Assembly (NCBI RefSeq): GCF_039537585.1
Contig: NZ_BAABAU010000003.1
Location: 124,001 to 188,000, forward strand
From: Frondihabitans peucedani
Lineage (GTDB): Bacteria; Actinomycetota; Actinomycetes; Actinomycetales; Microbacteriaceae
Direction: 5' to 3'
DNA length: 64,000 nucleotides
The translations under genes were made by a program, and so were the position numbers. Of the stretch, positions 1 to 64,000 are shown piece after piece. The notes beneath the pieces are model-generated. The model had not been told where the DNA came from and did no database searches. It saw nothing but the letters and a program-made list of their open reading frames with translations. The first letter of the stretch is position 1. Each line of letters begins with the position of its first letter.

Positions 1-202
1 CGCTCCGCTCGGCGAGGTCGAGCGTCGAGATGCCGACCGAGCAGCCGATCTCGAGGACCCGGCCGAGGCGCTCCTCCGGCAGAGACGCGAGCAGGATCCT
101 GCGCTTCCTGATCTCGTACCAGCGCCGCTCGAGCCCCCACGGGTCGCCCTTCCCCTCGTGCCGAGCGTCGAAGTGGGCTTCCGCGGCATCGAGGGCGATC
201 AT
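1..202 (-). CDS. Class I SAM-dependent methyltransferase, NodS-like (partial, N-terminal 67 residues)
   Basis: The gene runs off the left edge; only the N-terminus is present. The visible protein starts MIALDAAEAHFDARHEG, continues with a WGLERRWYEIRKRRILLASLP segment, and reaches EIGCSVGIST, the glycine-rich SAM-binding loop (motif I) of class I methyltransferases. The PWG-x-E-x-x-WYE-x-RK pattern just before motif I is typical of the NodS/small-molecule methyltransferase family. The ATG at 202 is preceded 7 nt upstream by a -10-like TACCGT and no Shine-Dalgarno sequence, so the mRNA is probably leaderless. It is divergent from the LCP gene. The substrate cannot be told; a role in cell-surface glycan modification would be only a guess from the neighbour. 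Confidence 0.8.
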   Translation of the reverse strand, partial: MIALDAAEAHFDARHEGKGDPWGLERRWYEIRKRRILLASLPEERLGRVLEIGCSVGISTLDLAERS

Positions 203-209
203 TCTGCCG

Positions 210-215
210 ACGGTA
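210..215 (-). promoter_or_regulatory. -10 element for leaderless methyltransferase gene
   Basis: TACCGT on the minus strand, 7 nt before the ATG at 202, fits the actinobacterial TANNNT -10. No clear -35 is seen. Confidence 0.4.
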
Positions 216-254
216 GACGCCCCTACCGGATGCGGGCCGCGAAGGCCAAGGGGA

Positions 255-282
255 TTGACAGATCGTCCCCCTGGATGAGAAT
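255..282 (+). promoter_or_regulatory. Candidate promoter of the LCP gene
   Basis: A perfect TTGACA (255-260) is followed after 16 nt by GAGAAT (277-282). The -35 is consensus; the -10 is poor. It lies about 80 nt before the LCP start at 362. Confidence 0.35.
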
Positions 283-361
283 CACGGGCCTCCGGGATGA
301 GAAACGCCCCCGCTCAGCTATTCTTCGGGTCGATCACTGTTTTCGATGATTGGGTTCCGGA

Positions 362-1843
362 ATGTCCGACACGCCCCGAACCCGCCTGCGGGTCCGTCCG
401 CGCCACGTCGTCCGCTGGATCGCCATCGTCGTGGTGCTGATCCTGGTCGCGACGATCGGCTACGCCGTCTACAACTACCAGCACTTCGTCTCCGGGGTGA
501 CGCACATCGACGCGCTGCCGGCGTCGACGAGCCAGGCGAAGACGAGCGGTGAGAACATCCTGCTCGTCGGAGACGACCACCGGCCGGCGAACGCGTCCGC
601 TGCGGAGCTGGCCGAGCTCGGAACGACGTCCGACGGCGGGGGCACCAACACCGACTCGATGCTGATCCTGCACATCCCCGACGGCGGCGGCAAGGCCACT
701 CTCATCTCACTGCCGCGCGACTCGTGGGTGTCGATCCCCGGCTACGGCATGGGCAAGCTGAACGCCGCGTTCGCCTACGGGAGCGCGAAGGGCGGCGACT
801 CGGGCGGGGCGAAGCTGCTCGTCGAGACGATCCAGAACCTCACCACCCTGCACATCGACCACTTCGTCCGGATCTCGATGGTCGGGTTCTACGACGTCGC
901 GAAGGCTCTCGGACCCCTGAAGGTGTGCCTCGTCGACGCGGTGGACGATTCGTACTCCACCTTCACGGCACCAGCAGGCGTCTCGACGCTCGACGCGCAG
1001 CAGGCCCTCGCATTCGTCCGGCAGCGGCACGGGCTGCCGAACGGCGACCTCGACCGCGAGGCCCGGCAGCGGTACTTCCTGAGCGCCGAGGCGAAGAACT
1101 TCCTGAAGCCGTCGACCCTGCTGAATCCGGGCCGGCTGAATGCCGCGCTCACAGCGGTCGGATCCGCCATCCAGACCGACAAGGGCCTGAACTGGCTGAC
1201 GCTCGCCACCCAGCTCAAGGACATCGCGGGTGGGAACCTCGACTCGACGACGATCCCGGTCTCCGGCACCCCGACGATCTACTCGGGCGGCACGGCCATC
1301 TCGATCGTGCAGGTCGACACGGCGAAGATGCCGGCCTTCGTGGCCGCGCTCGACGCCGCACCCGCGTCGACGAGCGGAAAGTCCACCGGCAGTGGCTCGG
1401 GCGCCGCCGCGTCCACCGTCACGCCGTCCCAGGTCAGCGTGACCGTCCTCAACGGCAGCGGGGTGGCGGGCGCCGCAGGAACCAGCACCGCGACCCTCGC
1501 GACCGCCGGCTTCACGACCTCGACGCCGTCGACCGTCAGCACCCGCGCGGCCAGCACGATCCAGTACCCGTCGTCGATGGCCGCGGAGGCGAGGACCCTC
1601 GCCGCCTATGTGCCAGGCGCGACGCTCGAGGCCGTGACCGGGGTGGCCGGGGTGACGCTCGTTCTCGGGACCGACGGGGCGACGGCGAAGGCGAAGCCGA
1701 GCACGGCAGGTTCGGGGTCGGGGTCGGGCTCGGGGTCTTCAGGCACCTCGGGGTCGTCCGGCTCGTCCGGCTCGTCCCGCTCTGGCAGCTCCCCCGCCGC
1801 CACGAAGACGGCCGCGACCGACGGGATCACCTGCGTCCACTAG
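362..1843 (+). CDS. LytR-CpsA-Psr (LCP) family cell-wall glycan ligase with LytR_C domain
   Basis: LCP proteins transfer undecaprenyl-linked glycopolymers to peptidoglycan at the outer face of the membrane. Predicted protein of 493 residues: short basic cytoplasmic N-terminus, one membrane helix (about 16-38), an LCP catalytic domain (about 65-225), and a LytR_C domain (about 350-425, VTVLNGSGVAG...). The LCP domain has NTDSMLILHI, SLPRDSWVSIPG and VRQRHGLPNGDLDREARQ, which carry the conserved Asp/Arg residues that bind pyrophosphate lipid substrates. The tail is Gly/Ser-rich low-complexity (about 445-480). I chose the ATG at 362; a TTG at 350 is an in-frame alternative with no better ribosome site. 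The family call is firm; the polymer attached is unknown. Confidence 0.9.
   Translation: MSDTPRTRLRVRPRHVVRWIAIVVVLILVATIGYAVYNYQHFVSGVTHIDALPASTSQAKTSGENILLVGDDHRPANASAAELAELGTTSDGGGTNTDSMLILHIPDGGGKATLISLPRDSWVSIPGYGMGKLNAAFAYGSAKGGDSGGAKLLVETIQNLTTLHIDHFVRISMVGFYDVAKALGPLKVCLVDAVDDSYSTFTAPAGVSTLDAQQALAFVRQRHGLPNGDLDREARQRYFLSAEAKNFLKPSTLLNPGRLNAALTAVGSAIQTDKGLNWLTLATQLKDIAGGNLDSTTIPVSGTPTIYSGGTAISIVQVDTAKMPAFVAALDAAPASTSGKSTGSGSGAAASTVTPSQVSVTVLNGSGVAGAAGTSTATLATAGFTTSTPSTVSTRAASTIQYPSSMAAEARTLAAYVPGATLEAVTGVAGVTLVLGTDGATAKAKPSTAGSGSGSGSGSSGTSGSSGSSGSSRSGSSPAATKTAATDGITCVH
1708..1795 (+). repeat. Gly/Ser-coding tandem low-complexity repeat at the LCP C-terminus
   Basis: Imperfect 6-9 bp units (ggctcg, gggtcg, ggctcgtcc) encode a run of Ser and Gly in the last 50 residues of the LCP protein. 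Probably a flexible tail; prone to length change. Confidence 0.6.
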
Positions 1844-1860
1844 CGCGTCGCTGCGCCAGT

Positions 1861-1894
1861 GCATGAAATCCTCGCCTCGCGCTCCGTTTCATGC
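1861..1894. terminator. Small inverted repeat between convergent LCP and VanZ genes
   Basis: GCATGAAA (1861-1868) and TTTCATGC (1887-1894) are perfect 8-bp inverted arms with an 18-nt spacer in the 45-bp convergent gap; the right arm covers the VanZ stop codon. The long loop makes it a weak terminator candidate. Confidence 0.3.
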
Positions 1895-2356
1895 CGATCG
1901 GGGCGCCTCCGCCGACGTTTCTCCTGCATTAGGCGTCCCACCGTGGCCTCGCGCCCGCGCGAGCGCCACGAGCGCCCCGCCGAGGAGCGCCCCGGCCGTG
2001 TTCGACGCAAGGTCTCCGGCCGAGGCGAGCCGGGCAGGCAGCAGCGTGTACTGCGCGAACTCGACCGAGAGGGAGAGGGTCAGCCCGAGGACGCCGGAGA
2101 CCCACCAGAGCGGACGCACGAACACCGACGCCAGGAGGGCGCCGAGCGGCGCGAAGAGCAGCACGTTCGCCGCGGTCTGCACGAAGTCGTAGTCGACGAA
2201 GGCCGGGAGCCCGAGGCCGTGCCAGCGGAGGAGCGTGTGCTGGAGTGTTCCGTCGATAGGCGCGTCGACGCGCGAGGGCCAGAGCGTGACCAGCAGGATC
2301 AGCACCACCGCCACCCCGACGGCGACCCACTCGGTGCGCCGCAGTCGTCTCTCCAC
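1889..2356 (-). CDS. VanZ family membrane protein
   Basis: Small integral membrane protein of the VanZ-like superfamily (155 residues). The segment VAVGVAVVLILLVTLWP is the first helix; NVLLFAPLGALLASV and SVEFAQYTLLPARLASAGDL follow, the latter resembling the E-x-x-Q...R-x-x-D/S-x-x-D core of VanZ proteins. VanZ of enterococci gives low teicoplanin resistance; most chromosomal relatives have no known function and there is no vanA/vanS neighbourhood here. A longer frame reaches back through tRNA-Ala and must be non-coding there. The GTG at 2356 is supported by a TACGGT -10 exactly 6 nt upstream, the same leaderless geometry as many other genes in the window. Confidence 0.8.
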   Translation of the reverse strand: MERRLRRTEWVAVGVAVVLILLVTLWPSRVDAPIDGTLQHTLLRWHGLGLPAFVDYDFVQTAANVLLFAPLGALLASVFVRPLWWVSGVLGLTLSLSVEFAQYTLLPARLASAGDLASNTAGALLGGALVALARARGHGGTPNAGETSAEAPRSA

Positions 2357-2362
2357 CCGACG

Positions 2363-2368
2363 ACCGTA
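2363..2368 (-). promoter_or_regulatory. -10 element for leaderless VanZ gene
   Basis: TACGGT on the minus strand ends 6 nt before the GTG at 2356, which fixes that start. No -35 consensus. Confidence 0.45.
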
Positions 2369-2409
2369 GCGGACTGGCTCCGACAAACCTGACCCTGAGA
2401 AGACGAAAT

Positions 2410-2431
2410 GGCCCCTTCCGTGGAAGGAGCC
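2410..2431 (-). terminator. Intrinsic terminator of tRNA-Ala
   Basis: On the minus strand GGCTCCTTCC and GGAAGGGGCC (one mismatch) form a 10-bp stem with a 2-nt apparent loop (4 nt in practice), followed by ATTTCGTCTTCT. It lies about 40 nt downstream of the tRNA 3' end. Confidence 0.6.
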
Positions 2432-2435
2432 ATCG

Positions 2436-2470
2436 TGTCGTACTCGGGTGATTCTTGTCGTACTCGGGTG
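2436..2470. repeat. Tandem direct repeat next to the tRNA-Ala 3' end
   Basis: TGTCGTACTCGGGTG occurs at 2436-2450 and 2456-2470, period 20. The second copy touches the last two bases of the tRNA. It may be a trailer duplication; no integrase or element boundary is nearby. Confidence 0.6.
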
Positions 2471-2541
2471 GATCTGAGGGGACTCGAACCCCTGACCCCC
2501 TGCATGCCATGCAGGTGCGCTACCAGCTGCGCCACAGACCC
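2469..2541 (-). tRNA. tRNA-Ala (anticodon GGC)
   Basis: Complete 73-nt cloverleaf without encoded CCA. Acceptor strands GGGTCTG and CAGATCC pair with one G-U, discriminator A. The anticodon arm is CCTGC-ATGGCAT-GCAGG, so the anticodon is GGC and alanine codon GCC (very frequent here) is read. The T arm has GGTTCGAGTCC. Confidence 0.96.
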
Positions 2542-2694
2542 AGATTGGATCGACTCGAAGTGAATCGACCCGAACAGGATTTCTCCTGATTCGATGTTGT
2601 TCCTCGCGGAGCAACCTGTAAATCGTACTACAGAAATCGACGCGTCAAGAACACGCAGCGCGGCAGGCGGGCACGGAGAGCTGCGCGCGCAGGA

Positions 2695-3072
2695 TCACGC
2701 CTCCTGCGACGTCGTCTCGAGCTCGAGGGCGATGGCGGGGCAGTCGCTCCAGAGGCGCTCGAGCGAGTAGAACTGGCGGTCTTCGTCGTGGAACACGTGC
2801 ACGACGATGTCGCCGAAGTCGAGGAGCACCCAGCGGCCCTCGGAGCGGCCCTCGCGACGGAGCGGCTTGACGCCCGCCTCTATCATCTTGTCTTCGATCT
2901 CGCCGGCGATGGCGATCACGTTCCGCTCGTTGCGGCCGGAGGCCAGCAGGAAGATGTCGGTGAGGGCGAGGGGCTCGGAGACGTCGAGGGCGACCAAGTC
3001 TTCGGCCTGCTTCGAGTCGGCGGCGCGGGCGGCGAGCTGAAGCAGCTCGATGGCACGGGGAGTGGCTGTCAC
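2695..3072 (-). CDS. rsfS: Ribosome silencing factor RsfS
   Basis: RsfS (formerly IojAP) binds L14 on the large ribosomal subunit and blocks joining to the 30S subunit in slow growth. The 125-residue protein has the family pattern: KQAEDLVALDVSEPLALTDIFLLASGRNERNVIAIAGEI, then GRSEGRWVLLDFGDIVVHVFHDEDRQFYSLERLW. Length is normal. The GTG start at 3072 has AAGGAA 6 nt upstream. It is the last gene of the run small membrane protein - nadD - 468-aa membrane protein - rsfS; the nadD/rsfS association is common in bacteria. A copy of the window-wide GCAGGATC motif overlaps its stop codon. Confidence 0.95.
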   Translation of the reverse strand: MTATPRAIELLQLAARAADSKQAEDLVALDVSEPLALTDIFLLASGRNERNVIAIAGEIEDKMIEAGVKPLRREGRSEGRWVLLDFGDIVVHVFHDEDRQFYSLERLWSDCPAIALELETTSQEA

Positions 3073-3138
3073 GGATTCCTTTTGTGGAAAGACGAATGAG
3101 CTCGCGGCGCGGCCGGGAGCGAGGAGAAGAGCTGGGAA

Positions 3139-4545
3139 CTACAGGACGTGGGTCGCGAAACCCGCGATGACGAGTCCAACGATAACAAGAATGACCGCGC
3201 CGCCAAAGATGCCAGCGATGATCGGCAGGCGATTGGTCTTGGGCTTGCCCGCCGTCAGGACCACCGCGCGCGTCGAGGTGTTGGCGCTCACGGCCCGGCT
3301 CGCCCGCACCGGGGTCGCGTCGGAGTCGGGCTGCTCGCGGTCGCCCTCCTCGAGCATCCGGTCGATGTCGGAGCCGTCGATGCGCTGGGCGTGGTGCGAT
3401 CCCGTGGCCGCGAGGCTCCGCGGCAGGTCGATCGAGCCGGTGATGATGACCTCGCCCGTGGCGTTCAGGGCCCCGGTGACGTCGGGCAGCTGGTCGTTGC
3501 CGATAATGAGCGCGTTGTGCTGGCCGGTCGAGGTGATCGAGCCGAAGTGGGCTCCGACACTCTCGACCGTGTCGTCGTCGAGGTCGGCCTGCGTCGACCA
3601 GTGGCCGGTCGGCGGCACGTAGCCGCTCGGCTCCGGCACGGACGCCGGGATCTGCGGCTGACGCGGAGCCGACGGCGCCGCAGCGGCAGGCGCGGGAGCG
3701 GCAGCAGCCGGCGCAGCAGCAGCAGGCGCAGCAGCAGCAGGCGCAGCCGTGGCGGGCGCAGGATCAGCCGACCGCACCTCGCCCGTATTACCGGCGGCGG
3801 GCTCCGCCTCGGGCGTCGGAGCCGACCCGAGCGAGAAGGGGAAGACGGTGGGCGTCGAGGACGGCGCCGGGGTCGACGACGCGATCCGCTCGGCCACGCC
3901 CGCATCGGCCTCGTCGAGCTTCGGCGCGGCACCGTGGCGGCGCGGTCCCGGCGCTGGTTCCGCGTCGTCGGCGGTAGAGGCCCGGACGCCGGACACACTG
4001 TCGTTCGAAGGCGCCTCAGCCGAGGGCGCCTCGGCCGCAATCGGAGCGGAGTCCCGGCCGGCGGAGACCGGCATCGGGAGCCCGGCATCCGCGGCCGTCT
4101 CGACGTCGTCACCATCGCTGTCGTCGTCCGAAGCGGGGGCCGCGGGCGAGGGGGCACTCGTGCGCGGCGCCTCTCGCGGAGGGACCGGCGTCGTGGCTCG
4201 ACCGTTCTCGATGTCGGCGACGTGGCTCAGGGCCTCGGAGAGGTCGCGCTCGTGCTCGGGCTTCGGTGCGCGGAGCGGGACGGGATCGGCGGGCGCCGGC
4301 GCCGAGGCCTCGCGGAGGGCGCGGAGTTCGCGGCGCGTCGGGGTGTGGGCTGATCCTGGAGCCTGGACCGAGGCGGGGGCGCTCGAGACTGGTGCGGGCG
4401 ACGGCGACGTGACGGGCATGGCCGAGGGGACGGGGCTGCCGGAGATCACCGAGATGCTCCCGGTGACGGCTTCGCCGGCTTCGCGGGCCCGCTCGAGCTC
4501 GCGCACCTGACGTCTGGTGAGGGGCGGCTGGCCGTTGGAACTCAT
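3139..4545 (-). CDS. Uncharacterised tail-anchored membrane protein between nadD and rsfS
   Basis: I do not recognise a named family. The 468-residue protein starts at the ATG at 4545, overlapping the nadD stop by 4 nt (ATGA), so it is translationally coupled to nadD. The N-terminus has a basic helix [16 protein letters not shown], echoed by [13 protein letters not shown] about 70 residues on. A long Pro/Ala/Glu-rich disordered middle (about 90-330) includes an Ala-rich tract. A better-folded stretch (about 350-430, [26 protein letters not shown]) precedes a single C-terminal helix, [21 protein letters not shown]. This looks like a cytoplasmic domain tethered to the membrane by its C-terminus. 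Function unknown. Confidence 0.75.
3690..3752. repeat. Ala-coding trinucleotide/15-mer repeat
   Basis: Imperfect tandem copies of GCAGCAGCAGGCGCA inside the 468-aa membrane protein gene encode the AAAAP tract. Length variation between strains would stay in frame. Confidence 0.6.
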
Positions 4546-5273
4546 TGGATCTCCGATACGCGGTCGCTTCCGACCGGTGCTGCTGGTTCTGCCGACGCTG
4601 GTTCGTCGGCCACCGACACTGGTTGGTCTACCGATACTGGCTCTTCTACCGGCGCTGTCTCGTCTCGGGAGGCGGGGCCCCGGTAGAGGTGGTGCTTGGA
4701 GATGTACTGGACCACTCCGTCGGGCACGAGGTACCAGACGGGGGATCCGCGGCCGACGCGACTGCGACAGTCGGTGGACGAGATCGCCAGTGCGGGGACT
4801 TCGAGCAAGCTTACTTCGCTCTCGGGGAGACCGCTGACGCTGAGGTCGTGTCCTGGCCGGGAGACCGCTACGAAGTGGGCGAGATCCCACAGCTGCTGGA
4901 CGTCCTTCCAGTCGAGGATCTGCGCGACCGCGTCGGCCCCGGTGATGAAGAAGAGGTCGGCGTCGGGCCGTTCGCTCCGGATGTCGCGGAGGGTGTCGAT
5001 GGTGTACGTAACGCCCTCGCGGTCGATGTCGACGCGACTCACGGTGAACATCGGGTTCGAGGCCGTCGCGATGACGGTCATCAGATAGCGGTGCTCGCCC
5101 GAGGTGACCGTGTTCTTCATGTACGGCTGGCCCGTCGGCACGAAGATGACCTCGTCGAGGTCGAACTGGGTCGAGACCTCGCTCGCCGCCACGAGGTGAC
5201 CGTGGTGGATGGGATCGAAGGTGCCGCCCATCACGCCGATGCGAGGGCGCCTCGGGGAGGCGGTTGTCGTCAC
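4542..5273 (-). CDS. nadD: Nicotinate-nucleotide adenylyltransferase NadD
   Basis: NadD joins nicotinate mononucleotide and ATP to form deamido-NAD in NAD synthesis. The 243-residue protein has [20 protein letters not shown] (the nucleotidyltransferase HxGH motif) near the N-terminus and [16 protein letters not shown] at the position of the ISSTxIR motif, with Asp-Cys where many homologues have x-Ile. The core ends near residue 200; a Pro/Val/Glu-rich tail of about 45 residues is extra. The start taken is GTG at 5273; the ATG of MGGTF at 5231 would cut the first strand and is unlikely. It overlaps the downstream membrane gene by 4 nt. Confidence 0.93.
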
Positions 5274-5293
5274 TGACTCGGCCACGTCGTCGA

Positions 5294-5521
5294 CTAGTCG
5301 GTCAGTTCGTGACCGAACTCGTCGATGGGCTGCTCGCGCTGGATCGGGACCTCGGGGTCGAGATTGCGGTTCGCGACGTTCTTGTAGCTGAAGACCACGA
5401 AGCCCAGGATCGTGAAGACCGCCGCCGAGATCAGGGCGATGACGGGCGCCGGCGCGAAGGTGGGAGCGAGGCTCTCTTCGGCGGCGGTGAGGGTGGTGGC
5501 GAGGGCCGTGACCATCAGCAT
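5294..5521 (-). CDS. Small single-span membrane protein, unknown
   Basis: A 75-residue protein with an N-terminal outside/signal-like segment ([14 protein letters not shown]), one long membrane helix [21 protein letters not shown], and a charged tail ending EFGHELTD. No family recognised. The ATG at 5521 has CGGAGAA 4-5 nt upstream; a second ATG two codons later is possible. It lies 20 bp before nadD and probably starts that transcription unit, because a TAGACT -10 lies 33 nt upstream and is followed by a short leader. Confidence 0.7.
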
Positions 5522-5554
5522 GGGTTCTCCGTTTCAGCGCGGTGCGACTCGTCG

Positions 5555-5560
5555 AGTCTA
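5555..5560 (-). promoter_or_regulatory. -10 element upstream of the nadD operon
   Basis: TAGACT on the minus strand, 33 nt before the ATG at 5521, inside the 54-bp gap after proA. Leader with a ribosome site follows. No -35 recognised. Confidence 0.35.
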
Positions 5561-5575
5561 GCCTCGCGAGGCTGA

Positions 5576-6865
5576 CTACCCGCGCACCTGACCGGCACCC
5601 CGGACGATCCACTTCGTGCTCGTGAGCTCCGGCAGGCCCATGGGGCCCCGGGCGTGCAGCTTCTGCGTCGAGATGCCGACCTCGGCGCCGAAGCCGAACT
5701 CGCCGCCGTCCGTGAAGCGCGTGGAGGCGTTCACCATCACGACGGCGCTGTCGACCTCGGCCAGGAAGCGCTCGGTGGAGCGCACGTCGTTGCTGATGAT
5801 CGACTCGGTGTGGCGGGTGGAGTAGCGGCGGATGTGGTCGAGGGCCGCGTCGAGGTCGTCGACGATCCGGACCGAGATGTCGAGCGACATGTACTCGGTC
5901 GACCAGTCGTCGTCGGTCGCGGGGACCGCGTCGGCGAACAGGGCGCGGGTGGCCTCGTCGGCGTGGATCGTCACGCCGGCGCCGCGCAGGTCGGCGAGGA
6001 CCGACGGCAGGATGCGGTCGGCTGCGGACCGGTGGACCAGCAGCGTCTCGAGGGCGTTGCAGACGCTCGGCCGCTGCACCTTCGCGTTGTGGACGATGTC
6101 GACGGCCCAGCCCTCGTCGGCCGACTCGTCGACGAAGACGTGGACGACCCCGGCGCCGGTCTCGATCACCGGGACCTTCGACTCCCGCACGACCGTGTCG
6201 ATCAGCTGGGCGCTCCCCCTCGGGATGAGCACGTCGACGAGACCGCGGGCGCGCATCAGCTCTGTGGCGCCACGACGGCCGAACTCGTCGATGGTCTGCA
6301 CGGCGTCTCGCGGGAGCCCGACGCTCTCGAGCGCCTCCTGCAGCACGCGGACCAGCACGCGGTTGGTGTCTTCGGCCGCGCTCCCGCCGCGGAGGACGAC
6401 GGCGTTGCCGCTCTTGAGCGCCAATGCCGCGATGTCGACGGTGACGTTCGGCCTCGCCTCGTAGATGGCGCCGACGACGCCGAACGGCACGCGCACCTGG
6501 GTCAGCTGGAGGCCGTTCGGCAGGACCTTGCCGCGGAGCACCTCGCCCACCGGGTCGACCAGGGAGGCGATGAGCTCGGTCGCCGTGGCGAGCCCCTCGA
6601 GGCGCGACTCGTCGAGTCGGAGCCGGTCGACGAGCCCCGCGGCGAGGCCGTTCTCACGACCGCGGTCGAGGTCGACGGCGTTCGCCCGGATGATCTCCGC
6701 CGTGTTCGAGCGCACGGCGTCGGCGATCGCGAGGAGTCCGCGGTTCTTGACGTCGGCGGTGACCGTCGAGAGCGCCCGCGAGGCGGTCTTCGCCCGCTCG
6801 AGCGTGGCGACGAGCGCAGGATCGAGGGTCTCGGACTCGAGCCCTCGGGCTTCGGTGATCGACAT
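5576..6865 (-). CDS. proA: Glutamate-5-semialdehyde dehydrogenase (gamma-glutamyl phosphate reductase)
   Basis: ProA reduces gamma-glutamyl phosphate with NADPH in proline synthesis, acting directly after ProB. The 429-residue protein is full length and has [21 protein letters not shown], the [15 protein letters not shown] cofactor region, and the catalytic cysteine C269 in [14 protein letters not shown]. It lies 72 bp behind proB on the same strand. A TACACT -10 sits exactly 6 nt before its ATG, so besides read-through from proB it probably has its own leaderless promoter. Confidence 0.97.
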
Positions 6866-6871
6866 GCGACG

Positions 6872-6877
6872 AGTGTA
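6872..6877 (-). promoter_or_regulatory. -10 (and possible -35) for leaderless proA
   Basis: TACACT on the minus strand ends 6 nt before the proA ATG. A TTCCGG 17 nt further upstream may serve as -35. Confidence 0.45.
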
Positions 6878-6937
6878 ACCGCGGCCTCCGACGGCCGGAA
6901 CGGCCGGGGAACGACAGGAGGAGAGGCCCGGGGAGCG

Positions 6938-7777
6938 TCAGCCGTCGAGCGACGGTCGCGCCTCGAACCAGGTGCCGATCTCGGCCCCGTCGAGGGCCTC
7001 GGCGACGAGAGGCGTGGAGGTCACGAGGACGGGCGTCCCCGCACCCGCGGCGAGCCGGGCCGCGGCGACCTTCGTGCCCGCTCCCCCGGTGCCGACGCCG
7101 GCCGATCCTGCGTCGCCGAAGGTCACGCCGGCCAGGTCGTCGCCGAACGGGACCTCGGCGATCTTGATCGCGCCCTCTTCGTGCGGCGGCCTCGTGTAGA
7201 GGGCGTCGACGTCCGACAGCAGCACGAGCAGGTCGGCCTCGACGAGCTCCGACACGAGCGCTGCGAGGCGGTCGTTGTCGCCGAAGCGGATCTCGTGGGT
7301 GGCGACGGTGTCGTTCTCGTTGACGATCGGCAGGATGCGCAGTTTCAGCAGGCGCTCCATCGCGCGCTGGGCGTTCGACCGGTGCGTCGGGTTGTCGATG
7401 TCGCTCGCGGTGAGGAGCACCTGCCCGGCGACGACGTCGTAGCGGCGGAGGCTCTCCTGGTAGCGGTAGATGAGGATGTTCTGCCCGACGGCCGCTGCGG
7501 CCTGCTGCGTGGCGAGGTCGGTGGGCCGGGAGTCGAGCCGGAGGAAGGGCATCCCCGTGGCGATTGCGCCGGACGACACCAGGATCACCTCGGAGCCGCG
7601 ACCGTAGGCGGCCGCCAGCGCGTCCACGAGCGGCTCGATCTGGCCCGCGTTGCCGCCGGAGATCGACGAGGAGCCGACCTTGACGACGATCCTGCGCGCC
7701 CTCGGCACGTCGGAGCGCGACCGGACGCGGCCGAGCGGCGCGGCGTCGGCGGGCAGGCGGGCCTCGGCGCTGGTCAC
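6938..7777 (-). CDS. proB: Glutamate 5-kinase, short form without PUA domain
   Basis: ProB phosphorylates glutamate with ATP, the first and usually feedback-controlled step of proline synthesis. The amino-acid-kinase fold is clear: [15 protein letters not shown] near the N-terminus, [10 protein letters not shown], and [23 protein letters not shown]. At 279 residues it lacks the C-terminal PUA domain of the roughly 370-residue E. coli enzyme; short forms are known. The start ATG overlaps the obgE stop by 4 nt (ATGA), so translation is coupled to obgE. Confidence 0.96.
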
Positions 7778-9399
7778 TCGCGCTCGTCGCCCTCGCGGTC
7801 GCCCTTGCGCTCGTCGGCGTCGACACGGGCCCCGTCGGCGTCCAGACGGGCCTCGTCTGCGGCGCCCTCGCGGACGGCCGGGTCGACCTCGAAGCCCTCG
7901 TCGTCGGTCCAGAGGCCGGCGGCACGCTCGCGCATGAGCTCGGCGCGGGCGTCGGCCTTGGCGTCCATGCGGGCGAAGTAGTCTTCGCGGCGCTCGTTGC
8001 GCGTCTGGCGGGACGACTGGTGGAGGCGCGGGTCGGTGCCGCGGGCGCTCGTCATGAGCTCGGCCGTCGAGGTGAGGGTCGGCTCCCAGTCGAAGACGAT
8101 GCCGCCGGCGCCGCCGATGACGACCGTCGAGCCGGCGACCGCTCCGGCCTTGAAGAGGCGGTCCTCGACGCCGAGCTTGTTGAGGCGGTCGGCCAGGTAG
8201 CCCACGGCCTCCTCGTTGTTGAAGTCGGTCTGCAGCACCCAGCGCTCGGGCTTGGCGCCGCGGATCCGGTAGACGTTGCCGTAGGTGCCGCCCTCGACGA
8301 GCACCTCGAACTTCGACTCGTTGACCGCCTTCGGGCGGATGACGATGCGCGGGCGGACCAGCTCCTCGGCGGCCTTCGCGGCCCGATCGGCCTCGACGAC
8401 CTCGGCCAGGGCGAACGACAGCTCGCGGAGGCCCTCGTGCGACACCGCCGAGATCTCGAAGACGCGGTAGCCGCGCCCCTCGAGGTCGGCACGCACGAAG
8501 TCGGCGAGGTCGCGCGCCTCGGGCACGTCGATCTTGTTGAGGACCACGAGCTGCGGGCGCTCGAGCAGCGGGAGCTGACCGGCGGGCACAGGGTAGGCGG
8601 CGAGCTCGTTCTGGATGACGTCGAGGTCGGTGAGCGGATCGCGCCCAGGCTCGAGGGTCGCGCAGTCGAGGACGTGCAGCAGGGCCGAGCAGCGCTCCAC
8701 GTGACGCAGGAACTCGAGGCCGAGCCCCTTGCCCTCGCTGGCGCCCTCGATGAGGCCGGGCACGTCGGCGACGGTGAACCGCGTCGAACCGGACTCGACG
8801 ACTCCGAGGTTCGGGTGGAGGGTGGTGAAGGGGTAGTCGGCGATCTTCGGCTTCGCGGCCGAGATGGCCGCGACGAGGCTCGACTTGCCGGCGGACGGGA
8901 AGCCCACCAGGGCGACGTCGGCGACGACCTTGAGCTCGAGGTTCACGTCGCCCTGCCAGCCGGGCGTGCCGAGGAGTGCGAAGCCGGGGGCCTTGCGCTT
9001 GGTGCTCGCGAGAGCCGCGTTGCCGAGGCCGCCGATCCCGCCCTCGGCGACCACGAAGCGGAGGCCGGGCTCGTTCATGTCGATGAGGACGGTGCCGTCG
9101 TCGTCCGAGACGACCGTCCCGACGGGCACCTGCAGCTCGAGGGTCTCGCCGTTCATGCCGGAGCGGTGGTCGCCCATGCCGGGTCCGCCGTTGGGGCTCG
9201 ACCGGTGCGGGTTGCGGTGGAAGCCGAGCAGGGTCGTCACACCGGTGTCGCTGATCAGGACGATGTCGCCGCCGTGACCGCCGTTGCCGCCGTCAGGGCC
9301 GGCGAGCGGCTTGAACTTCTCCCGCTTGACCGACACGCAGCCGTTGCCGCCGTTGCCCGCCTTCAGGTGGAGCGACACGTGGTCGACGAATGTGGCCAT
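7774..9399 (-). CDS. obgE: GTPase ObgE/CgtA
   Basis: Obg is a ribosome-associated GTPase needed for 50S maturation and stress control. The 541-residue protein has the glycine-rich Obg fold (1-160, [17 protein letters not shown]), a G domain with Walker [10 protein letters not shown] (166-174), [16 protein letters not shown] and NKID, then the OCT domain of Gram-positive Obg proteins (about 350-430). A charged Arg/Glu/Asp tail follows. It lies in the classical rplU-rpmA-obgE-proB order. The gap to rpmA contains a UUCG-type hairpin that may lower obgE expression relative to the ribosomal proteins. Confidence 0.97.
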
Positions 9400-9432
9400 G
9401 GGGAGTTCTTCTCAGACTGTCAGGGGTGAAAC

Positions 9433-9462
9433 ACGACGGGCGAGCCGAAGCCCGCCCGTCGT
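9433..9462 (-). terminator. Hairpin/attenuator between rpmA and obgE
   Basis: On the minus strand two 13-nt arms (one mismatch) close on a TTCG tetraloop and are followed by GTTTCACC. It lies 52 nt after the rpmA stop. A leaky terminator or mRNA-stabilising stem are both possible. Confidence 0.6.
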
Positions 9463-9477
9463 TGGAAGTGTGCGCCC

Positions 9478-9496
9478 GCAGCAGTCCGGCTGCTGC
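9478..9496 (-). other. Second small hairpin downstream of rpmA
   Basis: GCAGCAG and CTGCTGC are perfect 7-bp arms with a 5-nt loop, 18 nt after the rpmA stop and just ahead of the TTCG hairpin. Confidence 0.4.
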
Positions 9497-9513
9497 AGGG
9501 CGGTGCTGTGTCG

Positions 9514-9771
9514 TCAGACGGACGCAGCGACGATGTTGACGACCTTGCGGCCGCCCTTGGCGCCGAACTCGACCGCGCCGGGGGCGAGGGCGAACAGGGT
9601 GTCGTCACCGCCGCGACCGACGTTGACGCCGGGGTGGAAGTGGGTGCCGCGCTGGCGGACGAGGATCTCGCCCGCGGAGACGACCTGGCCGCCGAAGCGC
9701 TTCACGCCCAGGCGCTGAGCGTTGGAGTCGCGGCCGTTGCGAGTGGACGATGCGCCCTTTTTGTGTGCCAT
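9514..9771 (-). CDS. rpmA: 50S ribosomal protein L27
   Basis: L27 lies at the peptidyl-transferase centre. The 85-residue protein has [29 protein letters not shown] and [24 protein letters not shown], matching the family over its full length. It starts directly with the mature-type MAHKKG end, so there is no Firmicute-type cleavable N-terminal peptide. It is 17 bp behind rplU. Confidence 0.98.
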
Positions 9772-9788
9772 GTGTTCTCAGCCCCTGG

Positions 9789-10100
9789 TTACTTGGTGGT
9801 GATGGAGGTGATCTTGACGCGGGTCAGGTCGGCGCGGAAGCCCATGCGCCGCTTGTAGCCGGTCTTGTTCTTGTAGTTCTGGATGACGATCTTCGGGCCG
9901 CGGAGGTCGTTCAGGACCTCGCCCTCGACGACGACCTTGGAGAGCTGGTCGCCGGAGAGGATGGTGTCGCCGTCGACGTGCAGGACGGGGACGAAGGTGA
10001 CGGTGTCGGACTCGGACGCCTTGAGACGGTCGACGGTCACAATGGTGCCCACCTCGACCTTCTCCTGACGGCCACCGGCGCGCACGATTGCGAATGCCAT
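9789..10100 (-). CDS. rplU: 50S ribosomal protein L21
   Basis: L21 is a 23S rRNA-binding protein. The 103-residue product [18 protein letters not shown]...[16 protein letters not shown]...[28 protein letters not shown] is full length. The frame is open further upstream, but the start is fixed by AAGGAGC 6 nt before the ATG at 10100. First gene of the rplU-rpmA-obgE-proB unit, with a leader of about 85 nt and a TAGACT -10. Confidence 0.97.
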
Positions 10101-10192
10101 GGGTTGCTCCTTCGATGGCCTGCTTCTCGTGGAATCGGCCTGACTGGTGGGGTGCCCCCCGGCAGCTGCACGCAGAGCGGCAGGCCCGGGGA

Positions 10193-10221
10193 AGTCTAAT
10201 GTGCGCGCAGAGAGCGCGCAC
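10193..10221 (-). promoter_or_regulatory. rplU promoter region with perfect inverted repeat
   Basis: TAGACT on the minus strand (10193-10198) is a good -10 about 93 nt before rplU. Immediately upstream, GTGCGCGC and GCGCGCAC (10201-10208, 10214-10221) form a perfect 8-bp inverted repeat with a 5-bp centre in the -10/-35 spacer. The leader also holds a GC-rich hairpin (about 10153-10194) that could bind protein or attenuate. Confidence 0.45.
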
Positions 10222-10270
10222 CAACGCCTCAGACTACCGGGCGCCCTCCGGGCCGTCAAACGCCGACGGG

Positions 10271-10276
10271 TAGGAT
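10271..10276 (+). promoter_or_regulatory. -10 element for leaderless DUF4031 gene
   Basis: TAGGAT lies exactly 6 nt before the GTG at 10283; there is no Shine-Dalgarno sequence. Confidence 0.45.
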
Positions 10277-10282
10277 TCCAGC

Positions 10283-10576
10283 GTGACCATCCTCATCGAT
10301 GAGCCGATCTGGCCCGCGCACGACACCGTGTGGTCGCACCTCGTCAGCGACTCCTCCTACGACGAGCTGCACGAGTTCGCCTCGGCCCGCGGCATCCCGC
10401 GCCGGGCCTTCGACCACGACCACTACGACGTGCCGGCGGCACGCTACGACGAGCTCGTCGAGGCGGGGGCGTTCCCCGTCGGCGGCAAGGAGCTCGCGGT
10501 GAGACTCGAGGCGAGCGGCCTCCGTGTGCCGCAGTGGCGGAAGCGCTCTCAGTCGCGGTCGTCGGGCGGCGCGTAG
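10283..10576 (+). CDS. DUF4031 domain protein
   Basis: A 97-residue protein starting [33 protein letters not shown], then [26 protein letters not shown]. This His/Asp-rich pattern is DUF4031, a small actinobacterial family of unknown function; the DHDHYD cluster suggests metal binding (inference). The GTG start fits a leaderless transcript with TAGGAT 6 nt upstream. It is divergent from rplU, and its last 28 bp overlap the 3' end of the convergent membrane protein gene. Confidence 0.85.
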
Positions 10577-11331
10577 ATCGAGATCGGCGGCTCGGGCCTC
10601 GGAGCCGGTGATGCCCCGGCAGTCGGGGCGGGAGCCGGGGCAGGATCGGGCGCCGGGACAGGGGTCGCAGAGGGAGCCGGGGCCCGGGTCGGAGCCGGGG
10701 CGTCCTCGCGAGGTGCGGCCGTGGCATCCTGCGCTCCCTCGCCCGGCTCGACCGGCACGCGGAGGAGCCAGAGCCATGCGACCACCGCTCCCCCGACAAG
10801 CACGGCCGTGAGCTGCACGCCGGCCGCGATCGGGATGAAGACGACCCAGAGGGCGATGTCGACCGCATCGCCCGACGAGACGCTGCGGCTGACACCGGTC
10901 ACGATGCCGACGAGCATGAGCACGACGGTCGCGCCAGTTCCGGCGAGGAGCGCCCTTCGGACGACGGTCGGGAGCGAGGCCTCGCGCAGGATCGGGAGCA
11001 CCAGCGCCAGGAGCGCGAACGCGGCCAGGTAGAAGGGAAACGGGTACAGCACGAGCGAGCCGAGGAAGAGCCCGATCGGCGACCGCAGGAAGCCGTTCGA
11101 GTAGAACGACGGGTCGTACGCGACCGCGTTGCCGAGGAGCTGCACGAACGCGACGGCGAACCGAACGACGATCAGGCACCCGACGGCGACGGCCGCCGTC
11201 ACCACCGTGTCGAGCCCGGGACGCCGCACGGCCAGGCTCCGCCATCGCGGCCGGCGCTCCGGTCCCCTCGGGGCATGAGGAACGCCCGGTGCGGTCGGCG
11301 AGTCGTGCTGGCCGGGCCGGGCGTTCGTCAC
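10549..11331 (-). CDS. Uncharacterised four-helix membrane protein
   Basis: A 260-residue protein with four predicted helices (about 43-70, 90-120, 127-150, 163-195) between a basic N-terminus and a long Pro/Ala-rich cytoplasmic tail ending [10 protein letters not shown]. No family recognised. It lies 39 bp after rne on the same strand and is probably co-transcribed with it; the GTG start at 11331 has GAGGAG about 9 nt upstream. Its 3' end is antisense to DUF4031 over 28 bp. Confidence 0.75.
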   Translation of the reverse strand: MTNARPGQHDSPTAPGVPHAPRGPERRPRWRSLAVRRPGLDTVVTAAVAVGCLIVVRFAVAFVQLLGNAVAYDPSFYSNGFLRSPIGLFLGSLVLYPFPFYLAAFALLALVLPILREASLPTVVRRALLAGTGATVVLMLVGIVTGVSRSVSSGDAVDIALWVVFIPIAAGVQLTAVLVGGAVVAWLWLLRVPVEPGEGAQDATAAPREDAPAPTRAPAPSATPVPAPDPAPAPAPTAGASPAPRPEPPISIYAPPDDRD

Positions 11332-11370
11332 GGGTGGGGCTCCTCGGGTCTCCGCGCGGAGCCGGTGGGG

Positions 11371-14139
11371 CTAGGCGTCGTCGGTCGATACTCCCACGCC
11401 GAGGATCATCGGGCCGCCGTCGGTGTCGTCCGTCTCGGTGCCCGCGGCCGGAGCCGACGTGATGCCGGCCGAGGCCCGCCTGGAGCGGCTGCGGCCCTGA
11501 CCCGGCTGCTTGGGCTCGGGGAGCGCCTCGAGGACCGAGTCGAGGATCTGCTCGGCGTCGTGCGTGCTGATGCGGCGCGGGGCGCGCTCCACCTTCGCGA
11601 CGGGGATGTCGAGGATCGCGACGGTGGCCTCAGGCGACGTGACCGTGGCCTGCGAGCGGCGCGACTGCTTGGCCGGGGCCGATGCGGGAGCGGATGCCGC
11701 AGGAGCCTCGGTGACGGTGGGCGCTTCGGCCTCGGTCGCGGCCGCGGGGGCAGCCGCTGCGGCGACCGGGATGTCGATCAGCGTGACGGTGTCGGCCTGC
11801 TCGGGAGCCTCGGCAGCGGTCGCCGGAGTCGAGGCGCGTCGGCCACGGCCACGGCGGGAGCGGCCGGAGGCCGGAGCATCGCCCGCGTCGGCGGAACCGG
11901 CGCTCCGGGAATCGGACCTCTGCGACTCCGCCTTGGAGGCCTCGGCGGAGCCGGCCTCCACCGGGGTGGCCCCGGCGGCGACGGCGTCGATGGCGGCCTC
12001 GACCGCGGCTGCGGTCTCGGACGCGCTCTGGGGCGTGCCGTCGGCGTGCGGCACCGTCGAGGCGGCGATCTTCGCGAGGGCGTTCTTCACGTCGTCGGTG
12101 ATCGCGTGGATGGTGCCGGTGGCGGGGTGAGCCGCGTCGCCGCGACCCGACGAGCGGCCGCCTCCGCCGGTGCTGCCGGAGCCGCCCTGGCCGCCCGCGG
12201 CCTTGGCCCGGCGACGCTCCTGCGACTTCTGGCGGTTCTGCTGCTGCTGCTCCTGCGCCTGCTGGCGGTCGACGCCGATCTCCTGGAACGACTCCATGAG
12301 GCCGAGGCCGAGCTTCTTGCGGGTCATCTGCACGAGGCCGAGCGAGGTGACCTCGGCGACCTGGTGCTTCGTGCGGTCGCGGCTCAGGCACTCGACGAGG
12401 CGTCGGAGCACGAGGTCGCGGTTCGTCTCGAGCACCATGTCGATGAAGTCGACGACGATGATGCCGCCGATGTCGCGGAGCCGCAGCTGACGGACCAGCT
12501 CCTCGGCCGCCTCGAGGTTGTTCTTCGTGACGGTCTCCTCGAGGTTGCCACCGGAGCCGACGAACTTGCCCGTGTTGACGTCGACCACGGTCATGGCCTC
12601 GGTGCGGTCGATGACGAGCGAGCCGCCCGAGGGGAGCCAGACCTTGCGGTCGAGGGCCTTGTCGATCTGCTCGTTGAGGCGGAACTCGTCGAACGAGTCG
12701 CGGTCGCCCTCGTACGCGCTGACGCGGTCGAGGAGGTCGGGAGCGACGGCCTGGAGGTACTGCTCGACGGTCTCGCGGGTCTCGTCGCCGTCGATCACGA
12801 GCTGGTGGAAGTCCTCGTTGAAGACGTCGCGGACGATCTTGATGAGGAGGTCGGGCTCGGAGTGCAGCAGGGCGGGCGCGTTCCCGGCCTCGACCTTCTT
12901 CGAGATGTCGGCCCACTGGTTGAGGAGGCGCTTGACGTCTAGCGTCAGCTGCTCCTCCGTGGCGCCCTCGGCCGCGGTGCGGACGATGACGCCGGTGTTC
13001 TCGGGCAGAGCCTCCTTGAGGATCTTCTTGAGGCGGGCCCGCTCGGTGTCGGGCAGCTTGCGCGAGATCCCGTTCATCGAGCCGTTCGGCACGTAGACGA
13101 GGAAGCGGCCCGGCAGCGAGATCTGGCTGGTGAGGCGGGCGCCCTTGTGGCCCACCGGGTCTTTCGTGACCTGGACCAGCACGCGGTCGCCGGGCTTGAG
13201 CGCGAGCTCGATGCGGCGGGGCTGGTTGCCGTGCTCGACGTTGTCCCAGTCGACCTCGCCGGAGTACAGGACGGCGTTGCGGCCGCGCCCGATGTCGACG
13301 AACGCCGCCTCCATCGAGGGGAGGACGTTCTGCACGCGGCCGAGGTAGACGTTGCCGATCAGCGACACGTTCTGCGACTTGGCGACGTAGTGCTCGGCGA
13401 GGATGCCGTCTTCGAGCACGCCGATCTGGATGCTGTCGCCCTGCGAGCGGACGATCATCTTCCGGTCGACGCTCTCGCGGCGGGCGAGGAACTCGGCCTC
13501 GGTCACGACGGGACGTCGGCGGCCGGCATCGCGGCCGTCGCGGCGGCGCTGCTTCTTGGCCTCGAGTCGGGTCGAGCCCTTGACGCGCTGCGGCTCGGTG
13601 ATGAGCTCGGGCTCGGGGCGCTCGCGCGGCTCGCGGCCGGCTCGGCTGCGCGTGCGCGACGAGGTGACCTCGGGCGCGTCGTCGCCGCGACCCGGGCGCT
13701 GCCGCGAGCGGCGGCGGCCCTGGCCGGGATCCTGCTCGGAGTCCCCCTCGTCGTCGAAGTCGCGGTCGTCGTGATCCGGCAGCGGCGTGATCTCGGGGGC
13801 GTGGAAGAACAGGCTGGTCGTGGTGAGCGGCGCCTGGAACGGGGAGGCCGGCGCCGGCTCCACCTCGGGGGTCGCGTCGGCCTCGTCGCGCTCGAGCGCC
13901 TCGGTGTCGATCAGGTGGTCGGGGGTGGCGGTATCAGACGGCGCGAAGCCGTTCTCGTCGGTCACGGCAGGGGCCTCCTGGGGCGCGTTCGGGTGAGCGA
14001 CCGGGGCGCTGGGCGCCTCCTCGGTCGGCTGGATCGGAGAAGGAGCTGCAGCCTCGGGCTGCGGCGCGTGCTGCTTGGACCGGAACCCGGCGAACAAGCG
14101 GCTTCTTCTCTTCGGACTGTTCTCGTTCTTCTCCACCAT
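11371..14139 (-). CDS. rne: Ribonuclease E/G
   Basis: Endoribonuclease for mRNA decay and rRNA/tRNA processing. The start is the ATG of MVEKNENSPKRRSRLFAGF at 14139; the frame is open upstream but that part does not look coding. The 922-residue protein has an acidic/Pro-rich N-terminal extension (to about 220), an S1/5'-sensor region (SLIGNVYLGRVQNVLPSMEAAF), and the DNase-I-like catalytic part with AMTVVDVNTGKFVGS and GGIIVVDFIDMV, which carry the two metal-binding aspartates. A long disordered C-terminus follows. Unlike E. coli RNase E, no CPxC zinc-link is visible after VQMTRKKLGLGL; a Gln-rich stretch takes its place. Confidence 0.95.
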   Translation of the reverse strand: MVEKNENSPKRRSRLFAGFRSKQHAPQPEAAAPSPIQPTEEAPSAPVAHPNAPQEAPAVTDENGFAPSDTATPDHLIDTEALERDEADATPEVEPAPASPFQAPLTTTSLFFHAPEITPLPDHDDRDFDDEGDSEQDPGQGRRRSRQRPGRGDDAPEVTSSRTRSRAGREPRERPEPELITEPQRVKGSTRLEAKKQRRRDGRDAGRRRPVVTEAEFLARRESVDRKMIVRSQGDSIQIGVLEDGILAEHYVAKSQNVSLIGNVYLGRVQNVLPSMEAAFVDIGRGRNAVLYSGEVDWDNVEHGNQPRRIELALKPGDRVLVQVTKDPVGHKGARLTSQISLPGRFLVYVPNGSMNGISRKLPDTERARLKKILKEALPENTGVIVRTAAEGATEEQLTLDVKRLLNQWADISKKVEAGNAPALLHSEPDLLIKIVRDVFNEDFHQLVIDGDETRETVEQYLQAVAPDLLDRVSAYEGDRDSFDEFRLNEQIDKALDRKVWLPSGGSLVIDRTEAMTVVDVNTGKFVGSGGNLEETVTKNNLEAAEELVRQLRLRDIGGIIVVDFIDMVLETNRDLVLRRLVECLSRDRTKHQVAEVTSLGLVQMTRKKLGLGLMESFQEIGVDRQQAQEQQQQNRQKSQERRRAKAAGGQGGSGSTGGGGRSSGRGDAAHPATGTIHAITDDVKNALAKIAASTVPHADGTPQSASETAAAVEAAIDAVAAGATPVEAGSAEASKAESQRSDSRSAGSADAGDAPASGRSRRGRGRRASTPATAAEAPEQADTVTLIDIPVAAAAAPAAATEAEAPTVTEAPAASAPASAPAKQSRRSQATVTSPEATVAILDIPVAKVERAPRRISTHDAEQILDSVLEALPEPKQPGQGRSRSRRASAGITSAPAAGTETDDTDGGPMILGVGVSTDDA

Positions 14140-14441
14140 CTCTGGTGCAACTCCTCGCCCCGGTGTCGGCCGTGCTCCTCGGAGGAAGCCGGACGCGGCC
14201 GGGAAATCATGTGCGCGGTGGGCCGGTGCCGAACGTCTCGTTCTGGCGACCTCGCCCACACGCGAAAACTGTGCTGCCGCGTGAACCCGTGTGGTTCCGC
14301 GGGAAATCTGTCTGACCACCGATCCGGCGCTGCCTGTGGCCACGACGGTCGGAAAGCTCGCCCGGCTCTCACCCTGGGACTGTCCCGATTATCGCACGGC
14401 TTCCGCCGGAGCGTGGATTCGGGGCATGCCATAATCCGAAG
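14140..14441. other. Divergent intergenic region rne / VKOR (302 bp)
   Basis: No gene. It holds the long rne leader (minus strand) and the VKOR promoter. A minus-strand GATAAT near 14390 could be the rne -10, giving a leader of about 240 nt, which would suit RNase E autoregulation. No strong terminator-like hairpin or known riboswitch was recognised. Confidence 0.4.
14430..14435 (+). promoter_or_regulatory. Extended -10 for leaderless VKOR gene
   Basis: CATAAT preceded by TGC (extended -10) ends 6 nt before the GTG at 14442. Confidence 0.5.
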
Positions 14442-15050
14442 GTGTCGTCACCAACCACGAGTAAGCAGCCCGTCACGACAGCGATCCTGCTGATCGTCGC
14501 CGGCCTGATCGGCTTCTACGGCTCGTTCAAGCTGGTGGTCGAGAAGTACGACCTGCTCGAGCACCCGAAGAAGGCGCTCGGCTGCGACATCAACCCGTTC
14601 GTGTCGTGCTCGTCGGTGATCGACAGTGCGCAGTCGCACCTCTTCGGCTTCCCGAACCCGATCCTCGGCGTCGCCGGATTCGTCGCGCCGATCGCGGTCG
14701 GCATCGGCATCCTGGCCGGCGCCCGCTTCGCCCGGTGGTACTGGATCGCGTTCAACGCGGGCCTGTTCCTGGCCTGGGTCTTCGTGACCTGGCTCTTCAC
14801 GCAGACGGTCTTCGTCATCGGGGCGCTCTGCCCGTGGTGCATGCTCGTCTGGTCGGCGACGATCCCGCTGTTCTGGATCTTCACCGTGTGGAATCTCGCG
14901 ACCGGGCGTCTGACGACCAGCGAGACCCTCCAGCGCAGGATGCGGGCGTTCCTGCCGTTCTCCTGGGTCCTGGCCCTGATCAACTACCTGATCATCGTGA
15001 TCGTGATCCTGCAGCACTTCCCGCTGCTCATCTCCGCCCTGTTCGGCTGA
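14442..15050 (+). CDS. Vitamin K epoxide reductase (VKOR) family protein
   Basis: Bacterial VKOR is a membrane quinone reductase that re-oxidises DsbA and so drives disulfide formation in exported proteins, replacing DsbB in actinobacteria. The 202-residue protein has about five membrane helices, the loop cysteines C48 and C56 (LGCDINPFVSCSSV) and the active-site C130-P-W-C133 pair, plus the conserved serine (SCSSVI). GTG start with a leaderless-type -10. A DsbA-like thioredoxin gene follows 135 bp downstream, which supports the role. Confidence 0.93.
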   Translation: MSSPTTSKQPVTTAILLIVAGLIGFYGSFKLVVEKYDLLEHPKKALGCDINPFVSCSSVIDSAQSHLFGFPNPILGVAGFVAPIAVGIGILAGARFARWYWIAFNAGLFLAWVFVTWLFTQTVFVIGALCPWCMLVWSATIPLFWIFTVWNLATGRLTTSETLQRRMRAFLPFSWVLALINYLIIVIVILQHFPLLISALFG

Positions 15051-15185
15051 GCCGGGTCCGCCCCCTGGTCCGGTCTGCGGGGATGCGGCTCTCAGCTAAT
15101 CCATGACGCGTCACCGTAGGGTCCTGCGCGAGCACGCCCACGGCGACGCTCGACGACCGCAGACGCCCAGCAGATACGAGGACGA

Positions 15186-16058
15186 ATGACACCGCCCCCA
15201 GCCAACGGACCGAGCAAGCGCGACCGCCGCGAAGAGGCCCGCGAGAAGGCCCGGGTCGCCCGCGAGGCGGCCGCCCGCAAGCACCGCCGCAACCGCGTCT
15301 TCCTGATGGGCGGCATCGGTCTCGGCATCCTGGCGGTCTTCGGCGTCATCGCCCTCGTCATCTTCACGTCGATCCGCCCGGCCGGCCCCGGCCCACAGAA
15401 CATGGCGAGCGGCGGGGTCCTGCTGCAGGGGAACGCGACCACGAGCAAGATAACCGCGGTCAAGACCGCCGCCGTCGAGGCGGGCGCGAAGCCCGTCGCC
15501 ACCAATCAGAAGAAGCTCGACAAGACGGTCAACATCACCGTCTACCTCGACTACGAGTGCCCCTACTGCAACCAGTTCGAGACGGCCAACGAGGCGCAGA
15601 TCAAGACGTGGCTGCAGAAGGGCGCGGTCACCTACGAGGTCCACCCGATCTCGATCCTCGACGCGTCGTCGCAGGGCACCAAGTACTCCACCCGCTCGGC
15701 CAATGCCGCCATGTGCGTGGCCAACTACGACCCCGACGACTTCCTGGCCGTCAACACGTCGTTCTTCAAGAACCAGCCCGCCGAGCAGACCCCGGGCCTC
15801 ACGGACGACAAGCTGATCAGCCTGGTGAAGGCCGCGGGAGCGACCAGCTCGAAGGTCGCCTCCTGCATCAGGGCCGGCACCTTCGAGGACTTCGTCTCGT
15901 CGCAGACGAAGGCCGCCCTCGGGAGCAAGCTGCCCAACTCGTCGATCGAGAAGCTGACGGGCACCCCGACGGTCATCGTGAACGGAAAGCAGTACTCCGG
16001 CTCTCTGACCGACGCCGCGACCTTCGCGTCGTTCGTGTCGAGCCAGGCCACGAGCTAG
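15186..16058 (+). CDS. Membrane-anchored DsbA-like thioredoxin-fold oxidoreductase
   Basis: Extracytoplasmic thiol oxidoreductase, expected partner of the VKOR gene before it. The 290-residue protein has a charged cytoplasmic N-terminus, one membrane helix (about 38-62, FLMGGIGLGILAVFGVIALVIF), and a DsbA fold with the active site C125-P-Y-C128 in YLDYECPYCNQ. The cis-proline loop is LTGTPTVIVNGKQYSG. Two more cysteines (AAMCVANYD, KVASCIRAG) may form a structural disulfide. ATG at 15186 follows GAGGACG. A strong terminator stands 17 bp after the stop. Confidence 0.93.
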   Translation: MTPPPANGPSKRDRREEAREKARVAREAAARKHRRNRVFLMGGIGLGILAVFGVIALVIFTSIRPAGPGPQNMASGGVLLQGNATTSKITAVKTAAVEAGAKPVATNQKKLDKTVNITVYLDYECPYCNQFETANEAQIKTWLQKGAVTYEVHPISILDASSQGTKYSTRSANAAMCVANYDPDDFLAVNTSFFKNQPAEQTPGLTDDKLISLVKAAGATSSKVASCIRAGTFEDFVSSQTKAALGSKLPNSSIEKLTGTPTVIVNGKQYSGSLTDAATFASFVSSQATS

Positions 16059-16074
16059 CCCCCGCTGCGCCGAG

Positions 16075-16109
16075 AGGAGCCGCCCACCTCGCCGAGGTGG
16101 GCGGCTCCT
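16075..16109. terminator. Strong intrinsic terminator between dsbA-like and ndk
   Basis: Perfect 16-bp arms (16075-16090, 16094-16109) with a 3-nt loop, followed on the plus strand by TTCTT. It serves the plus-strand gene and probably ndk from the other side. Confidence 0.85.
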
Positions 16110-16128
16110 TTCTTCGGGACGAGCGGGG

Positions 16129-16548
16129 CTAGCTGAACCAGAGTCCGAGCTCGCGGGCAGCGCTCTCGGCGGAGTCGCTGCCGTGCACCAGGTTCTGCTG
16201 GACCTTGAGGCCCCAGTCGCGGCCGAGGTCGCCGCGGATGGTGCCGGGGGCGGCAGCGGTGGGGTCGGTCGCGCCGGCGAGCGAGCGGAATCCTGCGATC
16301 ACGCCGTTGCCCTCCACGCGGATCGCGACGATCGGGCCCGACTCCATGAACTCGACCAGGGGCTCGTAGAACGGCTTGCCGACGTGCTCCTCGTAGTGGG
16401 AGGCCAGGAGGGCGCGGTCGGCCTCGACGAGCTTGATGTCGACGAGACCGTAGCCCTTGGCCTCGATGCGGCGCAGGATCTCACCGGTCAGGTTGCGGGC
16501 GACACCGTCGGGCTTGACGAGGACCAGGGTTTCTTCGAGTTCGGACAC
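16129..16548 (-). CDS. ndk: Nucleoside-diphosphate kinase
   Basis: Ndk equalises NTP/dNTP pools by phosphate transfer through a histidine. The 139-residue protein has LVLVKPDGVARNLTGEI, the region GATDPTAAAPGTIRGDLG, and the phospho-histidine H122 in NLVHGSDS. The frame is open far upstream, but the start is set by AAGGAG before the GTG at 16548. It is 56 bp behind the DUF4233 gene and likely the last gene of the ileS-folC-DUF4233-ndk unit. Confidence 0.97.
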   Translation of the reverse strand: MSELEETLVLVKPDGVARNLTGEILRRIEAKGYGLVDIKLVEADRALLASHYEEHVGKPFYEPLVEFMESGPIVAIRVEGNGVIAGFRSLAGATDPTAAAPGTIRGDLGRDWGLKVQQNLVHGSDSAESAARELGLWFS

Positions 16549-16604
16549 GAGGTCTCCTTCTGTGGTTGTGCGGAGGATGAGACCGACGGGTTCGTCGGCT
16601 GTGG

Positions 16605-17051
16605 TCAGGACTGGTAGTCGCGCGGGTCGAGGCCGGGGTTGGCCTCCATCCACGCGCGGAGGGCGGTGTTGCGGCGGTCGATCGTGATGCCCTTGTAGAG
16701 GCAGAAGATCCAGATCGCGATGAAGACGGCGGCCACGACGTACATGAGCACGACGAGGAGGCCGGTCAGGGCGAGCAGCACCTGCACGACGCAGCCGAGC
16801 ACGACGCCCCAGCGGTAGCGGAGGCCAGCGGCGGCGACGGCCATCACGACGACCATGCCGGCGCCGCCGAGGAGTGCGACCGGCCACGACACGATGCCCG
16901 CGCCGCCGACGTTCAGGACGACGAAGAACAGCACGCACGCCTCGAGCACGAGCATGATCGACAGCAGGCTCTCGGTCAGCGACCGCTGGCGCCGAGGGCG
17001 ACGCACGCGCGGAGCGGCGGCGGGCGTCTCGTTCGTGGACATGCTGCTCAC
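16605..17051 (-). CDS. DUF4233 membrane protein
   Basis: A 148-residue protein with about four hydrophobic segments (RSLTESLLSIMLVLEACVLF, VSWPVALLGGAGMVVVMAVA, VLGCVVQVLLALTGLLVVLMYVVAAVFIAIWIFCL) and a conserved-looking C-terminal tail DRRNTALRAWMEANPGLDPRDY. This matches DUF4233, which in actinobacteria usually lies between folC and ndk, as here. The ATG at 17051 overlaps the folC stop by 4 nt (ATGA). Function unknown. Confidence 0.85.
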   Translation of the reverse strand: MSSMSTNETPAAAPRVRRPRRQRSLTESLLSIMLVLEACVLFFVVLNVGGAGIVSWPVALLGGAGMVVVMAVAAAGLRYRWGVVLGCVVQVLLALTGLLVVLMYVVAAVFIAIWIFCLYKGITIDRRNTALRAWMEANPGLDPRDYQS

Positions 17052-18571
17052 TCCCCTTCGTCGGCTTCGCGGGTGAGGGCGATGACCTCGCCGACCAGGG
17101 TGATCGAGCCGGTGACGACGACGCCGCCCTTCTCACTCTCCTCGGCCAGGTCGCGCGCGATCGCGAGGGCCGAGACGACGTTCGTCTCGACCGTGACGCG
17201 GTCGGGGCCCACGATGCCGACCGCGATCGAGGCGAGGTCGTCGACGTCGAGGGAGCGGTCGGAGTCGGACTGCGTGATGACGAACTGCTCGACCGCCGGA
17301 GCGAGGGCGCGGATGATGCCCGGGGCGTCCTTATCGGCCAGGATCGCGAGGACCCCGACGACCCGGTCGAAGTCGAAGTACTCCCCCAGCGCCTGCGCGA
17401 GCGCGTGGGCCCCGTGCGGGTTGTGCGCGGCGTCGACCAGGATCGTGGGCTCCGTGCTCAGGATCTGGAGGCGCCCGGGCGACGAGGCGTCGGCGAGACC
17501 GGTCTGCAGGATCTCGGGATCGAGCGGCTGGCTGCCGTTGCCGAGGAACGACTCGACCGCGGCGATCGCGACGGCGGCGTTCTGCGCCTGGTGGCGGCCG
17601 AACAGCGGAAGCGCGAGGTCGTCGTACTTCGCCGCGATCCCCTGGACCGAGATGAGCTGACCCCCGACGGCGACGGCCGAGGCGGTGACGCCGAAGTCCT
17701 TCGTCTCGAGGGCGAAGGTCGACTCGGTGAGCTCGGCGGCGCGCTTCAGCTCGGTGAGGGCCTCCGGCAGCTGGATCGCCGACACGACGTTCGCGGCCGG
17801 CTTCACGATCCCCGACTTGGTCTTGGCGATCTCGGCCACGGTCGAGCCGAGGCGCTTCGTGTGGTCGAGCGCGATGGGCGTGAAGACGGCGACCTGGCCG
17901 TCGGCGACGTTGGTGGAGTCCCACTCGCCGCCCATGCCGACCTCGAGCACGACGACGTCGACTGGTGCGTCGGCGAACGACGCGAAGGCCAGCACGGTCA
18001 GCGCCTCGAAGTACGTCAGCGGCTCCTCGGCCGCGGCCGCGAGCTCGGTGTCGACCATCAGCAGGTAGGGCTGGATGTCGGCCCAGTTCGCCGCGAGGGC
18101 CTTGTCGGAGATCGGCTCGCCGTCGATCACGATGCGCTCGTTGACCTTGACGAGGTGCGGGCTCGTCATGAGCCCGGTCCGGAGGCCGTAGGCCCGCAGG
18201 ATGCTCTCGATCATCCGGCTCGTCGACGTCTTGCCGTTCGTGCCGGTGATGTGGATCACGGGGTAGCTGCGGTGCGGGTCGCCGAGGAGCTCGACGGCGC
18301 GGCGGGTCGCCCCGAGGCGCGGCTGGGGAGCGTTCTCGCCGATCCTGCTCAGGAGCTCCTCGAAGACGGCCTCGGCGGCGAGGGCGTCTCTCGAGGCCTC
18401 GTCGGATGCGGCCTGCTTCTCGTCGTCGCGGTCGTCGCGGTCGCGCTCGTCGTCGTCGCCCATCGAGGCGAAGTCGCCGAAGTCGTCGCGGGTCCCGAAG
18501 ACGTCGGGGAGGGCTCCGGGGTCGAAGTCGTCGTCGTCATCGTGCGGCGGGTTGTTGGTGGTGTCACTCAT
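17048..18571 (-). CDS. folC: Bifunctional dihydrofolate/folylpolyglutamate synthase
   Basis: FolC adds glutamate to dihydropteroate and to folates (Mur-ligase superfamily). The core begins near residue 65; [13 protein letters not shown] (ATP loop, about 107-119) and [12 protein letters not shown] are recognisable, and length after the extension is normal. The N-terminus carries an unusual acidic extension of about 60 residues ([10 protein letters not shown]..., [13 protein letters not shown]). The ATG at 18571 overlaps the ileS stop by 8 bp, so folC expression is coupled to ileS. If the extension is not real, a start nearer residue 57 would be needed, but no better site is obvious. Confidence 0.95.
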
Positions 18572-21500
18572 TGCGCTGGACCTTGACTGTCACGGCCGAC
18601 CCGGAGCCGACGGGGACGGCGCCGGGGCCGGCCTCGCCCTCGCGGAGGTCGACCTCGAGGTGGGTGGTGAGCGTCTCCGCCATCAGGAGGTCGCGGTGCG
18701 CCTCGACGGCGGCCTCGGCGGCCTCGTCGACTCCGAGGGTGAGACGGATGCGGTCGCCGACGTCGAGGCCGGCGGTCTTGCGGGCCTGCTGCACCGCTCG
18801 GATGACGTCGCGGGCGAGGCCCTCCGCCTCGAGCTCGGGCGTCGTCTGCGTGTCGAGCAGGACGAAGCCGCCTCCCGACACGAAGGCGATGGCGCTCGCC
18901 TCGTCGGCGACGGTCAGCTCGAGCGAGAACTCCCCCGGCAGCAGCTCGACGCCGCCGACGACCACGTTCTCGCCGCGCACCTCCCAGTCGCCGCGCTTGG
19001 ACGCGGGGATGACCTGCTGGACCTGCTTGCCGATCCTGGGACCGGCCGCACGGGCGTTGACGGTGAGCCGGCGAGTGACGCCGTAGTCGCCGAGGCTCTC
19101 CTCGGTGAGGGTCGCGAAGCGGACGCTCTTCACGTTGAGCTCGTCGCGCAGGATCGCCTGGAACGGCTCGAGCCCCTGAGGATCGTCGGACACGACGGTC
19201 ACGAGCGCCAGCGGGAGCCGGACGCGCTTGCCGGTCGACTTGCGGAGCGCGAGGCCCGCGGAGGCCGTCTCGCGGACACGGTCCATCGCGTCGACCAGGT
19301 CGTCGTCGGCCGGGAACGCGGAGGAGTCGGGCCAGTCGGTGAGGTGGACGCTCCGGCCGCCGGCCAGGCCGCGCCAGACCTCCTCGGTGACGAGCGGGGC
19401 GAGCGGCGCGGCGACCCGGGTGACTGTCTCGAGCACCGTGTAGAGGGTGTCGAAGGCGTCGCGGTCGGTGCCGTCCCAGAAGCGGTCGCGGGAGCGCCGC
19501 ACGTACCAGTTGGTCAGCACGTCGGCGAAGTCGCGGAGCTTGGCGGTGGCGAGCGGCGAGTCGAGCGCCTCGAGGTCGGCGGCGACGTCGTCGACGAGCC
19601 GACGGGTCTTCGCGAGCAGGTAGCGGTCGAGCACGTCGGAGGAGTCGGTGCGCCAGGTGGCCTGGTGCCCCGCGTCGCCCGCCGCGCCCGAGTAGAGCGT
19701 GAAGAAGTAGTACGTCGACCACAGCGGCAGGAGGAACTGCCGCACGGCCTCGCGGATGCCCTCCTCGGTGACGACGAGGTTGCCGCCCCGGATGACGCTC
19801 GACGACATCAGGAACCAGCGCATCGCGTCGGCGCCGTCGCGGTCGAAGACCTCGTTGACGTTCGGGTAGTTGCGGAGCGACTTCGACATCTTCTGGCCGT
19901 CGGAGCCCAGGACGATGCCGTGGCTGATGACGTTCGAGAACGCGGGCCGGTCGAAGAGCGCCGTCGACAGCGCGTGCATGACGTAGAACCAGCCGCGGGT
20001 CTGCCCGATGTACTCGACGATGAAGTCGGCGGGGCTGTGCGAGTCGAACCACTCCTGGTTCTCGAACGGGTAGTGGACCTGGGCGAAGGGCATCGATCCG
20101 GAGTCGAACCAGACGTCGAAGACGTCCTCGATCCTGCGCATCGTCGACCGACCGGTCGGGTCGTCGGGGTTCGGCCGCGTGAGCTCGTCGATGAAGGGCC
20201 GGTGCAGGTCGCGCTCGCCGTCGGCGTTCAGCGGGAGACGGCCGAAGTCGCGCTCGAGCTCGGCCAGCGAGCCGTACACGTCGACGCGGGGGTGCTCGGG
20301 GTCGTCGCTCTGCCACACCGGGATCGGGGAGCCCCAGTAGCGGTTGCGCGAGACCGACCAGTCGCGGGCTCCCGCGACCCACTTGCCGAACTGCCCGTCT
20401 TTGACGTTTTCGGGCACCCAGTTGATCCGCTGGTTGAGCTCGCCCATGCGGTCGCGGTTCTCGGTCACGCGGACGAACCACGACGAGACGGCCTTGTAGA
20501 TCAGCGGGTTGCGGCACCGCCAGCAGTGCGGGTAGCTGTGCTCGTAGCTCGCCTGGCGCAGGAGCCGCCCCTCGTCGCGGAGCTTCTGGGTGATCGGCTT
20601 GTTCGCGTCGAAGACCTGGAGGCCCGCGATGTCGCCGAACATCGGCAGGAAGCGCCCGCCGTCGTCGACCGAGATCAGGACCGGGATGTCGGCCTTCGCG
20701 CAGACGAGCTGGTCGTCCTCGCCGTAGGCGGGAGCCTGGTGGACGATGCCGGTGCCCTCGCCGGTGGCGACGTAGTCGGCGACGAGGATCTGCCAGGCGT
20801 GCTCGGTGCCCCAGGTGTCGAGGTCGGCGTAGTAGTCCCAGAGGCGGTCGTAGCGGACGTTCTCGAGTTCGCGGCCGAGCACGGTCGACTCGACAGCGGC
20901 GACCGCCTCCTCGGCGGACGCGTACCCGAGGTCTCTGGCGTAGGCGGCGACAGTGTCGGAGGCGAGGAGGAAGCGGGCGAGGCCGTCGGCCGACCCGTCG
21001 GAGGCGCCGAGCGGCCCGGAGGCCACGACGGAGTACTCGATGTCGGGCCCGACGGCGAGCGCGAGGTTGGTGGGGAGGGTCCACGGGGTGGTCGTCCAGG
21101 CGAGGGCGCGGACGGCCGTCAGCCCCAGGACCTCGGCCTTCTCGCCGACGAGCGGGAACGTGACGGTCACCGTCTGGTCTTGCCGCATCCGGTAGACGTC
21201 GTCGTCCATCCGGAGCTCGTGGTTCGACAGCGGCGTCTCGTCGTGCCAGCAGTAGGGCAGCACCCGGAAGCCCTCGTAGGCGAGGCCCTTGTCGTAGAGG
21301 GTCTTGAACGCCCAGAGGACGCTCTCCATGAACGTCGTGTCGAGCGTCTTGTAGTCGTTCTCGAAGTCGACCCAGCGGGCCTGGCGGGTGACGTACTCCT
21401 GCCACTCGCCGGTGTATTCGAGCACCGACTTCCGGGCGGCCGCGTTGAACTCGGCCACGCCCATCTCATCGATCTGGTGCTTCTCGGTGATCCCGAGCTG

Positions 21501-21797
21501 GCGCATGGCCTCGAGCTCGGCGGGGAGCCCGTGGGTGTCCCAGCCGAAGCGGCGGTGCACCTGCTTGCCGCGCATGGTCTGGAAGCGAGGGAACACGTCT
21601 TTGGCGTAGCCGGTGAGGAGGTGGCCGTAGTGCGGCAGACCGTTGGCGAACGGCGGTCCGTCGTAGAAGACCCATTCGTCCGAGCCCTCGCGGCGAGCGA
21701 TCGACTCGCGGAAGGTGTTGTCGCGCTTCCAGAAGGCGAGGATGCCCCGCTCGACGTCGGGGAGGTTCGGTGAGGCCGGGACGCTGCTAGTAGCCAA
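18564..21797 (-). CDS. ileS: Isoleucyl-tRNA synthetase
   Basis: Charges tRNA-Ile; class I synthetase with editing (CP1) domain. The 1077-residue protein has the HIGH-type motif HYGH (56-59) after [10 protein letters not shown] and KMSKS at 636-640. No C-terminal zinc-binding cysteine cluster of the bacterial short type is evident, which points to the eukaryote-like IleS form common in actinobacteria. Start is TTG at 21797 with GGAGA 6 nt upstream. A T-box leader controls it. First gene of a coupled unit with folC, DUF4233 and ndk. Confidence 0.97.
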
Positions 21798-21799
21798 GG

Positions 21800-22018
21800 G
21801 ATTCTCCAGTGCCGGTGCTGCTTACGCACGATCGTGCACGAGGACGCCCGCCGGACGACTCCGGCGGTCGCGGTACCACCCCGCTTGCCCTCTCGACTGC
21901 TCGAGCGGGCCTCTCTTCTGCGGCTGTGACGGGCCTGCCCCGCCCGGTTCTACTGACGACCGCTCTCGCGACCGCGTTCTTCCGGGTGCTCCCCGGTGAT
22001 GGCCGGATCAGTGCCCCT
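21800..22018 (-). ncRNA. T-box riboswitch leader of ileS (translational type)
   Basis: The minus-strand leader contains the canonical T-box GGGTGGTACCGCG (21869-21881), whose TGGT pairs with the uncharged tRNA acceptor end. Near the 5' end, GGCC-ATC-ACCGG puts an isoleucine codon (21998-22000) in a short hairpin loop, as in the ultrashort stem I of actinobacterial ileS T-boxes. AGTAGAACCGGGCGG lies between. There is no U-run terminator before the start; the helix ahead of the ribosome site suggests sequestering of the Shine-Dalgarno sequence. So ileS is expected to be translated when tRNA-Ile is uncharged. Confidence 0.92.
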
Positions 22019-22020
22019 CC

Positions 22021-22026
22021 AGCTTA
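22021..22026 (-). promoter_or_regulatory. -10 element of the ileS T-box transcript
   Basis: TAAGCT on the minus strand, directly before the T-box leader; a TTCCTC 16 nt upstream is a weak -35. Confidence 0.4.
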
Positions 22027-22071
22027 CCGGCCGCGGGGCCCTGAGGAAGCCCGGCAGGGCACACTGGGGGA

Positions 22072-23055
22072 ATGACCACTGACTCCCCGCAGCCGACCAC
22101 CCAGTCGGAGAGCACGCTCACCGTCCTCATCGCCTTCGGAGCCAACTTCCTCGTCGCGGTCGCAAAGACGGTCGCGGCGTTCCTGACCGGCTCCGCGTCG
22201 ATGGTGGCCGAGTCGGCGCACTCCTGGGCCGACACCGGCAACGAGATCTTCCTCTACGTCGCCGAGCGCCGGGGCGGGCGGAGGCGCGACGTCGACCACC
22301 CGCTCGGCTACGGCAAAGAGACGTACGTCTGGTCGATGTTCGCCGCGTTCGGCCTCTTCACCGTCGGCGCCGTCGTGTCGATCTACCACGGCATCCAGGA
22401 GCTCACCTCGACCGCGGAGGAGACCGACTACCTGGTCAACTACATCGTCCTCGCGGTCTCGTTCGTCCTCGAGGGCATCTCGTTCACGCAGGCGTTCCGG
22501 CAGGCCAGGGGAACCGCGAAGAAGCGCAGGATCCCGCTGCTGCGCTCCGTCCTCGGCTCCTCCGACTCCACCCTCCGCGCCGTGTTCGCCGAGGACAGCG
22601 CGGCCCTGATCGGCCTGCTGATCGCGTTCCTCGGGATCCTGCTGCACCAGCTGACCGGCGTGGCGGCGTTCGACGCGATCGGGTCGATCCTGGTCGGCGT
22701 CCTGCTGGCCCTCGTCGCGCTGGTCCTGATCGACCGCAACCGCCGGTTCCTCGTCGGGGAGAGCCCGTCCGACCAGCTGGAGTCGACGCTGCTCCGCCGC
22801 CTGCTCGCGCGCGACGACATCGCCCGGGTCACCTACCTGCACACGGAGTTCGTCGGGCCGGCCCGCATCTACCTCGTCGCGGCCGTCGACATGGTCGGCA
22901 ACGACGACGAGGAGCACGTCGCGGTGGCGCTCCGGCGCGTCGAGCGGGAGATCGAGGACCACGACCTCGTCGAGGAGGCCGTGCTGACCCTGTCGACGCC
23001 CGACGAGACGAGCCTGGTGCCGACCCACGCCGACGTGTCGGGGCCGCTCGTCTGA
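22072..23055 (+). CDS. Cation diffusion facilitator (CDF) family metal transporter
   Basis: CDF proteins export Zn2+, Mn2+, Fe2+ or similar ions by proton antiport. The 327-residue protein has about five to six helices. ASMVAESAHSWADTGNEIFLYV in helix 2 contains the HSxxD-type metal site, and DHPLGYGKETYVWSMFAAFG is the typical cytoplasmic loop. The soluble C-terminal domain (about 215-315) ends normally. The ATG at 22072 follows GGGGGA. Metal specificity cannot be read; the His-loop of zinc-specific CDFs is short here. It is divergent from the ileS leader. Confidence 0.9.
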   Translation: MTTDSPQPTTQSESTLTVLIAFGANFLVAVAKTVAAFLTGSASMVAESAHSWADTGNEIFLYVAERRGGRRRDVDHPLGYGKETYVWSMFAAFGLFTVGAVVSIYHGIQELTSTAEETDYLVNYIVLAVSFVLEGISFTQAFRQARGTAKKRRIPLLRSVLGSSDSTLRAVFAEDSAALIGLLIAFLGILLHQLTGVAAFDAIGSILVGVLLALVALVLIDRNRRFLVGESPSDQLESTLLRRLLARDDIARVTYLHTEFVGPARIYLVAAVDMVGNDDEEHVAVALRRVEREIEDHDLVEEAVLTLSTPDETSLVPTHADVSGPLV

Positions 23056-23079
23056 CCCGCGCGTCGCCTTCGCCCCTCG

Positions 23080-23141
23080 GCACACGCAGTCCGGCCCGGC
23101 ACACCTGTCGTATCAGGTGTGCCGGGCCGGAGTGCGTGTGC
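23080..23141. terminator. Very long perfect stem-loop between convergent genes
   Basis: Two 28-nt arms (23080-23107, 23114-23141) with a single mismatch and a TCGTAT loop, between the CDF gene and the surface-protein gene. No U-tract follows on either strand. Probably a bidirectional terminator or mRNA 3' end. Confidence 0.75.
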
Positions 23142-23160
23142 GGACGGACCGCTGCCGGAG

Positions 23161-25023
23161 CTACTCGGCGCGGCGGCGCCGACGTGCGGCGACGAGCAGC
23201 GCGCCGCCGGTCGCGAGGGCGGCCAGAGCCAGTGCGATCTCCGGGCCCGAGTTCGAGCCGGTGAACGCGAGCTGCGCAGGATCGGATGCCGTGGCGATGT
23301 ACGGCTTGCCCACGAGGGTGACCGGCAGCAGATCGGCGGCGACCGAGTAGGTGCCGGAGGGCGAGACCGCGAAGTCGGTGAAGAGGTAGCTACCCGGCTT
23401 CAGGGTGACCGTCGTCGTCCACTTCCCGTCTGCGCCGACGCGGATGCTGTGGTCGTCCGCTGGGAGCAGTGAGGGGACGGTGCCCGGGTCGTCCGAGAGG
23501 ACCGGGAAGACCTCGTCCTCCGAAGCAGCCGAGACAGCGGCGAACAGCTTGGGGTAGAGCTTCGTGAAGAACGCCTCGGCGTCTTTCGGCGACTGGAGGG
23601 ACAGCACGATGTCGTCCCCGGGCGTCCCGGTCCCTGCCACGGTGGTCGTGAGGTACCCCGGGGCGTCCTTGGTCGCGGTCCCGGTCACCTTGAGAGAACC
23701 GTCGTCGGCGATCGCACCGTCGCCGTCGTCACCGCCGCTCACGGAGACCTCGTCTCTCGGGGAGACACGCGCCTTCGACTTCGACGTGAACGCTGCGCGG
23801 AGTCGATCGACGCGCGCCTCGGCCCGAGCGACCGGGTTCGTCGATGCGATCGCGGTCGAGTCGCTCGCGGCCGAGCCCGTGCCGGCGAAGAGGCGGAGAG
23901 CGGCCTTCGGCTCGACGGCCGTCGACGAGACGCCGGCCGCAGGGGTGGTGCTGGACGCGACGACGCCGCCTCCGACGGACTGGAACCCCTCGTCGGTCGG
24001 ATAGGCGGGCTTCGTGATCGTGGGCGGCAGGACCGTGCCGGCCGGGATCGTCGTCGTCAGCTCGATCGGGTTCGTGCTGGCGGACGCGACCGTGATCTCG
24101 CGGTCGCTGTCCGTCCCCCCGAGCTGCACCTGAGATGCCGTGACGCTCACGTCGCCGTAGGTCAACCAGGCGCTTCCGCTCCAGGTTCCGTCGTCGGCGA
24201 CGACGATCTCGTCGGTCTGCAGGCCGCCTCCGAAGCCGCTCTCGTCATCGGACGTCGAGCTCGCAGCCACCGTCAGTTCGATCTCGTCGCCCGGCGTGCC
24301 CGTCCCGGTGAAGTCGACCGGTTTCGCGAACAGCGAGAGGCCGAAGGGCAGCAGGCCCTTCTCATACGCGGTCCCCGACGCGGGCGTGTCGAGGGTCGGC
24401 GTGGCGCTCGTCGGAGCGTCGAAGACGGCGTCGAAGTAGCTCGAGTCGAAGACGGTCTTGCCGTGGACCCCGCCGACCTCGAGGAACTGGTCGTAGGGAG
24501 CGTCGGCCGCGAACGTGTACGAGAGGGTGAACGTCGTCGATGTGGTGGTCACGGAGGCGAGTCGGGTGCCGTGATCGGACTCGCCGTCGTAGTCGTAGCC
24601 GTCGTAGAGCGAGATCACCGAGCCGGTCGGAGCGGTGCCGGTGAGGGTGAGAGTGCGCGGCGAGCCGTGGATGTACACCGTCCCCTCGTCGTTGTTCACG
24701 TTCGGCGACGTGATCGTGAGGCCTCGCGGCTCGACGACGGGTGCGGCGTTCGCGGTGGGCGAGGGCGTCACGGTGGGTGCGGCCTTCGCGACAGGCGAAG
24801 GCGACACGGTCGGCGTCGGCGTCGCACTCGGGGTCGCGGCGGGCGTGACCGGCGAGGTGGCGCTGGCGGTCGGCGTCGCGGTCGGCGTCGCGCTCGGCGT
24901 CGCGGCGGGCGTGACCGGCGCCTGAGCAGCGAGCGCGGGAGCGGCGGCGAGCGTCGTGCCGCCGGCGCAGAGGAGGAGGGCGGCCGGCACCACGAGGGCA
25001 CGGCGGAAGGCGGAGTTCTTCAC
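23161..25023 (-). CDS. Secreted surface protein with LAFTG sortase signal
   Basis: A 620-residue exported protein. Signal peptide 1-33 (RALVVPAALLLCAGGTTLAAAPALA), then a Pro/Thr/Ala-rich wall-spanning linker (about 34-95) built from repeated TPSATPTATP-like units. Two or three beta-rich Ig-like regions follow (TGTGTPGDEIELTV, VAGTGTPGDDIVLSL repeat the same sandwich signature). The C-terminus has LAFTG at 585-589, a hydrophobic helix and RRRRRAE. LAxTG is the class E sortase motif of high-GC actinobacteria, so it should be covalently bound to the wall. Ligand unknown. GTG start. Confidence 0.85.
   Translation of the reverse strand: MKNSAFRRALVVPAALLLCAGGTTLAAAPALAAQAPVTPAATPSATPTATPTASATSPVTPAATPSATPTPTVSPSPVAKAAPTVTPSPTANAAPVVEPRGLTITSPNVNNDEGTVYIHGSPRTLTLTGTAPTGSVISLYDGYDYDGESDHGTRLASVTTTSTTFTLSYTFAADAPYDQFLEVGGVHGKTVFDSSYFDAVFDAPTSATPTLDTPASGTAYEKGLLPFGLSLFAKPVDFTGTGTPGDEIELTVAASSTSDDESGFGGGLQTDEIVVADDGTWSGSAWLTYGDVSVTASQVQLGGTDSDREITVASASTNPIELTTTIPAGTVLPPTITKPAYPTDEGFQSVGGGVVASSTTPAAGVSSTAVEPKAALRLFAGTGSAASDSTAIASTNPVARAEARVDRLRAAFTSKSKARVSPRDEVSVSGGDDGDGAIADDGSLKVTGTATKDAPGYLTTTVAGTGTPGDDIVLSLQSPKDAEAFFTKLYPKLFAAVSAASEDEVFPVLSDDPGTVPSLLPADDHSIRVGADGKWTTTVTLKPGSYLFTDFAVSPSGTYSVAADLLPVTLVGKPYIATASDPAQLAFTGSNSGPEIALALAALATGGALLVAARRRRRAE
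24775..24925. repeat. Tandem repeats coding the TPSATPTATP linker
   Basis: Units such as GGCGTCGCGGTCGGCGTCGC, and a duplicated block of about 39 bp coding PVTPAATPSATPT, lie in the surface-protein gene. In-frame expansion or contraction would change linker length. Confidence 0.65.
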
Positions 25024-25160
25024 GGGGAGAGGCGTCTTTCGGGTGTGAGTCGTCGGGCGTCCTGTCGCCCTGACCCACCCCCGAGCTGAGGAGTCCGCCC
25101 GGTGATCGCGCGCGGTCCGATGACAGTAGCACCGGGCCGCTCACCCCGGAGGATGACTTC

Positions 25161-25784
25161 TCACCCCCGATCGGGGCCGGTGCGGGTCAGTCCTCGGGCG
25201 ACCGCTCGGACGGCTGGCTCGACGAGGTCGACCAGCCGGCCGCGACCGATGCCGGCGCGCGCCCAGGCCACAGTCGCAGCACCCGCGGCGGCGAGGAGCG
25301 TCGCTGCGGCGACCTGCGGACCCGTGGCATCCTGCCGCTCCCCCGCGCGCTCGGCGAGGAAGCCGGCGACCCGCTTCTGCTGGGCGACGAAGCGCGAAGC
25401 CGCCGATGCGGTCAGGTCGTCTCCGATCCGCATGGCCTCCCCCTGCGACAGGGCCCAGGGCACGCTCTGATCGTCGTGAGACGCCGCGACGGCGACCAGG
25501 GCGTCGGCGACGAGGTGCGCAGGATCGCGTCCGCTCGCGGAGTCGGCCGCCTCGCGCAGGGCTCCCGGCAGCCGTTCGAGGCTCTGGTCGAGGTCGAGCC
25601 ACAGCAGATCGGCCTTGCCGCCAAAGTAGTTGAAGAAGGTGGCACGGCTGACGCCGGCGCGCTGGGCGATCTGGTCGACGGTCGTGCCGGCGTAGCCGTT
25701 CTCGAGGAACAGCTCGCTGGCGGCGTCGGCGAGAATCTCGGCGGAGGAGCGCCGGGGCCGCCCCGCTCTGCTGGTGGATGTCAC
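25161..25784 (-). CDS. TetR family transcriptional regulator
   Basis: One-component repressor type. The 207-residue protein has the N-terminal TetR helix-turn-helix (about 12-58): SSAEILADAASELFLENGYAGTTVDQIAQRAGVSRATFFNYFGGKADLL. The rest is helical and variable, as expected for the ligand domain. GTG at 25784 has GGAGAA 7 nt upstream. It is divergent, across 79 bp, from a peptide-type ABC importer and is the obvious candidate regulator of it. Effector unknown. Confidence 0.9.
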   Translation of the reverse strand: MTSTSRAGRPRRSSAEILADAASELFLENGYAGTTVDQIAQRAGVSRATFFNYFGGKADLLWLDLDQSLERLPGALREAADSASGRDPAHLVADALVAVAASHDDQSVPWALSQGEAMRIGDDLTASAASRFVAQQKRVAGFLAERAGERQDATGPQVAAATLLAAAGAATVAWARAGIGRGRLVDLVEPAVRAVARGLTRTGPDRG

Positions 25785-25863
25785 GTCAGCATTCTCCAGG
25801 TATGCTCGTGGAGGCCCTTATTGTACCGGGTCTAGAAATCTCGATCCCCTCGCTCGGAGTCTC
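25785..25863. promoter_or_regulatory. TetR / ABC importer divergent control region
   Basis: The 79-bp gap must hold both promoters and any operator. GGTA (in CCAGGTA) and TACC (in TACCGGG) are inverted about 21 bp apart, and TACAAT on the minus strand could be the tetR -10. No convincing TetR palindrome is seen. Confidence 0.3.
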
Positions 25864-27504
25864 ATGCGCACCCCGCTCCTCGCCGCCGCCGGTCTCGCCG
25901 CTGCAGCAGCTCTCGTCCTGTCCGGCTGCACCTCCGGGTCGTCCTCGGCCGGCGGCGACTCGAAGCCCGTCCGCGGCGGCACCCTCACCTACGCGACCGG
26001 CGACGCCGAGCCCACGTGCCTCGACCCGCACGTCGGCGGCAACTACCCGCAGGCCCTCGTCGCGTCGCAGTACCTCGAGGAGCTGGTCTCGAAGAACAGA
26101 GCTGGTGAGATCATTCCCTGGCTCGCGACCTCCTGGAAGCAGTCCGCCGACGGACTCACCTGGACCTTCTCACTGAAAAAGAACGTGTCGTTCACCGACG
26201 GGACCGCCTTCGACGCCGACGCGGTCGTCGCGAACATCGAGCACGTCAAAGATCCTGCGACCCTGTCGAGCACCGGCTACCTCGCCCTCGGCAAGGTCGA
26301 GAAGGCCGAGGCCCTCGACGCCCACACGGTGAAGATCGACCTCTCGAGCGCCGACTCGTCGCTGCTCGACTCCCTGTCGATGCCGTGGCTCGCGATCGAG
26401 TCGCCCACGGCGCTCAAGCGGAGCCAGGCCGTGAACTGCGAGTCGCCGGTCGGCACCGGCCCCTTCGAGGTCACCAAGTGGGTGAAGCAGCAGTCCGTGA
26501 CGATGGTGCGGAACGCGAAGTACTCCTCCCCGCCCGCCGACGCCGCACACACGAGCGACGCCTACCTCTCGAAGATCGTCTGGCGCTTCATCCCCGATTC
26601 GGCCTCCCGCTACGCCGCCCTCCAGTCCGGCCAGGTCGACGTGATCGACAACGCCCAGCCCGACACCCTCGTGGCCGCGGCGAAGAGCAGCCAGATCAAG
26701 GCCATCGACGCTCCCCGCCCGGGAGCCTCCGACCGGCTCGAGCTGAACTCGTCGCAGGCCCCGTTCGACGACGAGAGGGTCCGCCAGGCTTTCATCATCG
26801 GCATCGACGTGAACGCCGGCATCAGGAGCCTCTTCTTCGGCACCGCGAAGCGGTCCTACTCGCTGCTGTCGAGCGTCGAGAAGGACGGCTACAGCGACAA
26901 GGCGCTCTTCGGCGTCGACACGAAGAAGGCGACCGCGCTCCTCGACGAGGCCGGTTGGACGAAGCGCGACTCGAGCGGCTACCGCACGAAGGACGGCAAG
27001 CGCCTCACCGTGCGGTTCCCGGTGAGCACCAACCAGTCGATCCCGGCCGAGCGCTCGCTCTTCGAGCAGATTCAGGCAGAGGGCAAGACGCTCGGCTTCG
27101 ACGTCGAGATCTCGGAGCTCGACCTGTCGAGCTGGTACGGCGCTCTCGCGAAGCACGACTACGAGATCGTCTCGGCGCCCTACACGAAGGTCGGCCCCGG
27201 CGTCCTCGACATCCTCTACAACTCGTCGAGCATCACGCCGGCCCCGTCGGGCTACTTCGCCAACAACGCCCAGGTGAACGACCCGAAGCTCGACGCCCTG
27301 CTGAAGCAGGCCGGCGAGGAGTCCGACCAGGCCAAGCGGAAAGCCCTGTACGTCGAGGCCCAGAAGACCGTCCTCTCGGGCTACTACGTGCTGCCGCTCT
27401 ACGACCAGCAGAACCACTACCTCTACCGCACCTCGGTGCACGGCCTCCGGGCGCTGCCGACGGTGTCGACTCCGACGCTCTACGACACCTGGCTGACGAA
27501 GTGA
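25864..27504 (+). CDS. ABC transporter substrate-binding lipoprotein, family 5 (oligopeptide/nickel type)
   Basis: Solute-binding lipoprotein of a peptide-type ABC importer. The 546-residue protein has a lipoprotein signal ending LVLSGC (acylated Cys22), then the SBP_bac_5 fold: VRGGTLTYATGDAEPTCLDPH at the N-terminus, SWKQSADGLTWTFSLKKNVSFTDGTAFDADAVV (family hallmark), and HDYEIVSAPYTKVGPGVLDILYN. The frame is open upstream, but the lipobox and GGAG 7 nt before the ATG at 25864 fix the start. Four genes follow in tight order to make a full transporter. The ligand may be a peptide, but family members also bind other small molecules. Confidence 0.93.
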   Translation: MRTPLLAAAGLAAAAALVLSGCTSGSSSAGGDSKPVRGGTLTYATGDAEPTCLDPHVGGNYPQALVASQYLEELVSKNRAGEIIPWLATSWKQSADGLTWTFSLKKNVSFTDGTAFDADAVVANIEHVKDPATLSSTGYLALGKVEKAEALDAHTVKIDLSSADSSLLDSLSMPWLAIESPTALKRSQAVNCESPVGTGPFEVTKWVKQQSVTMVRNAKYSSPPADAAHTSDAYLSKIVWRFIPDSASRYAALQSGQVDVIDNAQPDTLVAAAKSSQIKAIDAPRPGASDRLELNSSQAPFDDERVRQAFIIGIDVNAGIRSLFFGTAKRSYSLLSSVEKDGYSDKALFGVDTKKATALLDEAGWTKRDSSGYRTKDGKRLTVRFPVSTNQSIPAERSLFEQIQAEGKTLGFDVEISELDLSSWYGALAKHDYEIVSAPYTKVGPGVLDILYNSSSITPAPSGYFANNAQVNDPKLDALLKQAGEESDQAKRKALYVEAQKTVLSGYYVLPLYDQQNHYLYRTSVHGLRALPTVSTPTLYDTWLTK

Positions 27505-27517
27505 GGCGAGCTCGGCC

Positions 27518-28471
27518 GTGACCCGGCGGGCTCTCGCGTGGCTGGCCCGCAGGATCATCGGAGCCGTGGTCGTCCTGTGGGCCGTCGCGACCCTCATCTT
27601 CTTCGCCATCCGGCTCGTGCCGGGTGATCCTGCGGAGGCGATCCTCGGCGGCCCCGGGTCGCAGGCGTCAGCGGCGTCGCTGGCGCTCGTGCGACGCCAG
27701 TACGGCCTCGACCAGCCCCTCGTCGTCCAGTACCTCGACCAGCTCGGACGGCTCGCTCGGGGCGAGCTCGGCACGTCGTACTCCCTGAAGCAGAGCGTCG
27801 CGTCGGTGCTCGGTGCGCAGCTCCCGCCGACCCTCCTGCTGGCCGCGGTCTCGCTCATCGTCGCCTGGCTGCTCGCGATCGCGGTCGCGTGGTGGAGCTC
27901 CGGAGGGGGCAGGATCGCGAACGGCCTCGCCTCGACCCTCGAGGTGGTCGCCTCGGCGGTGCCGCAGTTCCTGCTCGCCAGCGTGCTGATCGTCGTGTTC
28001 GCGGTCCAGCTCGAGTGGCTGCCGCCGGTGAGCTCGGGGACGCCCTCGGGGCTCGTCCTGCCGGTGATCACCCTGGCCGTGCCGGTCGCCGGGTTCCTCG
28101 GGCAGGTCACGCGCGACTCGCTGCTCGACGCGTCGGCGGCGCCGTTCGCACTCTCGGCCCGGGCTCGAGGCGAGGGGCCGACGGGCGTCTTCGCTCGACA
28201 CCTGCTCCGCCACGCTGCCCTCCCGGGCCTCGCCCTCTCGGGCTGGGCGTTCGGCTCCCTCCTGAGCGGCGCGGTCGTCGTCGAGTCGGTGTTCGCCCGG
28301 CCCGGACTCGGCCGCACGCTCCTCGACGCCGTGACCCTCCGCGACATCCCGCTGGTGACCGGCGTCGCGCTCGCCTCGGCCCTGGCCTACGTGACCGTCG
28401 TCGCGCTCGGCGACCTGGCCGAGACACTCGTCGACCCGCGGGCCAGCACGCCTTCGGAGGCCGCCTCGTGA
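27518..28471 (+). CDS. ABC transporter permease, DppB type
   Basis: First membrane subunit of the importer. The 317-residue protein has about six helices, the N-terminal family signature IIGAVVVLWAVATLIFFAIRLVPGDPAEAILGG, and a degenerate EAA-type loop (SARARGEGPTGVFARHLLRHAALPGLAL) that contacts the ATPase. GTG start at 27518, 13 bp after the binding-protein gene; its stop overlaps the next start by 4 nt (GTGA). Confidence 0.92.
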   Translation: MTRRALAWLARRIIGAVVVLWAVATLIFFAIRLVPGDPAEAILGGPGSQASAASLALVRRQYGLDQPLVVQYLDQLGRLARGELGTSYSLKQSVASVLGAQLPPTLLLAAVSLIVAWLLAIAVAWWSSGGGRIANGLASTLEVVASAVPQFLLASVLIVVFAVQLEWLPPVSSGTPSGLVLPVITLAVPVAGFLGQVTRDSLLDASAAPFALSARARGEGPTGVFARHLLRHAALPGLALSGWAFGSLLSGAVVVESVFARPGLGRTLLDAVTLRDIPLVTGVALASALAYVTVVALGDLAETLVDPRASTPSEAAS

Positions 28472-29337
28472 CCGCCCTGCCCGAGCTGCCGACCACCGCG
28501 GCTGCTCGCCCCGCCGGTCGCCGGACCCGCGACCGCCGCTGGCCGCTGACGGTGGCCGAGACGGTCTCGGCCGCGATCCTGCTGGTCATCGTGGTCGCCG
28601 CCGTCGCGCCCGGCCTCCTCGCGCCGCGCGACCCGCTCGCCATCGCGCCCGCCGACGCCTTCTCGGCCCCCTCGCTCGCCCACCCGTTCGGCACCGACGA
28701 CTCCGGGCGCGACCTCTGGTCGCGCGTGGTGCACGGCGCCTCGGCCTCGCTCCTCATCGGACTCGCGGCGACCGCCATCGGCACGGCGCTCGGTGTCGTC
28801 CTGGGTGTCGCGGCGGGAGTCGGGCGGCGGGCGACCGACGCGGCCGTCTCGCGCCTCCTCGAGGTGCTGTTCGCGCTGCCCGGGCTGCTGCTCGCGCTCG
28901 TCATCATCGCGTTCACCGGCCCGGGGCCGGTGCCGGCGACCCTGGCCGTCGGGCTCGCGACCGCTCCGGGCTACGCCAGGATCGTGCGGACCCAGGTGCG
29001 ACGTGTCCGCTCCTCGGAGATGGTGGAGGCGGCCCGTGTTCTCGGCCGCTCGCCGTGGTCCGTGCTGACCCGGCATGTCCTGCCGAACGCGCTGGCGCCC
29101 GTCCTGGTGCTCGCTACCCTCGGGGTCGGCCAGGCCGTCGTGTGGGCCTCCTCGCTGAGCTACCTCGGGCTCGGGTCGCCGCCGCCCGCGCCGGAGTGGG
29201 GCGCGATGCTGGAGGCCGGCCGGACCTACCTCGCGGTGGCGTGGTGGATGACGGTGTTCCCGGGACTCGCGATCGTGCTGACGGCGGCAGCGACGACGGT
29301 GCTCGGGCGGCGGCTGTCACGGCGGGGGCGGGCGTGA
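28468..29337 (+). CDS. ABC transporter permease, DppC type
   Basis: Second membrane subunit (289 residues). It has an N-terminal cytoplasmic tail, a helix (about 32-52), AHPFGTDDSGRDLWSRVVHGASASLLIGL (DppC signature) and the EAA loop EMVEAARVLGRSPWSVLTRHVLPNALAPVLV. The GTG at 28468 overlaps the preceding stop, and its own stop overlaps the ATPase start, both as GTGA, so the three genes are translationally coupled. Confidence 0.92.
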   Translation: MTALPELPTTAAARPAGRRTRDRRWPLTVAETVSAAILLVIVVAAVAPGLLAPRDPLAIAPADAFSAPSLAHPFGTDDSGRDLWSRVVHGASASLLIGLAATAIGTALGVVLGVAAGVGRRATDAAVSRLLEVLFALPGLLLALVIIAFTGPGPVPATLAVGLATAPGYARIVRTQVRRVRSSEMVEAARVLGRSPWSVLTRHVLPNALAPVLVLATLGVGQAVVWASSLSYLGLGSPPPAPEWGAMLEAGRTYLAVAWWMTVFPGLAIVLTAAATTVLGRRLSRRGRA

Positions 29338-30992
29338 GCGCGGGCACTGGCCTGGCGGTCGTGGGCCTCCGCGTCTCGTTCGCCGGCACCGCGGTCGTCG
29401 ACGGCGTCTCGTTCACCCTCCGGTCCGGCGAGTGCCTCGCCCTGGTCGGCGAGTCGGGCTCCGGCAAGAGCGTCACCGCGCGCGCCCTCCTCGGCCTGAC
29501 CGGCGGCACGGTGAGCGCCGACCGCCTCGACCTCGACGGCGAGTCGCTGCTCGGGCTGCCGGAGCGGGCCCTGAGACGGATCCGCGGGCGACGGATCGGC
29601 CTGATCCTGCAGGACGCCCTCGTCTCGCTCGACCCGCTGCGCCCGGTCGGCCGCGAGATCGACGACGTCCTGCGCCTGCACACGCGGCTCTCGGCTGCCG
29701 AACGGCGACAGCGGGTGCTCGAGGTGCTCAGCGAGGTGGGAATGCCCTCGCCCGAGACCCGTCGGGCGCAGCGGTCGGGCGAGCTGTCGGGAGGCCTCCG
29801 GCAGCGCGCGCTCATCGCCGCAGCCCTCGTCGCCCGTCCCGACGTGGTCATCGCCGACGAGCCGACGACCGCCCTCGACGCGCAGGTGCAGCGCGTGGTC
29901 GTGGACCGGCTGGCGGCGCTCCGCGACTCGGGCACGGCGGTCCTCGCGATCAGCCACGACCTGCAGGCCGTCCGGCGGCTGGCCGACCGCGTGATCGTGA
30001 TGAGGAGCGGCAGGATCGTCGAGGAGGGTCCGGTCGAGCGGATCCTCGACGACCCCCAGCACGAGTACACGAGGCGGCTCGTCGCGGCGCTGCCGGCCGG
30101 CAAGGCGCGGGGCACCCGCCTGTCGGTGACGGCCGAGCCCGGTACATCTCCCCCGACCGGCGCCACGGGCGTCGTATCCGCAGACACCGAGCAGGATCAG
30201 GCCCCCGCGTCGGTGCTCCTCCGCGCAGACGGCCTCACCCGCACGTTCTCGAGCAGCACCTTCTCCGGCAGCAGGTTGTCCGGCCGCGCGGGCACGACGC
30301 TCGCCGTCGACGACGTGTCGCTCGAGCTCAGGGAGGGCGAGACGCTCGGCCTGGTCGGCGCGTCGGGATCCGGCAAGACGACGACCGCGCGCCTCCTGTT
30401 AGGCCTCGACACCCCGGGATCCGGCACGATCGATCTCCTCGGCGAGCGCTGGAACCCGCTGCCGGAACGCGAGCGTCGGCTCCGGCGGCAGGCGCTCGGG
30501 GCGGTCTACCAGGACGCCCTCTCGTCGTTCGACCCCCGCTGGACGGTCGGCAGGATCCTCGACGACGCCCTGGCGAGCGGGCGCTCCTCCGGTCGCAGCG
30601 CCCGCACCGCCGACGTCGAGGGCCTCCTCGCCGAGGTCGGGCTCGCCGCGGAGGTGGCCGTGCGGTTCCCGGCGACGCTCTCGGGCGGTCAGCGGCAGCG
30701 GGTCGCGATCGCCCGAGCCCTCGCACCCCGGCCACGAGTGCTGATCTGCGACGAGCCGGTGTCGTCGCTCGACGTCACCGTGCAGGCGCAGGTGCTCGAC
30801 CTCCTCGACGAGCTGCAGCGGCAGCGTGGGCTGGCGTACCTGTTCATCTCGCACGACCTCGACGTGATCCGGCACGTGAGCGACCGCGTCGCGGTGATGG
30901 AGGCCGGCAGGATCGTCGAGCACGGCCCCGCCGAGCAGGTCTTCTCCGAGCCGCAGCACCCCTACACCCGGGCCCTCCTCGCCGCGTCGTAG
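29334..30992 (+). CDS. Fused dual-domain ABC transporter ATPase (DppD-DppF type)
   Basis: Energises the importer. One 552-residue chain holds both nucleotide-binding domains: domain 1 with Walker A GESGSGKS (39-46), LSGGLRQR and DEPTTALD; domain 2 with Walker A GASGSGKT (342-349), LSGGQRQR and DEPVSSLD. The linker is about 60 residues. Most peptide importers encode DppD and DppF separately; fused forms are known in actinobacteria. A second copy of the C-terminal oligopeptide_C region (QHEYTRRLVAAL, QHPYTRALLAAS) ends each half. A long stem-loop follows the stop. Confidence 0.93.
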   Translation: MSAGTGLAVVGLRVSFAGTAVVDGVSFTLRSGECLALVGESGSGKSVTARALLGLTGGTVSADRLDLDGESLLGLPERALRRIRGRRIGLILQDALVSLDPLRPVGREIDDVLRLHTRLSAAERRQRVLEVLSEVGMPSPETRRAQRSGELSGGLRQRALIAAALVARPDVVIADEPTTALDAQVQRVVVDRLAALRDSGTAVLAISHDLQAVRRLADRVIVMRSGRIVEEGPVERILDDPQHEYTRRLVAALPAGKARGTRLSVTAEPGTSPPTGATGVVSADTEQDQAPASVLLRADGLTRTFSSSTFSGSRLSGRAGTTLAVDDVSLELREGETLGLVGASGSGKTTTARLLLGLDTPGSGTIDLLGERWNPLPERERRLRRQALGAVYQDALSSFDPRWTVGRILDDALASGRSSGRSARTADVEGLLAEVGLAAEVAVRFPATLSGGQRQRVAIARALAPRPRVLICDEPVSSLDVTVQAQVLDLLDELQRQRGLAYLFISHDLDVIRHVSDRVAVMEAGRIVEHGPAEQVFSEPQHPYTRALLAAS

Positions 30993-31005
30993 ACGCTGCC
31001 GCCCG

Positions 31006-31059
31006 ACGTCTCCCGGACGGATCACCCTGTTGCGGCAGGGTGATCTGTCCGCGAGACGT
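31006..31059. terminator. Long stem-loop between convergent ATPase and MHS genes
   Basis: 24-nt arms (31006-31029, 31036-31059) with three mismatches and a TTGCGG loop. No U-tract. Same design as the element at 23080-23141. Confidence 0.7.
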
Positions 31060-31103
31060 TGGGCGGCGACGGCGGGCTATCCGTGGGCGGGCGGGGCCGG
31101 GGG

Positions 31104-32627
31104 CTACCTCGCGGGGACGGGCTCGTCCTCGGCGGGCGACGGCGCGACCGGCGGCGACGCGGGCCGCACGATGTCGATCGGCCCCGACTGCGCGTACTCG
31201 AGCGCCCAGTCCGACTGCGAGACCTCGCTCGACTCGTCGGCGTACGCCGCCACGAGCTCGCGGGCCTCCTCCTCGGTCGCGACCGACGGCCCCGACCCGA
31301 GGAGCGGCGAGTTCGCCGTCTCCTTGGTGAACCACACGGCGACCAGGCCGATCACGGCCGCGAGCATGAGGTAGAACGCCGGGATGTCGCGGGCCCAGGC
31401 GAACCCGCTCTTCGTCGCCCAGGCCACGAGAGACTCGGTGACGAGCGGCGTGGTCCCGCCGAAGAGCGACACCGACACGTTGAAGGCAATGGCCAGGGCC
31501 CCGTAGCGGATGATCGTCGGGAAGAGGGCGGGCAGCGTCGACGGCATGGTCGACGTGAAGGTGACCAGGACGAGGCCGAGGATCAGGAGCCCGGCGAATA
31601 CGAGAGGTGTGGAGTCGGTCTGCACCATCTTCAGGGCCGGCCACGACAGGACGAGGAAGCCGGCGCATCCTGCGAACAGGACCGGACGGCGGCCGAAGCG
31701 GTCGGACAGCCGCCCACCCAGGCCGATGACCGCCATCATCAGCAACATGACGACGATGACGAGCACGAGGCCGTTGGTCGCGTCGCGGCCGAGGGTCGTC
31801 GTCAGGTAGGTCGGCATGTACGACAGGAGCATGTAGTCGGTCACGTTGAAGACGAGCACGAGGCCGATGCAGATGAGGAGCGCGCGCCAGTTCTCGGCGA
31901 ACAGCCGCAGCACGGGCGTCTTCACGGCCTCGCGGGCCGACGCCTCCTCCTGCTGCCTCTGGAATGCCGGAGTCTCCTCGAGCCTCAGCCGCAGGTAGAG
32001 GCCGACGATGCCGAGCGGCCCCGCGATCAGGAACGGGATCCGCCAGCCCCAGCCGAGCAGGGCGTCCTCCGGCAAGGCGAACTGCAGGATCGTGACGAGC
32101 GACGCCCCGAGGACGTACCCGCCGAGCGTCCCGAACTCGAGCCACGAGCCCATGAAGCCGCGCCGCTTGTCGGGCGAGTACTCGGCGATGAAGGTCGCGG
32201 CCCCGCCGTACTCGCCGCCGGTCGAGAAGCCCTGCACGAGGCGGGCGAGGAGCAGCAGGAGCGGCGACCACACCCCGATCGCCCGGAAGTCGGGCAGGAA
32301 GCCGATGGCGAAGGTGCCCGCGGCCATCATGATCATGGTGACGGCGAGCACCTTCTGCCGGCCGATCCGATCGCCGAGCGGGCCGAAGACGGCGCCGCCG
32401 ATCGGGCGCACGACGAACGCGGCGGTGAAGGTGGCGAAGGTCAGGATGACGCTCAGCGTCGGGCTGAGCGACGGGTAGAAGACCCGGGCGAGGGTCGTGG
32501 TCAGGTAGGCGAAGACGCCGAAGTCGAACCACTCCATCCCGTTGCCCAGGGCGGCCGCCGCGACGGCGCGCTTCAGTTGCGATTCCTCGACGACGGTGAC
32601 GTCGTCTGTAGTCAGTCTTCTTCTCAT
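31104..32627 (-). CDS. MFS transporter, metabolite:H+ symporter (MHS/ProP-like) family
   Basis: Twelve-helix proton symporter of the MHS family, which includes proline/betaine, citrate, shikimate and dicarboxylate carriers. The 507-residue protein has AAAALGNGMEWFDFGVFAYL at the start, GDRIGRQKVL (MFS motif A), and GGEYGGAATFIAEYSPDKRRGF, the MHS hallmark. GRLSDRFGRRPVL repeats motif A in the second half. The tail of about 60 residues is Pro/Glu-rich. ATG at 32627 with GGGAG 12 nt upstream. Its substrate cannot be inferred; ProP-like osmolyte uptake is one option. Confidence 0.9.
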   Translation of the reverse strand: MRRRLTTDDVTVVEESQLKRAVAAAALGNGMEWFDFGVFAYLTTTLARVFYPSLSPTLSVILTFATFTAAFVVRPIGGAVFGPLGDRIGRQKVLAVTMIMMAAGTFAIGFLPDFRAIGVWSPLLLLLARLVQGFSTGGEYGGAATFIAEYSPDKRRGFMGSWLEFGTLGGYVLGASLVTILQFALPEDALLGWGWRIPFLIAGPLGIVGLYLRLRLEETPAFQRQQEEASAREAVKTPVLRLFAENWRALLICIGLVLVFNVTDYMLLSYMPTYLTTTLGRDATNGLVLVIVVMLLMMAVIGLGGRLSDRFGRRPVLFAGCAGFLVLSWPALKMVQTDSTPLVFAGLLILGLVLVTFTSTMPSTLPALFPTIIRYGALAIAFNVSVSLFGGTTPLVTESLVAWATKSGFAWARDIPAFYLMLAAVIGLVAVWFTKETANSPLLGSGPSVATEEEARELVAAYADESSEVSQSDWALEYAQSGPIDIVRPASPPVAPSPAEDEPVPAR

Positions 32628-32814
32628 GTACGCGCTTCACTCCCGGTTTCGTGGCAAAAAACCCGTCGAGCGTACCAGACGGCAAAATTTCACTCGATCG
32701 GTGCCGGTTCTGGGAGGGCGTGGCTCCGCGGGATCGATCGCGTAAAGTGGGCGAGAGAAATTCAGGCACCTCCCCACCGACACGGTGCCGTCCATATCGA
32801 ACAGGAGCAGCGCC

Positions 32815-35418
32815 ATGCCACGTCCCATGCCCGAGAAACCGGCCCTCGAAGGGCTCGAAGCACACTGGGGCCCGCAGTGGGAGGCCGACGGCACCCACCT
32901 GTTCGACCGCGACTCCGCCATACGCGACAACGTCTTCTCGATCGACACTCCCCCGCCGACGGCGTCGGGCAGCCTCCACATCGGGCACGTGTTCAGCTAC
33001 ACGCACACCGACGTCAAGGCGCGCTTCGAGCGCATGCGCGGCAAGAGCGTCTTCTACCCGATGGGCTGGGACGACAACGGCCTCCCGACCGAGCGCCGCG
33101 TGCAGAACTTCTACGGAGTCCGCTGCGACCCGACCCTCCCCTACGACCCCGACTTCACCCCGCCGTTCGAGGGCGGCGACAACAAGTCGTCGAAGGCCGC
33201 CGACCAGCTGCCGGTGTCGCGCCGCAACTTCGTCGAGCTCTGCGAGCGCCTCACGCTCGAAGACGAGAAGCAGTTCGAGGACGTCTGGCGGAAGCTCGGC
33301 CTGAGCGTCGACTGGACCCAGACCTACCGCACGATCGGCGACGACAGCCAGGTCGTGGCGCAGAAGGCGTTCCTTCGCAACCTCGCCCGCGGCGAGGCCT
33401 ACCAGGCCGACGCCCCGACGCTGTGGGACGTCACGTTCCGCACCGCCGTCGCCCAGGCCGAGCTCGAAGACAAAGACGTGCCGGGCGCGTACCACACGCT
33501 CGCCTTCCACTCCTCGACCGGTGGCGACGACATCCTGATCAAGACGACGCGCCCGGAGCTCCTGCCCGCCTGCGTCGCCCTCGTCGCGCACCCCGACGAC
33601 GAGCGCTACCAGGGCCTGTTCGGCACGACCGTCCGCACGCCGCTCTTCGACGTCGAGGTGCCGGTGCTCGCGCACCACCTCGCGCAGAAAGACAAGGGCT
33701 CCGGCATCGCGATGGTCTGCACCTTCGGCGACACCACCGACGTCGTCTGGTGGCGCGAGCTCGACCTGCCGAACCGCGCCGTCATGGGCTTCGACGGCCG
33801 CTTCATCAGCGAGGCCCCCGCCGCCATCGAGTCGGAGGCGGGCCGCGCGGCCTACGCCGAGCTCGCGGGCAAGACCGTCTTCAGCGCCAAGGCCGCGATC
33901 GTGTCGCTCCTCGAGGCCTCGGGCGAGCTCGTCGGTGAGATCGAGAAGATCACGCACCCGGTGAAGTTCTTCGAGAAGGGCGACAAGCCGCTCGAGATCG
34001 TGTCGACCCGCCAGTGGTACATCACCAACGGCGCCCGCGACGAGGAGCTCCGCGCGACTCTGCTGAAGCGCGGCGAGGAGGTCGCCTTCCACCCCGACTT
34101 CATGCGCGTCCGGTATGAGAACTGGGTGAAGGGTCTCTCCGGCGACTGGCTCATCTCGCGCCAGCGGTTCTTCGGCGTGCCGATCCCGGTCTGGTACCCC
34201 CTCGACGCCGACGGCAACCCGGTCTTCGACCAGCCGATCGTCCCAGCCGAAGACGCCCTGCCGGTCGACCCGTCGAGCGACACCGCTCCCGGCTACGACG
34301 AGTCGCAGCGCGGCGTCGCGGGCGGCTTCCAGGGCGAGGTCGACGTGATGGACACCTGGGCCACCTCGTCGCTCACGCCGCAGCTGGCCGGCAAGTGGGA
34401 GCAGGATCCTGCGCTCTTCGACCTGGTCTACCCGTACTCCCTGCGGCCCCAGGGTCAGGACATCATCCGCACCTGGCTCTTCTCGACGGTGCTCCGCGCC
34501 CAGCTCGAGGGCGACAGCGTGCCGTGGAAGAACGCCTCCATCTCGGGCTTCATCGTCGACCCCGACCGCAAGAAGATGTCGAAGTCGAAGGGCAACGTCG
34601 TCACCCCGGCCGCCATGCTCGACGACCACGGCTCCGACGCGGTCCGCTACTGGGCGGCCTCCTCGAGGCTCGGCACCGACGCGGCCTTCGACCCGCAGAA
34701 CCCGAAGCAGATCAAGGTCGGACGCCGACTGGCGATCAAGGTGCTGAACGCGGCCAAGTTCGTCTACTCGTTCGAGCTGCCGTCGGGCTCGTTCGGCGTC
34801 ACGAACCCCCTCGACCGCGACCTCCTCGCGAACTTCGCCGTGGTCATCGACTCCGCGACGCGCTCGCTCGACGAGTACGACCACGCCAAGGCGCTCGAGA
34901 CCATCGAGAAGTTCTTCTGGACCTTCTGCGACGACTACCTCGAGCTCGTGAAGGAGCGGGCCTACGGCGCAGCCCCCTCGTCGGGGACGGACGGGGCGGC
35001 CGGCCAGGCGAGCGCGGTGCTCACGCTGCAGTCGACGGTCGACGGCCTGCTGCGCCTGCTGGCCCCCTACCTCCCCTTCGCCACCGAGGAGGTCTGGTCG
35101 TGGACCCACGACACCTCCGTGCACCGCGCGGCCTGGCCGACGGTCGAGGAGCTCGGCTCCCACGATGAGCCGACCGGCCTGGTCGACCTCGTCGGTCAGG
35201 CGCTGATCGGTGTCCGCCGCGCCAAGACCGACGCCAAGGCCTCGCAGAAGACTCCGGTGACCTCGGCCGTCGTCACGGCGCCGGCAGCCTCGCTGGAGCT
35301 CCTGCGGAAGGCCGCGGACGACCTCGCCGCCGTCGGCCGCATCGAGTCGCTCACGCTCGCAGAGGGCGACGAGCTCGCCGTCACCGAGATCGTCCTCGCC
35401 GAGCAGCCGGCCTCCTGA
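32815..35418 (+). CDS. valS: Valyl-tRNA synthetase
   Basis: Charges tRNA-Val; class I enzyme with editing domain. The 867-residue protein has HIGH at 55-58 (SGSLHIGHVFSYTHTD), GWDDNGLPTERRVQNFYGVRCDP, the editing domain, GDWLISRQRFFGVPIPVWY and KMSKS at 587-591. An upstream in-frame ATG at 32785 exists, but AGGAGC lies 6-7 nt before the ATG at 32815. The leader contains a plausible -10 TAAAGT near 32744 and a GGCAC/GGTGCC hairpin; I saw no T-box. Its stop overlaps the next start (TGATG). Confidence 0.97.
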   Translation: MPRPMPEKPALEGLEAHWGPQWEADGTHLFDRDSAIRDNVFSIDTPPPTASGSLHIGHVFSYTHTDVKARFERMRGKSVFYPMGWDDNGLPTERRVQNFYGVRCDPTLPYDPDFTPPFEGGDNKSSKAADQLPVSRRNFVELCERLTLEDEKQFEDVWRKLGLSVDWTQTYRTIGDDSQVVAQKAFLRNLARGEAYQADAPTLWDVTFRTAVAQAELEDKDVPGAYHTLAFHSSTGGDDILIKTTRPELLPACVALVAHPDDERYQGLFGTTVRTPLFDVEVPVLAHHLAQKDKGSGIAMVCTFGDTTDVVWWRELDLPNRAVMGFDGRFISEAPAAIESEAGRAAYAELAGKTVFSAKAAIVSLLEASGELVGEIEKITHPVKFFEKGDKPLEIVSTRQWYITNGARDEELRATLLKRGEEVAFHPDFMRVRYENWVKGLSGDWLISRQRFFGVPIPVWYPLDADGNPVFDQPIVPAEDALPVDPSSDTAPGYDESQRGVAGGFQGEVDVMDTWATSSLTPQLAGKWEQDPALFDLVYPYSLRPQGQDIIRTWLFSTVLRAQLEGDSVPWKNASISGFIVDPDRKKMSKSKGNVVTPAAMLDDHGSDAVRYWAASSRLGTDAAFDPQNPKQIKVGRRLAIKVLNAAKFVYSFELPSGSFGVTNPLDRDLLANFAVVIDSATRSLDEYDHAKALETIEKFFWTFCDDYLELVKERAYGAAPSSGTDGAAGQASAVLTLQSTVDGLLRLLAPYLPFATEEVWSWTHDTSVHRAAWPTVEELGSHDEPTGLVDLVGQALIGVRRAKTDAKASQKTPVTSAVVTAPAASLELLRKAADDLAAVGRIESLTLAEGDELAVTEIVLAEQPAS

Positions 35419-35681
35419 TGCAGCTCGGCACCCGCTGGTCGGTCGGCGGCGACACCCCGGGGAACCTCCCCGAGGCGGTCGTCGCCGCCGTCCGGCGCGT
35501 CGAGGGAGAGCTGGCCGCGCAGGATGTCGACGCGTCGACCTGGCGCTGGACCCTCACCTGGCTGGAGCGGAAGCCCGTCGTCGAGCTCGACGACGGCACG
35601 GTGATCCGGTACGACGCTGCGGCCGACACCGCGCACGTGCACGAGCCGAGCGAGTCGGAAGCGGACGACGACGACTTCTGA
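35418..35681 (+). CDS. Small conserved hypothetical protein coupled to valS
   Basis: An 87-residue protein, MQLGTRWSVGGDTPGNLPEAVVAAVRRVEGE...WRWTLTWLERKPVVELDDGTVIRYD, ending in an acidic tail ESEADDDDF. No named family recognised. The first base of its ATG is the last of the valS stop (TGATG), so it is translated by re-initiation after valS. Composition matches its neighbours. Function unknown. Confidence 0.7.
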   Translation: MQLGTRWSVGGDTPGNLPEAVVAAVRRVEGELAAQDVDASTWRWTLTWLERKPVVELDDGTVIRYDAAADTAHVHEPSESEADDDDF

Positions 35682-35689
35682 GGTGCGCC

Positions 35690-35790
35690 CGGCGACGGCG
35701 GCGCCACACGTCGGCGCCGCACGGCGGCGCCGCACGTCGGCAGCGGCGCCGGTCCGCGGCGCGGTGCCGCTGCCGACGGGCGGCGCCTAC
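35690..35790. repeat. GC-rich palindromic intergenic repeat, copy A
   Basis: The 214-bp gap between the valS unit and the M3 peptidase gene holds repeated GTCGGCGCCGCAC units and a hairpin with 12-bp perfect arms (35736-35747, 35766-35777) that extends outwards by CGCCG/CGGCG. A related element is on the other side of the peptidase gene. Confidence 0.6.
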
Positions 35791-35882
35791 TGCGGCAAGG
35801 GGCCCGCCCATCGCTGCGAGAACCCACCGATGTCGTCCGATGACGGCTTGACCGCCCTCTCCACCACCAGAACGCCGAGGCA

Positions 35883-35888
35883 TAGGCT
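35883..35888 (+). promoter_or_regulatory. -10 element for leaderless M3 peptidase gene
   Basis: TAGGCT ends exactly 6 nt before the ATG at 35895; no ribosome site. Confidence 0.5.
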
Positions 35889-35894
35889 GGCGCG

Positions 35895-37955
35895 ATGACG
35901 AACCCGTTCTCCGCGCCGAGCCCGCTGCCGTTCTCCCTCCCGCCGTTCGCCGACATCACCGACGACGACTACCGGCCGGGGTTCGAGGCGGGGTTCGCGG
36001 AGCAGCGCGCGGAGATCGGCGCGATCACGGGCGATCCTGCGGCTCCGACGTTCGAGAACACGATCGTCGCCCTCGAGAGGTCCGGGCGCCTGCTCGCGCG
36101 TGTCGAGGCGGTGTTCGGCAACAAGTCGTCGAGCGACTCGAGCGATGAGACGAACGCCCTCGAGCTGGAGCTCGCACCCGCGTTCGCGGCCCACGCCGAC
36201 GCGATCCGGCTCGACCCTCTGCTCTTCGCCCGGATCCGGGCCGTCTACGACACGCTCGGCACCGAGGCGACGGCGCACCTCGACCCCGAGGAGGTCTACC
36301 TCGTCGAGCGCTACCACTCCGAGTTCAGCCGGGCGGGAGCCGGCCTCGGCGACGACGACAAGGAACGCCTCCGCGACTTGAACTCGCTCTTGTCGACCCT
36401 CACGACGCGCTTCGAGAAGAACCTTCTCGCCGACACCAACGACCTCGCCGTCCTGGTCGACGACGCCGCCGAGCTCGACGGCCTCGACGACGACACGATC
36501 GCCTCCCTCGCCGCCGCAGCCGCCGAGCGCGGGCAGAGCGGCTACCTGATCACCCTCTACCTGTTCACCGGCCACCCGCTGCTGGCGTCGCTGACGAACC
36601 GCGACCTCCGGGCACGCATCATGGCCGCGTCGAGAGCTCGCGGCAGCCGCGGCGGCGAGAACGACAACCGGCAGATCCTGCTCGACATCGTGAAGCTCCG
36701 CGCCGAGCGGGCGGCCCTCCTCGGCTTCGAGACGCACGCGGCATACGTCACCGCCGGCGAGACCGCGAAGTCGCCCGAGGCGGTCCGCGACCTCCTCGCG
36801 AGGCTCGCTCCCCCGGCCGCCGAGAACGCCCGCGTCGAAGAGGCGGCCCTGCAGGAGATCGCCGAGCAGGATCACGCTTTCTCCGGCCGCATCGAGGCGC
36901 ACGACTGGGCGTTCTACACCGAGAAGGTCCGGAGCGCGACGTACGACTTCGACGCGAGCGCCATGCGCCCGTACTTCGAGGCCGAGCGCGTGCTCCGCGA
37001 CGGCGTCTTCTTCGCAGCCTCCGGCCTCTACGGGCTGACCTTCGCGGAGCGCCCCGACCTCGTCGCCTACCACCCGGAGGCCCGCGTCTTCGAGGTCGGC
37101 GACGCCGACGGCAGCCCAGTCGGGCTCTATCTGCTCGACCTCTACACCCGCGACTCGAAGCGCGGCGGTGCCTGGATGAACCCGCTCGTCTCGCAGTCGG
37201 CCCTCCTCGAGCCGCTGCCCGTCGTCGTGAACAACCTCAACGTGCCGAAACCGCCCGCAGGATCGCCGACCCTCCTCACCCTCGACGAGGTCACCACTCT
37301 CTTCCACGAGTTCGGCCACGCGCTCCACGGCCTCCTCGCGCGCGTCGGCTACCCGCACTTCTCGGGAACCAACGTCGACCGCGACTTCGTGGAGTTCCCC
37401 AGCCAGGTGAACGAGATGTGGATCCTCTGGCCCGAGGTCCTCGAGAACTACGCCGTCCATCACGTCACCGGCGACCGCATGCCCGAGGAGCTGGTCGCCA
37501 AGCTCCTCGCCGCGGAGGGCTTCAACCAGGGCTTCGAGACCTCGGAGTACCTCGCCGCGGCCCTCCTCGACCAGGCCTGGCACTCGCTGACCTTCGAGCA
37601 GGCGTCCGAGCTGGGCTCCGTCGACGACGTGGCGGCCTTCGAGGCCCGGGCCCTCGCAGCCGTCGGACTCGACAACCCGGCCGTACCGACCCGCTACTCG
37701 AGCACGTACTTCGCGCACACCTTCGCGGGCGGGTACGACGCGGGCTACTACTCGTACATCTGGAGCGAGGTGCTCGACGCCGACACCGTCGAGTGGTTCG
37801 GCGAGAACGGCGGGTTGACCCGAGCCGGCGGGGCGAGGTTCCGGGAGCGGCTGCTCGGAGTCGGCGGCTCGAAGGATCCGCAGGAGGCCTACCGCGACTT
37901 CCGCGGCCGCGACGCCGTGGTCGAGCCGCTGCTGGTGCGGCGGCGGCTGGTCTGA
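35895..37955 (+). CDS. M3 family metallopeptidase (peptidyl-dipeptidase Dcp-like)
   Basis: Zinc peptidase that degrades small peptides in the cytoplasm, as Dcp and oligopeptidase A do. The 686-residue protein is full length, with the zinc motif HEFGH at 471-475 (TLFHEFGHALHGLLARVGYPHFSGTNV), the downstream metal Glu region FVEFPSQVNEMW, and the C-terminal substrate segment FAGGYDAGYYSYIWSEVLDADTVEWF typical of Dcp. No signal peptide. ATG 35895 fits a leaderless transcript. The gene is bracketed by two related palindromic repeats and ends in a good terminator. Confidence 0.93.
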   Translation: MTNPFSAPSPLPFSLPPFADITDDDYRPGFEAGFAEQRAEIGAITGDPAAPTFENTIVALERSGRLLARVEAVFGNKSSSDSSDETNALELELAPAFAAHADAIRLDPLLFARIRAVYDTLGTEATAHLDPEEVYLVERYHSEFSRAGAGLGDDDKERLRDLNSLLSTLTTRFEKNLLADTNDLAVLVDDAAELDGLDDDTIASLAAAAAERGQSGYLITLYLFTGHPLLASLTNRDLRARIMAASRARGSRGGENDNRQILLDIVKLRAERAALLGFETHAAYVTAGETAKSPEAVRDLLARLAPPAAENARVEEAALQEIAEQDHAFSGRIEAHDWAFYTEKVRSATYDFDASAMRPYFEAERVLRDGVFFAASGLYGLTFAERPDLVAYHPEARVFEVGDADGSPVGLYLLDLYTRDSKRGGAWMNPLVSQSALLEPLPVVVNNLNVPKPPAGSPTLLTLDEVTTLFHEFGHALHGLLARVGYPHFSGTNVDRDFVEFPSQVNEMWILWPEVLENYAVHHVTGDRMPEELVAKLLAAEGFNQGFETSEYLAAALLDQAWHSLTFEQASELGSVDDVAAFEARALAAVGLDNPAVPTRYSSTYFAHTFAGGYDAGYYSYIWSEVLDADTVEWFGENGGLTRAGGARFRERLLGVGGSKDPQEAYRDFRGRDAVVEPLLVRRRLV

Positions 37956-37969
37956 CGGCGGCGGGGTTC

Positions 37970-38045
37970 CTCGCGCCCCCGCCGTCGGCGCCGCAGGTCG
38001 GCGGCGGCACCGCGCCGCGGCGCCGTGCCGCTGCCGACGCGCCGC
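37970..38045. repeat. GC-rich palindromic intergenic repeat, copy B
   Basis: GTCGGCGCCGCAG plus a hairpin with 14-nt arms (37997-38010, 38025-38038, one mismatch) after the M3 gene. It resembles copy A at 35690-35790 in sequence and structure. Confidence 0.6.
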
Positions 38046-38062
38046 GCCGACCGGCACGAGCG

Positions 38063-38088
38063 AAGGCCCCGCGCGAACGCGGGGCCTT
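38063..38088. terminator. Bidirectional intrinsic terminator, M3 peptidase / clpX
   Basis: Perfect 11-bp arms (38063-38073, 38078-38088) close on a CGAA tetraloop; CTGATC follows on plus. It separates the convergent M3 peptidase and clpX genes. Confidence 0.75.
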
Positions 38089-38151
38089 CTGATCACGCCG
38101 ACTAACGGGGCGGTTAGCGGGGGTCTGGGGTGGCTGAGCGGAGACCGCTGC

Positions 38152-39432
38152 TCACGCCGACTTCTCGGTGCGCTCCGTGATGGAGCGCGGGACGATCGTG
38201 GGGGCGGCGTTCTCGAGCACCGACGCCTTGGTGACGACGACACGGCCGACCTCGTCGTTGGAGGGGACGTCGAACATGATCGGCCCGAGCACCTCCTCCA
38301 TGATGGCGCGGAGGCCGCGAGCACCGGTCTGACGCAGGACCGCGAGGTCGGCGATGGCCTCGAGGGCGTTCTGCTCGAACTCCAGCTCGACGCCGTCGAG
38401 CTCGAACATGCGCTGGTACTGGCGCACGAGAGCGTTCTTCGGCTTCGTCAGGATCTCCATCAGAGCCTCCTGGTCGAGCTGCGTGACCGTCGTGACGACG
38501 GGCAGTCGGCCGATGAACTCGGGGATCAGACCGAACTTGTGCAGGTCTTCGGGAAGCACCTCGCTGAAGAGGTTGGCGTCGTTGCCCTTGTTGTAGAGCG
38601 GCGCCCCGAAGCCGATGCCGCGCTTGCCGGCGCGGGAGGAGATGATCTCTTCGAGCCCCGCGAAGGCCCCGGCCACGATGAACAGGACGTTCGTCGTGTC
38701 GATCTGGATGAACTCCTGATGCGGGTGCTTGCGGCCGCCCTGCGGCGGGACGGAGGCTACGGTGCCCTCGAGGATCTTGAGGAGGGCCTGCTGCACGCCC
38801 TCGCCCGAGACGTCGCGCGTGATCGAGGGGTTCTCGGCCTTGCGGGCGATCTTGTCGACCTCGTCGATGTAGATGATGCCCGTCTCGGCCCGCTTGACGT
38901 CGTAGTCGGCGGCCTGGATGAGCTTGAGCAGGATGTTCTCGACGTCTTCGCCGACGTAGCCCGCCTCGGTGAGGGCTGTCGCGTCGGCCACGGCGAACGG
39001 GACGTTCAGCCGCTTCGCGAGGGTTTGCGCGAGGTAGGTCTTGCCGCAGCCCGTGGGACCGATCAGCAGGATGTTCGACTTCGCGATCTCGATGTCGTCG
39101 CCGAGCGAGTCGGCGGACGCGAGAGTGTTGAGCGAGCGGATGCGCTTGTAGTGGTTGTAGACGGCGACGGAGAGGGCGCGCTTCGCGGGCGCCTGCCCGA
39201 TCACGTACTCCTCGAGGAAGTCGTAGATCTCGCGGGGCTTCGGGAGGTCGAATTCGCTCGAGGGCTCTTCGCCGGCCTCGGCGAGGCGCTCCTCGATGAT
39301 CTCGTTGCACAGTTCGACGCACTCGTCGCAGATGTAGACACCCGGACCGGCGATGAGTTGCTGAACCTGCTTCTGGCTCTTACCGCAGAACGAGCACTTG
39401 AGCAGGTCGGCACTTTCACCAATGCGTGCCAT
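38152..39432 (-). CDS. clpX: ATP-dependent Clp protease ATP-binding subunit ClpX
   Basis: AAA+ unfoldase that feeds substrates to ClpP. The 426-residue protein has the zinc-binding domain with C13, C16, C35 and C38, Walker A GPTGCGKT (125-132), Walker [12 protein letters not shown], the ClpP-contacting loop GKRGIGFGA (IGF motif) and sensor regions. Start ATG 39432 with TAGGAGG upstream. It lies downstream of clpP1-clpP2, but a stem-loop and its own TAGGCT promoter in the 219-bp gap suggest separate control. Confidence 0.98.
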
Positions 39433-39479
39433 GCTCGGCCTCCTAAGGCGTGATGTGACCTGTTGGTCGTGGTTGAACG

Positions 39480-39508
39480 AGCCTAACCCGAACCGCCGAC
39501 AGTCGAAG
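39480..39508 (-). promoter_or_regulatory. clpX promoter
   Basis: On the minus strand TTCGAC is followed after 16 nt by TAGGCT (39480-39485), with about 40 nt of leader and an AGGAGG ribosome site before clpX. Confidence 0.45.
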
Positions 39509-39596
39509 CATCGTGACTCGGGAATCGCCGGGCGAGGGCCGTGACGGTGGTTCGTACCCGACCCCGGGAGCGCTTGGCCCCGTGATCCTGCGCGAC

Positions 39597-39628
39597 GAAG
39601 CCCCGCGCCGAGGACGACGCGGGGCTTC
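39597..39628 (-). terminator. Terminator downstream of clpP2
   Basis: Perfect 11-bp arms (39597-39607, 39618-39628) with a 10-nt loop, 22 nt after the clpP2 stop. No U-tract. Confidence 0.65.
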
Positions 39629-39650
39629 GAGGTGCAGCGGTGAGCGGGTG

Positions 39651-40310
39651 CTACTTGGTGAGCGCCAGGTTCTTGCGCGAGGTGAGCACCTGGTCGATCA
39701 GGCCGTACTCGAGGGCGGCGGAGGCGCCCAGGATGTTGTCGCGCTCGATGTCGCGGTTGACCTGCTCCGGCGACTTGTTCGAGTGCTTCGACAGCGTCTC
39801 CTCGAGCCAGGTGCGCATGCGGAGCACCTCGGCGGCCTGGATCTCGATGTCGGACGCCTGGCCGCCACCCTGGCCCCCCGTGGAGGGCTGGTGGATGAGG
39901 ACGCGGGCGTTCGGCAGGGCGAGGCGCTTGCCGGGGGTCCCGGCGGCGAGCAGGACCGCGGCGGCCGAGGCGGCCTGACCGAGGCAGACCGTCTGGATGT
40001 CGGGGCGGATGTACTGCATCGTGTCGTAGATCGCCGTCATGGCCGTGAACGAGCCGCCGGGCGAGTTGATGTAGAGCGTGATGTCGCGGTCGGGGTCCAT
40101 CGACTCGAGCACGAGCAGCTGGGCCATGACGTCGTCGGCCGAGGCGTCGTCGACCTGGACACCCATGAAGATGATGCGGTCTTCGAACAGCTTGGCGTAG
40201 GGGTCCTGGCGCTTGTAGCCGTAGGCGGTGCGCTCTTCGAACGAGGGGAGCACGTAGCGCGAGCCCGGTGTCTCGAAAGCGCGGGCTCCACCCATCATTG
40301 GCAGTTCCAT
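39651..40310 (-). CDS. clpP2: ATP-dependent Clp protease proteolytic subunit ClpP2
   Basis: Serine peptidase of the mixed ClpP1P2 tetradecamer of actinobacteria. The 219-residue protein has catalytic S115 ([11 protein letters not shown]), H140 ([14 protein letters not shown]) and an Asp in [11 protein letters not shown]. The N-terminal stretch (1-18) looks like the processed propeptide. Start ATG 40310 with GGAAC upstream; MM at 40295 is an alternative. It is 40 bp behind clpP1, forming one operon. Confidence 0.95.
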
Positions 40311-40350
40311 TTTCTGTTCCTTCTGGTCAGTGCGGGTCGGTGGGGTGGAG

Positions 40351-40938
40351 TTATTCCTGGTCCGTGCCGGCGCCACCGATGACGTCGGAGGCAGACGACC
40401 GGATGTGGTCGACGAAGCCGTACTCGAGGGCCTCCTCGGCGGTGAACCAGCGGTCGCGGTCGCCGTCCTCGTTGACCTGCTCGACCGTCTTGCCGGTCTG
40501 CGCGGCCGTGATCTCGGCGAGGCGCTGCTTCATCGACAGGATCAGCTGGGCCTGCGTCTGGATGTCGGACGAGGTGCCGCCGAAGCCGCCGTGCGGCTGG
40601 TGGAGGAGCACCCGGGCGTTGGGCGTGATGTAGCGCTTGCCCTTCGTGCCGGCGGTGAGGAGCAGCTGGCCCATCGAGGCGGCCATGCCGATGCCGACGG
40701 TCACGATGTCGTTCGGCACGAACTCCATGGCGTCGTAGATGGCCATGCCCGCGGTGATCGAGCCGCCGGGCGAGTTGATGTAGAGGTAGATGTCTTTCTC
40801 GGAGTCTTCTGCGGCAAGCAGGAGAAGCTTCGCAGCGATCTCGTTGGCGTTGTCGTCTCGCACCTCGGAACCGAGCCAGATGATGCGGTCTTTGAGAAGT
40901 CGGTCAAAAACACTGTTGGGCAGTGTTACGTCGGCCAT
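40351..40938 (-). CDS. clpP1: ATP-dependent Clp protease proteolytic subunit ClpP1
   Basis: Partner of ClpP2. The 195-residue protein has S88 ([11 protein letters not shown]), H113 ([12 protein letters not shown]) and an Asp in the GDRDRWF segment, so the triad is complete. ATG 40938 has GGGAGC upstream. A TAAGTT -10 candidate (40972-40977) precedes it; the nearby TTCGT...AGCGA only partly resembles a ClgR box, so ClgR control is not shown. Confidence 0.95.
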
Positions 40939-41048
40939 GTGGTGCTCCCATTCAGTTGTCGCTTGAGTACGAACTTAGAGGGTGCAACGCACGGTTTCCG
41001 GGCTGTTCGCCCACGGCAGAGTGACGGGAGCGGGCCCCGAAACGACAG

Positions 41049-41080
41049 AAGAGGGCAGGATCCGCGGATCCTGCCCTCTT
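41049..41080. terminator. 32-bp perfect palindrome, terminator of tig
   Basis: A perfect palindrome with CCGCGG centre lies between tig and clpP1, about 19 nt after the tig stop. Its stem contains GCAGGATC on both strands (41055-41062 and 41067-41074). TT follows. Confidence 0.8.
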
Positions 41081-41098
41081 CGATGTCTCTACGGCCGC

Positions 41099-41170
41099 TT
41101 ACGCGTGGTCGTGACCCTCGTGGTCGTGACCCTCGTGGTCGTGACCGGCGTGGTCGTGACCGGCGTGGTC
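41099..41170. repeat. Tandem repeat coding the His-rich trigger-factor tail
   Basis: Imperfect 15-bp units GTGGTCGTGACCCTC / GTGGTCGTGACCGGC, about four copies, encode repeated HDHEG / HDHAG. Confidence 0.75.
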
Positions 41171-42472
41171 GTCAGCGTCGTCGCCGCCGACGCCCGCGGA
41201 CGCCGTGAAGGCGGACAGGTCGACGTCGTTGCCCTTGTCGTCTTTCACCGTGGCCTTCGACAGCACGACGGCGAGAGCCTTGGAGCGGGCGACCTCGCCG
41301 ACCATCGACGGGATCTGGCCGTTCTCGTCGAGGACCTTGATGAACTCGCCGGGCTCCATGCCGTACTGCGCGGCGCCCTGGATGAGGTACTGGGTCAGTT
41401 CGTCCTGCTCGACCTTGACCTGCTCCTTCTCGGCGATGGCGTCGAGGAGGATCTGGTTGCGGAAGGCGGACTCGCTCGACTCCTTGACCTCGGCGCGGTG
41501 CTCGTCGTCTTCGAGGCGGTTCTCCTGCTCGAGGTGACGGTGCACCTCGTCTTCGACCAGCTTCTCGGGGATCGGGATCTCGACGCCCTCGAGGAGCTTC
41601 TCGACGACCTGGTCGCGGGCCTGAGCACCCTGCGTGAAGGTCTTGGAGCGGCCCAGCTGCTCTTTGAGGTCGGCCTTGAGCTCGTCGAGAGTGTCGAACT
41701 GGCTGGCGATCTGGGCGAAGTCGTCGTCGGCCTCGGGGAGCTCACGCTCCTTGACGGCGGTCAGGGTGACGGCGATGAGAGCGGTCTCGCCCTCGCGGTC
41801 GCCGCCCAGGAGCTTCGACTCGAACGTGGTGGACTCGCCCGCCGTGAGGGAGTCGAGCGCTTCGTCGATGCCCTCGATGAGGTCGCCGGAGCCGATCTCG
41901 TAGGAGATGCCCTTGGCGTTGTCGACCTCGGTGTCGTCGATCGTGGCGATCAGGTCGATCTGAGCGAAGTCGCCGGTCGTGGCGGGGCGGTCGACGGTGA
42001 TGAGGGTGCCGAAGCGGGTGCGGAGGTTGGTGAGCTCCTCGTCGACCTCCTCGTCGGTGATCTCGACGGAGTCGACGGTGAGCGCGAGGCCCTCGTAGTC
42101 GGGCAGGTCGAACTCGGGACGCACGTCGACCTCGACGGCGATCAGGAGGTCGCCGGAGAAGTCCTTGACGTCGGGCCACTCGACGACGTCGGCCTCGGGG
42201 CGACCGAGGGGACGGAGCTCGACCTCTTCGACCGCAGCGCGGTAGAAGGTGTCCATGCTCTCGTTGACGGCGTGGTTGAGGACCTCTTCGCGACCGACTC
42301 GCTGGTCGATGATGGGCGGCGGCACCTTGCCCTTGCGGAAGCCGGGGATCGACACCTGCTCGGCGATGTGGCCGTAGGCGTGGGTGATGCCGGGCTTGAG
42401 GTCGTCGGGGCTCACCGCGATGTTGAGCTTGACGCGCGTGGGGCTGAGCTGCTCAACCGTGGTCTTGACCAA
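41099..42472 (-). CDS. tig: Trigger factor (ribosome-bound chaperone, peptidyl-prolyl isomerase)
   Basis: Binds L23 at the ribosome exit and helps nascent chains fold. The 457-residue protein has the ribosome-binding signature [17 protein letters not shown] (about 40-56), an FKBP-type PPIase domain (about 150-240) and the helical C-terminal arms. Unusually, the last 20 or so residues are a His-rich repeat ([10 protein letters not shown] type), like the tails of SlyD, and could bind Ni2+ or Zn2+. TTG start at 42472 with GGAGAA 8 nt upstream. Followed by a 32-bp palindrome and clpP1. Confidence 0.96.
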
Positions 42473-42503
42473 TGTCGTAATTCTCCTGTGTCGTGTGCTG
42501 CCT

Positions 42504-42557
42504 GTGGTGCGTGCTGGAGCGGTGGTGCGTGCTGGAGCTGTGCTGCGTGCTGGAGCT
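42504..42557. repeat. Three 18-bp tandem repeats in the tig leader region
   Basis: GTGGTGCGTGCTGGAGCG-type units at 42504-42521, 42522-42539 and 42540-42557 differ at one or two positions. They lie between the tRNA-Pro 3' end and the tig ribosome site. Confidence 0.8.
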
Positions 42558-42568
42558 GTCGTGGCGAG

Positions 42569-42641
42569 TCGGGGCGACAGGACTCGAACCTGCGATCTTC
42601 CGCCCCCAAAACGGACGCGCTAGCCACTACGCTACGCCCCG
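42569..42641 (-). tRNA. tRNA-Pro (anticodon TGG)
   Basis: 73-nt cloverleaf on the minus strand. Acceptor strands CGGGGCG and CGCCCCG pair fully, discriminator A. The anticodon arm TCCGT-TTTGGGG-GCGGA gives TGG. The T arm has GGTTCGAGTCC. The tig start is 97 nt downstream, so read-through into tig is possible. Confidence 0.95.
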
Positions 42642-42811
42642 GTCGTACCTGCCTTGTGCGGCGGCTGTCTCGATGGTCCCCGTTGAGGGCGGGGCGAAAC
42701 GGCCCCGTGAAGTCTAGCCCGTAACGGAGCCGCGAACCTGATGGGCGTGGAGAATGCCCTATGCTTGCTACTCGCAAGCCGCGTGGCGCCTCTCGAGGGG
42801 CCGCGTTTTGC

Positions 42812-42882
42812 GGGGATGTAGCTTAGTGGTAAAGCCTCAGTCTTCCAAACTGATGATGCGGGTTCGATTCCCGTCATCCCCT
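42812..42882 (+). tRNA. tRNA-Gly (anticodon TCC)
   Basis: 71-nt cloverleaf. Acceptor strands GGGGATG and CATCCCC pair, discriminator T. Anticodon arm TCAGT-CTTCCAA-ACTGA gives TCC. T arm GGGTTCGATTCCC. Confidence 0.95.
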
Positions 42883-42909
42883 CCCTCGGTCTCACAGCGA
42901 GACTCCCCG

Positions 42910-43803
42910 TCAGGCAGACCTCCGGCCGTCGTCCGCCAGGAACGCCCGGACGGCCTCCGACCACTGCGGGAACGCGTCCAGATGCGCGTCGTGACTCCCC
43001 GCGGCGAGATCGACACGCACGACGTCGGGGCGGCGACCCGCCAGGGCCTGCCTCGCCGCGTCGTCGAACATCCCGTCGGCCGCGAAGACGACGAGGGTGG
43101 GAGGCGTGACACGGGCCCACTCGTCCCACGCGGGCCTCTCGTCCACCGCCGCGATCGTCTCGATCATCACGTCGACATCGAAGCGCGGCCACAGTCCGCC
43201 GCTCTCCTCGCGGAGGTCGGCGGCCCACGCCCGCCCGAGCGCCGAGTCTCCGAGGAACGCCTGCGCTTCGGCGCGGTCTCGGAACGGCCTGGGCCAGGAC
43301 TCGAAGAAGGCGCGCATCGCGATCCTGCTCTCGGCCGTGCCGTCTCCCCCCGCGCCTGCCTCCAGCAGGATCAGGCGCTCGACGAGATCGGGCCTCGCCG
43401 CGGCCACGAGAAGCGCCGTGTGGCCGCCCATCGACTGCCCGATCAGCGTGACCGGCTCTCCGGCGAGGGCCTCGATCACGTGCACGACATCGTCGACGTG
43501 CGCCTGCCTCGACACGTCCGCCGGGCGGCGGGTGCTGGCCCCGTGACCTCGAGCGTCCGGTATCAGCACTCGGCGCGGGGCGAGCGATCGCGCGGTCTCC
43601 TCCATCTCGAGGCTGCTGCCCGCGAGGCCGTGCAGGATCACGACGGGCGCACCCGGTCCTGCGTGGTCGGTCACCGAGAGCGAGACTCCCGCCCGCTCCA
43701 CCGTCCGTCTACTCGTCACGCGGAGCGGTGAAGCGTCTCGGTCATGCGACGACAGTAGCGACCACCCTGACTGGGGTGCGTCGAGCCCGCTCATCCGCGT
43801 CAT
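42910..43803 (-). CDS. Alpha/beta-fold hydrolase
   Basis: Serine hydrolase or esterase-like protein. VVILHGLAGSSLEM is the oxyanion region (HG motif), GQSMGGHTALL the nucleophile elbow, FAADGMFDD the acid segment and GSHDAHLD the catalytic His. The start is uncertain. ATG 43803 has GGAGAA close upstream and gives 297 residues, but the first 30 codons have unusually low GC at third positions, so GTG at 43719 or 43701 may be right. With the long form, the divergent SGNH gene starts only 9 bp away. Substrate unknown. Confidence 0.85.
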   Translation of the reverse strand: MTRMSGLDAPQSGWSLLSSHDRDASPLRVTSRRTVERAGVSLSVTDHAGPGAPVVILHGLAGSSLEMEETARSLAPRRVLIPDARGHGASTRRPADVSRQAHVDDVVHVIEALAGEPVTLIGQSMGGHTALLVAAARPDLVERLILLEAGAGGDGTAESRIAMRAFFESWPRPFRDRAEAQAFLGDSALGRAWAADLREESGGLWPRFDVDVMIETIAAVDERPAWDEWARVTPPTLVVFAADGMFDDAARQALAGRRPDVVRVDLAAGSHDAHLDAFPQWSEAVRAFLADDGRRSA

Positions 43804-43806
43804 AAT
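43801..43806 (+). promoter_or_regulatory. -10 element for leaderless SGNH hydrolase gene
   Basis: CATAAT ends 6 nt before the GTG at 43813; it overlaps the longest possible start of the divergent hydrolase. Confidence 0.45.
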
Positions 43807-43812
43807 TCTCCA

Positions 43813-44535
43813 GTGCGAACGGTGACCAGAGCTCTCGTCGGCGGCCTCCTGGCCGCCTCCCTAGCCGTCGTCGCAGGATGCTCGGCGGCGCCCCGGTCCG
43901 AGCCGGAGGCCGTCGCGGACACGCACGTCGCCGTGCCGACCGAGCAGGCGGCGCCGCAGGGCGCGCTCGGCACCCCGGCCGACCCGGTGCGGGTCGCCGT
44001 CGTCGGCGACTCGCTCACCGCGGGCGGCGGCCGCATGCTCTCGTGGGGGCTGACGCCCGACACCTGGATCAGCTACGCCAAGGGCGACGGCGTCGACTAT
44101 GTCGGCGGGTGGGCCAAGGGCGGGACCACCGTGCAGGAGCAGGCCGCGCACGTCCGGCCGATCTCCGACGTCGACGTCCTGGTGCTCATGGCGGGCACCA
44201 ACGACGTGCGGCTCCACATCGGGTTCGCGGAGGCCGCGGCGAGCTACGACAGCATCGTGTCGACGATCCACGCGAAGCACGTCATCGTCGGGGCGATCCC
44301 GCCCTACGACCGCGATCCGAGGGCCGCCGCCGTCTACGAGCAGCAGCTCCGCCGCTACGTCGCCACGAAGGGGTGGGACTTCGTCGACCCGTGGGGCTTC
44401 GCCCGCGACGGCCTCCGCTACCGCGCCGGCATCTCGGTCGACGGCATCCACCCGGTGACGGCCGGGTACCAGCGCCTCGGCGAGAACTACCGGGCCGCGA
44501 TCCTGCGCGTGGTGTCGACGCCCGTCGCCGGCTGA
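43813..44535 (+). CDS. SGNH/GDSL-type hydrolase lipoprotein
   Basis: Exported esterase-type protein of 240 residues. Lipoprotein signal with VVAGC (Cys23), then block I VAVVGDSLTAGGG (catalytic Ser67), block III MAGTNDVRLH, and block V VDGIHPVTAGYQ with the catalytic Asp/His. A complete SGNH set, so probably active. The substrate could be an acylated cell-wall sugar or lipid; not shown. GTG start at 43813 is consistent with a leaderless mRNA. Confidence 0.88.
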   Translation: MRTVTRALVGGLLAASLAVVAGCSAAPRSEPEAVADTHVAVPTEQAAPQGALGTPADPVRVAVVGDSLTAGGGRMLSWGLTPDTWISYAKGDGVDYVGGWAKGGTTVQEQAAHVRPISDVDVLVLMAGTNDVRLHIGFAEAAASYDSIVSTIHAKHVIVGAIPPYDRDPRAAAVYEQQLRRYVATKGWDFVDPWGFARDGLRYRAGISVDGIHPVTAGYQRLGENYRAAILRVVSTPVAG

Positions 44536-44554
44536 GCGGGCCCGAGAGGCCCGC
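44536..44554. terminator. Compact convergent terminator SGNH / response regulator
   Basis: GCGGGCC and GGCCCGC (perfect 7-bp arms) with a CGAGA loop fill the 22-bp gap between two convergent stop codons. Confidence 0.6.
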
Positions 44555-44557
44555 GGG

Positions 44558-45232
44558 TCAGCTCTGCAGGAACGCCAGCACCGCCAGGACCCTCCGGTGG
44601 TCGCTGCCCGAGTCGTCGAGCCCCAGCTTCTGGAAGATCGACGTCACGTTCTTCTCGACGGCGCCGGTGCCGATGAAGAGGGCCTGGCCGATGGCTGAGT
44701 TCGTGCGGCCCTCGGCCATCAGAGCGAGGACCTCCCGCTCTCTCGGGGTGAGAGCCGCGATCGGATCGCTCCGCCGGCCGAGGAGTGCGGCGACGACCTC
44801 GGGGTCGAGCACGGTCGCACCGTCGCGGATGCGCGAGAGCGCCGACCCGAGTTCGTCGATCGAGGTCACCCGGTCTTTCAGCAGGTACCCGACGCCGTCC
44901 GAGCCGGCGCTGAAGAGCTCGCGGGCGTACGCCACCTCGACGTACTGCGAGAGCAGCAGGATGCGCGTGGCCGGCAGGATCCGCCGCAGCTCGATCGCCG
45001 CCCGCACCCCCTCGTCGCGGTGCGTCGGCGGCATGCGGACGTCGAGCACGGCCAGGTCGGGCCTCACCTCCTGCGCCTCGCGGAGGAGCGAGTCGGCGTC
45101 GCCGTAGGAGCCGACGACCTCGGTGCCGAGCTCGTCGAGCAGACGCACGAGCCCCTCGCGCAGGAGGACGGAGTCGTCGGCGACCACCACCCGCATGCGG
45201 TCGGGTCGCGGCTCGAGGGGCGCTGTCGTCAC
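44558..45232 (-). CDS. NarL/LuxR-type response regulator
   Basis: DNA-binding regulator of a two-component system. The 224-residue protein has a receiver domain with acidic VVVADDS, phospho-acceptor D64 (LAVLDVRMPP) and K119-type lysine (YLLKDRV), and a LuxR helix-turn-helix (about 155-220, LTPREREVLALMAEGRTNSAIGQALFIGTGAVEKNV). GTG start at 45232, 9 bp after the histidine kinase stop. A TAGGCT -10 exactly 6 nt before the start includes the kinase stop codon, so the regulator may also be made from its own leaderless transcript. An ATG at 45196 is an alternative. Confidence 0.92.
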   Translation of the reverse strand: MTTAPLEPRPDRMRVVVADDSVLLREGLVRLLDELGTEVVGSYGDADSLLREAQEVRPDLAVLDVRMPPTHRDEGVRAAIELRRILPATRILLLSQYVEVAYARELFSAGSDGVGYLLKDRVTSIDELGSALSRIRDGATVLDPEVVAALLGRRSDPIAALTPREREVLALMAEGRTNSAIGQALFIGTGAVEKNVTSIFQKLGLDDSGSDHRRVLAVLAFLQS

Positions 45233-45238
45233 GCGTCG

Positions 45239-45244
45239 AGCCTA
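45239..45244 (-). promoter_or_regulatory. -10 element overlapping the kinase stop codon
   Basis: TAGGCT on the minus strand; its TAG is the stop codon of the histidine kinase. Gap of 6 nt to the GTG of the response regulator. Confidence 0.45.
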
Positions 45245-46708
45245 GGACGCGCTGTCGCGCGTCGGCGCGGCGGCTTCCGGGGCTGTCTCGGGCACCGCAT
45301 CCGCCTCGGGCACCTCCGCAGGATCGCGCTCCCCGTCCGGCTCCCCCTCGGCACCGCCTTCGCCCGCCGGCGGGGTCACCGGGATGCGCACCGCGACGTG
45401 CGTCGGTCCTCCCGCGGGACTCCTCAGCTCGAGCGTGCCGCCGAGCCCGGTGAGCCGCTGCTCGATGCCGGCGAGGCCGTGACCGTCGCTGACGGTCGCG
45501 CCGCCCGCGCCGTCGTCGGTCACGACGACGACGAGCTCCCTGCTGCCGCCCAGAACGGGCGCGGACAGGATCAGCTCCGCGCGCCCGGCCCCCGAGTGCT
45601 TGGCGACGTTGGTGAGGAGCTCGGCGGCGATGAAGTACGCGTTCCGCTCGATCTCGACCGGGATCCGGACCCCCTCGGGGAGTTCGTCGGTGAACCGGGT
45701 GGCCACGGTCGACCGGTCGACGACGGCGTCGAGGGCGGCGGCGAGTCCCCGGTCGAGGAGGAGGGGCGGAGCGAACCCGCGCGACAGCGCCCGCAGCTCC
45801 TCGAGGGCGTCGCGGGACTGCTGGATCGCCTCCTCGATCAGGGCCTTGCCGCGGACCACGTCGGTGTCCACGGCCCGGGACGCCGCGGCGAGGTCCATCT
45901 GGATGCGGATCAGCCGCTGCTGCGGGCCGTCGTGGATGTCGCGCTCCAGCCGACGGAGCGCCGTGCCCTCGGCCGAGACGGCGGCGCTCCGGGAGACCTC
46001 GAGCCCGGCGACCTCCGCCTGGAGCTGCTCCGACCGGAACCCGCCGAGGAGCGGCCGTGCGACAGCACCCATGAGCTTGACGCCGCCGCGTGTCAGGAGC
46101 GGCAGGAGGGCGAGGAGCGCGAGGCCGAGAACGACCGAGACGGCGCCGAAGAGGCGGAGGTTGTCGAAGAACCAGGGCTGCTGCGTGAGGGCGCGCCACA
46201 GGTCGGAGCCCGGATCGGCTCGGGCGACCAGCAGCACGATCCCGACGGCGATCCCCGCCATCCCGCCGAAGACGACCGAGCCGATCAGACCGACGACGAA
46301 GCCGCCCAGGATCGGGAACACCACGGCCAGGTAGAGGAGGTAGAGCCAGTAGTGCGGGTCGGCCGCGACCTCGAGCAGGCGCACGAAGCGGTTCGTGGCC
46401 GTCAGCCGCCGCCAGACGACGGGCCGCGGGGCGGGCTCCCGAGCCCAGCCGAGCCGCAGGATCTCGAGGCGGCCGAACTGCTTCGCGAGATACAGGGCGG
46501 CGAGCACCAGGATCGCGAAGAGCACGAGCGACCCCAGTGCGTCGCCGAACCCGGACACCATCGATCCTGCGGTTCCGTACAGCGAGCCGGCGACGAGCGC
46601 GAGTACGCCCGTCAGCGCCAGGTAGCCGACGTCGCGGGGGAAGGCCCGCCAGAGGCTCCCGTAGAGGGAGCGCTTCTCGTCGGCCATGGGACTCGTCTCG
46701 GTGGTCAT
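45242..46708 (-). CDS. Sensor histidine kinase (HisKA_3 type)
   Basis: Membrane kinase partner of the response regulator. The 488-residue protein has an N-terminal region with two pairs of helices (DVGYLALTGVLALVAGSLYG..., YLLYLAVVFPILGGFVVGLIG), resembling the putative sensor domain found in actinobacterial kinases. Then comes HisKA_3 with H259 (RRLERDIHDGPQQRL) and a HATPase_c domain with N box ELLTNVAKHSGA, G1 DDGAGG and G2 HGLAGIEQR. The Glu/Pro/Ala-rich tail is about 50 residues. ATG at 46708 with CAGGCT 6 nt upstream. The signal is unknown; it is near dps, but no link is shown. Confidence 0.92.
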   Translation of the reverse strand: MTTETSPMADEKRSLYGSLWRAFPRDVGYLALTGVLALVAGSLYGTAGSMVSGFGDALGSLVLFAILVLAALYLAKQFGRLEILRLGWAREPAPRPVVWRRLTATNRFVRLLEVAADPHYWLYLLYLAVVFPILGGFVVGLIGSVVFGGMAGIAVGIVLLVARADPGSDLWRALTQQPWFFDNLRLFGAVSVVLGLALLALLPLLTRGGVKLMGAVARPLLGGFRSEQLQAEVAGLEVSRSAAVSAEGTALRRLERDIHDGPQQRLIRIQMDLAAASRAVDTDVVRGKALIEEAIQQSRDALEELRALSRGFAPPLLLDRGLAAALDAVVDRSTVATRFTDELPEGVRIPVEIERNAYFIAAELLTNVAKHSGAGRAELILSAPVLGGSRELVVVVTDDGAGGATVSDGHGLAGIEQRLTGLGGTLELRSPAGGPTHVAVRIPVTPPAGEGGAEGEPDGERDPAEVPEADAVPETAPEAAAPTRDSAS

Positions 46709-46714
46709 GCGTCC

Positions 46715-46720
46715 AGCCTG
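46715..46720 (-). promoter_or_regulatory. Possible -10 element for leaderless histidine kinase gene
   Basis: CAGGCT on the minus strand, 6 nt before the ATG at 46708; first position differs from TANNNT. Confidence 0.3.
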
Positions 46721-46855
46721 CCGGGAGCGGCCGCCGCGGCCCATGGTGCCACCGACCGGACCGCGCCGGGGGTTATCCCCACCCGGCCGGGTCCCGTGAT
46801 CCTGCCGCACAGGAGCGAGGCCAGCCTCACCTCAGTGAGCCCAGCCTCAGCTTGC

Positions 46856-46883
46856 TTGCGGAATTATCCGAGACGTCTAGCGT
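46856..46883 (+). promoter_or_regulatory. dps promoter
   Basis: TTGCGG (46856-46861), 16-nt spacer, TAGCGT (46878-46883). About 45 nt of leader then AGGAAGGA before dps. Two CCAGCCTCA copies lie just upstream (about 46820-46850) and could be a regulator site. Confidence 0.5.
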
Positions 46884-46933
46884 TGGGTGCATCGAGTCGC
46901 CCACCAGGGCTTCGCAGAGGAAGGACCACCCGC

Positions 46934-47419
46934 ATGTCCGAGACAGTCGCCATCACCCAGAGCTCCGTCGACCCCGACGTCGCAGCCGCCACCGCCCAGT
47001 TCCTCACCCCGATCGTGACCAACCTCACCGCCCTCGCCGTCAACGGCAAGCAGGCGCACTGGCACGTCCGCGGCATCAGCTTCATCGCCGTCCACGAGCT
47101 CCTCGACCAGGTGGTCGAGCACGCGCAGGGCTACGCCGACACCGCCGCGGAGCGCATCGTCGCCCTCGGCCTCCCCGTCGACGGCCGCCTCGAGACGGTC
47201 GCCGCCACCACGACGAACCCCGTCCTGAAGGCCGGCTTCCAGCAGATCGACGCGACCATCGCCGGCATCGTCGCCCAGATCGACTCGGCTCGCGCCTCCG
47301 TGCAGACCGCCATCGACGAGCTCGGCGAGATCGACGCCTCCAGCCAGGACGTCGCCATCGAGATCGCCCGCGGCCTCGACAAAGACCGCTGGTTCCTGAC
47401 GGCGCACGTCAGCCAGTAG
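46934..47419 (+). CDS. dps: Dps family ferritin-like DNA-protection protein
   Basis: Dodecameric ferroxidase that stores iron and protects DNA in stress or stationary phase. The 161-residue protein has QAHWHVRGISFIAVHELLDQVVEHAQGYADTAAERIVALGLPVDG, which carries the inter-subunit ferroxidase His, Asp and Glu of Dps. Length is typical, without the long basic tail of some mycobacterial Dps. ATG 46934 with AGGAAGGA upstream. The gene ends in a hairpin convergent with the amidohydrolase gene. Confidence 0.93.
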   Translation: MSETVAITQSSVDPDVAAATAQFLTPIVTNLTALAVNGKQAHWHVRGISFIAVHELLDQVVEHAQGYADTAAERIVALGLPVDGRLETVAATTTNPVLKAGFQQIDATIAGIVAQIDSARASVQTAIDELGEIDASSQDVAIEIARGLDKDRWFLTAHVSQ

Positions 47420-47438
47420 CACCCGCCCTCTCTGCCGC

Positions 47439-47472
47439 GAAGCCGCCGCCTCCTCCGGGAGCCGGCGGCTTC
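47439..47472. terminator. Terminator downstream of dps
   Basis: GAAGCCGCCG and CGGCGGCTTC (10-bp perfect arms) with a 14-nt loop; a short inner helix is possible. It lies in the convergent gap. Confidence 0.6.
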
Positions 47473-47527
47473 GTCGCGTCCGGGGCGGCCCGTGCGCCTC
47501 CCCCGTGCTCCTCCCCCATGACGCCCG

Positions 47528-48988
47528 TCAGAGGGCGCGGTGGGTGAAGCGGCCTCCGAGCAGCGTCGCCGCGACGGGCATCGAGCGGAGGTCGACGCCC
47601 GGCTCCAGCGGGTCGCGGTCGAGCACGACCAGGTCGGCGACGCTCCCGTGCAGGATCGCGGCCCTCCCGTCGGTCGAGGCCTCGAGGGCCACCGCCGCCG
47701 GCAGCCGCTGCTCGGGGTGCCACGGCTCGCGCCCGTCGCGCGACCTCGTGACCGCGGCAGCCATCGCGACCCACGGATCGAGGGGCGCCACCGGGGCGTC
47801 CGACCCGAGGCGCAGCCGCACGCCGGCCCGGGCGAGCGCCTCGAGCGGGAAGGCCCGGTCGGTGCGGCCCTCCCAGTAGACCTCGGCGACGTCGCGGTCG
47901 TCCATGGCGTGCTCGGGCTGGACGCTCGCGGTCACGCCGAGGCGGGCGAAGCGCTCGACGTCGCTCCGGCGGAGGAGCTGCGCGTGCTCGATCGATCCGG
48001 AGCAGCCGGCCTCCTCGAACGCGTCGAGGGCGATCGTGTTCGCGTGGTCGCCGATGGCGTGGACGGCCGGCGTCAGACCGGCGTCGCTCGCCCGGCGCAG
48101 GAGGGCGACGAGCTCTGCCGGCGTGAAGACGGAGACGCCGACGCCGACGCCGTCCGGGTAGGGGTCGTGGCAGTACGCGGTCCGGGTGTTCAGCGACCCG
48201 TCGGTGATGACCTTCGCCGGACCCATCGTCACCAGCCCGCGGCCCCCGGGGATGTCGTCGCCGCTGCGGAGGCCGCGGGCGATCACCTCGTCGAGATCGC
48301 GCGGGTACACGCCGGCCCGGACCCGGACGCTGTCGGCGCCCTTCTCGACGCGAGCGACCCAGGCCTCGAGGGAGAGGGTCATCTCGAGGTCGACGACGCC
48401 CACGACGCCGCGCTCGGCCGCCGCCCGCGTGGCATCGACGACCCACTCGTCGATCCTGCCGCTGTCGACCGACGTGATGATCGCGCTGGCGTCGAAGGCG
48501 TCCTGCTCCCGGAGGAGCCCGGTCGAGTGCTCGGGGGCGCCGACGAGCGCCAGGCCGGTCGTGTTCAGCCAGACGGCGTGGAGGTCGGAGCTCACCAGGG
48601 CGACGGGGATCGAGCCCGCCGCGTCGAGGAGCGCGGCCGTCGGCTCGTCGGGCCACAGGGCGTCGCGGAAGCCGTAGCCGACCAGCAGGTCGCGGTCTGC
48701 GGGACGGCCCTCGGCGACCCTGCGCCGGACCAGGTCGACGGCCTCGAGCGCGGATGCCGCCGCGGACACGTCGAGGCGCTGCCGGACGAGAGCCCACTGC
48801 TGCATGTGCGTGTGGGCGTCCCAGAGGCCCGGCGCCAGGAAGCGGCCGTCGAGGTCGACGACCTCGGCGCCGCCCGGAGCGATGCCGGAGACGATCGCCG
48901 AGACGAGCCCGTCTTCGAGCAGGACGTCGGTCGGCTCGCCGTCGCGACCGACCAGCCGGGCGTTCTGGAGCAGCACCGGGGATGTCAT
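47528..48988 (-). CDS. Amidohydrolase family 3 protein (YtcJ-like)
   Basis: Metal-dependent hydrolase of the amidohydrolase superfamily. The 486-residue protein has FLAPGLWDAHTHMQQW with the metal pair H59/H61, AIGDHANTIALDAF, SIEHAQLL and LGSDAPVAPLDPW with the metal Asp. This is the pattern of YtcJ/AepA proteins, whose substrates are mostly unknown amides or carbamates. The ATG at 48988 overlaps the stop of the PaiB gene by 4 nt (ATGA), so the two are coupled. Confidence 0.88.
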   Translation of the reverse strand: MTSPVLLQNARLVGRDGEPTDVLLEDGLVSAIVSGIAPGGAEVVDLDGRFLAPGLWDAHTHMQQWALVRQRLDVSAAASALEAVDLVRRRVAEGRPADRDLLVGYGFRDALWPDEPTAALLDAAGSIPVALVSSDLHAVWLNTTGLALVGAPEHSTGLLREQDAFDASAIITSVDSGRIDEWVVDATRAAAERGVVGVVDLEMTLSLEAWVARVEKGADSVRVRAGVYPRDLDEVIARGLRSGDDIPGGRGLVTMGPAKVITDGSLNTRTAYCHDPYPDGVGVGVSVFTPAELVALLRRASDAGLTPAVHAIGDHANTIALDAFEEAGCSGSIEHAQLLRRSDVERFARLGVTASVQPEHAMDDRDVAEVYWEGRTDRAFPLEALARAGVRLRLGSDAPVAPLDPWVAMAAAVTRSRDGREPWHPEQRLPAAVALEASTDGRAAILHGSVADLVVLDRDPLEPGVDLRSMPVAATLLGGRFTHRAL

Positions 48989-49599
48989 CGGTGCAGGCGC
49001 CGCATCACATCGGCGAGAGCGGGGCTCGCGTAGGCGCCGTCGCCGTCGAGGGCCTCGATGATGCGTGCGACGACCTCGGGCGCCTTGTTCTGGCTGAGCT
49101 TCGCGCGAGCGTCGAAGCTCGTCACGCGGAGCCGGATGCCGACGGTGCCCTTCGCCGCGCGGCGCGAGCCCTCCTCGTCGAGGTCGAGCGAGACGGGCTC
49201 CGGCATGCGCTTCTCGAAGTGGTCGACCAGCTCGCGGAGCACCCGGAAGTTCTCGTCGTCGGAGAGGATCTCGGGGGTGCCGTACAGGTGCGCAGTGACG
49301 TGGTTCCAGGTCGGGACGATCTGCTCGGCGGGGTACCAGTTCGGCGAGATGTAGCCGTGGGGGCCCTGGATGACGACCAGGATCTCGTGCGCGCCCAGCT
49401 CGTGCGCCTGCTCGTCGGGGCGCCCGACGTGGCTGACGATGCTGATGACGTCGTCGGGGGTGTCTTCGAGCACGACCGGGTAGTGCGACGCGACGAGCCC
49501 CTCGGACGTGTTCGACACGATCGTCGCCCACGGGTGCTCGGAGATCAGGCGCTTGACCTCGGCGACGTCTTCGAGCAGGAAGTGCGGTGTTCTGCGCAT
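48985..49599 (-). CDS. FMN-binding negative transcriptional regulator, PaiB family
   Basis: A 204-residue split-barrel flavoprotein-like protein. MRRTPHFLLEDVAEVKRLISEHPWATIVSN, VASHYPVVLE, LVVIQGPHGYISPNWYP and VPTWNHVTAHLYG match the PaiB/FMN_bind_2 family. B. subtilis PaiB affects sporulation and protease genes, but in actinobacteria these may be enzymes rather than regulators. The gene is 4 bp behind nei and coupled to the amidohydrolase. Confidence 0.88.
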   Translation of the reverse strand: MRRTPHFLLEDVAEVKRLISEHPWATIVSNTSEGLVASHYPVVLEDTPDDVISIVSHVGRPDEQAHELGAHEILVVIQGPHGYISPNWYPAEQIVPTWNHVTAHLYGTPEILSDDENFRVLRELVDHFEKRMPEPVSLDLDEEGSRRAAKGTVGIRLRVTSFDARAKLSQNKAPEVVARIIEALDGDGAYASPALADVMRRLHR

Positions 49600-49603
49600 G
49601 CGG

Positions 49604-50671
49604 CTAAGCCTGGCAGACCGGGCACCAGTAGAGCTTCCGGCCCGCGGCCTCCTCCATGAGGATGTTCGTGCCGCAGACGCGGCACGGAAGGCCCTCGCGG
49701 TGGTACACCCAGTGCCGGTCGTCGCGGCTGCGGAGCGCCTGGGCGTAGGCCTTCTTCGACAGGCGGTCCATCGTCATCATCTGACCGAGCTCGACACCGC
49801 TCTTGAGCAGCTTCGTCCAGTCTCTCCAGAGGGCACGCACCGTCTCTTCGGGGACCTCGTTGCCCGGCGTGTGCGGGTTGAGACGGGCCCGGAAGAGCAT
49901 CTCGGCCCGGTAGACGTTGCCGATGCCGCTGACGACCGACTGGTCCATCAGCAGGAGGCCGATCTTGGTCTTCGTCTTGTGGACGCGCTCGAAGAAGCGG
50001 TCGGAGCCCTTCTTCGGCGAGTCGACCAGCGGGTCGGGGCCGAGCTTCGCGATCACGGCATCGACCTCGGAGGCGTCGAGCACCTCGCACTTCGTCGGGC
50101 CGCGGAGGTCGGCGACGACGTCGGGGGCCAGCAGCCGCACGCGGACGGCGCCGACAGGATCGGGCGGGAACGCCTCGGTGTCGATGTCGTCCTCGCGCTT
50201 CTCGGACTCGGCCATGCGGAGCCGGGCCGCGCTGAGCGGCTTGCCGACGCGCATCATCCTGGCCTTGCGGGGCGCGCCGATGCTCTTCCAGGAGTCCTCG
50301 CCGGCCGAGTCGACAGGCCCGGAGTCGCCGTCCGCGCCACCGGCCTGGTCGTCGTCGGTGTCAGGATCGGTGCCCCGCTGGTTCGTCTGACCCATGCGGC
50401 CGTTCGCGCTCTTCGTCGTGGGATCGAGCGAGAAGTCGCCCGCGAAGTCCCACGAGCCGTAGAGGCCGAGGTGGACGTGGAGGTAGAGGCCGTTGTCGAA
50501 CTCGACGAACATCTGCTTGCCGACGGCCTTGGCGCCGACGAGGACGGCGCCGTCGATCCGCTTCGCCCCCTCGGCGAAGCGGCCCTGCGGCGACGAGACC
50601 TCGACCCTCTGACCGAGGAAGCTGGCTTGGAACTGGTTGGCGATGCGGTGGACGGAATGACCCTCGGGCAT
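49604..50671 (-). CDS. nei: Fpg/Nei family DNA glycosylase (endonuclease VIII) with insertion
   Basis: Removes oxidised bases and cuts abasic sites. The 355-residue protein has catalytic P2-E3 (MPEGHSVHRIA), Lys52 (AVGKQMFVEF), the H2TH region (MDQSVVSGIGNVYRAEMLFRARLNP) and a C-terminal zinc finger CRVCGTNI...YWCPVC. MPEGHS points to Nei rather than Fpg (MPELPE). Between HVHLGLYGSWDF and VGAVRVRLL there are about 95 residues, including an acidic Asp/Gly stretch TDPDTDDDQAGGADGD. This is some 60-70 more than usual. Coupled to rpiB (TGATG). Confidence 0.93.
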   Translation of the reverse strand: MPEGHSVHRIANQFQASFLGQRVEVSSPQGRFAEGAKRIDGAVLVGAKAVGKQMFVEFDNGLYLHVHLGLYGSWDFAGDFSLDPTTKSANGRMGQTNQRGTDPDTDDDQAGGADGDSGPVDSAGEDSWKSIGAPRKARMMRVGKPLSAARLRMAESEKREDDIDTEAFPPDPVGAVRVRLLAPDVVADLRGPTKCEVLDASEVDAVIAKLGPDPLVDSPKKGSDRFFERVHKTKTKIGLLLMDQSVVSGIGNVYRAEMLFRARLNPHTPGNEVPEETVRALWRDWTKLLKSGVELGQMMTMDRLSKKAYAQALRSRDDRHWVYHREGLPCRVCGTNILMEEAAGRKLYWCPVCQA

Positions 50672-51156
50672 CAGTCGACCGGGTGGCCCTGGATGCGGCC
50701 GGTGGTCTCGTACTCGGCGAGCTGGGCGATCCTGCGCTCGTGACGCTCCTCGAACGAGAAGGGTGTCTTGATGAACTCGTCGATGAGGGCGATCGCCTCG
50801 TCTTCGGAGTGCTGGCGCGCGCCGATCGCGACCACGTTGGCGTCGTTGTGCTGCCGGGCCAGCTGCGCGGTCGAGGTGTTCCAGGCGAGCGCCGCGCGGA
50901 CGCCCTCGACCTTGTTCGCCGCGATCTGCTCGCCGTTGCCCGATCCGCCGAAGACGACGCCGAGGCTCTCGAGGCCCTCGCTCTGGTCGCGGACCACGGC
51001 ACGCGCCGCGGCGATGCAGAACGACGGGTAGTCGTCGAGAGGCTCGTAGGTCTTCGGACCGTGGTCGGTCACGTCGTGACCCTGGTCGGAGAGGTGGCGG
51101 ATGAGGGTCTGAGCGAATTCGAGGCCGGCGTGGTCGGTCGCAACGTGGATGCGCAT
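50671..51156 (-). CDS. rpiB: Ribose-5-phosphate isomerase B
   Basis: Interconverts ribulose-5-P and ribose-5-P in the pentose phosphate pathway. The 161-residue protein has MRIHVATDHAGLEF, DDYPSFCIAAARAVV and VVFGGSGNGEQIAANKVEGVRAALAWN. The actinobacterial active site with GSGNGE (Glu/Ser rather than the E. coli-type Cys) is present. The frame is open 10 codons further, but TAGGAT 7 nt before the ATG at 51156 supports this start and a leaderless mRNA. Confidence 0.95.
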   Translation of the reverse strand: MRIHVATDHAGLEFAQTLIRHLSDQGHDVTDHGPKTYEPLDDYPSFCIAAARAVVRDQSEGLESLGVVFGGSGNGEQIAANKVEGVRAALAWNTSTAQLARQHNDANVVAIGARQHSEDEAIALIDEFIKTPFSFEERHERRIAQLAEYETTGRIQGHPVD

Positions 51157-51163
51157 AGCGCCA

Positions 51164-51169
51164 ATCCTA
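51164..51169 (-). promoter_or_regulatory. -10 element for leaderless rpiB
   Basis: TAGGAT on the minus strand, 7 nt before the ATG at 51156. Confidence 0.45.
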
Positions 51170-51234
51170 GAGACGACCGCTGACACCCGGACGCCGCGCC
51201 CGGCAGCCGCCGGACCGCGCTCCCGGAGGCCGCG

Positions 51235-51855
51235 TCAGTCGAACTGCGGGCCGCGGGTGCGGCTGCGCTTGAGCTCGAAGAAGCCGTCGTAGGAGGCTGC
51301 TGCGACCACTCCGTCCCAGAGGGTCAGAGCCATCTCGCCCTTCGGCGCCGGCGAGATGACCGGGCCGAAGAAGGCGGTGCCGTTCACCGCGATGACGGGA
51401 GTGCCGACGTCCTGGCCCACGCGGCCGATGCCGTCGTCGTGGCTCGCGCGCATCTGGGCGTCGTACTCGTCGCTGTCGGCGTACGAGCGGAAGTCGTCGG
51501 GGAGGCCCACCTCGGCGAGCGCACCGGTGATCACGGCGTCCTGGTCGCCCTCGGCCTGCACGTGGATCCGGGTGCCGAGCGCGTCGTAGAGCGGCTTGAC
51601 GATCTGCTGGCCGTGGAGCTCTCCGGCGGCCGTGACGAGGCGCGTGTAGCGGCGCAGCTTCGTGAAGGCCTCCTCGGAGAACCCGTCGTTGTGCTCGTTG
51701 AGGAGCGCGAGGCTCATCACGTGGAAGGTCACGTCGAGGTCGCGGTGCGAGGCGACCTCGTCCATCCAGCGGCTCGTCATCCATGCCCACGGGCACGACG
51801 GGTCGAACCAGAAATCGACGGCGGTGGACGTCTCGGAAGCTACTGTGTCGGTCAT
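51235..51855 (-). CDS. Rv2466c-type mycothiol-dependent DsbA-family oxidoreductase, CPWA variant
   Basis: Thioredoxin-fold protein of 206 residues. It resembles mycobacterial Rv2466c, which reduces nitro compounds with mycothiol, through VDFWFDPSCPWAWMTSRW, FHVMSLALLNE, GEDVGTP-like GQDVGTPVIAVNGTAFFGPV and the terminal FFELKRSRTRGPQFD. Rv2466c has C-P-W-C; here the motif is C21-P-W-A24, so the second cysteine is missing and a monothiol mechanism is implied. ATG 51855 with TAGGCT exactly 6 nt upstream. Divergent from the NCS1 permease gene. Confidence 0.88.
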   Translation of the reverse strand: MTDTVASETSTAVDFWFDPSCPWAWMTSRWMDEVASHRDLDVTFHVMSLALLNEHNDGFSEEAFTKLRRYTRLVTAAGELHGQQIVKPLYDALGTRIHVQAEGDQDAVITGALAEVGLPDDFRSYADSDEYDAQMRASHDDGIGRVGQDVGTPVIAVNGTAFFGPVISPAPKGEMALTLWDGVVAAASYDGFFELKRSRTRGPQFD

Positions 51856-51861
51856 GGGTCG

Positions 51862-51867
51862 AGCCTA
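51862..51867 (-). promoter_or_regulatory. -10 element for leaderless Rv2466c-like gene
   Basis: TAGGCT on the minus strand, 6 nt before the ATG at 51855. Confidence 0.5.
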
Positions 51868-51909
51868 GGACCCGAGGCCTCACAGAACCCGGCAGAACGA
51901 GAAGAGCCC

Positions 51910-53391
51910 ATGTCGATCAAAGAACCCACCGCCGCCCCCGACGCCGCTCCCCGCGGCGTGGAGGCGAACGGCGTCAACGTCATCGACGAGAGCGAGCGGA
52001 AGGGGTCGCCGAGGCAGCTCTTCTGGCCGTGGTTCGCGGCGAACGTGTCGGTGCTCGGCATCGGCTACGGCGCCTACCTGCTCTTCTTCGGGGTGTCGTT
52101 CTGGCAGGCCGTCGTCGTCGGAGTCCTCGGAATCGTCGTCTCCTTCCTCTTCTGCGGTCTCATCGCCCTCGCCGGCAAGCGGGGCAACGCACCCACGATG
52201 ACGCTCGGTCGCGCGGCGTTCGGCGTGAACGGCAACAAGGTCCCGTCGGTCATCTCCTGGGTCCTCACGGTCGGATGGGAGACCGCCCTGACCTCGCTCG
52301 CGGTCCTCGCCACCGCGACGGTGTTCGAGAGGCTCGGCTTCGGAGGCGGCGTGGTCACGAAGGTCGTCGCGCTCCTCGTCGTCGCCGCCCTGGTCGTCTT
52401 CGGCGGGATCCTCGGCTTCGACTTCCTCATGCGCCTCCAGAAGTGGATCACGATCGCCGGCGGGGTCCTGACCGTCGTCTACATCGCCCTCACGGCCCAC
52501 CGCATCGACTTCGGCGCCGTCTCGGCGCTGCCGCCGGCCGCTCTCCCCGCCGTCATCGGCGGCTTCGTCTTCATGATGACGGGGTTCGGCCTCGGCTGGG
52601 TCAACGCGGCCGCCGACTACTCGAGGTACCTCCCCCGCAGCGCCTCGAGCCGCGGCGTCGTCTGGTGGACCACCTTCGGGGCTGCCGTCGCCCCCGTCAT
52701 CCTGCTGGTCTTCGGGCTCCTCCTGGCCGGCAGCTCGAAGAGCGTCTTCACGGCCATCGCCGCCGACCCGATCGGTGCGCTGGCGAAGCTCGTGCCGACC
52801 TGGTTCCTCATCCCGTTCGCGGTCGTCGCGATCCTGGGCCTGGTCGGAGGCTCGGTCATGAACATCTACTCGTCCGGCTTCTCGCTGCTGAACGCGGGCA
52901 TCCGGATCCCCCGCTACGCCGCCGCCTCGGTGGACGGCGTCGTCATGATCGCGGGCACCGTCTACGTCGCCTTCTTCGCGACCGCCTTCGTCGTCCCGTT
53001 CCAGGGCTTCCTGATCACGCTCGGCGTCCCGATCGCTGCCTGGGCCGGCATCTTCCTCGCCGACCTCCAGCTCCGCAGGAAGGACTACGCGACGGCCGAG
53101 CTCTTCGACCGCAGGGGCCGCTACGGGAACGTCCAGTGGGTCACGATCGGACTGATCGCGCTCGGCACCGCCATCGGCTGGGGTCTCGTCACGAACACCT
53201 ACGCCGACTGGCTCGGCTGGCAGGGCTACTTCTTCGGCGACGCGAAGAGCGCCTTCCGCACGACCTGGAGCGGCGCGAACCTCGGCGTCCTCGCGGCTCT
53301 CGCGATCGGCTACCTGGGCACGCTGCTGTTCATGGGCCCGGTGATCCGCCAGCAGGAGGGCGCGGTCTTCCTCGACCGCGACGTCGCGTGA
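51910..53391 (+). CDS. NCS1 family cytosine/purine permease
   Basis: Na+ or H+ symporter for nucleobases or related compounds, twelve helices. The 493-residue protein has FWPWFAANVSVLGIGYGAYLLFFGVSFWQAVVVG near the start, NAPTMTLGRAAFGVNGNKVPSVISW, GWVNAAADYSRYLPR (conserved NCS1 region) and MNIYSSGFSLLNAGIRIPR. ATG at 51910 after GAGAAGAG. It overlaps the next gene, an isochorismatase-like hydrolase, by 4 nt, so the hydrolase may process what is imported. Confidence 0.9.
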   Translation: MSIKEPTAAPDAAPRGVEANGVNVIDESERKGSPRQLFWPWFAANVSVLGIGYGAYLLFFGVSFWQAVVVGVLGIVVSFLFCGLIALAGKRGNAPTMTLGRAAFGVNGNKVPSVISWVLTVGWETALTSLAVLATATVFERLGFGGGVVTKVVALLVVAALVVFGGILGFDFLMRLQKWITIAGGVLTVVYIALTAHRIDFGAVSALPPAALPAVIGGFVFMMTGFGLGWVNAAADYSRYLPRSASSRGVVWWTTFGAAVAPVILLVFGLLLAGSSKSVFTAIAADPIGALAKLVPTWFLIPFAVVAILGLVGGSVMNIYSSGFSLLNAGIRIPRYAAASVDGVVMIAGTVYVAFFATAFVVPFQGFLITLGVPIAAWAGIFLADLQLRRKDYATAELFDRRGRYGNVQWVTIGLIALGTAIGWGLVTNTYADWLGWQGYFFGDAKSAFRTTWSGANLGVLAALAIGYLGTLLFMGPVIRQQEGAVFLDRDVA

Positions 53392-53948
53392 GCCTCGCCT
53401 TCGACACCAGCCCCTGGCTGATGGTCGTCGACATGCAGCGCGTCTTCGGCGAGCCGGGCAGCGACTGGTTCACCCCGGGCTTCGCCGAGGCGAGCGCAGG
53501 ATCCCTGCGCCTCCGCGAGGCGTTCGGCCCGCGCACCGCGCTCACCCGCTTCGCAGCCCCGGAGGAGCCCCGCGGAGCCTGGGTGCCCTACTACCGCGAC
53601 TGGCCCTTCGCGCTCGTCCCGGAGTCCGACCCGCTCTACGAGCTCATGCCGGAGTTCCCGGTGCAGGATGCCCGGGTCGTCACCCGCACGACGTTCGGCA
53701 AGTGGGACTCGGGCACCGCGGAGGAGCTCGGCGACCCGCTCGACATCGTCCTCTGCGGCGTCTCCACCGACTGCTGCGTCCTGTCGACGGCCCTCGCCGC
53801 CGCCGACGCCGGAGTGCGGGTCCGCGTCGCCGCGGACGCCTGCGCCGGCCTCAGCGAGCTCGACCACCAGCGTGCCCTCGACGTGATGAGCCTCTACGCG
53901 CCGCTCATCGAGATCACCTCGGTGGACGAGATCCTGGACTCGCTCTGA
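53388..53948 (+). CDS. Isochorismatase-like cysteine hydrolase
   Basis: A 186-residue member of the cysteine-hydrolase family that includes nicotinamidase, N-carbamoylsarcosine amidase and RutB. The triad is visible: Asp15 (LMVVDMQRVF), Lys105 (TTFGKWDSG) and Cys129/130 (GVSTDCCVLSTAL). No nicotinamidase DxHxxxH metal site is seen, so amidase or ureidohydrolase activity is more likely. The GTG at 53388 overlaps the permease stop (GTGA), which ties it to uptake of a nucleobase-like compound. Confidence 0.88.
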   Translation: MSLAFDTSPWLMVVDMQRVFGEPGSDWFTPGFAEASAGSLRLREAFGPRTALTRFAAPEEPRGAWVPYYRDWPFALVPESDPLYELMPEFPVQDARVVTRTTFGKWDSGTAEELGDPLDIVLCGVSTDCCVLSTALAAADAGVRVRVAADACAGLSELDHQRALDVMSLYAPLIEITSVDEILDSL

Positions 53949-54041
53949 CGCCTGTGGAGAGCCCGGGCGGACCGGCGCGCCACCGCTAGGGTTGACGAGG
54001 GCCACGAGCCCCACCACATCAACGAAGGATGGAGACGTTCA

Positions 54042-56609
54042 GTGCCAGGAGAGAACCTCACCCGTGTCGAGGCGCAGGAGCGCAAGAGCATTCTCGACGT
54101 CCAGTCGTACGAGGTCGATCTCGACCTGACGCGGGGCGCCGAGGTCTTCGGCAGCACGACCACCGTGACCTTCACCGCGACCGAGGGCGCGTCGACCTTC
54201 ATCGACGCCTTCACCCGCACGGTGCACTCCGTGACGCTCAACGGCGAGTCCCTCGACCCGGCCGCGGTGAGTGACGGCGTCCGCATCCAGCTCGACTCCC
54301 TGGCCGCCTCGAACGTCCTCACCGTCGTCGCCGACGCCGAGTACACCAACACCGGCGAGGGCCTCCACCGCTTCGTCGACCCGGTCGACGACGAGGTCTA
54401 CCTCTACTCGCAGTTCGAGGTGCCCGACAGCCGCCGCGTCTTCGCCGTCTTCGAGCAGCCCGACCTCAAGGCGACGTTCCGCTTCACGATCACCGCTCCC
54501 GCCCGCTGGGAGGTCGTGTCGAACCAGATCACGCCGGAGCCCGTCGTCGACGGCGACGTCGCGACGTGGTCGTTCGAGCCCACCTCCGTCATGTCGAGCT
54601 ACATCACGGCGATCGTCGCCGGCCCCTACGACGTCGTGCGCTCGTCGCTCACGTCGTCCGACGGCCGCGAGATCCCGCTCGGCATCTTCACGCGCAAGTC
54701 GCTCTCCGAGCACATGGACAGCGACTACATCTTCGAGAAGACCCGCCAGGGCTTCGCCTACTACGAGGAGAAGTTCGACTACCCGTACCCCTTCGAGAAG
54801 TACGACCAGCTCTTCGTCCCCGAGTTCAACGCCGGCGCGATGGAGAACGCGGGCGCGGTGACCTTCACCGAGACCTACGTGTTCCGCAGCAAGGTCACCG
54901 ACGCCATCAAGGAGCGCCGGGTCGTCACGATCCTGCACGAGCTCGCCCACATGTGGTTCGGCGACCTCGTGACCATGAAGTGGTGGAACGACCTCTGGCT
55001 GAACGAGTCGTTCGCCGAGTGGGCGTCGACGATCTCGACCGCCGAGGCGACCGAGTGGACGGAGGCCTGGACCACGTTCCAGGCGATGGAGAAGAGCTGG
55101 GCGTACCGGCAAGATCAGCTCCCCTCGACCCACCCGGTCGTGGCGACCATCAACGACCTCGAGGACGTCCAGGTCAACTTCGACGGGATCACCTACGCCA
55201 AGGGCGGATCGGTGCTCAAGCAGCTCGTCGCCTGGGTCGGCATCGACGCGTTCTACGCCGGCGTCGCCGCGTACTTCAAGAAGCACCACCACTCGAACAC
55301 CGAGCTCAGCGACCTCCTCACCGAGCTCGAGACGACCTCCGGCCGCGAGCTCACCAGCTGGTCGAAGCTCTGGCTCGAGACCGCTGGAGTCAACACGCTG
55401 CGCCCCGAAATCGAGACCGACGCGGACGGGATCATCACGTCGTTCGCCGTCGTGCAGACCGCGCCCGCCGACTACCCGACGATCCGCCCGCACCGCCTCG
55501 CCATCGGCCTCTACGAGCTCGAGGTCACCGACCTCGAGGGCGGCGACCCCGCCAGCGCCGAGCTCGTGCGCGTGCACCGCGTCGAGATCGACGTCGACGG
55601 CGAGCGCACCGAGGTCCCGGAGCTCGTCGGTCTGGCGAAGCCCGCCCTCGTGCTGACGAACGACGACGACCTCGCGTACGCCAAGGTCCGGCTCGACGAC
55701 GACTCCCTGGCCACGGCCATCGAGCACCTCTCGAAGATCCAGAACCCGCTGGCCCGCGCGATCGTCTGGGGCTCGGTCTGGGACGCCACGCGCGACGCCG
55801 AGACCCCTGCCTCGAGCTACGTCGACCTGGTTCTGGCCAACATCGCCAGCGAGACCGAGTCGACGACGATCCGCACCACGCTCTCGCAGCTGACGCAGGC
55901 CGCCCGCAGCTACGTGGCGCCCGAGCGACGCGCGGCGACGATCGAGCGCGTCGGCGACGAGCTCTGGGCACTCGCCCAGGCGGCCGAGGCGGGGTCCGAC
56001 GCCCAGTTCCAGTTCGTGAAGTTCTTCGCCAGCATCCCGTCGACCGACGCCCACGCCGAGATCCTGCAGGGTCTCTCCGACGGCAGCGAGAAGCTCGAGG
56101 GGCTCGAGATCGACACCGACCTCCGCTGGGAGCTCCTCGAGGGCCTCGTGCTCGTCGGCAAGGCCGGCGAGACCGAGATCGACCAGGCGCTCGCGGCCGA
56201 CAACACCGCGAACGGCGCCCAGGCTGCCGCTCGTGCTCGCGCCGCCATCCCGACGACCGAGGCGAAGCTCGCCGCGTTCTCGTCGGTCGTCGACTCCGAC
56301 GAGCTGCCGAACGCCATCGTCCGCGCGACGGCGATGGGCTTCCAGCACACGAACGACCCGGCGATCCTCGCCCCGGTCGTCGAGCGCTACTTCTCGTCGC
56401 TCGCCGGCATCTGGGAGTCGCGGAGCTACCACATCGCCGACACGCTCGTCTCGGGTCTGTACCCGGCCGGGCTCGCCGACGAGTCGCTCGCCGCGGCGGC
56501 GACCACGTGGCTCGAGGCCAACCCCGAGACTCCTGCGCTCCGCCGGATCGTCACGGAGAGCCTCGCCGGCACCGATCGCGCGCTGCGGGTCCAGGCGGCC
56601 GACGCCTGA
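54042..56609 (+). CDS. pepN: Aminopeptidase N (M1 family)
   Basis: Cytoplasmic zinc aminopeptidase. The 855-residue protein has GAMEN at 265-269 (EFNAGAMENAGAVTF), zinc motif HELAH at 299-303 with the distal Glu at 322 (WLNESFAEW), and the long helical C-terminal ERAP1-like domain (about 530-850). Length is normal for actinobacterial PepN. GTG start at 54042 with a GGAG about 11 nt upstream; the gap before it holds a TAGGGT -10 candidate (53987-53992). A strong hairpin ends it. Confidence 0.96.
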   Translation: MPGENLTRVEAQERKSILDVQSYEVDLDLTRGAEVFGSTTTVTFTATEGASTFIDAFTRTVHSVTLNGESLDPAAVSDGVRIQLDSLAASNVLTVVADAEYTNTGEGLHRFVDPVDDEVYLYSQFEVPDSRRVFAVFEQPDLKATFRFTITAPARWEVVSNQITPEPVVDGDVATWSFEPTSVMSSYITAIVAGPYDVVRSSLTSSDGREIPLGIFTRKSLSEHMDSDYIFEKTRQGFAYYEEKFDYPYPFEKYDQLFVPEFNAGAMENAGAVTFTETYVFRSKVTDAIKERRVVTILHELAHMWFGDLVTMKWWNDLWLNESFAEWASTISTAEATEWTEAWTTFQAMEKSWAYRQDQLPSTHPVVATINDLEDVQVNFDGITYAKGGSVLKQLVAWVGIDAFYAGVAAYFKKHHHSNTELSDLLTELETTSGRELTSWSKLWLETAGVNTLRPEIETDADGIITSFAVVQTAPADYPTIRPHRLAIGLYELEVTDLEGGDPASAELVRVHRVEIDVDGERTEVPELVGLAKPALVLTNDDDLAYAKVRLDDDSLATAIEHLSKIQNPLARAIVWGSVWDATRDAETPASSYVDLVLANIASETESTTIRTTLSQLTQAARSYVAPERRAATIERVGDELWALAQAAEAGSDAQFQFVKFFASIPSTDAHAEILQGLSDGSEKLEGLEIDTDLRWELLEGLVLVGKAGETEIDQALAADNTANGAQAAARARAAIPTTEAKLAAFSSVVDSDELPNAIVRATAMGFQHTNDPAILAPVVERYFSSLAGIWESRSYHIADTLVSGLYPAGLADESLAAAATTWLEANPETPALRRIVTESLAGTDRALRVQAADA

Positions 56610-56631
56610 TCGTCGGCACTCGCTAGAACAC

Positions 56632-56669
56632 GCGGCGGCGGCCGGGCTCACAGAGCCCGCCGCCGCCGC
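56632..56669 (+). terminator. Terminator of pepN
   Basis: 17-18-nt GC-rich arms (56632-56649, 56653-56669, one bulge) with an ACA loop, then TTCGTC. Located 23 nt after the pepN stop. Confidence 0.75.
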
Positions 56670-56777
56670 TTCGTCGGTCTCGCGCCCCACACCTCCGGTG
56701 CGCCAGCCCAGGTCTGATCGAGGCCACACGGTCTTCATGGCCGCGCCTTCAGAAAGCTCCACGTCGTCGCCCCTACC

Positions 56778-57902
56778 ATGGTCGCGATGATTCTCTCCCT
56801 CCTCGCAGCAGCCACGCCCACCCCCACGACCGGAGCCGTCGCCGAGATCGCGAAGGGCGCCGACGCGTTCTGGAGCATGTGGGGGAAGCCGATCGGGGTG
56901 CTGGCCGTGATCGTCGGGGCGATCCTGCTCCGGGTCGTCATCCACTTCGTGATCCGCCGCGTGGTCGCTCAGATCGTGAACGGCGTCAAGAAGAAGCAGA
57001 ACGTCGAGGACACCCAGGCGCTGAACTCGCCACTCCAGGCCGTGCGGGTCGTGCAGCGCACCCGGACCCTCGGCAGCGTCCTGAACAACGTGTCGTCGGT
57101 GATCATCATCGTGGTCGCGATCGCGGTGATCCTGAGCGTGCTGGACGTCAACACAGTGGGCATCGTGAGCGGTGCGAGCGTCATCGCGGCGGGCCTCGCG
57201 TTCGGCGCGCAGAACATCGTGAAAGACATCCTGAGCGGCATGTTCATCGTCCTCGAAGACCAGCTCGGCGTGGGCGACATCGTCGACGTGCAGCTCGCCA
57301 CCGGAGTCGTCGAGAACGTCGGGATCCGGGTGACCCAGGTCCGCGACGTCAACGGCACCCTGTGGTTCGTCCGGAACGGCGAGATCCTGCGCGTCGGCAA
57401 CATGTCGCAGGGCTGGGCTCGCGCCATCATCGACACCGCGGTGCCCTACGACACCGACATCGACGCCGTCGAGCAGACGATCCTGAAGGTCGCGGAGGGG
57501 CTTCAGCAGCAGCCGCGCTGGCGCACCCGGGTGCTCGAGAAGCCCGAGATCTGGGGCCTGCAGTCGATCTCCGACTCGGCGATGGTGATCCGTCTGGCGG
57601 TCCGCACGCGGTCGTCCGAGAAGGACAACGTGGCGCGGGAGCTGCGGGTCCGGCTGAAGAAGGCCCTCGACGAGACGGGCGTCACGCTCCCGTCGCTGAA
57701 CAGCGTCGTGCTCCAGGGCTTCGACGAGGCCAACTCGATCAAGGGCGCCCGCCCGGTCGAGACGGCGCCCACGCCCGTGCCGAGGGGACGAGGCGCCAAG
57801 GGAGCTCAGCGCCCGAGGATCTCCGTTCCTCCGCCCGGGGCTCCCGGGCCGCAGGCCCCGCGAGGCACCACCCGCGACACCCCGGGGGACGACGAGGCAT
57901 GA
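56778..57902 (+). CDS. MscS-type mechanosensitive channel
   Basis: Small-conductance mechanosensitive channel that relieves turgor. The 374-residue protein has helices at about 33-58 and 96-120 and the pore helix AGLAFGAQNIVKDILSGMFIVLEDQLGVGDIV, the strongest MscS signature. The beta domain (about 150-200) and a C-terminal alpha/beta domain follow, then a Pro/Arg-rich tail of 50 residues. Two N-terminal ATGs are possible (56778, 56787). Its stop overlaps the start of a globin gene (ATGA), an unusual pairing. Confidence 0.92.
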   Translation: MVAMILSLLAAATPTPTTGAVAEIAKGADAFWSMWGKPIGVLAVIVGAILLRVVIHFVIRRVVAQIVNGVKKKQNVEDTQALNSPLQAVRVVQRTRTLGSVLNNVSSVIIIVVAIAVILSVLDVNTVGIVSGASVIAAGLAFGAQNIVKDILSGMFIVLEDQLGVGDIVDVQLATGVVENVGIRVTQVRDVNGTLWFVRNGEILRVGNMSQGWARAIIDTAVPYDTDIDAVEQTILKVAEGLQQQPRWRTRVLEKPEIWGLQSISDSAMVIRLAVRTRSSEKDNVARELRVRLKKALDETGVTLPSLNSVVLQGFDEANSIKGARPVETAPTPVPRGRGAKGAQRPRISVPPPGAPGPQAPRGTTRDTPGDDEA

Positions 57903-58384
57903 CCGACGCGACCGAGGGCGATCCTGCTCCGACTCCTCCCACTCCCCTGGCCGCCCCGTCGATCCAGCCGATCACGGTGCGCCGGGGTCTCGGCGACGAC
58001 GCCGCGCAGGGCAACTTCTGGCGCGAGGTCGGCGGCAGGCCGACCTTCGAGCGCCTGGTGCGCCGGTTCTACGAGGGCGTGCGGCACGACGACGTCCTCT
58101 GGCCGATGTATCCCGAGCACGACCTCGAGGGGGCGATCCAGCGGCTGACCGGGTTCCTCGAGCAGTACTGGGGCGGCCCGACCGACTACAGCGACGAGCG
58201 GGGCCACCCGCGTCTGCGGATGCGTCACCAGCCGTTCAAGGTCAATCCGGCCGCGCGCGACCACTGGCTCGCGCACATGCACGAGGCCGTCGACTCGCTG
58301 GAGCTCTCGCCCCTTCACGAGGCGACCCTCTGGGGCTACCTCGAGCGGGCCGCCCACGCGATGGTGAACACCTTCGACGAGTAG
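57899..58384 (+). CDS. glbO: Truncated haemoglobin, group II (GlbO/trHbO)
   Basis: Haem protein that binds O2 and possibly NO or peroxide. The 161-residue protein has a 35-residue Pro-rich N-terminal extension, then the trHbO pattern: GRPTFERLVRRFYEGVRHDDVLWPMYPE (Tyr71 near CD1), GFLEQYWGGPTDYSDERGHPRLRMRHQPF (proximal His110) and RDHWLAHM with Trp123 (G8). ATG 57899 overlaps the MscS stop by 4 nt. Confidence 0.93.
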   Translation: MTDATEGDPAPTPPTPLAAPSIQPITVRRGLGDDAAQGNFWREVGGRPTFERLVRRFYEGVRHDDVLWPMYPEHDLEGAIQRLTGFLEQYWGGPTDYSDERGHPRLRMRHQPFKVNPAARDHWLAHMHEAVDSLELSPLHEATLWGYLERAAHAMVNTFDE

Positions 58385-58394
58385 CCGGAGGGGC

Positions 58395-59252
58395 TCAGCC
58401 GACGTAGCTGCCCGACTCGAACTCCTCGACGAGCGAGGGCCGCGACGGCGACCAGCCGAGGGCCTCGCGCGCGTGGGCTCCGGTGGCCCGCTGGTCGAGC
58501 AGGAGGGCGTCGGCGAAGGCCTCGCCGAGTCGTCCGCGCGCCGAGTCGGTCGTCTCGGGGACGACCGGCCAGCTGCGTCCGCGCGCGGCGGCCTCGCCGA
58601 GCTCGAGGACCGTCGGGTTCTGGCCCGAGACCCCGAGGTAGTACTCGTCGGCTGCGGCCGCGTCGAGCGCGAGGACGTACAGCTCGGCGAGGTCGTCGAC
58701 GTGGACGGTGGTCCAGTGCTGCGAGCCGTCGCCGACGAGCAGCACCTCTGCCCCGCCGAACAGCGTCGCCGGGATCCCCGAGCCGTTGCCGTAGACGATG
58801 GCGGGCGCGACGACCGTCGTGCGGACGCTGGACTCGCGGAGTCGACGCTCGATGTCGAGGCGCCAGGCGGTGATGGGGAGCGGCTGGAGGGGGCTCTCCT
58901 CGGTGAGGTCGTCGCCGTTCCCGAAGACCCAGACGCCGCCGGAGTGGACGTAGGGGGTGTCGGTGCCGTCGAGCGTGCGGATGACGAGGTCGGCGAGGGC
59001 CGAGTCGACCGCAGCGCTGGTGTCGTCGCCGGGCGATGCCGTGTGGATGACGCCGTCCGCGCCGACGAGCAGCGTCTCGAGGAGCTCGAGGTCGGTGATG
59101 TCGCCGACGACGGGCCGCGCGCCGAGCGCGGAGACCGCCGCGGCCTTCTCGTCGCTGCGGACGAGGGCGGTGACGTCGTGGCCGGTGGCGACGAGGCGTG
59201 TGAGGACGGCGGACCCGATGAGACCGGTGGCACCGGTGAGGAGAATCGACAT
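58395..59252 (-). CDS. NAD(P)-dependent epimerase/dehydratase (SDR) family protein
   Basis: Extended/atypical short-chain dehydrogenase of 285 residues. MSILLTGATGLIGSAVLTRL is the TGxxGxxG cofactor loop. ADGVIHTASPGDD and VHSGGVWVFGN follow, but the usual YxxxK is not obvious, so it may be an atypical SDR. APAIVYGNGSGIP, then TTVHVDDLAELYVLAL, is the standard C-terminal part. ATG 59252 has TAGCGT 7 nt upstream. Substrate unknown. Confidence 0.88.
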   Translation of the reverse strand: MSILLTGATGLIGSAVLTRLVATGHDVTALVRSDEKAAAVSALGARPVVGDITDLELLETLLVGADGVIHTASPGDDTSAAVDSALADLVIRTLDGTDTPYVHSGGVWVFGNGDDLTEESPLQPLPITAWRLDIERRLRESSVRTTVVAPAIVYGNGSGIPATLFGGAEVLLVGDGSQHWTTVHVDDLAELYVLALDAAAADEYYLGVSGQNPTVLELGEAAARGRSWPVVPETTDSARGRLGEAFADALLLDQRATGAHAREALGWSPSRPSLVEEFESGSYVG

Positions 59253-59259
59253 GCTCCGG

Positions 59260-59265
59260 ACGCTA
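59260..59265 (-). promoter_or_regulatory. -10 element for the epimerase-like gene
   Basis: TAGCGT on the minus strand, 7 nt before the ATG at 59252. The gap also contains GGAG, so it is not certain that the mRNA is leaderless. Confidence 0.4.
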
Positions 59266-59334
59266 CCCGGGTGGTCTGACCGGCTGCTCAGCGGCCGGTG
59301 GCGAAGCCGGTCGCGAGACAGGCGGGCGGCGAGG

Positions 59335-60012
59335 CTAGAGCAGCCCGCGCCGCTTCACCAGGACGTGGCCTCGGCTCGTGCTGAGCCTGGTCCACGCTCC
59401 GGCCGTGAACACCCGAGCGGCCTCGTCGGGCGCCAGGAATCCGAGCGTGAGAGCCGCGAACGCCGCACCCGCCGGCACCTGATCGGCGCCCTCGACGGGG
59501 CGCGACCACACCTCGGAGCGGACGCGGTGGACGATCTGCTCGCCGGTCCCCTCGGGGATCACGCGCGCCACCTCGTCGATGCCGCTCTTCGCCGTCGCCT
59601 CGAGCTGAGCGGACTCGACCGAGGTCACGGTCGACCAGCCGCCACGGGGCGGGGAGATCGCAGCCCAGGATGCCGCGACGGTCGCCGGGGGCAGCGGCAC
59701 CGCCACCGGGGAGGTCGGGTCGACGACCTCGTTCTGCAGCCGGGTCAGTCGCTCCTGCATCGCGCGGAGGGCGACGACGCGGTCGAAGGGCGCAGGATCG
59801 GCGTCTGCGGCCAGAGCGTACGTGCGGAGCCCGAGCACCGTGGGGCTCGAATCGAGGAGGCCGGCGGGAGCGAGGACACCGACGTAGGCTGCGAGGACCC
59901 CACCGCCGCCGATGAGGCGGGTCGCCCCGTCGTCGACGGCCGTGGCGCGGGCGAGGAAAGTGTGGAGGTCGTCGAGCGAGAGGGAGTCGGGAAGACGGAG
60001 TTCGGTAGTCAT
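59335..60012 (-). CDS. Hypothetical actinobacterial protein
   Basis: A 225-residue protein, MTTELRLPDSLSLDDLHTFLARATAVDDGATRLIGGGGVLAAYVGVLAPAGLLD..., mostly soluble, with a central RAMQERLTRLQNEV helix and SPPRGGWSTVTSV. It ends RVFTAGAWTRLSTSRGHVLVKRRGLL. I do not recognise a family. Divergent from tesB across 21 bp with overlapping -10 elements, so the two may be balanced against each other. Confidence 0.75.
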   Translation of the reverse strand: MTTELRLPDSLSLDDLHTFLARATAVDDGATRLIGGGGVLAAYVGVLAPAGLLDSSPTVLGLRTYALAADADPAPFDRVVALRAMQERLTRLQNEVVDPTSPVAVPLPPATVAASWAAISPPRGGWSTVTSVESAQLEATAKSGIDEVARVIPEGTGEQIVHRVRSEVWSRPVEGADQVPAGAAFAALTLGFLAPDEAARVFTAGAWTRLSTSRGHVLVKRRGLL

Positions 60013-60033
60013 CGGCCCTCTAAACTACCGCTG
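60013..60033. promoter_or_regulatory. Overlapping divergent -10 elements between hypothetical gene and tesB
   Basis: TAAACT (60021-60026) is the tesB -10, 7 nt before its ATG. On the other strand TAGTTT (60022-60027) lies 9 nt before the ATG at 60012. The two hexamers overlap by five bases. Confidence 0.45.
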
Positions 60034-60933
60034 ATGAACCTCGACCCATCGCGCGCCGCCGCACCCGACGACCCCCTCGACGACCTCCTCCGGGCCCTCG
60101 AGCTCGTCCCCGGGGCGGAGGCCGACACGTTCTCCGGCCCCAGCCAGTGGATGCCGAACGGAAGGGTCTTCGGAGGCCAGGTCCTCGCCCAGTCGCTCGT
60201 CGCCGCCCAGCGGACCGTCCCGGCCGAGAAGGCCGTCCACTCGATGCACGCGTACTTCCTGCGCGCGGGCAGGGTCGAGCTCCCGGTCGACATCCGGGTC
60301 GACCGCAGTCACGACGGAAGGTCGTTCGCCTCCCGACGCACCGAGGCGCTGCAGGACGGCGTGCCGATCATGACGACGATGGCGTCGTTCCAGACGCACG
60401 ACACGGGAATCGACCACCAGGCGGCGATGCCCGAGGGGCTCGCCGAGCCGGAGTCTCTGCCGACGATGGCCGAGGTGCTGGCCGGGATCGAGCATCCTGC
60501 GGCCCAGTTCTGGGCGCACGGGAGGCCGTTCGACATCCGACACGTCTCGTCGCCGGTGTTCCTCCGGGTCGAGGGCGAGCACGTCGCCCACCAGGCGCTC
60601 TGGATGAAGACCGTCGGCGCTCTGCCCGACGACCCGGGCGTGCACCGGGCAGCGCTCGCGTACGCCAGCGACCTCGGGATCCTCGAGCCGATCCTCCGGC
60701 GCCACGGTGTCGCCCTGTCGAGGCCCGGCATGAAGATCGCGAGCCTCGACCACGCCATGTGGTGGCACCGTGACGGGCGCGCCGACGAGTGGCTGCTGTA
60801 CGCGATGGAGTCGCCGTCCGCGCAGGGCGGCCGTGGGCTCGCCACGGGGCGCTTCTTCGACCGCGGCGGACGCCTCCTCGCAAGCGTCGCCCAGGAGGGC
60901 ATGACGCGCGTCCCGGGCGACGAGGGCGAGTAG
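60034..60933 (+). CDS. tesB: Acyl-CoA thioesterase II
   Basis: Double hot-dog thioesterase that releases fatty acids from acyl-CoA. The 299-residue protein has QWMPNGRVFGGQVLAQSLVAAQRTVP, SMHAYFLRAGRVELPVDIRVDRSHDGRSFASRRTEALQDG, and the second domain with ASLDHAMWWHRDGRADEWLLYAMESPSAQGGRGLATGRFFDRGGRLLASVAQEG. All are TesB hallmarks, including the Asp of SLDHAMW. ATG start fits a leaderless mRNA. Convergent with the next thioesterase gene. Confidence 0.95.
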   Translation: MNLDPSRAAAPDDPLDDLLRALELVPGAEADTFSGPSQWMPNGRVFGGQVLAQSLVAAQRTVPAEKAVHSMHAYFLRAGRVELPVDIRVDRSHDGRSFASRRTEALQDGVPIMTTMASFQTHDTGIDHQAAMPEGLAEPESLPTMAEVLAGIEHPAAQFWAHGRPFDIRHVSSPVFLRVEGEHVAHQALWMKTVGALPDDPGVHRAALAYASDLGILEPILRRHGVALSRPGMKIASLDHAMWWHRDGRADEWLLYAMESPSAQGGRGLATGRFFDRGGRLLASVAQEGMTRVPGDEGE

Positions 60934-60977
60934 CGGCGCCGGAGAGTCAGCGGCGGACCGTCAGCGGCGCCTGAGAC

Positions 60978-61451
60978 TCAGCGCCGCCTGAAGGTCAGCG
61001 GCTCGTCGACGTAGGGCGCCCAGGCGGCGCGCTCCGACTCGGCGATTCGCCGCGGCCGCTGCGTCGTGGCGTCGACCAGCACCAGGGTCGACGCGGCCCT
61101 CGTGTGCAGCACGCGCGGCTCCACCCCCACCGGCGAGAAGACCTCGTAGAAGATCTCGAGGCTCGCGCCGCCCATGTGCCCGATCCAGAGCTGGATGTCG
61201 AGCGGGAGGCGCGTGTACGCGATCGGCGCCAGGTACTCGACCTCCTGCCGCGCGATCAGCGACCAGGTCTGGGTGTCGGGCCGGCTGTCGAGGATCGCGG
61301 TCGCCGACGAGTCGCCGGACTCCTCGCCCGCCGACCAGAACGCCTGGATGCGCGCCTCCTCGAGGAGGTGCAGCATCTCGGCGTTGTTCACGTGCCCGTA
61401 GGCGTCGAGATCGCCCCACCGGAGGACGGTGGGGACGTGGAGCCGCGCCAC
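60978..61451 (-). CDS. 4-hydroxybenzoyl-CoA thioesterase-like (4HBT) hot-dog protein
   Basis: A 157-residue single hot-dog acyl-CoA thioesterase. VPTVLRWGDLDAYGHVNNAEMLHLLEEARIQAFW carries the catalytic Asp and HVNN of the 4HBT/YbgC type. ARQEVEYLAPIAYTRLPLDIQLWIGHMGGASLEIFYEV follows. The frame is open upstream into ettA but the GTG at 61451, 2 bp after the ettA stop, is the natural start. Probably translated by coupling with ettA; this pairing is frequent in actinobacteria. Confidence 0.9.
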   Translation of the reverse strand: MARLHVPTVLRWGDLDAYGHVNNAEMLHLLEEARIQAFWSAGEESGDSSATAILDSRPDTQTWSLIARQEVEYLAPIAYTRLPLDIQLWIGHMGGASLEIFYEVFSPVGVEPRVLHTRAASTLVLVDATTQRPRRIAESERAAWAPYVDEPLTFRRR

Positions 61452-61453
61452 GC

Positions 61454-63136
<1,683 letters not shown>

Positions 63137-63142
63137 GGTTCC

Positions 63143-63148
63143 AGTCTA
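63143..63148 (-). promoter_or_regulatory. -10 element for leaderless ettA
   Basis: TAGACT on the minus strand, exactly 6 nt before the ettA ATG. Confidence 0.5.
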
Positions 63149-63241
63149 TTCGGGGGTTCGGAGGAGGAGGTGCGCCCTCGGCGAGCGGCCGAGCCGGTGC
63201 GGGCACGGCGTGCGACGGCGTCGCGCCGCGCCGCGACCGCG

Positions 63242-63745
63242 CTACCAGTCGATCGTGCGCGTGGCGCCGACGAGGCACTTGCCGGTGCCGAGCACCGGGG
63301 CGGAGGTGCTCGAGAACCCGGCCGAGCCGACCTGCCCGACGAGGCAGTCCTGCTTCTTCCAGAGCACCGAGAACTCGATCGAGTCGACGTTCCGGTCGAG
63401 CGTCGTCTCGTCGGGCGTCAGCTCCATCGCCTTCTTGTCGAAGCCCGCTGCGACCAGGGCGTCGACGACGTCGCGGCCGTGCGGCTGCGGGTCGCTCGCG
63501 AGACGCTTCTTGACCACGGCGGTGAACTCGGCGAGGGCGTCGGACGTCGAGGCGTCGGCGTCGAAGGAGGGGGCGGGAGCCGGAGACGCCGAGGTCGCTG
63601 CCGCGGGCGACGGGGCCACGGGAGACGCCGAGGACGCGACCGGCGACGGCGACGACCCCGTGCATCCTGCGAGCGCCACGGCGGCCGTCACGGCGACGAG
63701 GAGGACCCCCGCCGCGCGACCGGGACGGTGAGCTCGGAACGACAC
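63242..63745 (-). CDS. Lipoprotein of unknown function (possibly DUF6993)
   Basis: A 167-residue exported lipoprotein: signal peptide with VALAGC (Cys28), a Ser/Pro/Ala linker, then a small domain EFTAVVKKRLASDPQPHGRDVVDALVAAGFDKKAMELTPDETTLDRNVDSIEFSVLWKKQDCLVGQVG...KCLVGATRTIDW with two cysteines that could form a disulfide. It resembles a family I associate with DUF6993, but I am not sure of the number. It lies between ssb and ettA. GTG start with TAGACT 6 nt upstream. Confidence 0.8.
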   Translation of the reverse strand: MSFRAHRPGRAAGVLLVAVTAAVALAGCTGSSPSPVASSASPVAPSPAAATSASPAPAPSFDADASTSDALAEFTAVVKKRLASDPQPHGRDVVDALVAAGFDKKAMELTPDETTLDRNVDSIEFSVLWKKQDCLVGQVGSAGFSSTSAPVLGTGKCLVGATRTIDW

Positions 63746-63751
63746 TCGACG

Positions 63752-63757
63752 AGTCTA
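63752..63757 (-). promoter_or_regulatory. -10 element for leaderless lipoprotein gene
   Basis: TAGACT on the minus strand, 6 nt before the GTG at 63745. Confidence 0.5.
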
Positions 63758-63789
63758 CGGTCCGCCGCCGCCGCCGCCCGGCAGGCCCG

Positions 63790-64000
63790 TCAGAACGGCG
63801 TCTCCTCCGAGCCGGTGTGCCACCCCGACGGAGCTCCGAGGCCGGGCGACGCCGCGCCGAACGACGCCCCGCCGACGCCGGCCCCGACCAGCTCCCGCCG
63901 GGGCTCGGGCTCGGTGCCGCCGGTCGCCTGCCCCGGGACCGGGCCGTCGGGAGCGGACGGCGGCGGCGACTGCTGGCCCGGGGTGGCCGGCCCGGGATCC
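63790..64000 (-). CDS. ssb: Single-stranded DNA-binding protein, C-terminal part (partial)
   Basis: The frame enters from the right edge and ends at the stop at 63790. The visible 69 residues are a Pro/Gly/Gln-rich linker followed by GWHTGSEETPF. An acidic tip ending in Pro-Phe after a disordered linker is the hallmark of bacterial SSB, the docking tail for DNA-repair partners. The OB-fold is outside the window, so a different protein with a similar tail is not fully excluded. The position upstream of the lipoprotein and ettA genes fits Microbacteriaceae gene order as I recall it. Confidence 0.65.
   Translation of the reverse strand, partial: DPGPATPGQQSPPPSAPDGPVPGQATGGTEPEPRRELVGAGVGGASFGAASPGLGAPSGWHTGSEETPF

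Follow-up and report, generated by a model that had tools for sequence, protein, structure and literature searches.

A genome-wide iterated octamer in Frondihabitans peucedani, one of several word dialects in the Microbacteriaceae and a putative DNA-uptake-like mark

To our knowledge, uptake sequences are established only in two Gram-negative families. The uptake 10-mers of the Neisseriaceae are reported at 943 to 5,918 copies per genome (PMC3630211). Uptake drive predicts that near-miss forms of such a word should be enriched, and even spacing, which is not a defining property, has been reported for known uptake sequences (PMC1939737). HIP1 of the cyanobacteria is described as palindromic and linked to methyltransferases with specificity for its core (PMC4390886). 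In the open-licence literature, as represented by titles and the openings of abstracts, we found no actinobacterial uptake sequence, Microbacterium included. The octamer described here, GCAGGATC, returned only items unrelated by title among the matches listed. It came to attention in an initial annotation of a 64-kb stretch of the Frondihabitans peucedani genome, which we refer to as the window.

The window contains 62 exact copies of GCAGGATC, 32 on the plus strand and 30 on the minus strand, where the initial annotation had counted about 60; 100 dinucleotide-preserving shuffles gave a mean of 3.29 and a largest count of 7. The order-3 Markov model that had been proposed as a check predicts 8.6 copies. 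A maximal-order model predicts 60.0, but only because the two 7-mers of the word already contain the excess. A second octamer, GCAGGATG, which had been put at about 15 copies, occurs 17 times, compared with a shuffle mean of 1.78. For the whole genome (3.69 Mb) we counted 3,208 copies of GCAGGATC, 1,579 forward and 1,629 reverse, or one per 1.15 kb; the reversed word, used as a control, was found 22 times (12 forward, 10 reverse). These counts confirm that the excess is real and that it extends genome-wide; its absence from the rest of the genome would have refuted the initial reading.

The excess could in principle be a by-product of composition, of codon usage or of a dispersed mobile repeat. 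The baseline in the family is not low, since in many other genomes the density is about 50 to 150 per Mb, helped by in-frame Ile-Leu (ATC CTG). However, when we shuffled the called genes of 364 kb out of the 3.69 Mb while preserving codons and proteins, 23.9 copies were expected (maximum 33 in 30 shuffles) and 240 were observed, a ratio far from 1 that upholds the earlier statement that codon bias is no explanation. All six frames are used, again as stated, with an enrichment of 5- to 80-fold per frame. A dispersed repeat would be hard to reconcile with the flanks, in which none of the eight positions on either side exceeds 0.22 bit. Given the codon null and the flat flanks, we reject codon usage, composition and dispersed repeats, the probability of a by-product being close to nil. 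The peptide Asp-Pro-Ala occurs 89 times compared with 40 expected from residue frequencies, and this suggests that the pull behind GCAGGATC is so strong that it bends proteins. Of the forms with a single mismatch, some show a 2- to 3-fold enrichment; several other one-base variants were not enriched or were depleted, among them GGAGGATC (9 vs 38.7) and GCAGGACC (32 vs 40).

Two pairs of copies in the window overlap to form the 12-bp palindrome GCAGGATCCTGC, which is found there only at 91-102 (arms at 91-98, plus, and 95-102, minus) and at 34401-34412 (34401-34408, plus, and 34405-34412, minus). Both palindromic copies had been noticed, the second with a wrong start at 34404. The same holds for the positions given earlier in general: the copies exist, and some had been placed 1-3 bases away from where we find them (27626, 34401/34405, 36033, 57920, 30550 and 30907). 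Another opposed pair, at 41055-41062 (plus) and 41067-41074 (minus), had been assigned to the tig terminator; it is real and is predicted to form the two arms of a terminator-like hairpin after the trigger-factor gene (41048-41081), with a 15-bp stem, a folding energy of -34.5 kcal/mol and a z score of -7.16. Some opposed pairs of neisserial uptake sequences (DUS) form hairpins, as the tig pair does, and opposed pairs make up roughly a tenth of DUS copies, some of them in terminators. Among 328 sites of GCAGGATC, 14 opposed pairs lie at most 60 bp apart, little above the approximately 9 expected by chance, and 7 of the 14 are the 12-bp palindrome. The spacing of the word is about random (CV 1.10) rather than even.

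Two copies had been described as non-coding. One of them, at 39584-39591 (minus), indeed sits between clpX and clpP, and the other, at 46798-46805 (minus), probably precedes the start of the local gene, as judged by eye. A rough gene caller gave 975 vs 877 copies per Mb, which does not establish an excess in non-coding DNA. Apart from a minus-strand copy at 36033-36040, which is considered below with its relatives, the remaining copies on the plus strand are at 2293-2300, 2689-2696, 3758-3765, 6816-6823, 10640-10647, 10986-10993, 16473-16480, 17506-17513, 19148-19155, 22526-22533, 23276-23283, 25519-25526, 27549-27556, 27909-27916, 30010-30017, 30191-30198, 30550-30557, 30907-30914, 32084-32091, 36866-36873, 37257-37264, 43365-43372, 43632-43639, 44974-44981, 45318-45325, 46456-46463, 47650-47657, 53496-53503 and 59792-59799, and those on the minus strand are at 664-671, 7104-7111, 7688-7695, 13728-13735, 14483-14490, 15005-15012, 18341-18348, 20130-20137, 22635-22642, 26251-26258, 27626-27633, 28575-28582, 29603-29610, 36674-36681, 43321-43328, 44499-44506, 46563-46570, 48452-48459, 50728-50735, 54929-54936, 56060-56067, 56921-56928, 57383-57390 and 57920-57927.

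Within the genus the favoured words contain CAGGAT and vary from species to species, as GCAGGATC, GCAGGATGC and GCAGGATCC. In the source genome (G000; other G numbers denote genomes of relatives), GCAGGATC is 12.3x over expectation, while GCAGGATGC reaches 33x in G178 (19 vs 0.6 in 46 kb) and GCAGGATCC 33x in G004 (10 copies in 23 kb, with an expectation near 0.2-0.3). Under the codon null, GCAGGATG is observed 14 times in G178 compared with 3.4 expected, and CAGGATCC 8 times in G004 compared with 0.6. At the clpX-clpP site, GCAGGATC is present in G000 and in three of the six same-genus genomes aligned (G004, G087 and G180); the other three are one base off, and G178 has GCAGGATG there, its own favoured word. 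For the copy at 36033-36040, five genomes of the genus could be aligned, and three of them (G178, G087 and G180) are identical there.

Across the family, a word with a GGATGC core is overused in 42 of 84 Microbacteriaceae loci, and a clear word is absent in 30, the 21 kb available per locus giving limited power. Word classes cluster on a trigger-factor tree, with 22 changes compared with 34.9 under shuffling, and none of 200 shuffles was as low. Because G047, which falls outside the genus on that tree, shares the CAGGATC words, the words are no clean clade marker. Related species thus have dialects with a common core, the supposed dialect of Frigoribacterium, GGAGGCGC, being weak (only 2.5x over the codon null, with other words ranking alike). 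Neither GCAGGATC nor any of the GGATGC-core words is palindromic, in a ranking under the codon null that left palindromes out. Judged from these sequences, GCAGGATC is a dialect of a wider word system in the family. Among other families of the order, no comparable word was found in 15-20 kb from each of 13 genomes (17 were sampled, and four with pieces shorter than 15 kb were dropped), a weak negative since 20-kb samples also miss the word in weaker members of its own genus. In 148 sampled genomes from other families, CGGATGCC occurs at most about 150 times per Mb, based on rounded sizes.

The words are carried by the chromosomes, and the sampled plasmids are mostly near background. In the source genome the enrichment of GCAGGATC falls from 12.3x on the chromosome to 1.1x on a plasmid-like contig (C2), and two Frondihabitans plasmids, each sampled over its first 50 kb, give 1.9x when pooled, although one of the Frondihabitans plasmids still has 2.5x (6 copies). 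The corresponding values for plasmid and chromosome are 1.9x and 6.4x for CGGATGCC in three Microbacterium plasmids, 0.8x and 3.2x in one Herbiconiux plasmid, and 0.7x and 3.2x for GGAGGCGC in one Curtobacterium plasmid. In the Microbacterium plasmids GGATGCCG is still at 3.5x compared with 9.0x on the chromosome, and the Agreia plasmid falls only modestly below its chromosome (CGGATGCC 2.5x vs 4.1x). Within the chromosome of G087, four of the 21 blocks sampled have a GC content of at most 0.664 and hold 2 to 5 copies, and the other 17 hold 8 to 21. In these samples the word is scarce in DNA that is recently acquired or mobile, if only modestly so in Agreia. Restriction avoidance was rejected, as CGGATGCC is not avoided in five phages of Microbacterium (43 vs 25.6 expected, 1.7x).

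Of the roles suggested in the initial annotation, uptake is the best fit, given the dialects of the word and its scarcity on plasmid DNA. We lean, with some reserve, to the view that GCAGGATC is a putative DNA-uptake-sequence-like self-mark for natural transformation that has accumulated by uptake bias. Free DNA with the word would be bound better by a putative surface receptor, perhaps on a Flp/Tad pilus or ComEA, and the marked DNA would then enter through ComEC and recombine with the chromosome. If import favours marked fragments, marked alleles would displace unmarked ones by uptake-driven gene conversion, and the word would pile up in homologous chromosomal DNA wherever the proteins allow. 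On conjugative plasmids and islands the word would not accumulate because they have no chromosomal homologue for recombination, and a slow shift in the taste of the receptor would give each lineage its own dialect. In G000, comEA and comEC are adjacent and open, without stops. ComEC is so nearly universal in the family (148 of 150 genomes) that the competence genes lend the uptake reading weak support and the presence of the gene is useless as a contrast. A strong word was not found in 100 kb of G051 even though ComEC is present there, and the word can thus not be predicted from competence genes.

Methylation of the HIP1 kind, a Chi-like role and nucleoid sites all have weaker support than uptake. 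In the first of these, a methyltransferase with a site inside the word would steer mismatch repair so that the word arises and persists, and the density near one per kb is that of HIP1 (PMC4390886). A PF01555 methylase is present in 24 of 24 genomes searched; its best match in the source genome, which by eye has no restriction gene nearby in 3.7 kb, is orthologous in all eight word-rich genomes, with an identity of 90-95% within the genus and of 63% for G047. However, the same methylase is 84-85% identical in four Frigoribacterium, and its central part, which we take to be the place of target recognition, is almost the same in species that have other words or no clear one. The best PF01555 match in G005 shares 28% identity, and the one in G051 gives no hit at 1e-5. 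These comparisons concern the best match alone; G000 holds a second. Among the eight rich genomes, PF02384 is found in four, PF00145 in two and PF02086 in three, with none of the three families in G000, the richest genome. Thus no methyltransferase of the four Pfam families tracks the word. With a word that is no palindrome and plasmids that are poor in it, we consider this explanation distinctly unlikely.

A binding site for a nucleoid or chromosome-organising protein would account for a word borne by chromosomes and not by plasmids, and copies are indeed spread round the sampled G087 chromosome. Yet the sites are no better kept in place than controls: 26 of 82 word sites are identical in relatives compared with 68 of 178 control-word sites, and 32 of 82 compared with 16 of 178 have at least three mismatches. 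Dialects also change inside one genus, and we give this reading an equally low probability. Still more doubtful is a Chi-like recombination hotspot read by a nuclease of the RecBCD, AddAB or AdnAB type, although this too would be an eight-base chromosomal word that varies by lineage, as Chi motifs reportedly do (PMC8022716). Chi orientation follows replication. The two strands of 300 kb of G000 carry 129 and 137 copies, and 21 blocks of G087, a complete relative, show no replichore strand bias (118/107, best-arc p 0.19), in line with the absence of strand skew noted from the window. This lack of arc asymmetry in one sampled chromosome led us to reject Chi and KOPS, and the ten-fold excess over the codon null exceeds that known for Chi. 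Somewhat less improbable than any of these three, though still unlikely, is an entirely new type of sequence code confined to chromosomes, with dialects that change fast across the family and a reader protein serving neither uptake, methylation nor Chi.

If the uptake reading is true, the Microbacteriaceae dialects would be a third, independent uptake-sequence system, in a different envelope type. They would predict which Microbacteriaceae transform, and with whom, would offer a means of moving genes into Microbacterium, Frondihabitans and their relatives, and would make the molecular-drive theory of uptake sequences testable on an independent origin. If the word does not serve uptake, some other cause is needed for a word that is in ten-fold excess, bends proteins and is concentrated on chromosomes.

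Among known systems, HIP1 and the alternate HIPs of cyanobacteria resemble GCAGGATC as octamers at about one per kb with other words in some lineages (PMC4390886). The likeness to HIP1 drawn in the initial annotation is apt for a genome-wide iterated word but only partly so overall, because GCAGGATC is non-palindromic and no matching methyltransferase was found in the four Pfam families; the word is also plasmid-poor, unlike HIP1. The uptake signal sequences of the Pasteurellaceae are likewise an iterated short word with some near-misses enriched (PMC1939737); unlike them, GCAGGATC lacks a consensus in its flanks over eight positions on each side. With the DUS of the Neisseriaceae it shares a copy number in the thousands and a density near one per kb, a non-palindromic form, occurrence on both strands, lineage dialects around a common core and foreign DNA poor in the word (PMC3630211), as well as an opposed pair in a terminator. 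It differs from DUS, whose receptor is ComP, in its sequence, in its random spacing and few opposed pairs, and in its Gram-positive, high-GC host. The main text of the paper on transformation in Micrococcus luteus does not contain the term 'uptake sequence' (PMC4322843). That species, which belongs to the same phylum and transforms by way of a Flp pilus and ComEA/ComEC, resembles Frondihabitans in having comEA and comEC, and offers a possible uptake route for DNA marked with GCAGGATC (PMC4322843).

Counting both strands, we found 62 copies of the octamer GCAGGATC in the window (32 plus, 30 minus) and 17 of its variant GCAGGATG, close to the approximately 60 and 15 of the initial annotation; the 12-base palindrome that it described is also present, in 2 copies. 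One hundred dinucleotide-preserving shuffles of the window gave a mean of 3.29 copies of GCAGGATC and never more than 7. The whole assembly, G000 (3,692,699 bases in 12 contigs), contains 3,208 copies, versus 22 for the reversed word, used as a control.

As had been proposed, codon bias does not explain this excess. We shuffled synonymous codons, preserving all proteins and codon usage, in the window plus 300 kb of contig C1, with genes from a simple caller. The called genes contained 240 copies, while 30 shuffles had a mean of 23.9 and a maximum of 33. The claim that the word occurs in all frames also held: all six frame-strand classes are occupied, each above expectation, with observed and expected counts of 48 and 0.6 for GAT CCT, 4 and 0.1 for TCC TGC, 88 and 17.5 for ATC CTG, 25 and 0.5 for GCA GGA, 44 and 3.7 for AGG ATC, and 31 and 2.4 for CAG GAT. 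The peptide Asp-Pro-Ala is 2.2 times commoner than residue frequencies predict. By rough gene calls the density is 877 per Mb in coding and 975 per Mb in non-coding sequence, values that are indistinguishable because the caller takes in 74-80% of the DNA. The Shine-Dalgarno-like GGAGGATG is strongly avoided in the called genes of G000 (3 versus 44.6 expected).

Sites of GCAGGATC turn over between same-genus relatives. Among 82 gap-free site comparisons within the genus, 26 were identical and 32 differed at three or more positions; for forty control words compared in the same way, 68 of 178 were identical and 16 of 178 differed to that extent. The clpX-clpP site (39584) holds an identical copy in three of six relatives and a one-base variant in the remaining three; in G178 the variant is GCAGGATG, its own favoured word. 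Some one-base variants of GCAGGATC are enriched, among them those with any first base and GCAGGATG (about 2.5- to 3-fold); others are flat or depleted, such as GGAGGATC (9 versus 38.7). Copies are spaced approximately at random (CV 1.10). Opposed pairs no more than 60 bp apart number 14 among 328 sites, the 12-bp palindrome accounting for 7, and folding predicts a strong hairpin for the pair 3' of the trigger-factor gene. The 3' end of that gene also has short repeats (41108-41180), coding for a His/Asp-rich tail, HDHEGHDH.

All seven genomes examined from the genus have 844 to 3,208 copies of GCAGGATC. Frigoribacterium, the closest named chromosomal relatives by trigger factor (85-87%), has 214 to 261 per genome in five named genomes. 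The count is at most 686 in 146 of 150 genomes of the family, and higher only in G000, its relatives G004 and G087, and G047, from another genus. The word CGGATGCC reaches 421-952 per Mb in 9 of 11 family genomes counted; G000 and G246, the remaining two, stand at about 95-97. In 148 genomes of other families it does not exceed about 150 per Mb. Within genus g85, it has 313 copies in G246, where a weak GGATCC-type word takes its place, versus 2,309 to 3,329 in G106, G260, G274 and G288; this loss within a genus is a case suited to gene-content comparison. The 1.4-Mb family genome G005 (loci L151 and L208-L210) overuses AGCGGATC, with 40 copies versus about 12 in 80 kb.

We surveyed favoured words at 84 trigger-factor loci (80 minus four shorter than 11 kb, with the set completed by the 64-kb window and by 20 kb from each of seven relatives). 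At a class threshold of our own setting, 42 had GGATGC-core words, 6 CAGGATC, 5 GGAGGCG, 1 CGGATCC and 30 no clear word. These classes cluster on the trigger-factor tree, with 22 changes versus 34.9 when shuffled, and none of 200 shuffles was as low. Under the codon null, GGATGC-core words ranked first among non-palindromic words for Microbacterium, Agromyces, Herbiconiux, Salinibacterium/Subtercola and Mycetocola/Leifsonia flava, with an excess for both gene strands. The favoured word drifts within the window's own genus: GCAGGATC is high in G000 and G180, GCAGGATC and GCAGGAGC are both high in G087, GCAGGATGC is 33-fold in G178 (19 copies in only 46 kb) and GCAGGATCC is 33-fold in G004 (10 copies in only 23 kb). 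The codon null gave 209 versus 27.4 for GCAGGATC in G087, 14 versus 3.4 for GCAGGATG in G178, and 8 versus 0.6 for CAGGATCC in G004. GGAGGCGC, prominent in Frigoribacterium by Markov models, is graded only a possible dialect because the codon null gives just 116 versus 45.9, with other words of similar rank. G047, distant from the genus on the tree, has CAGGATC/CAGGATCC words; these may have arisen by convergence or been transferred, or the tree may have misplaced a long branch. L048, a record titled Acidobacteria, falls within Microbacteriaceae on this tree and is probably a mislabelled bin.

We compared chromosomes with mobile elements as observed/expected ratios under a dinucleotide-based Markov model; pairs come from different strains of a genus, except that both members are from one genome in G000. 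There, the chromosome is at 12.3x versus 1.1x for contig C2 (L096-L100; 94 kb, 64% GC), which is nearly free of the word (6 copies), encodes conjugation-like proteins and has its closest match in a Frondihabitans sp. PAMC 28766 plasmid (83.4% identity over 82% of a 12-kb query), which points to Frondihabitans as the genus of G000. The first 50 kb of each of two Frondihabitans plasmids, whose hosts' chromosomal dialect may differ, gave 1.9x pooled (2.5x and 1.5x singly). In Microbacterium, CGGATGCC is at 6.4x in chromosomal loci, 1.9x in three plasmids and 1.7x in five phages, and GGATGCCG is still at 3.5x in plasmids versus 9.0x in chromosomes. Chromosome and plasmid ratios were 3.2x and 0.8x in Herbiconiux, 4.1x and 2.5x in Agreia, and 3.2x and 0.7x for GGAGGCGC in Curtobacterium. 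The complete genome G087, sampled in 21 blocks of 20 kb around the chromosome, had no significant arc asymmetry (118 forward, 107 reverse; p 0.19); the four blocks with GC of 0.664 or less hold 2-5 copies, and the remaining 17 hold 8-21.

Among methylases, PF01555 occurs in all 24 genomes searched. The best match in G000, which also has a second one, shows 90-95% identity in the genus, 84-85% in four Frigoribacterium and 63% in G047; the central part of this best match hardly varies in species that favour different words, nor in G246, where CGGATGCC is lost. By eye, no restriction gene lies beside the G000 match. A PF01555 methylase kept in most family genomes searched (L165:1468-2457) adjoins, by eye, a GNAT-like and a lipoate-ligase-like gene. 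PF02384, PF00145 and PF02086 were found in 10, 8 and 4 of 20 genomes, and none of the three in G000. A methylase of another family, or a target overlapping several dialects, could conceivably account for the word. As for DNA uptake, comEA, with HHH_3 and SLBB domains, lies next to comEC, which has Competence and metallo-beta-lactamase domains, in G000; both are free of stops. ComEC was found in 148 of 150 family genomes; no match turned up in G012 or G038, whose assemblies are split into 180 and 420 contigs. PMC4322843 describes Micrococcus luteus, another member of the phylum, as transforming via Flp pili, with comEA/comEC present.

By analogy, we lean towards GCAGGATC working like an uptake sequence, and stop short of classifying it as one. 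The suggested resemblance to HIP1 survives only in part; the features fit HIP1, as presented in PMC4390886, less well than they fit uptake sequences. Measured against a Markov model rather than the codon null, HIP1's own sequence, GCGATCGC, is over-represented in several family loci, including those of Frigoribacterium and Agromyces (72 versus 16.3 expected on both strands of five Frigoribacterium loci). Uptake sequences, according to PMC1939737, are non-palindromic and without orientation bias, have enriched near-miss forms and are sited where tolerated; PMC3630211 describes dialects around a shared core within one family. With these published traits, the feature set of GCAGGATC as a whole agrees.
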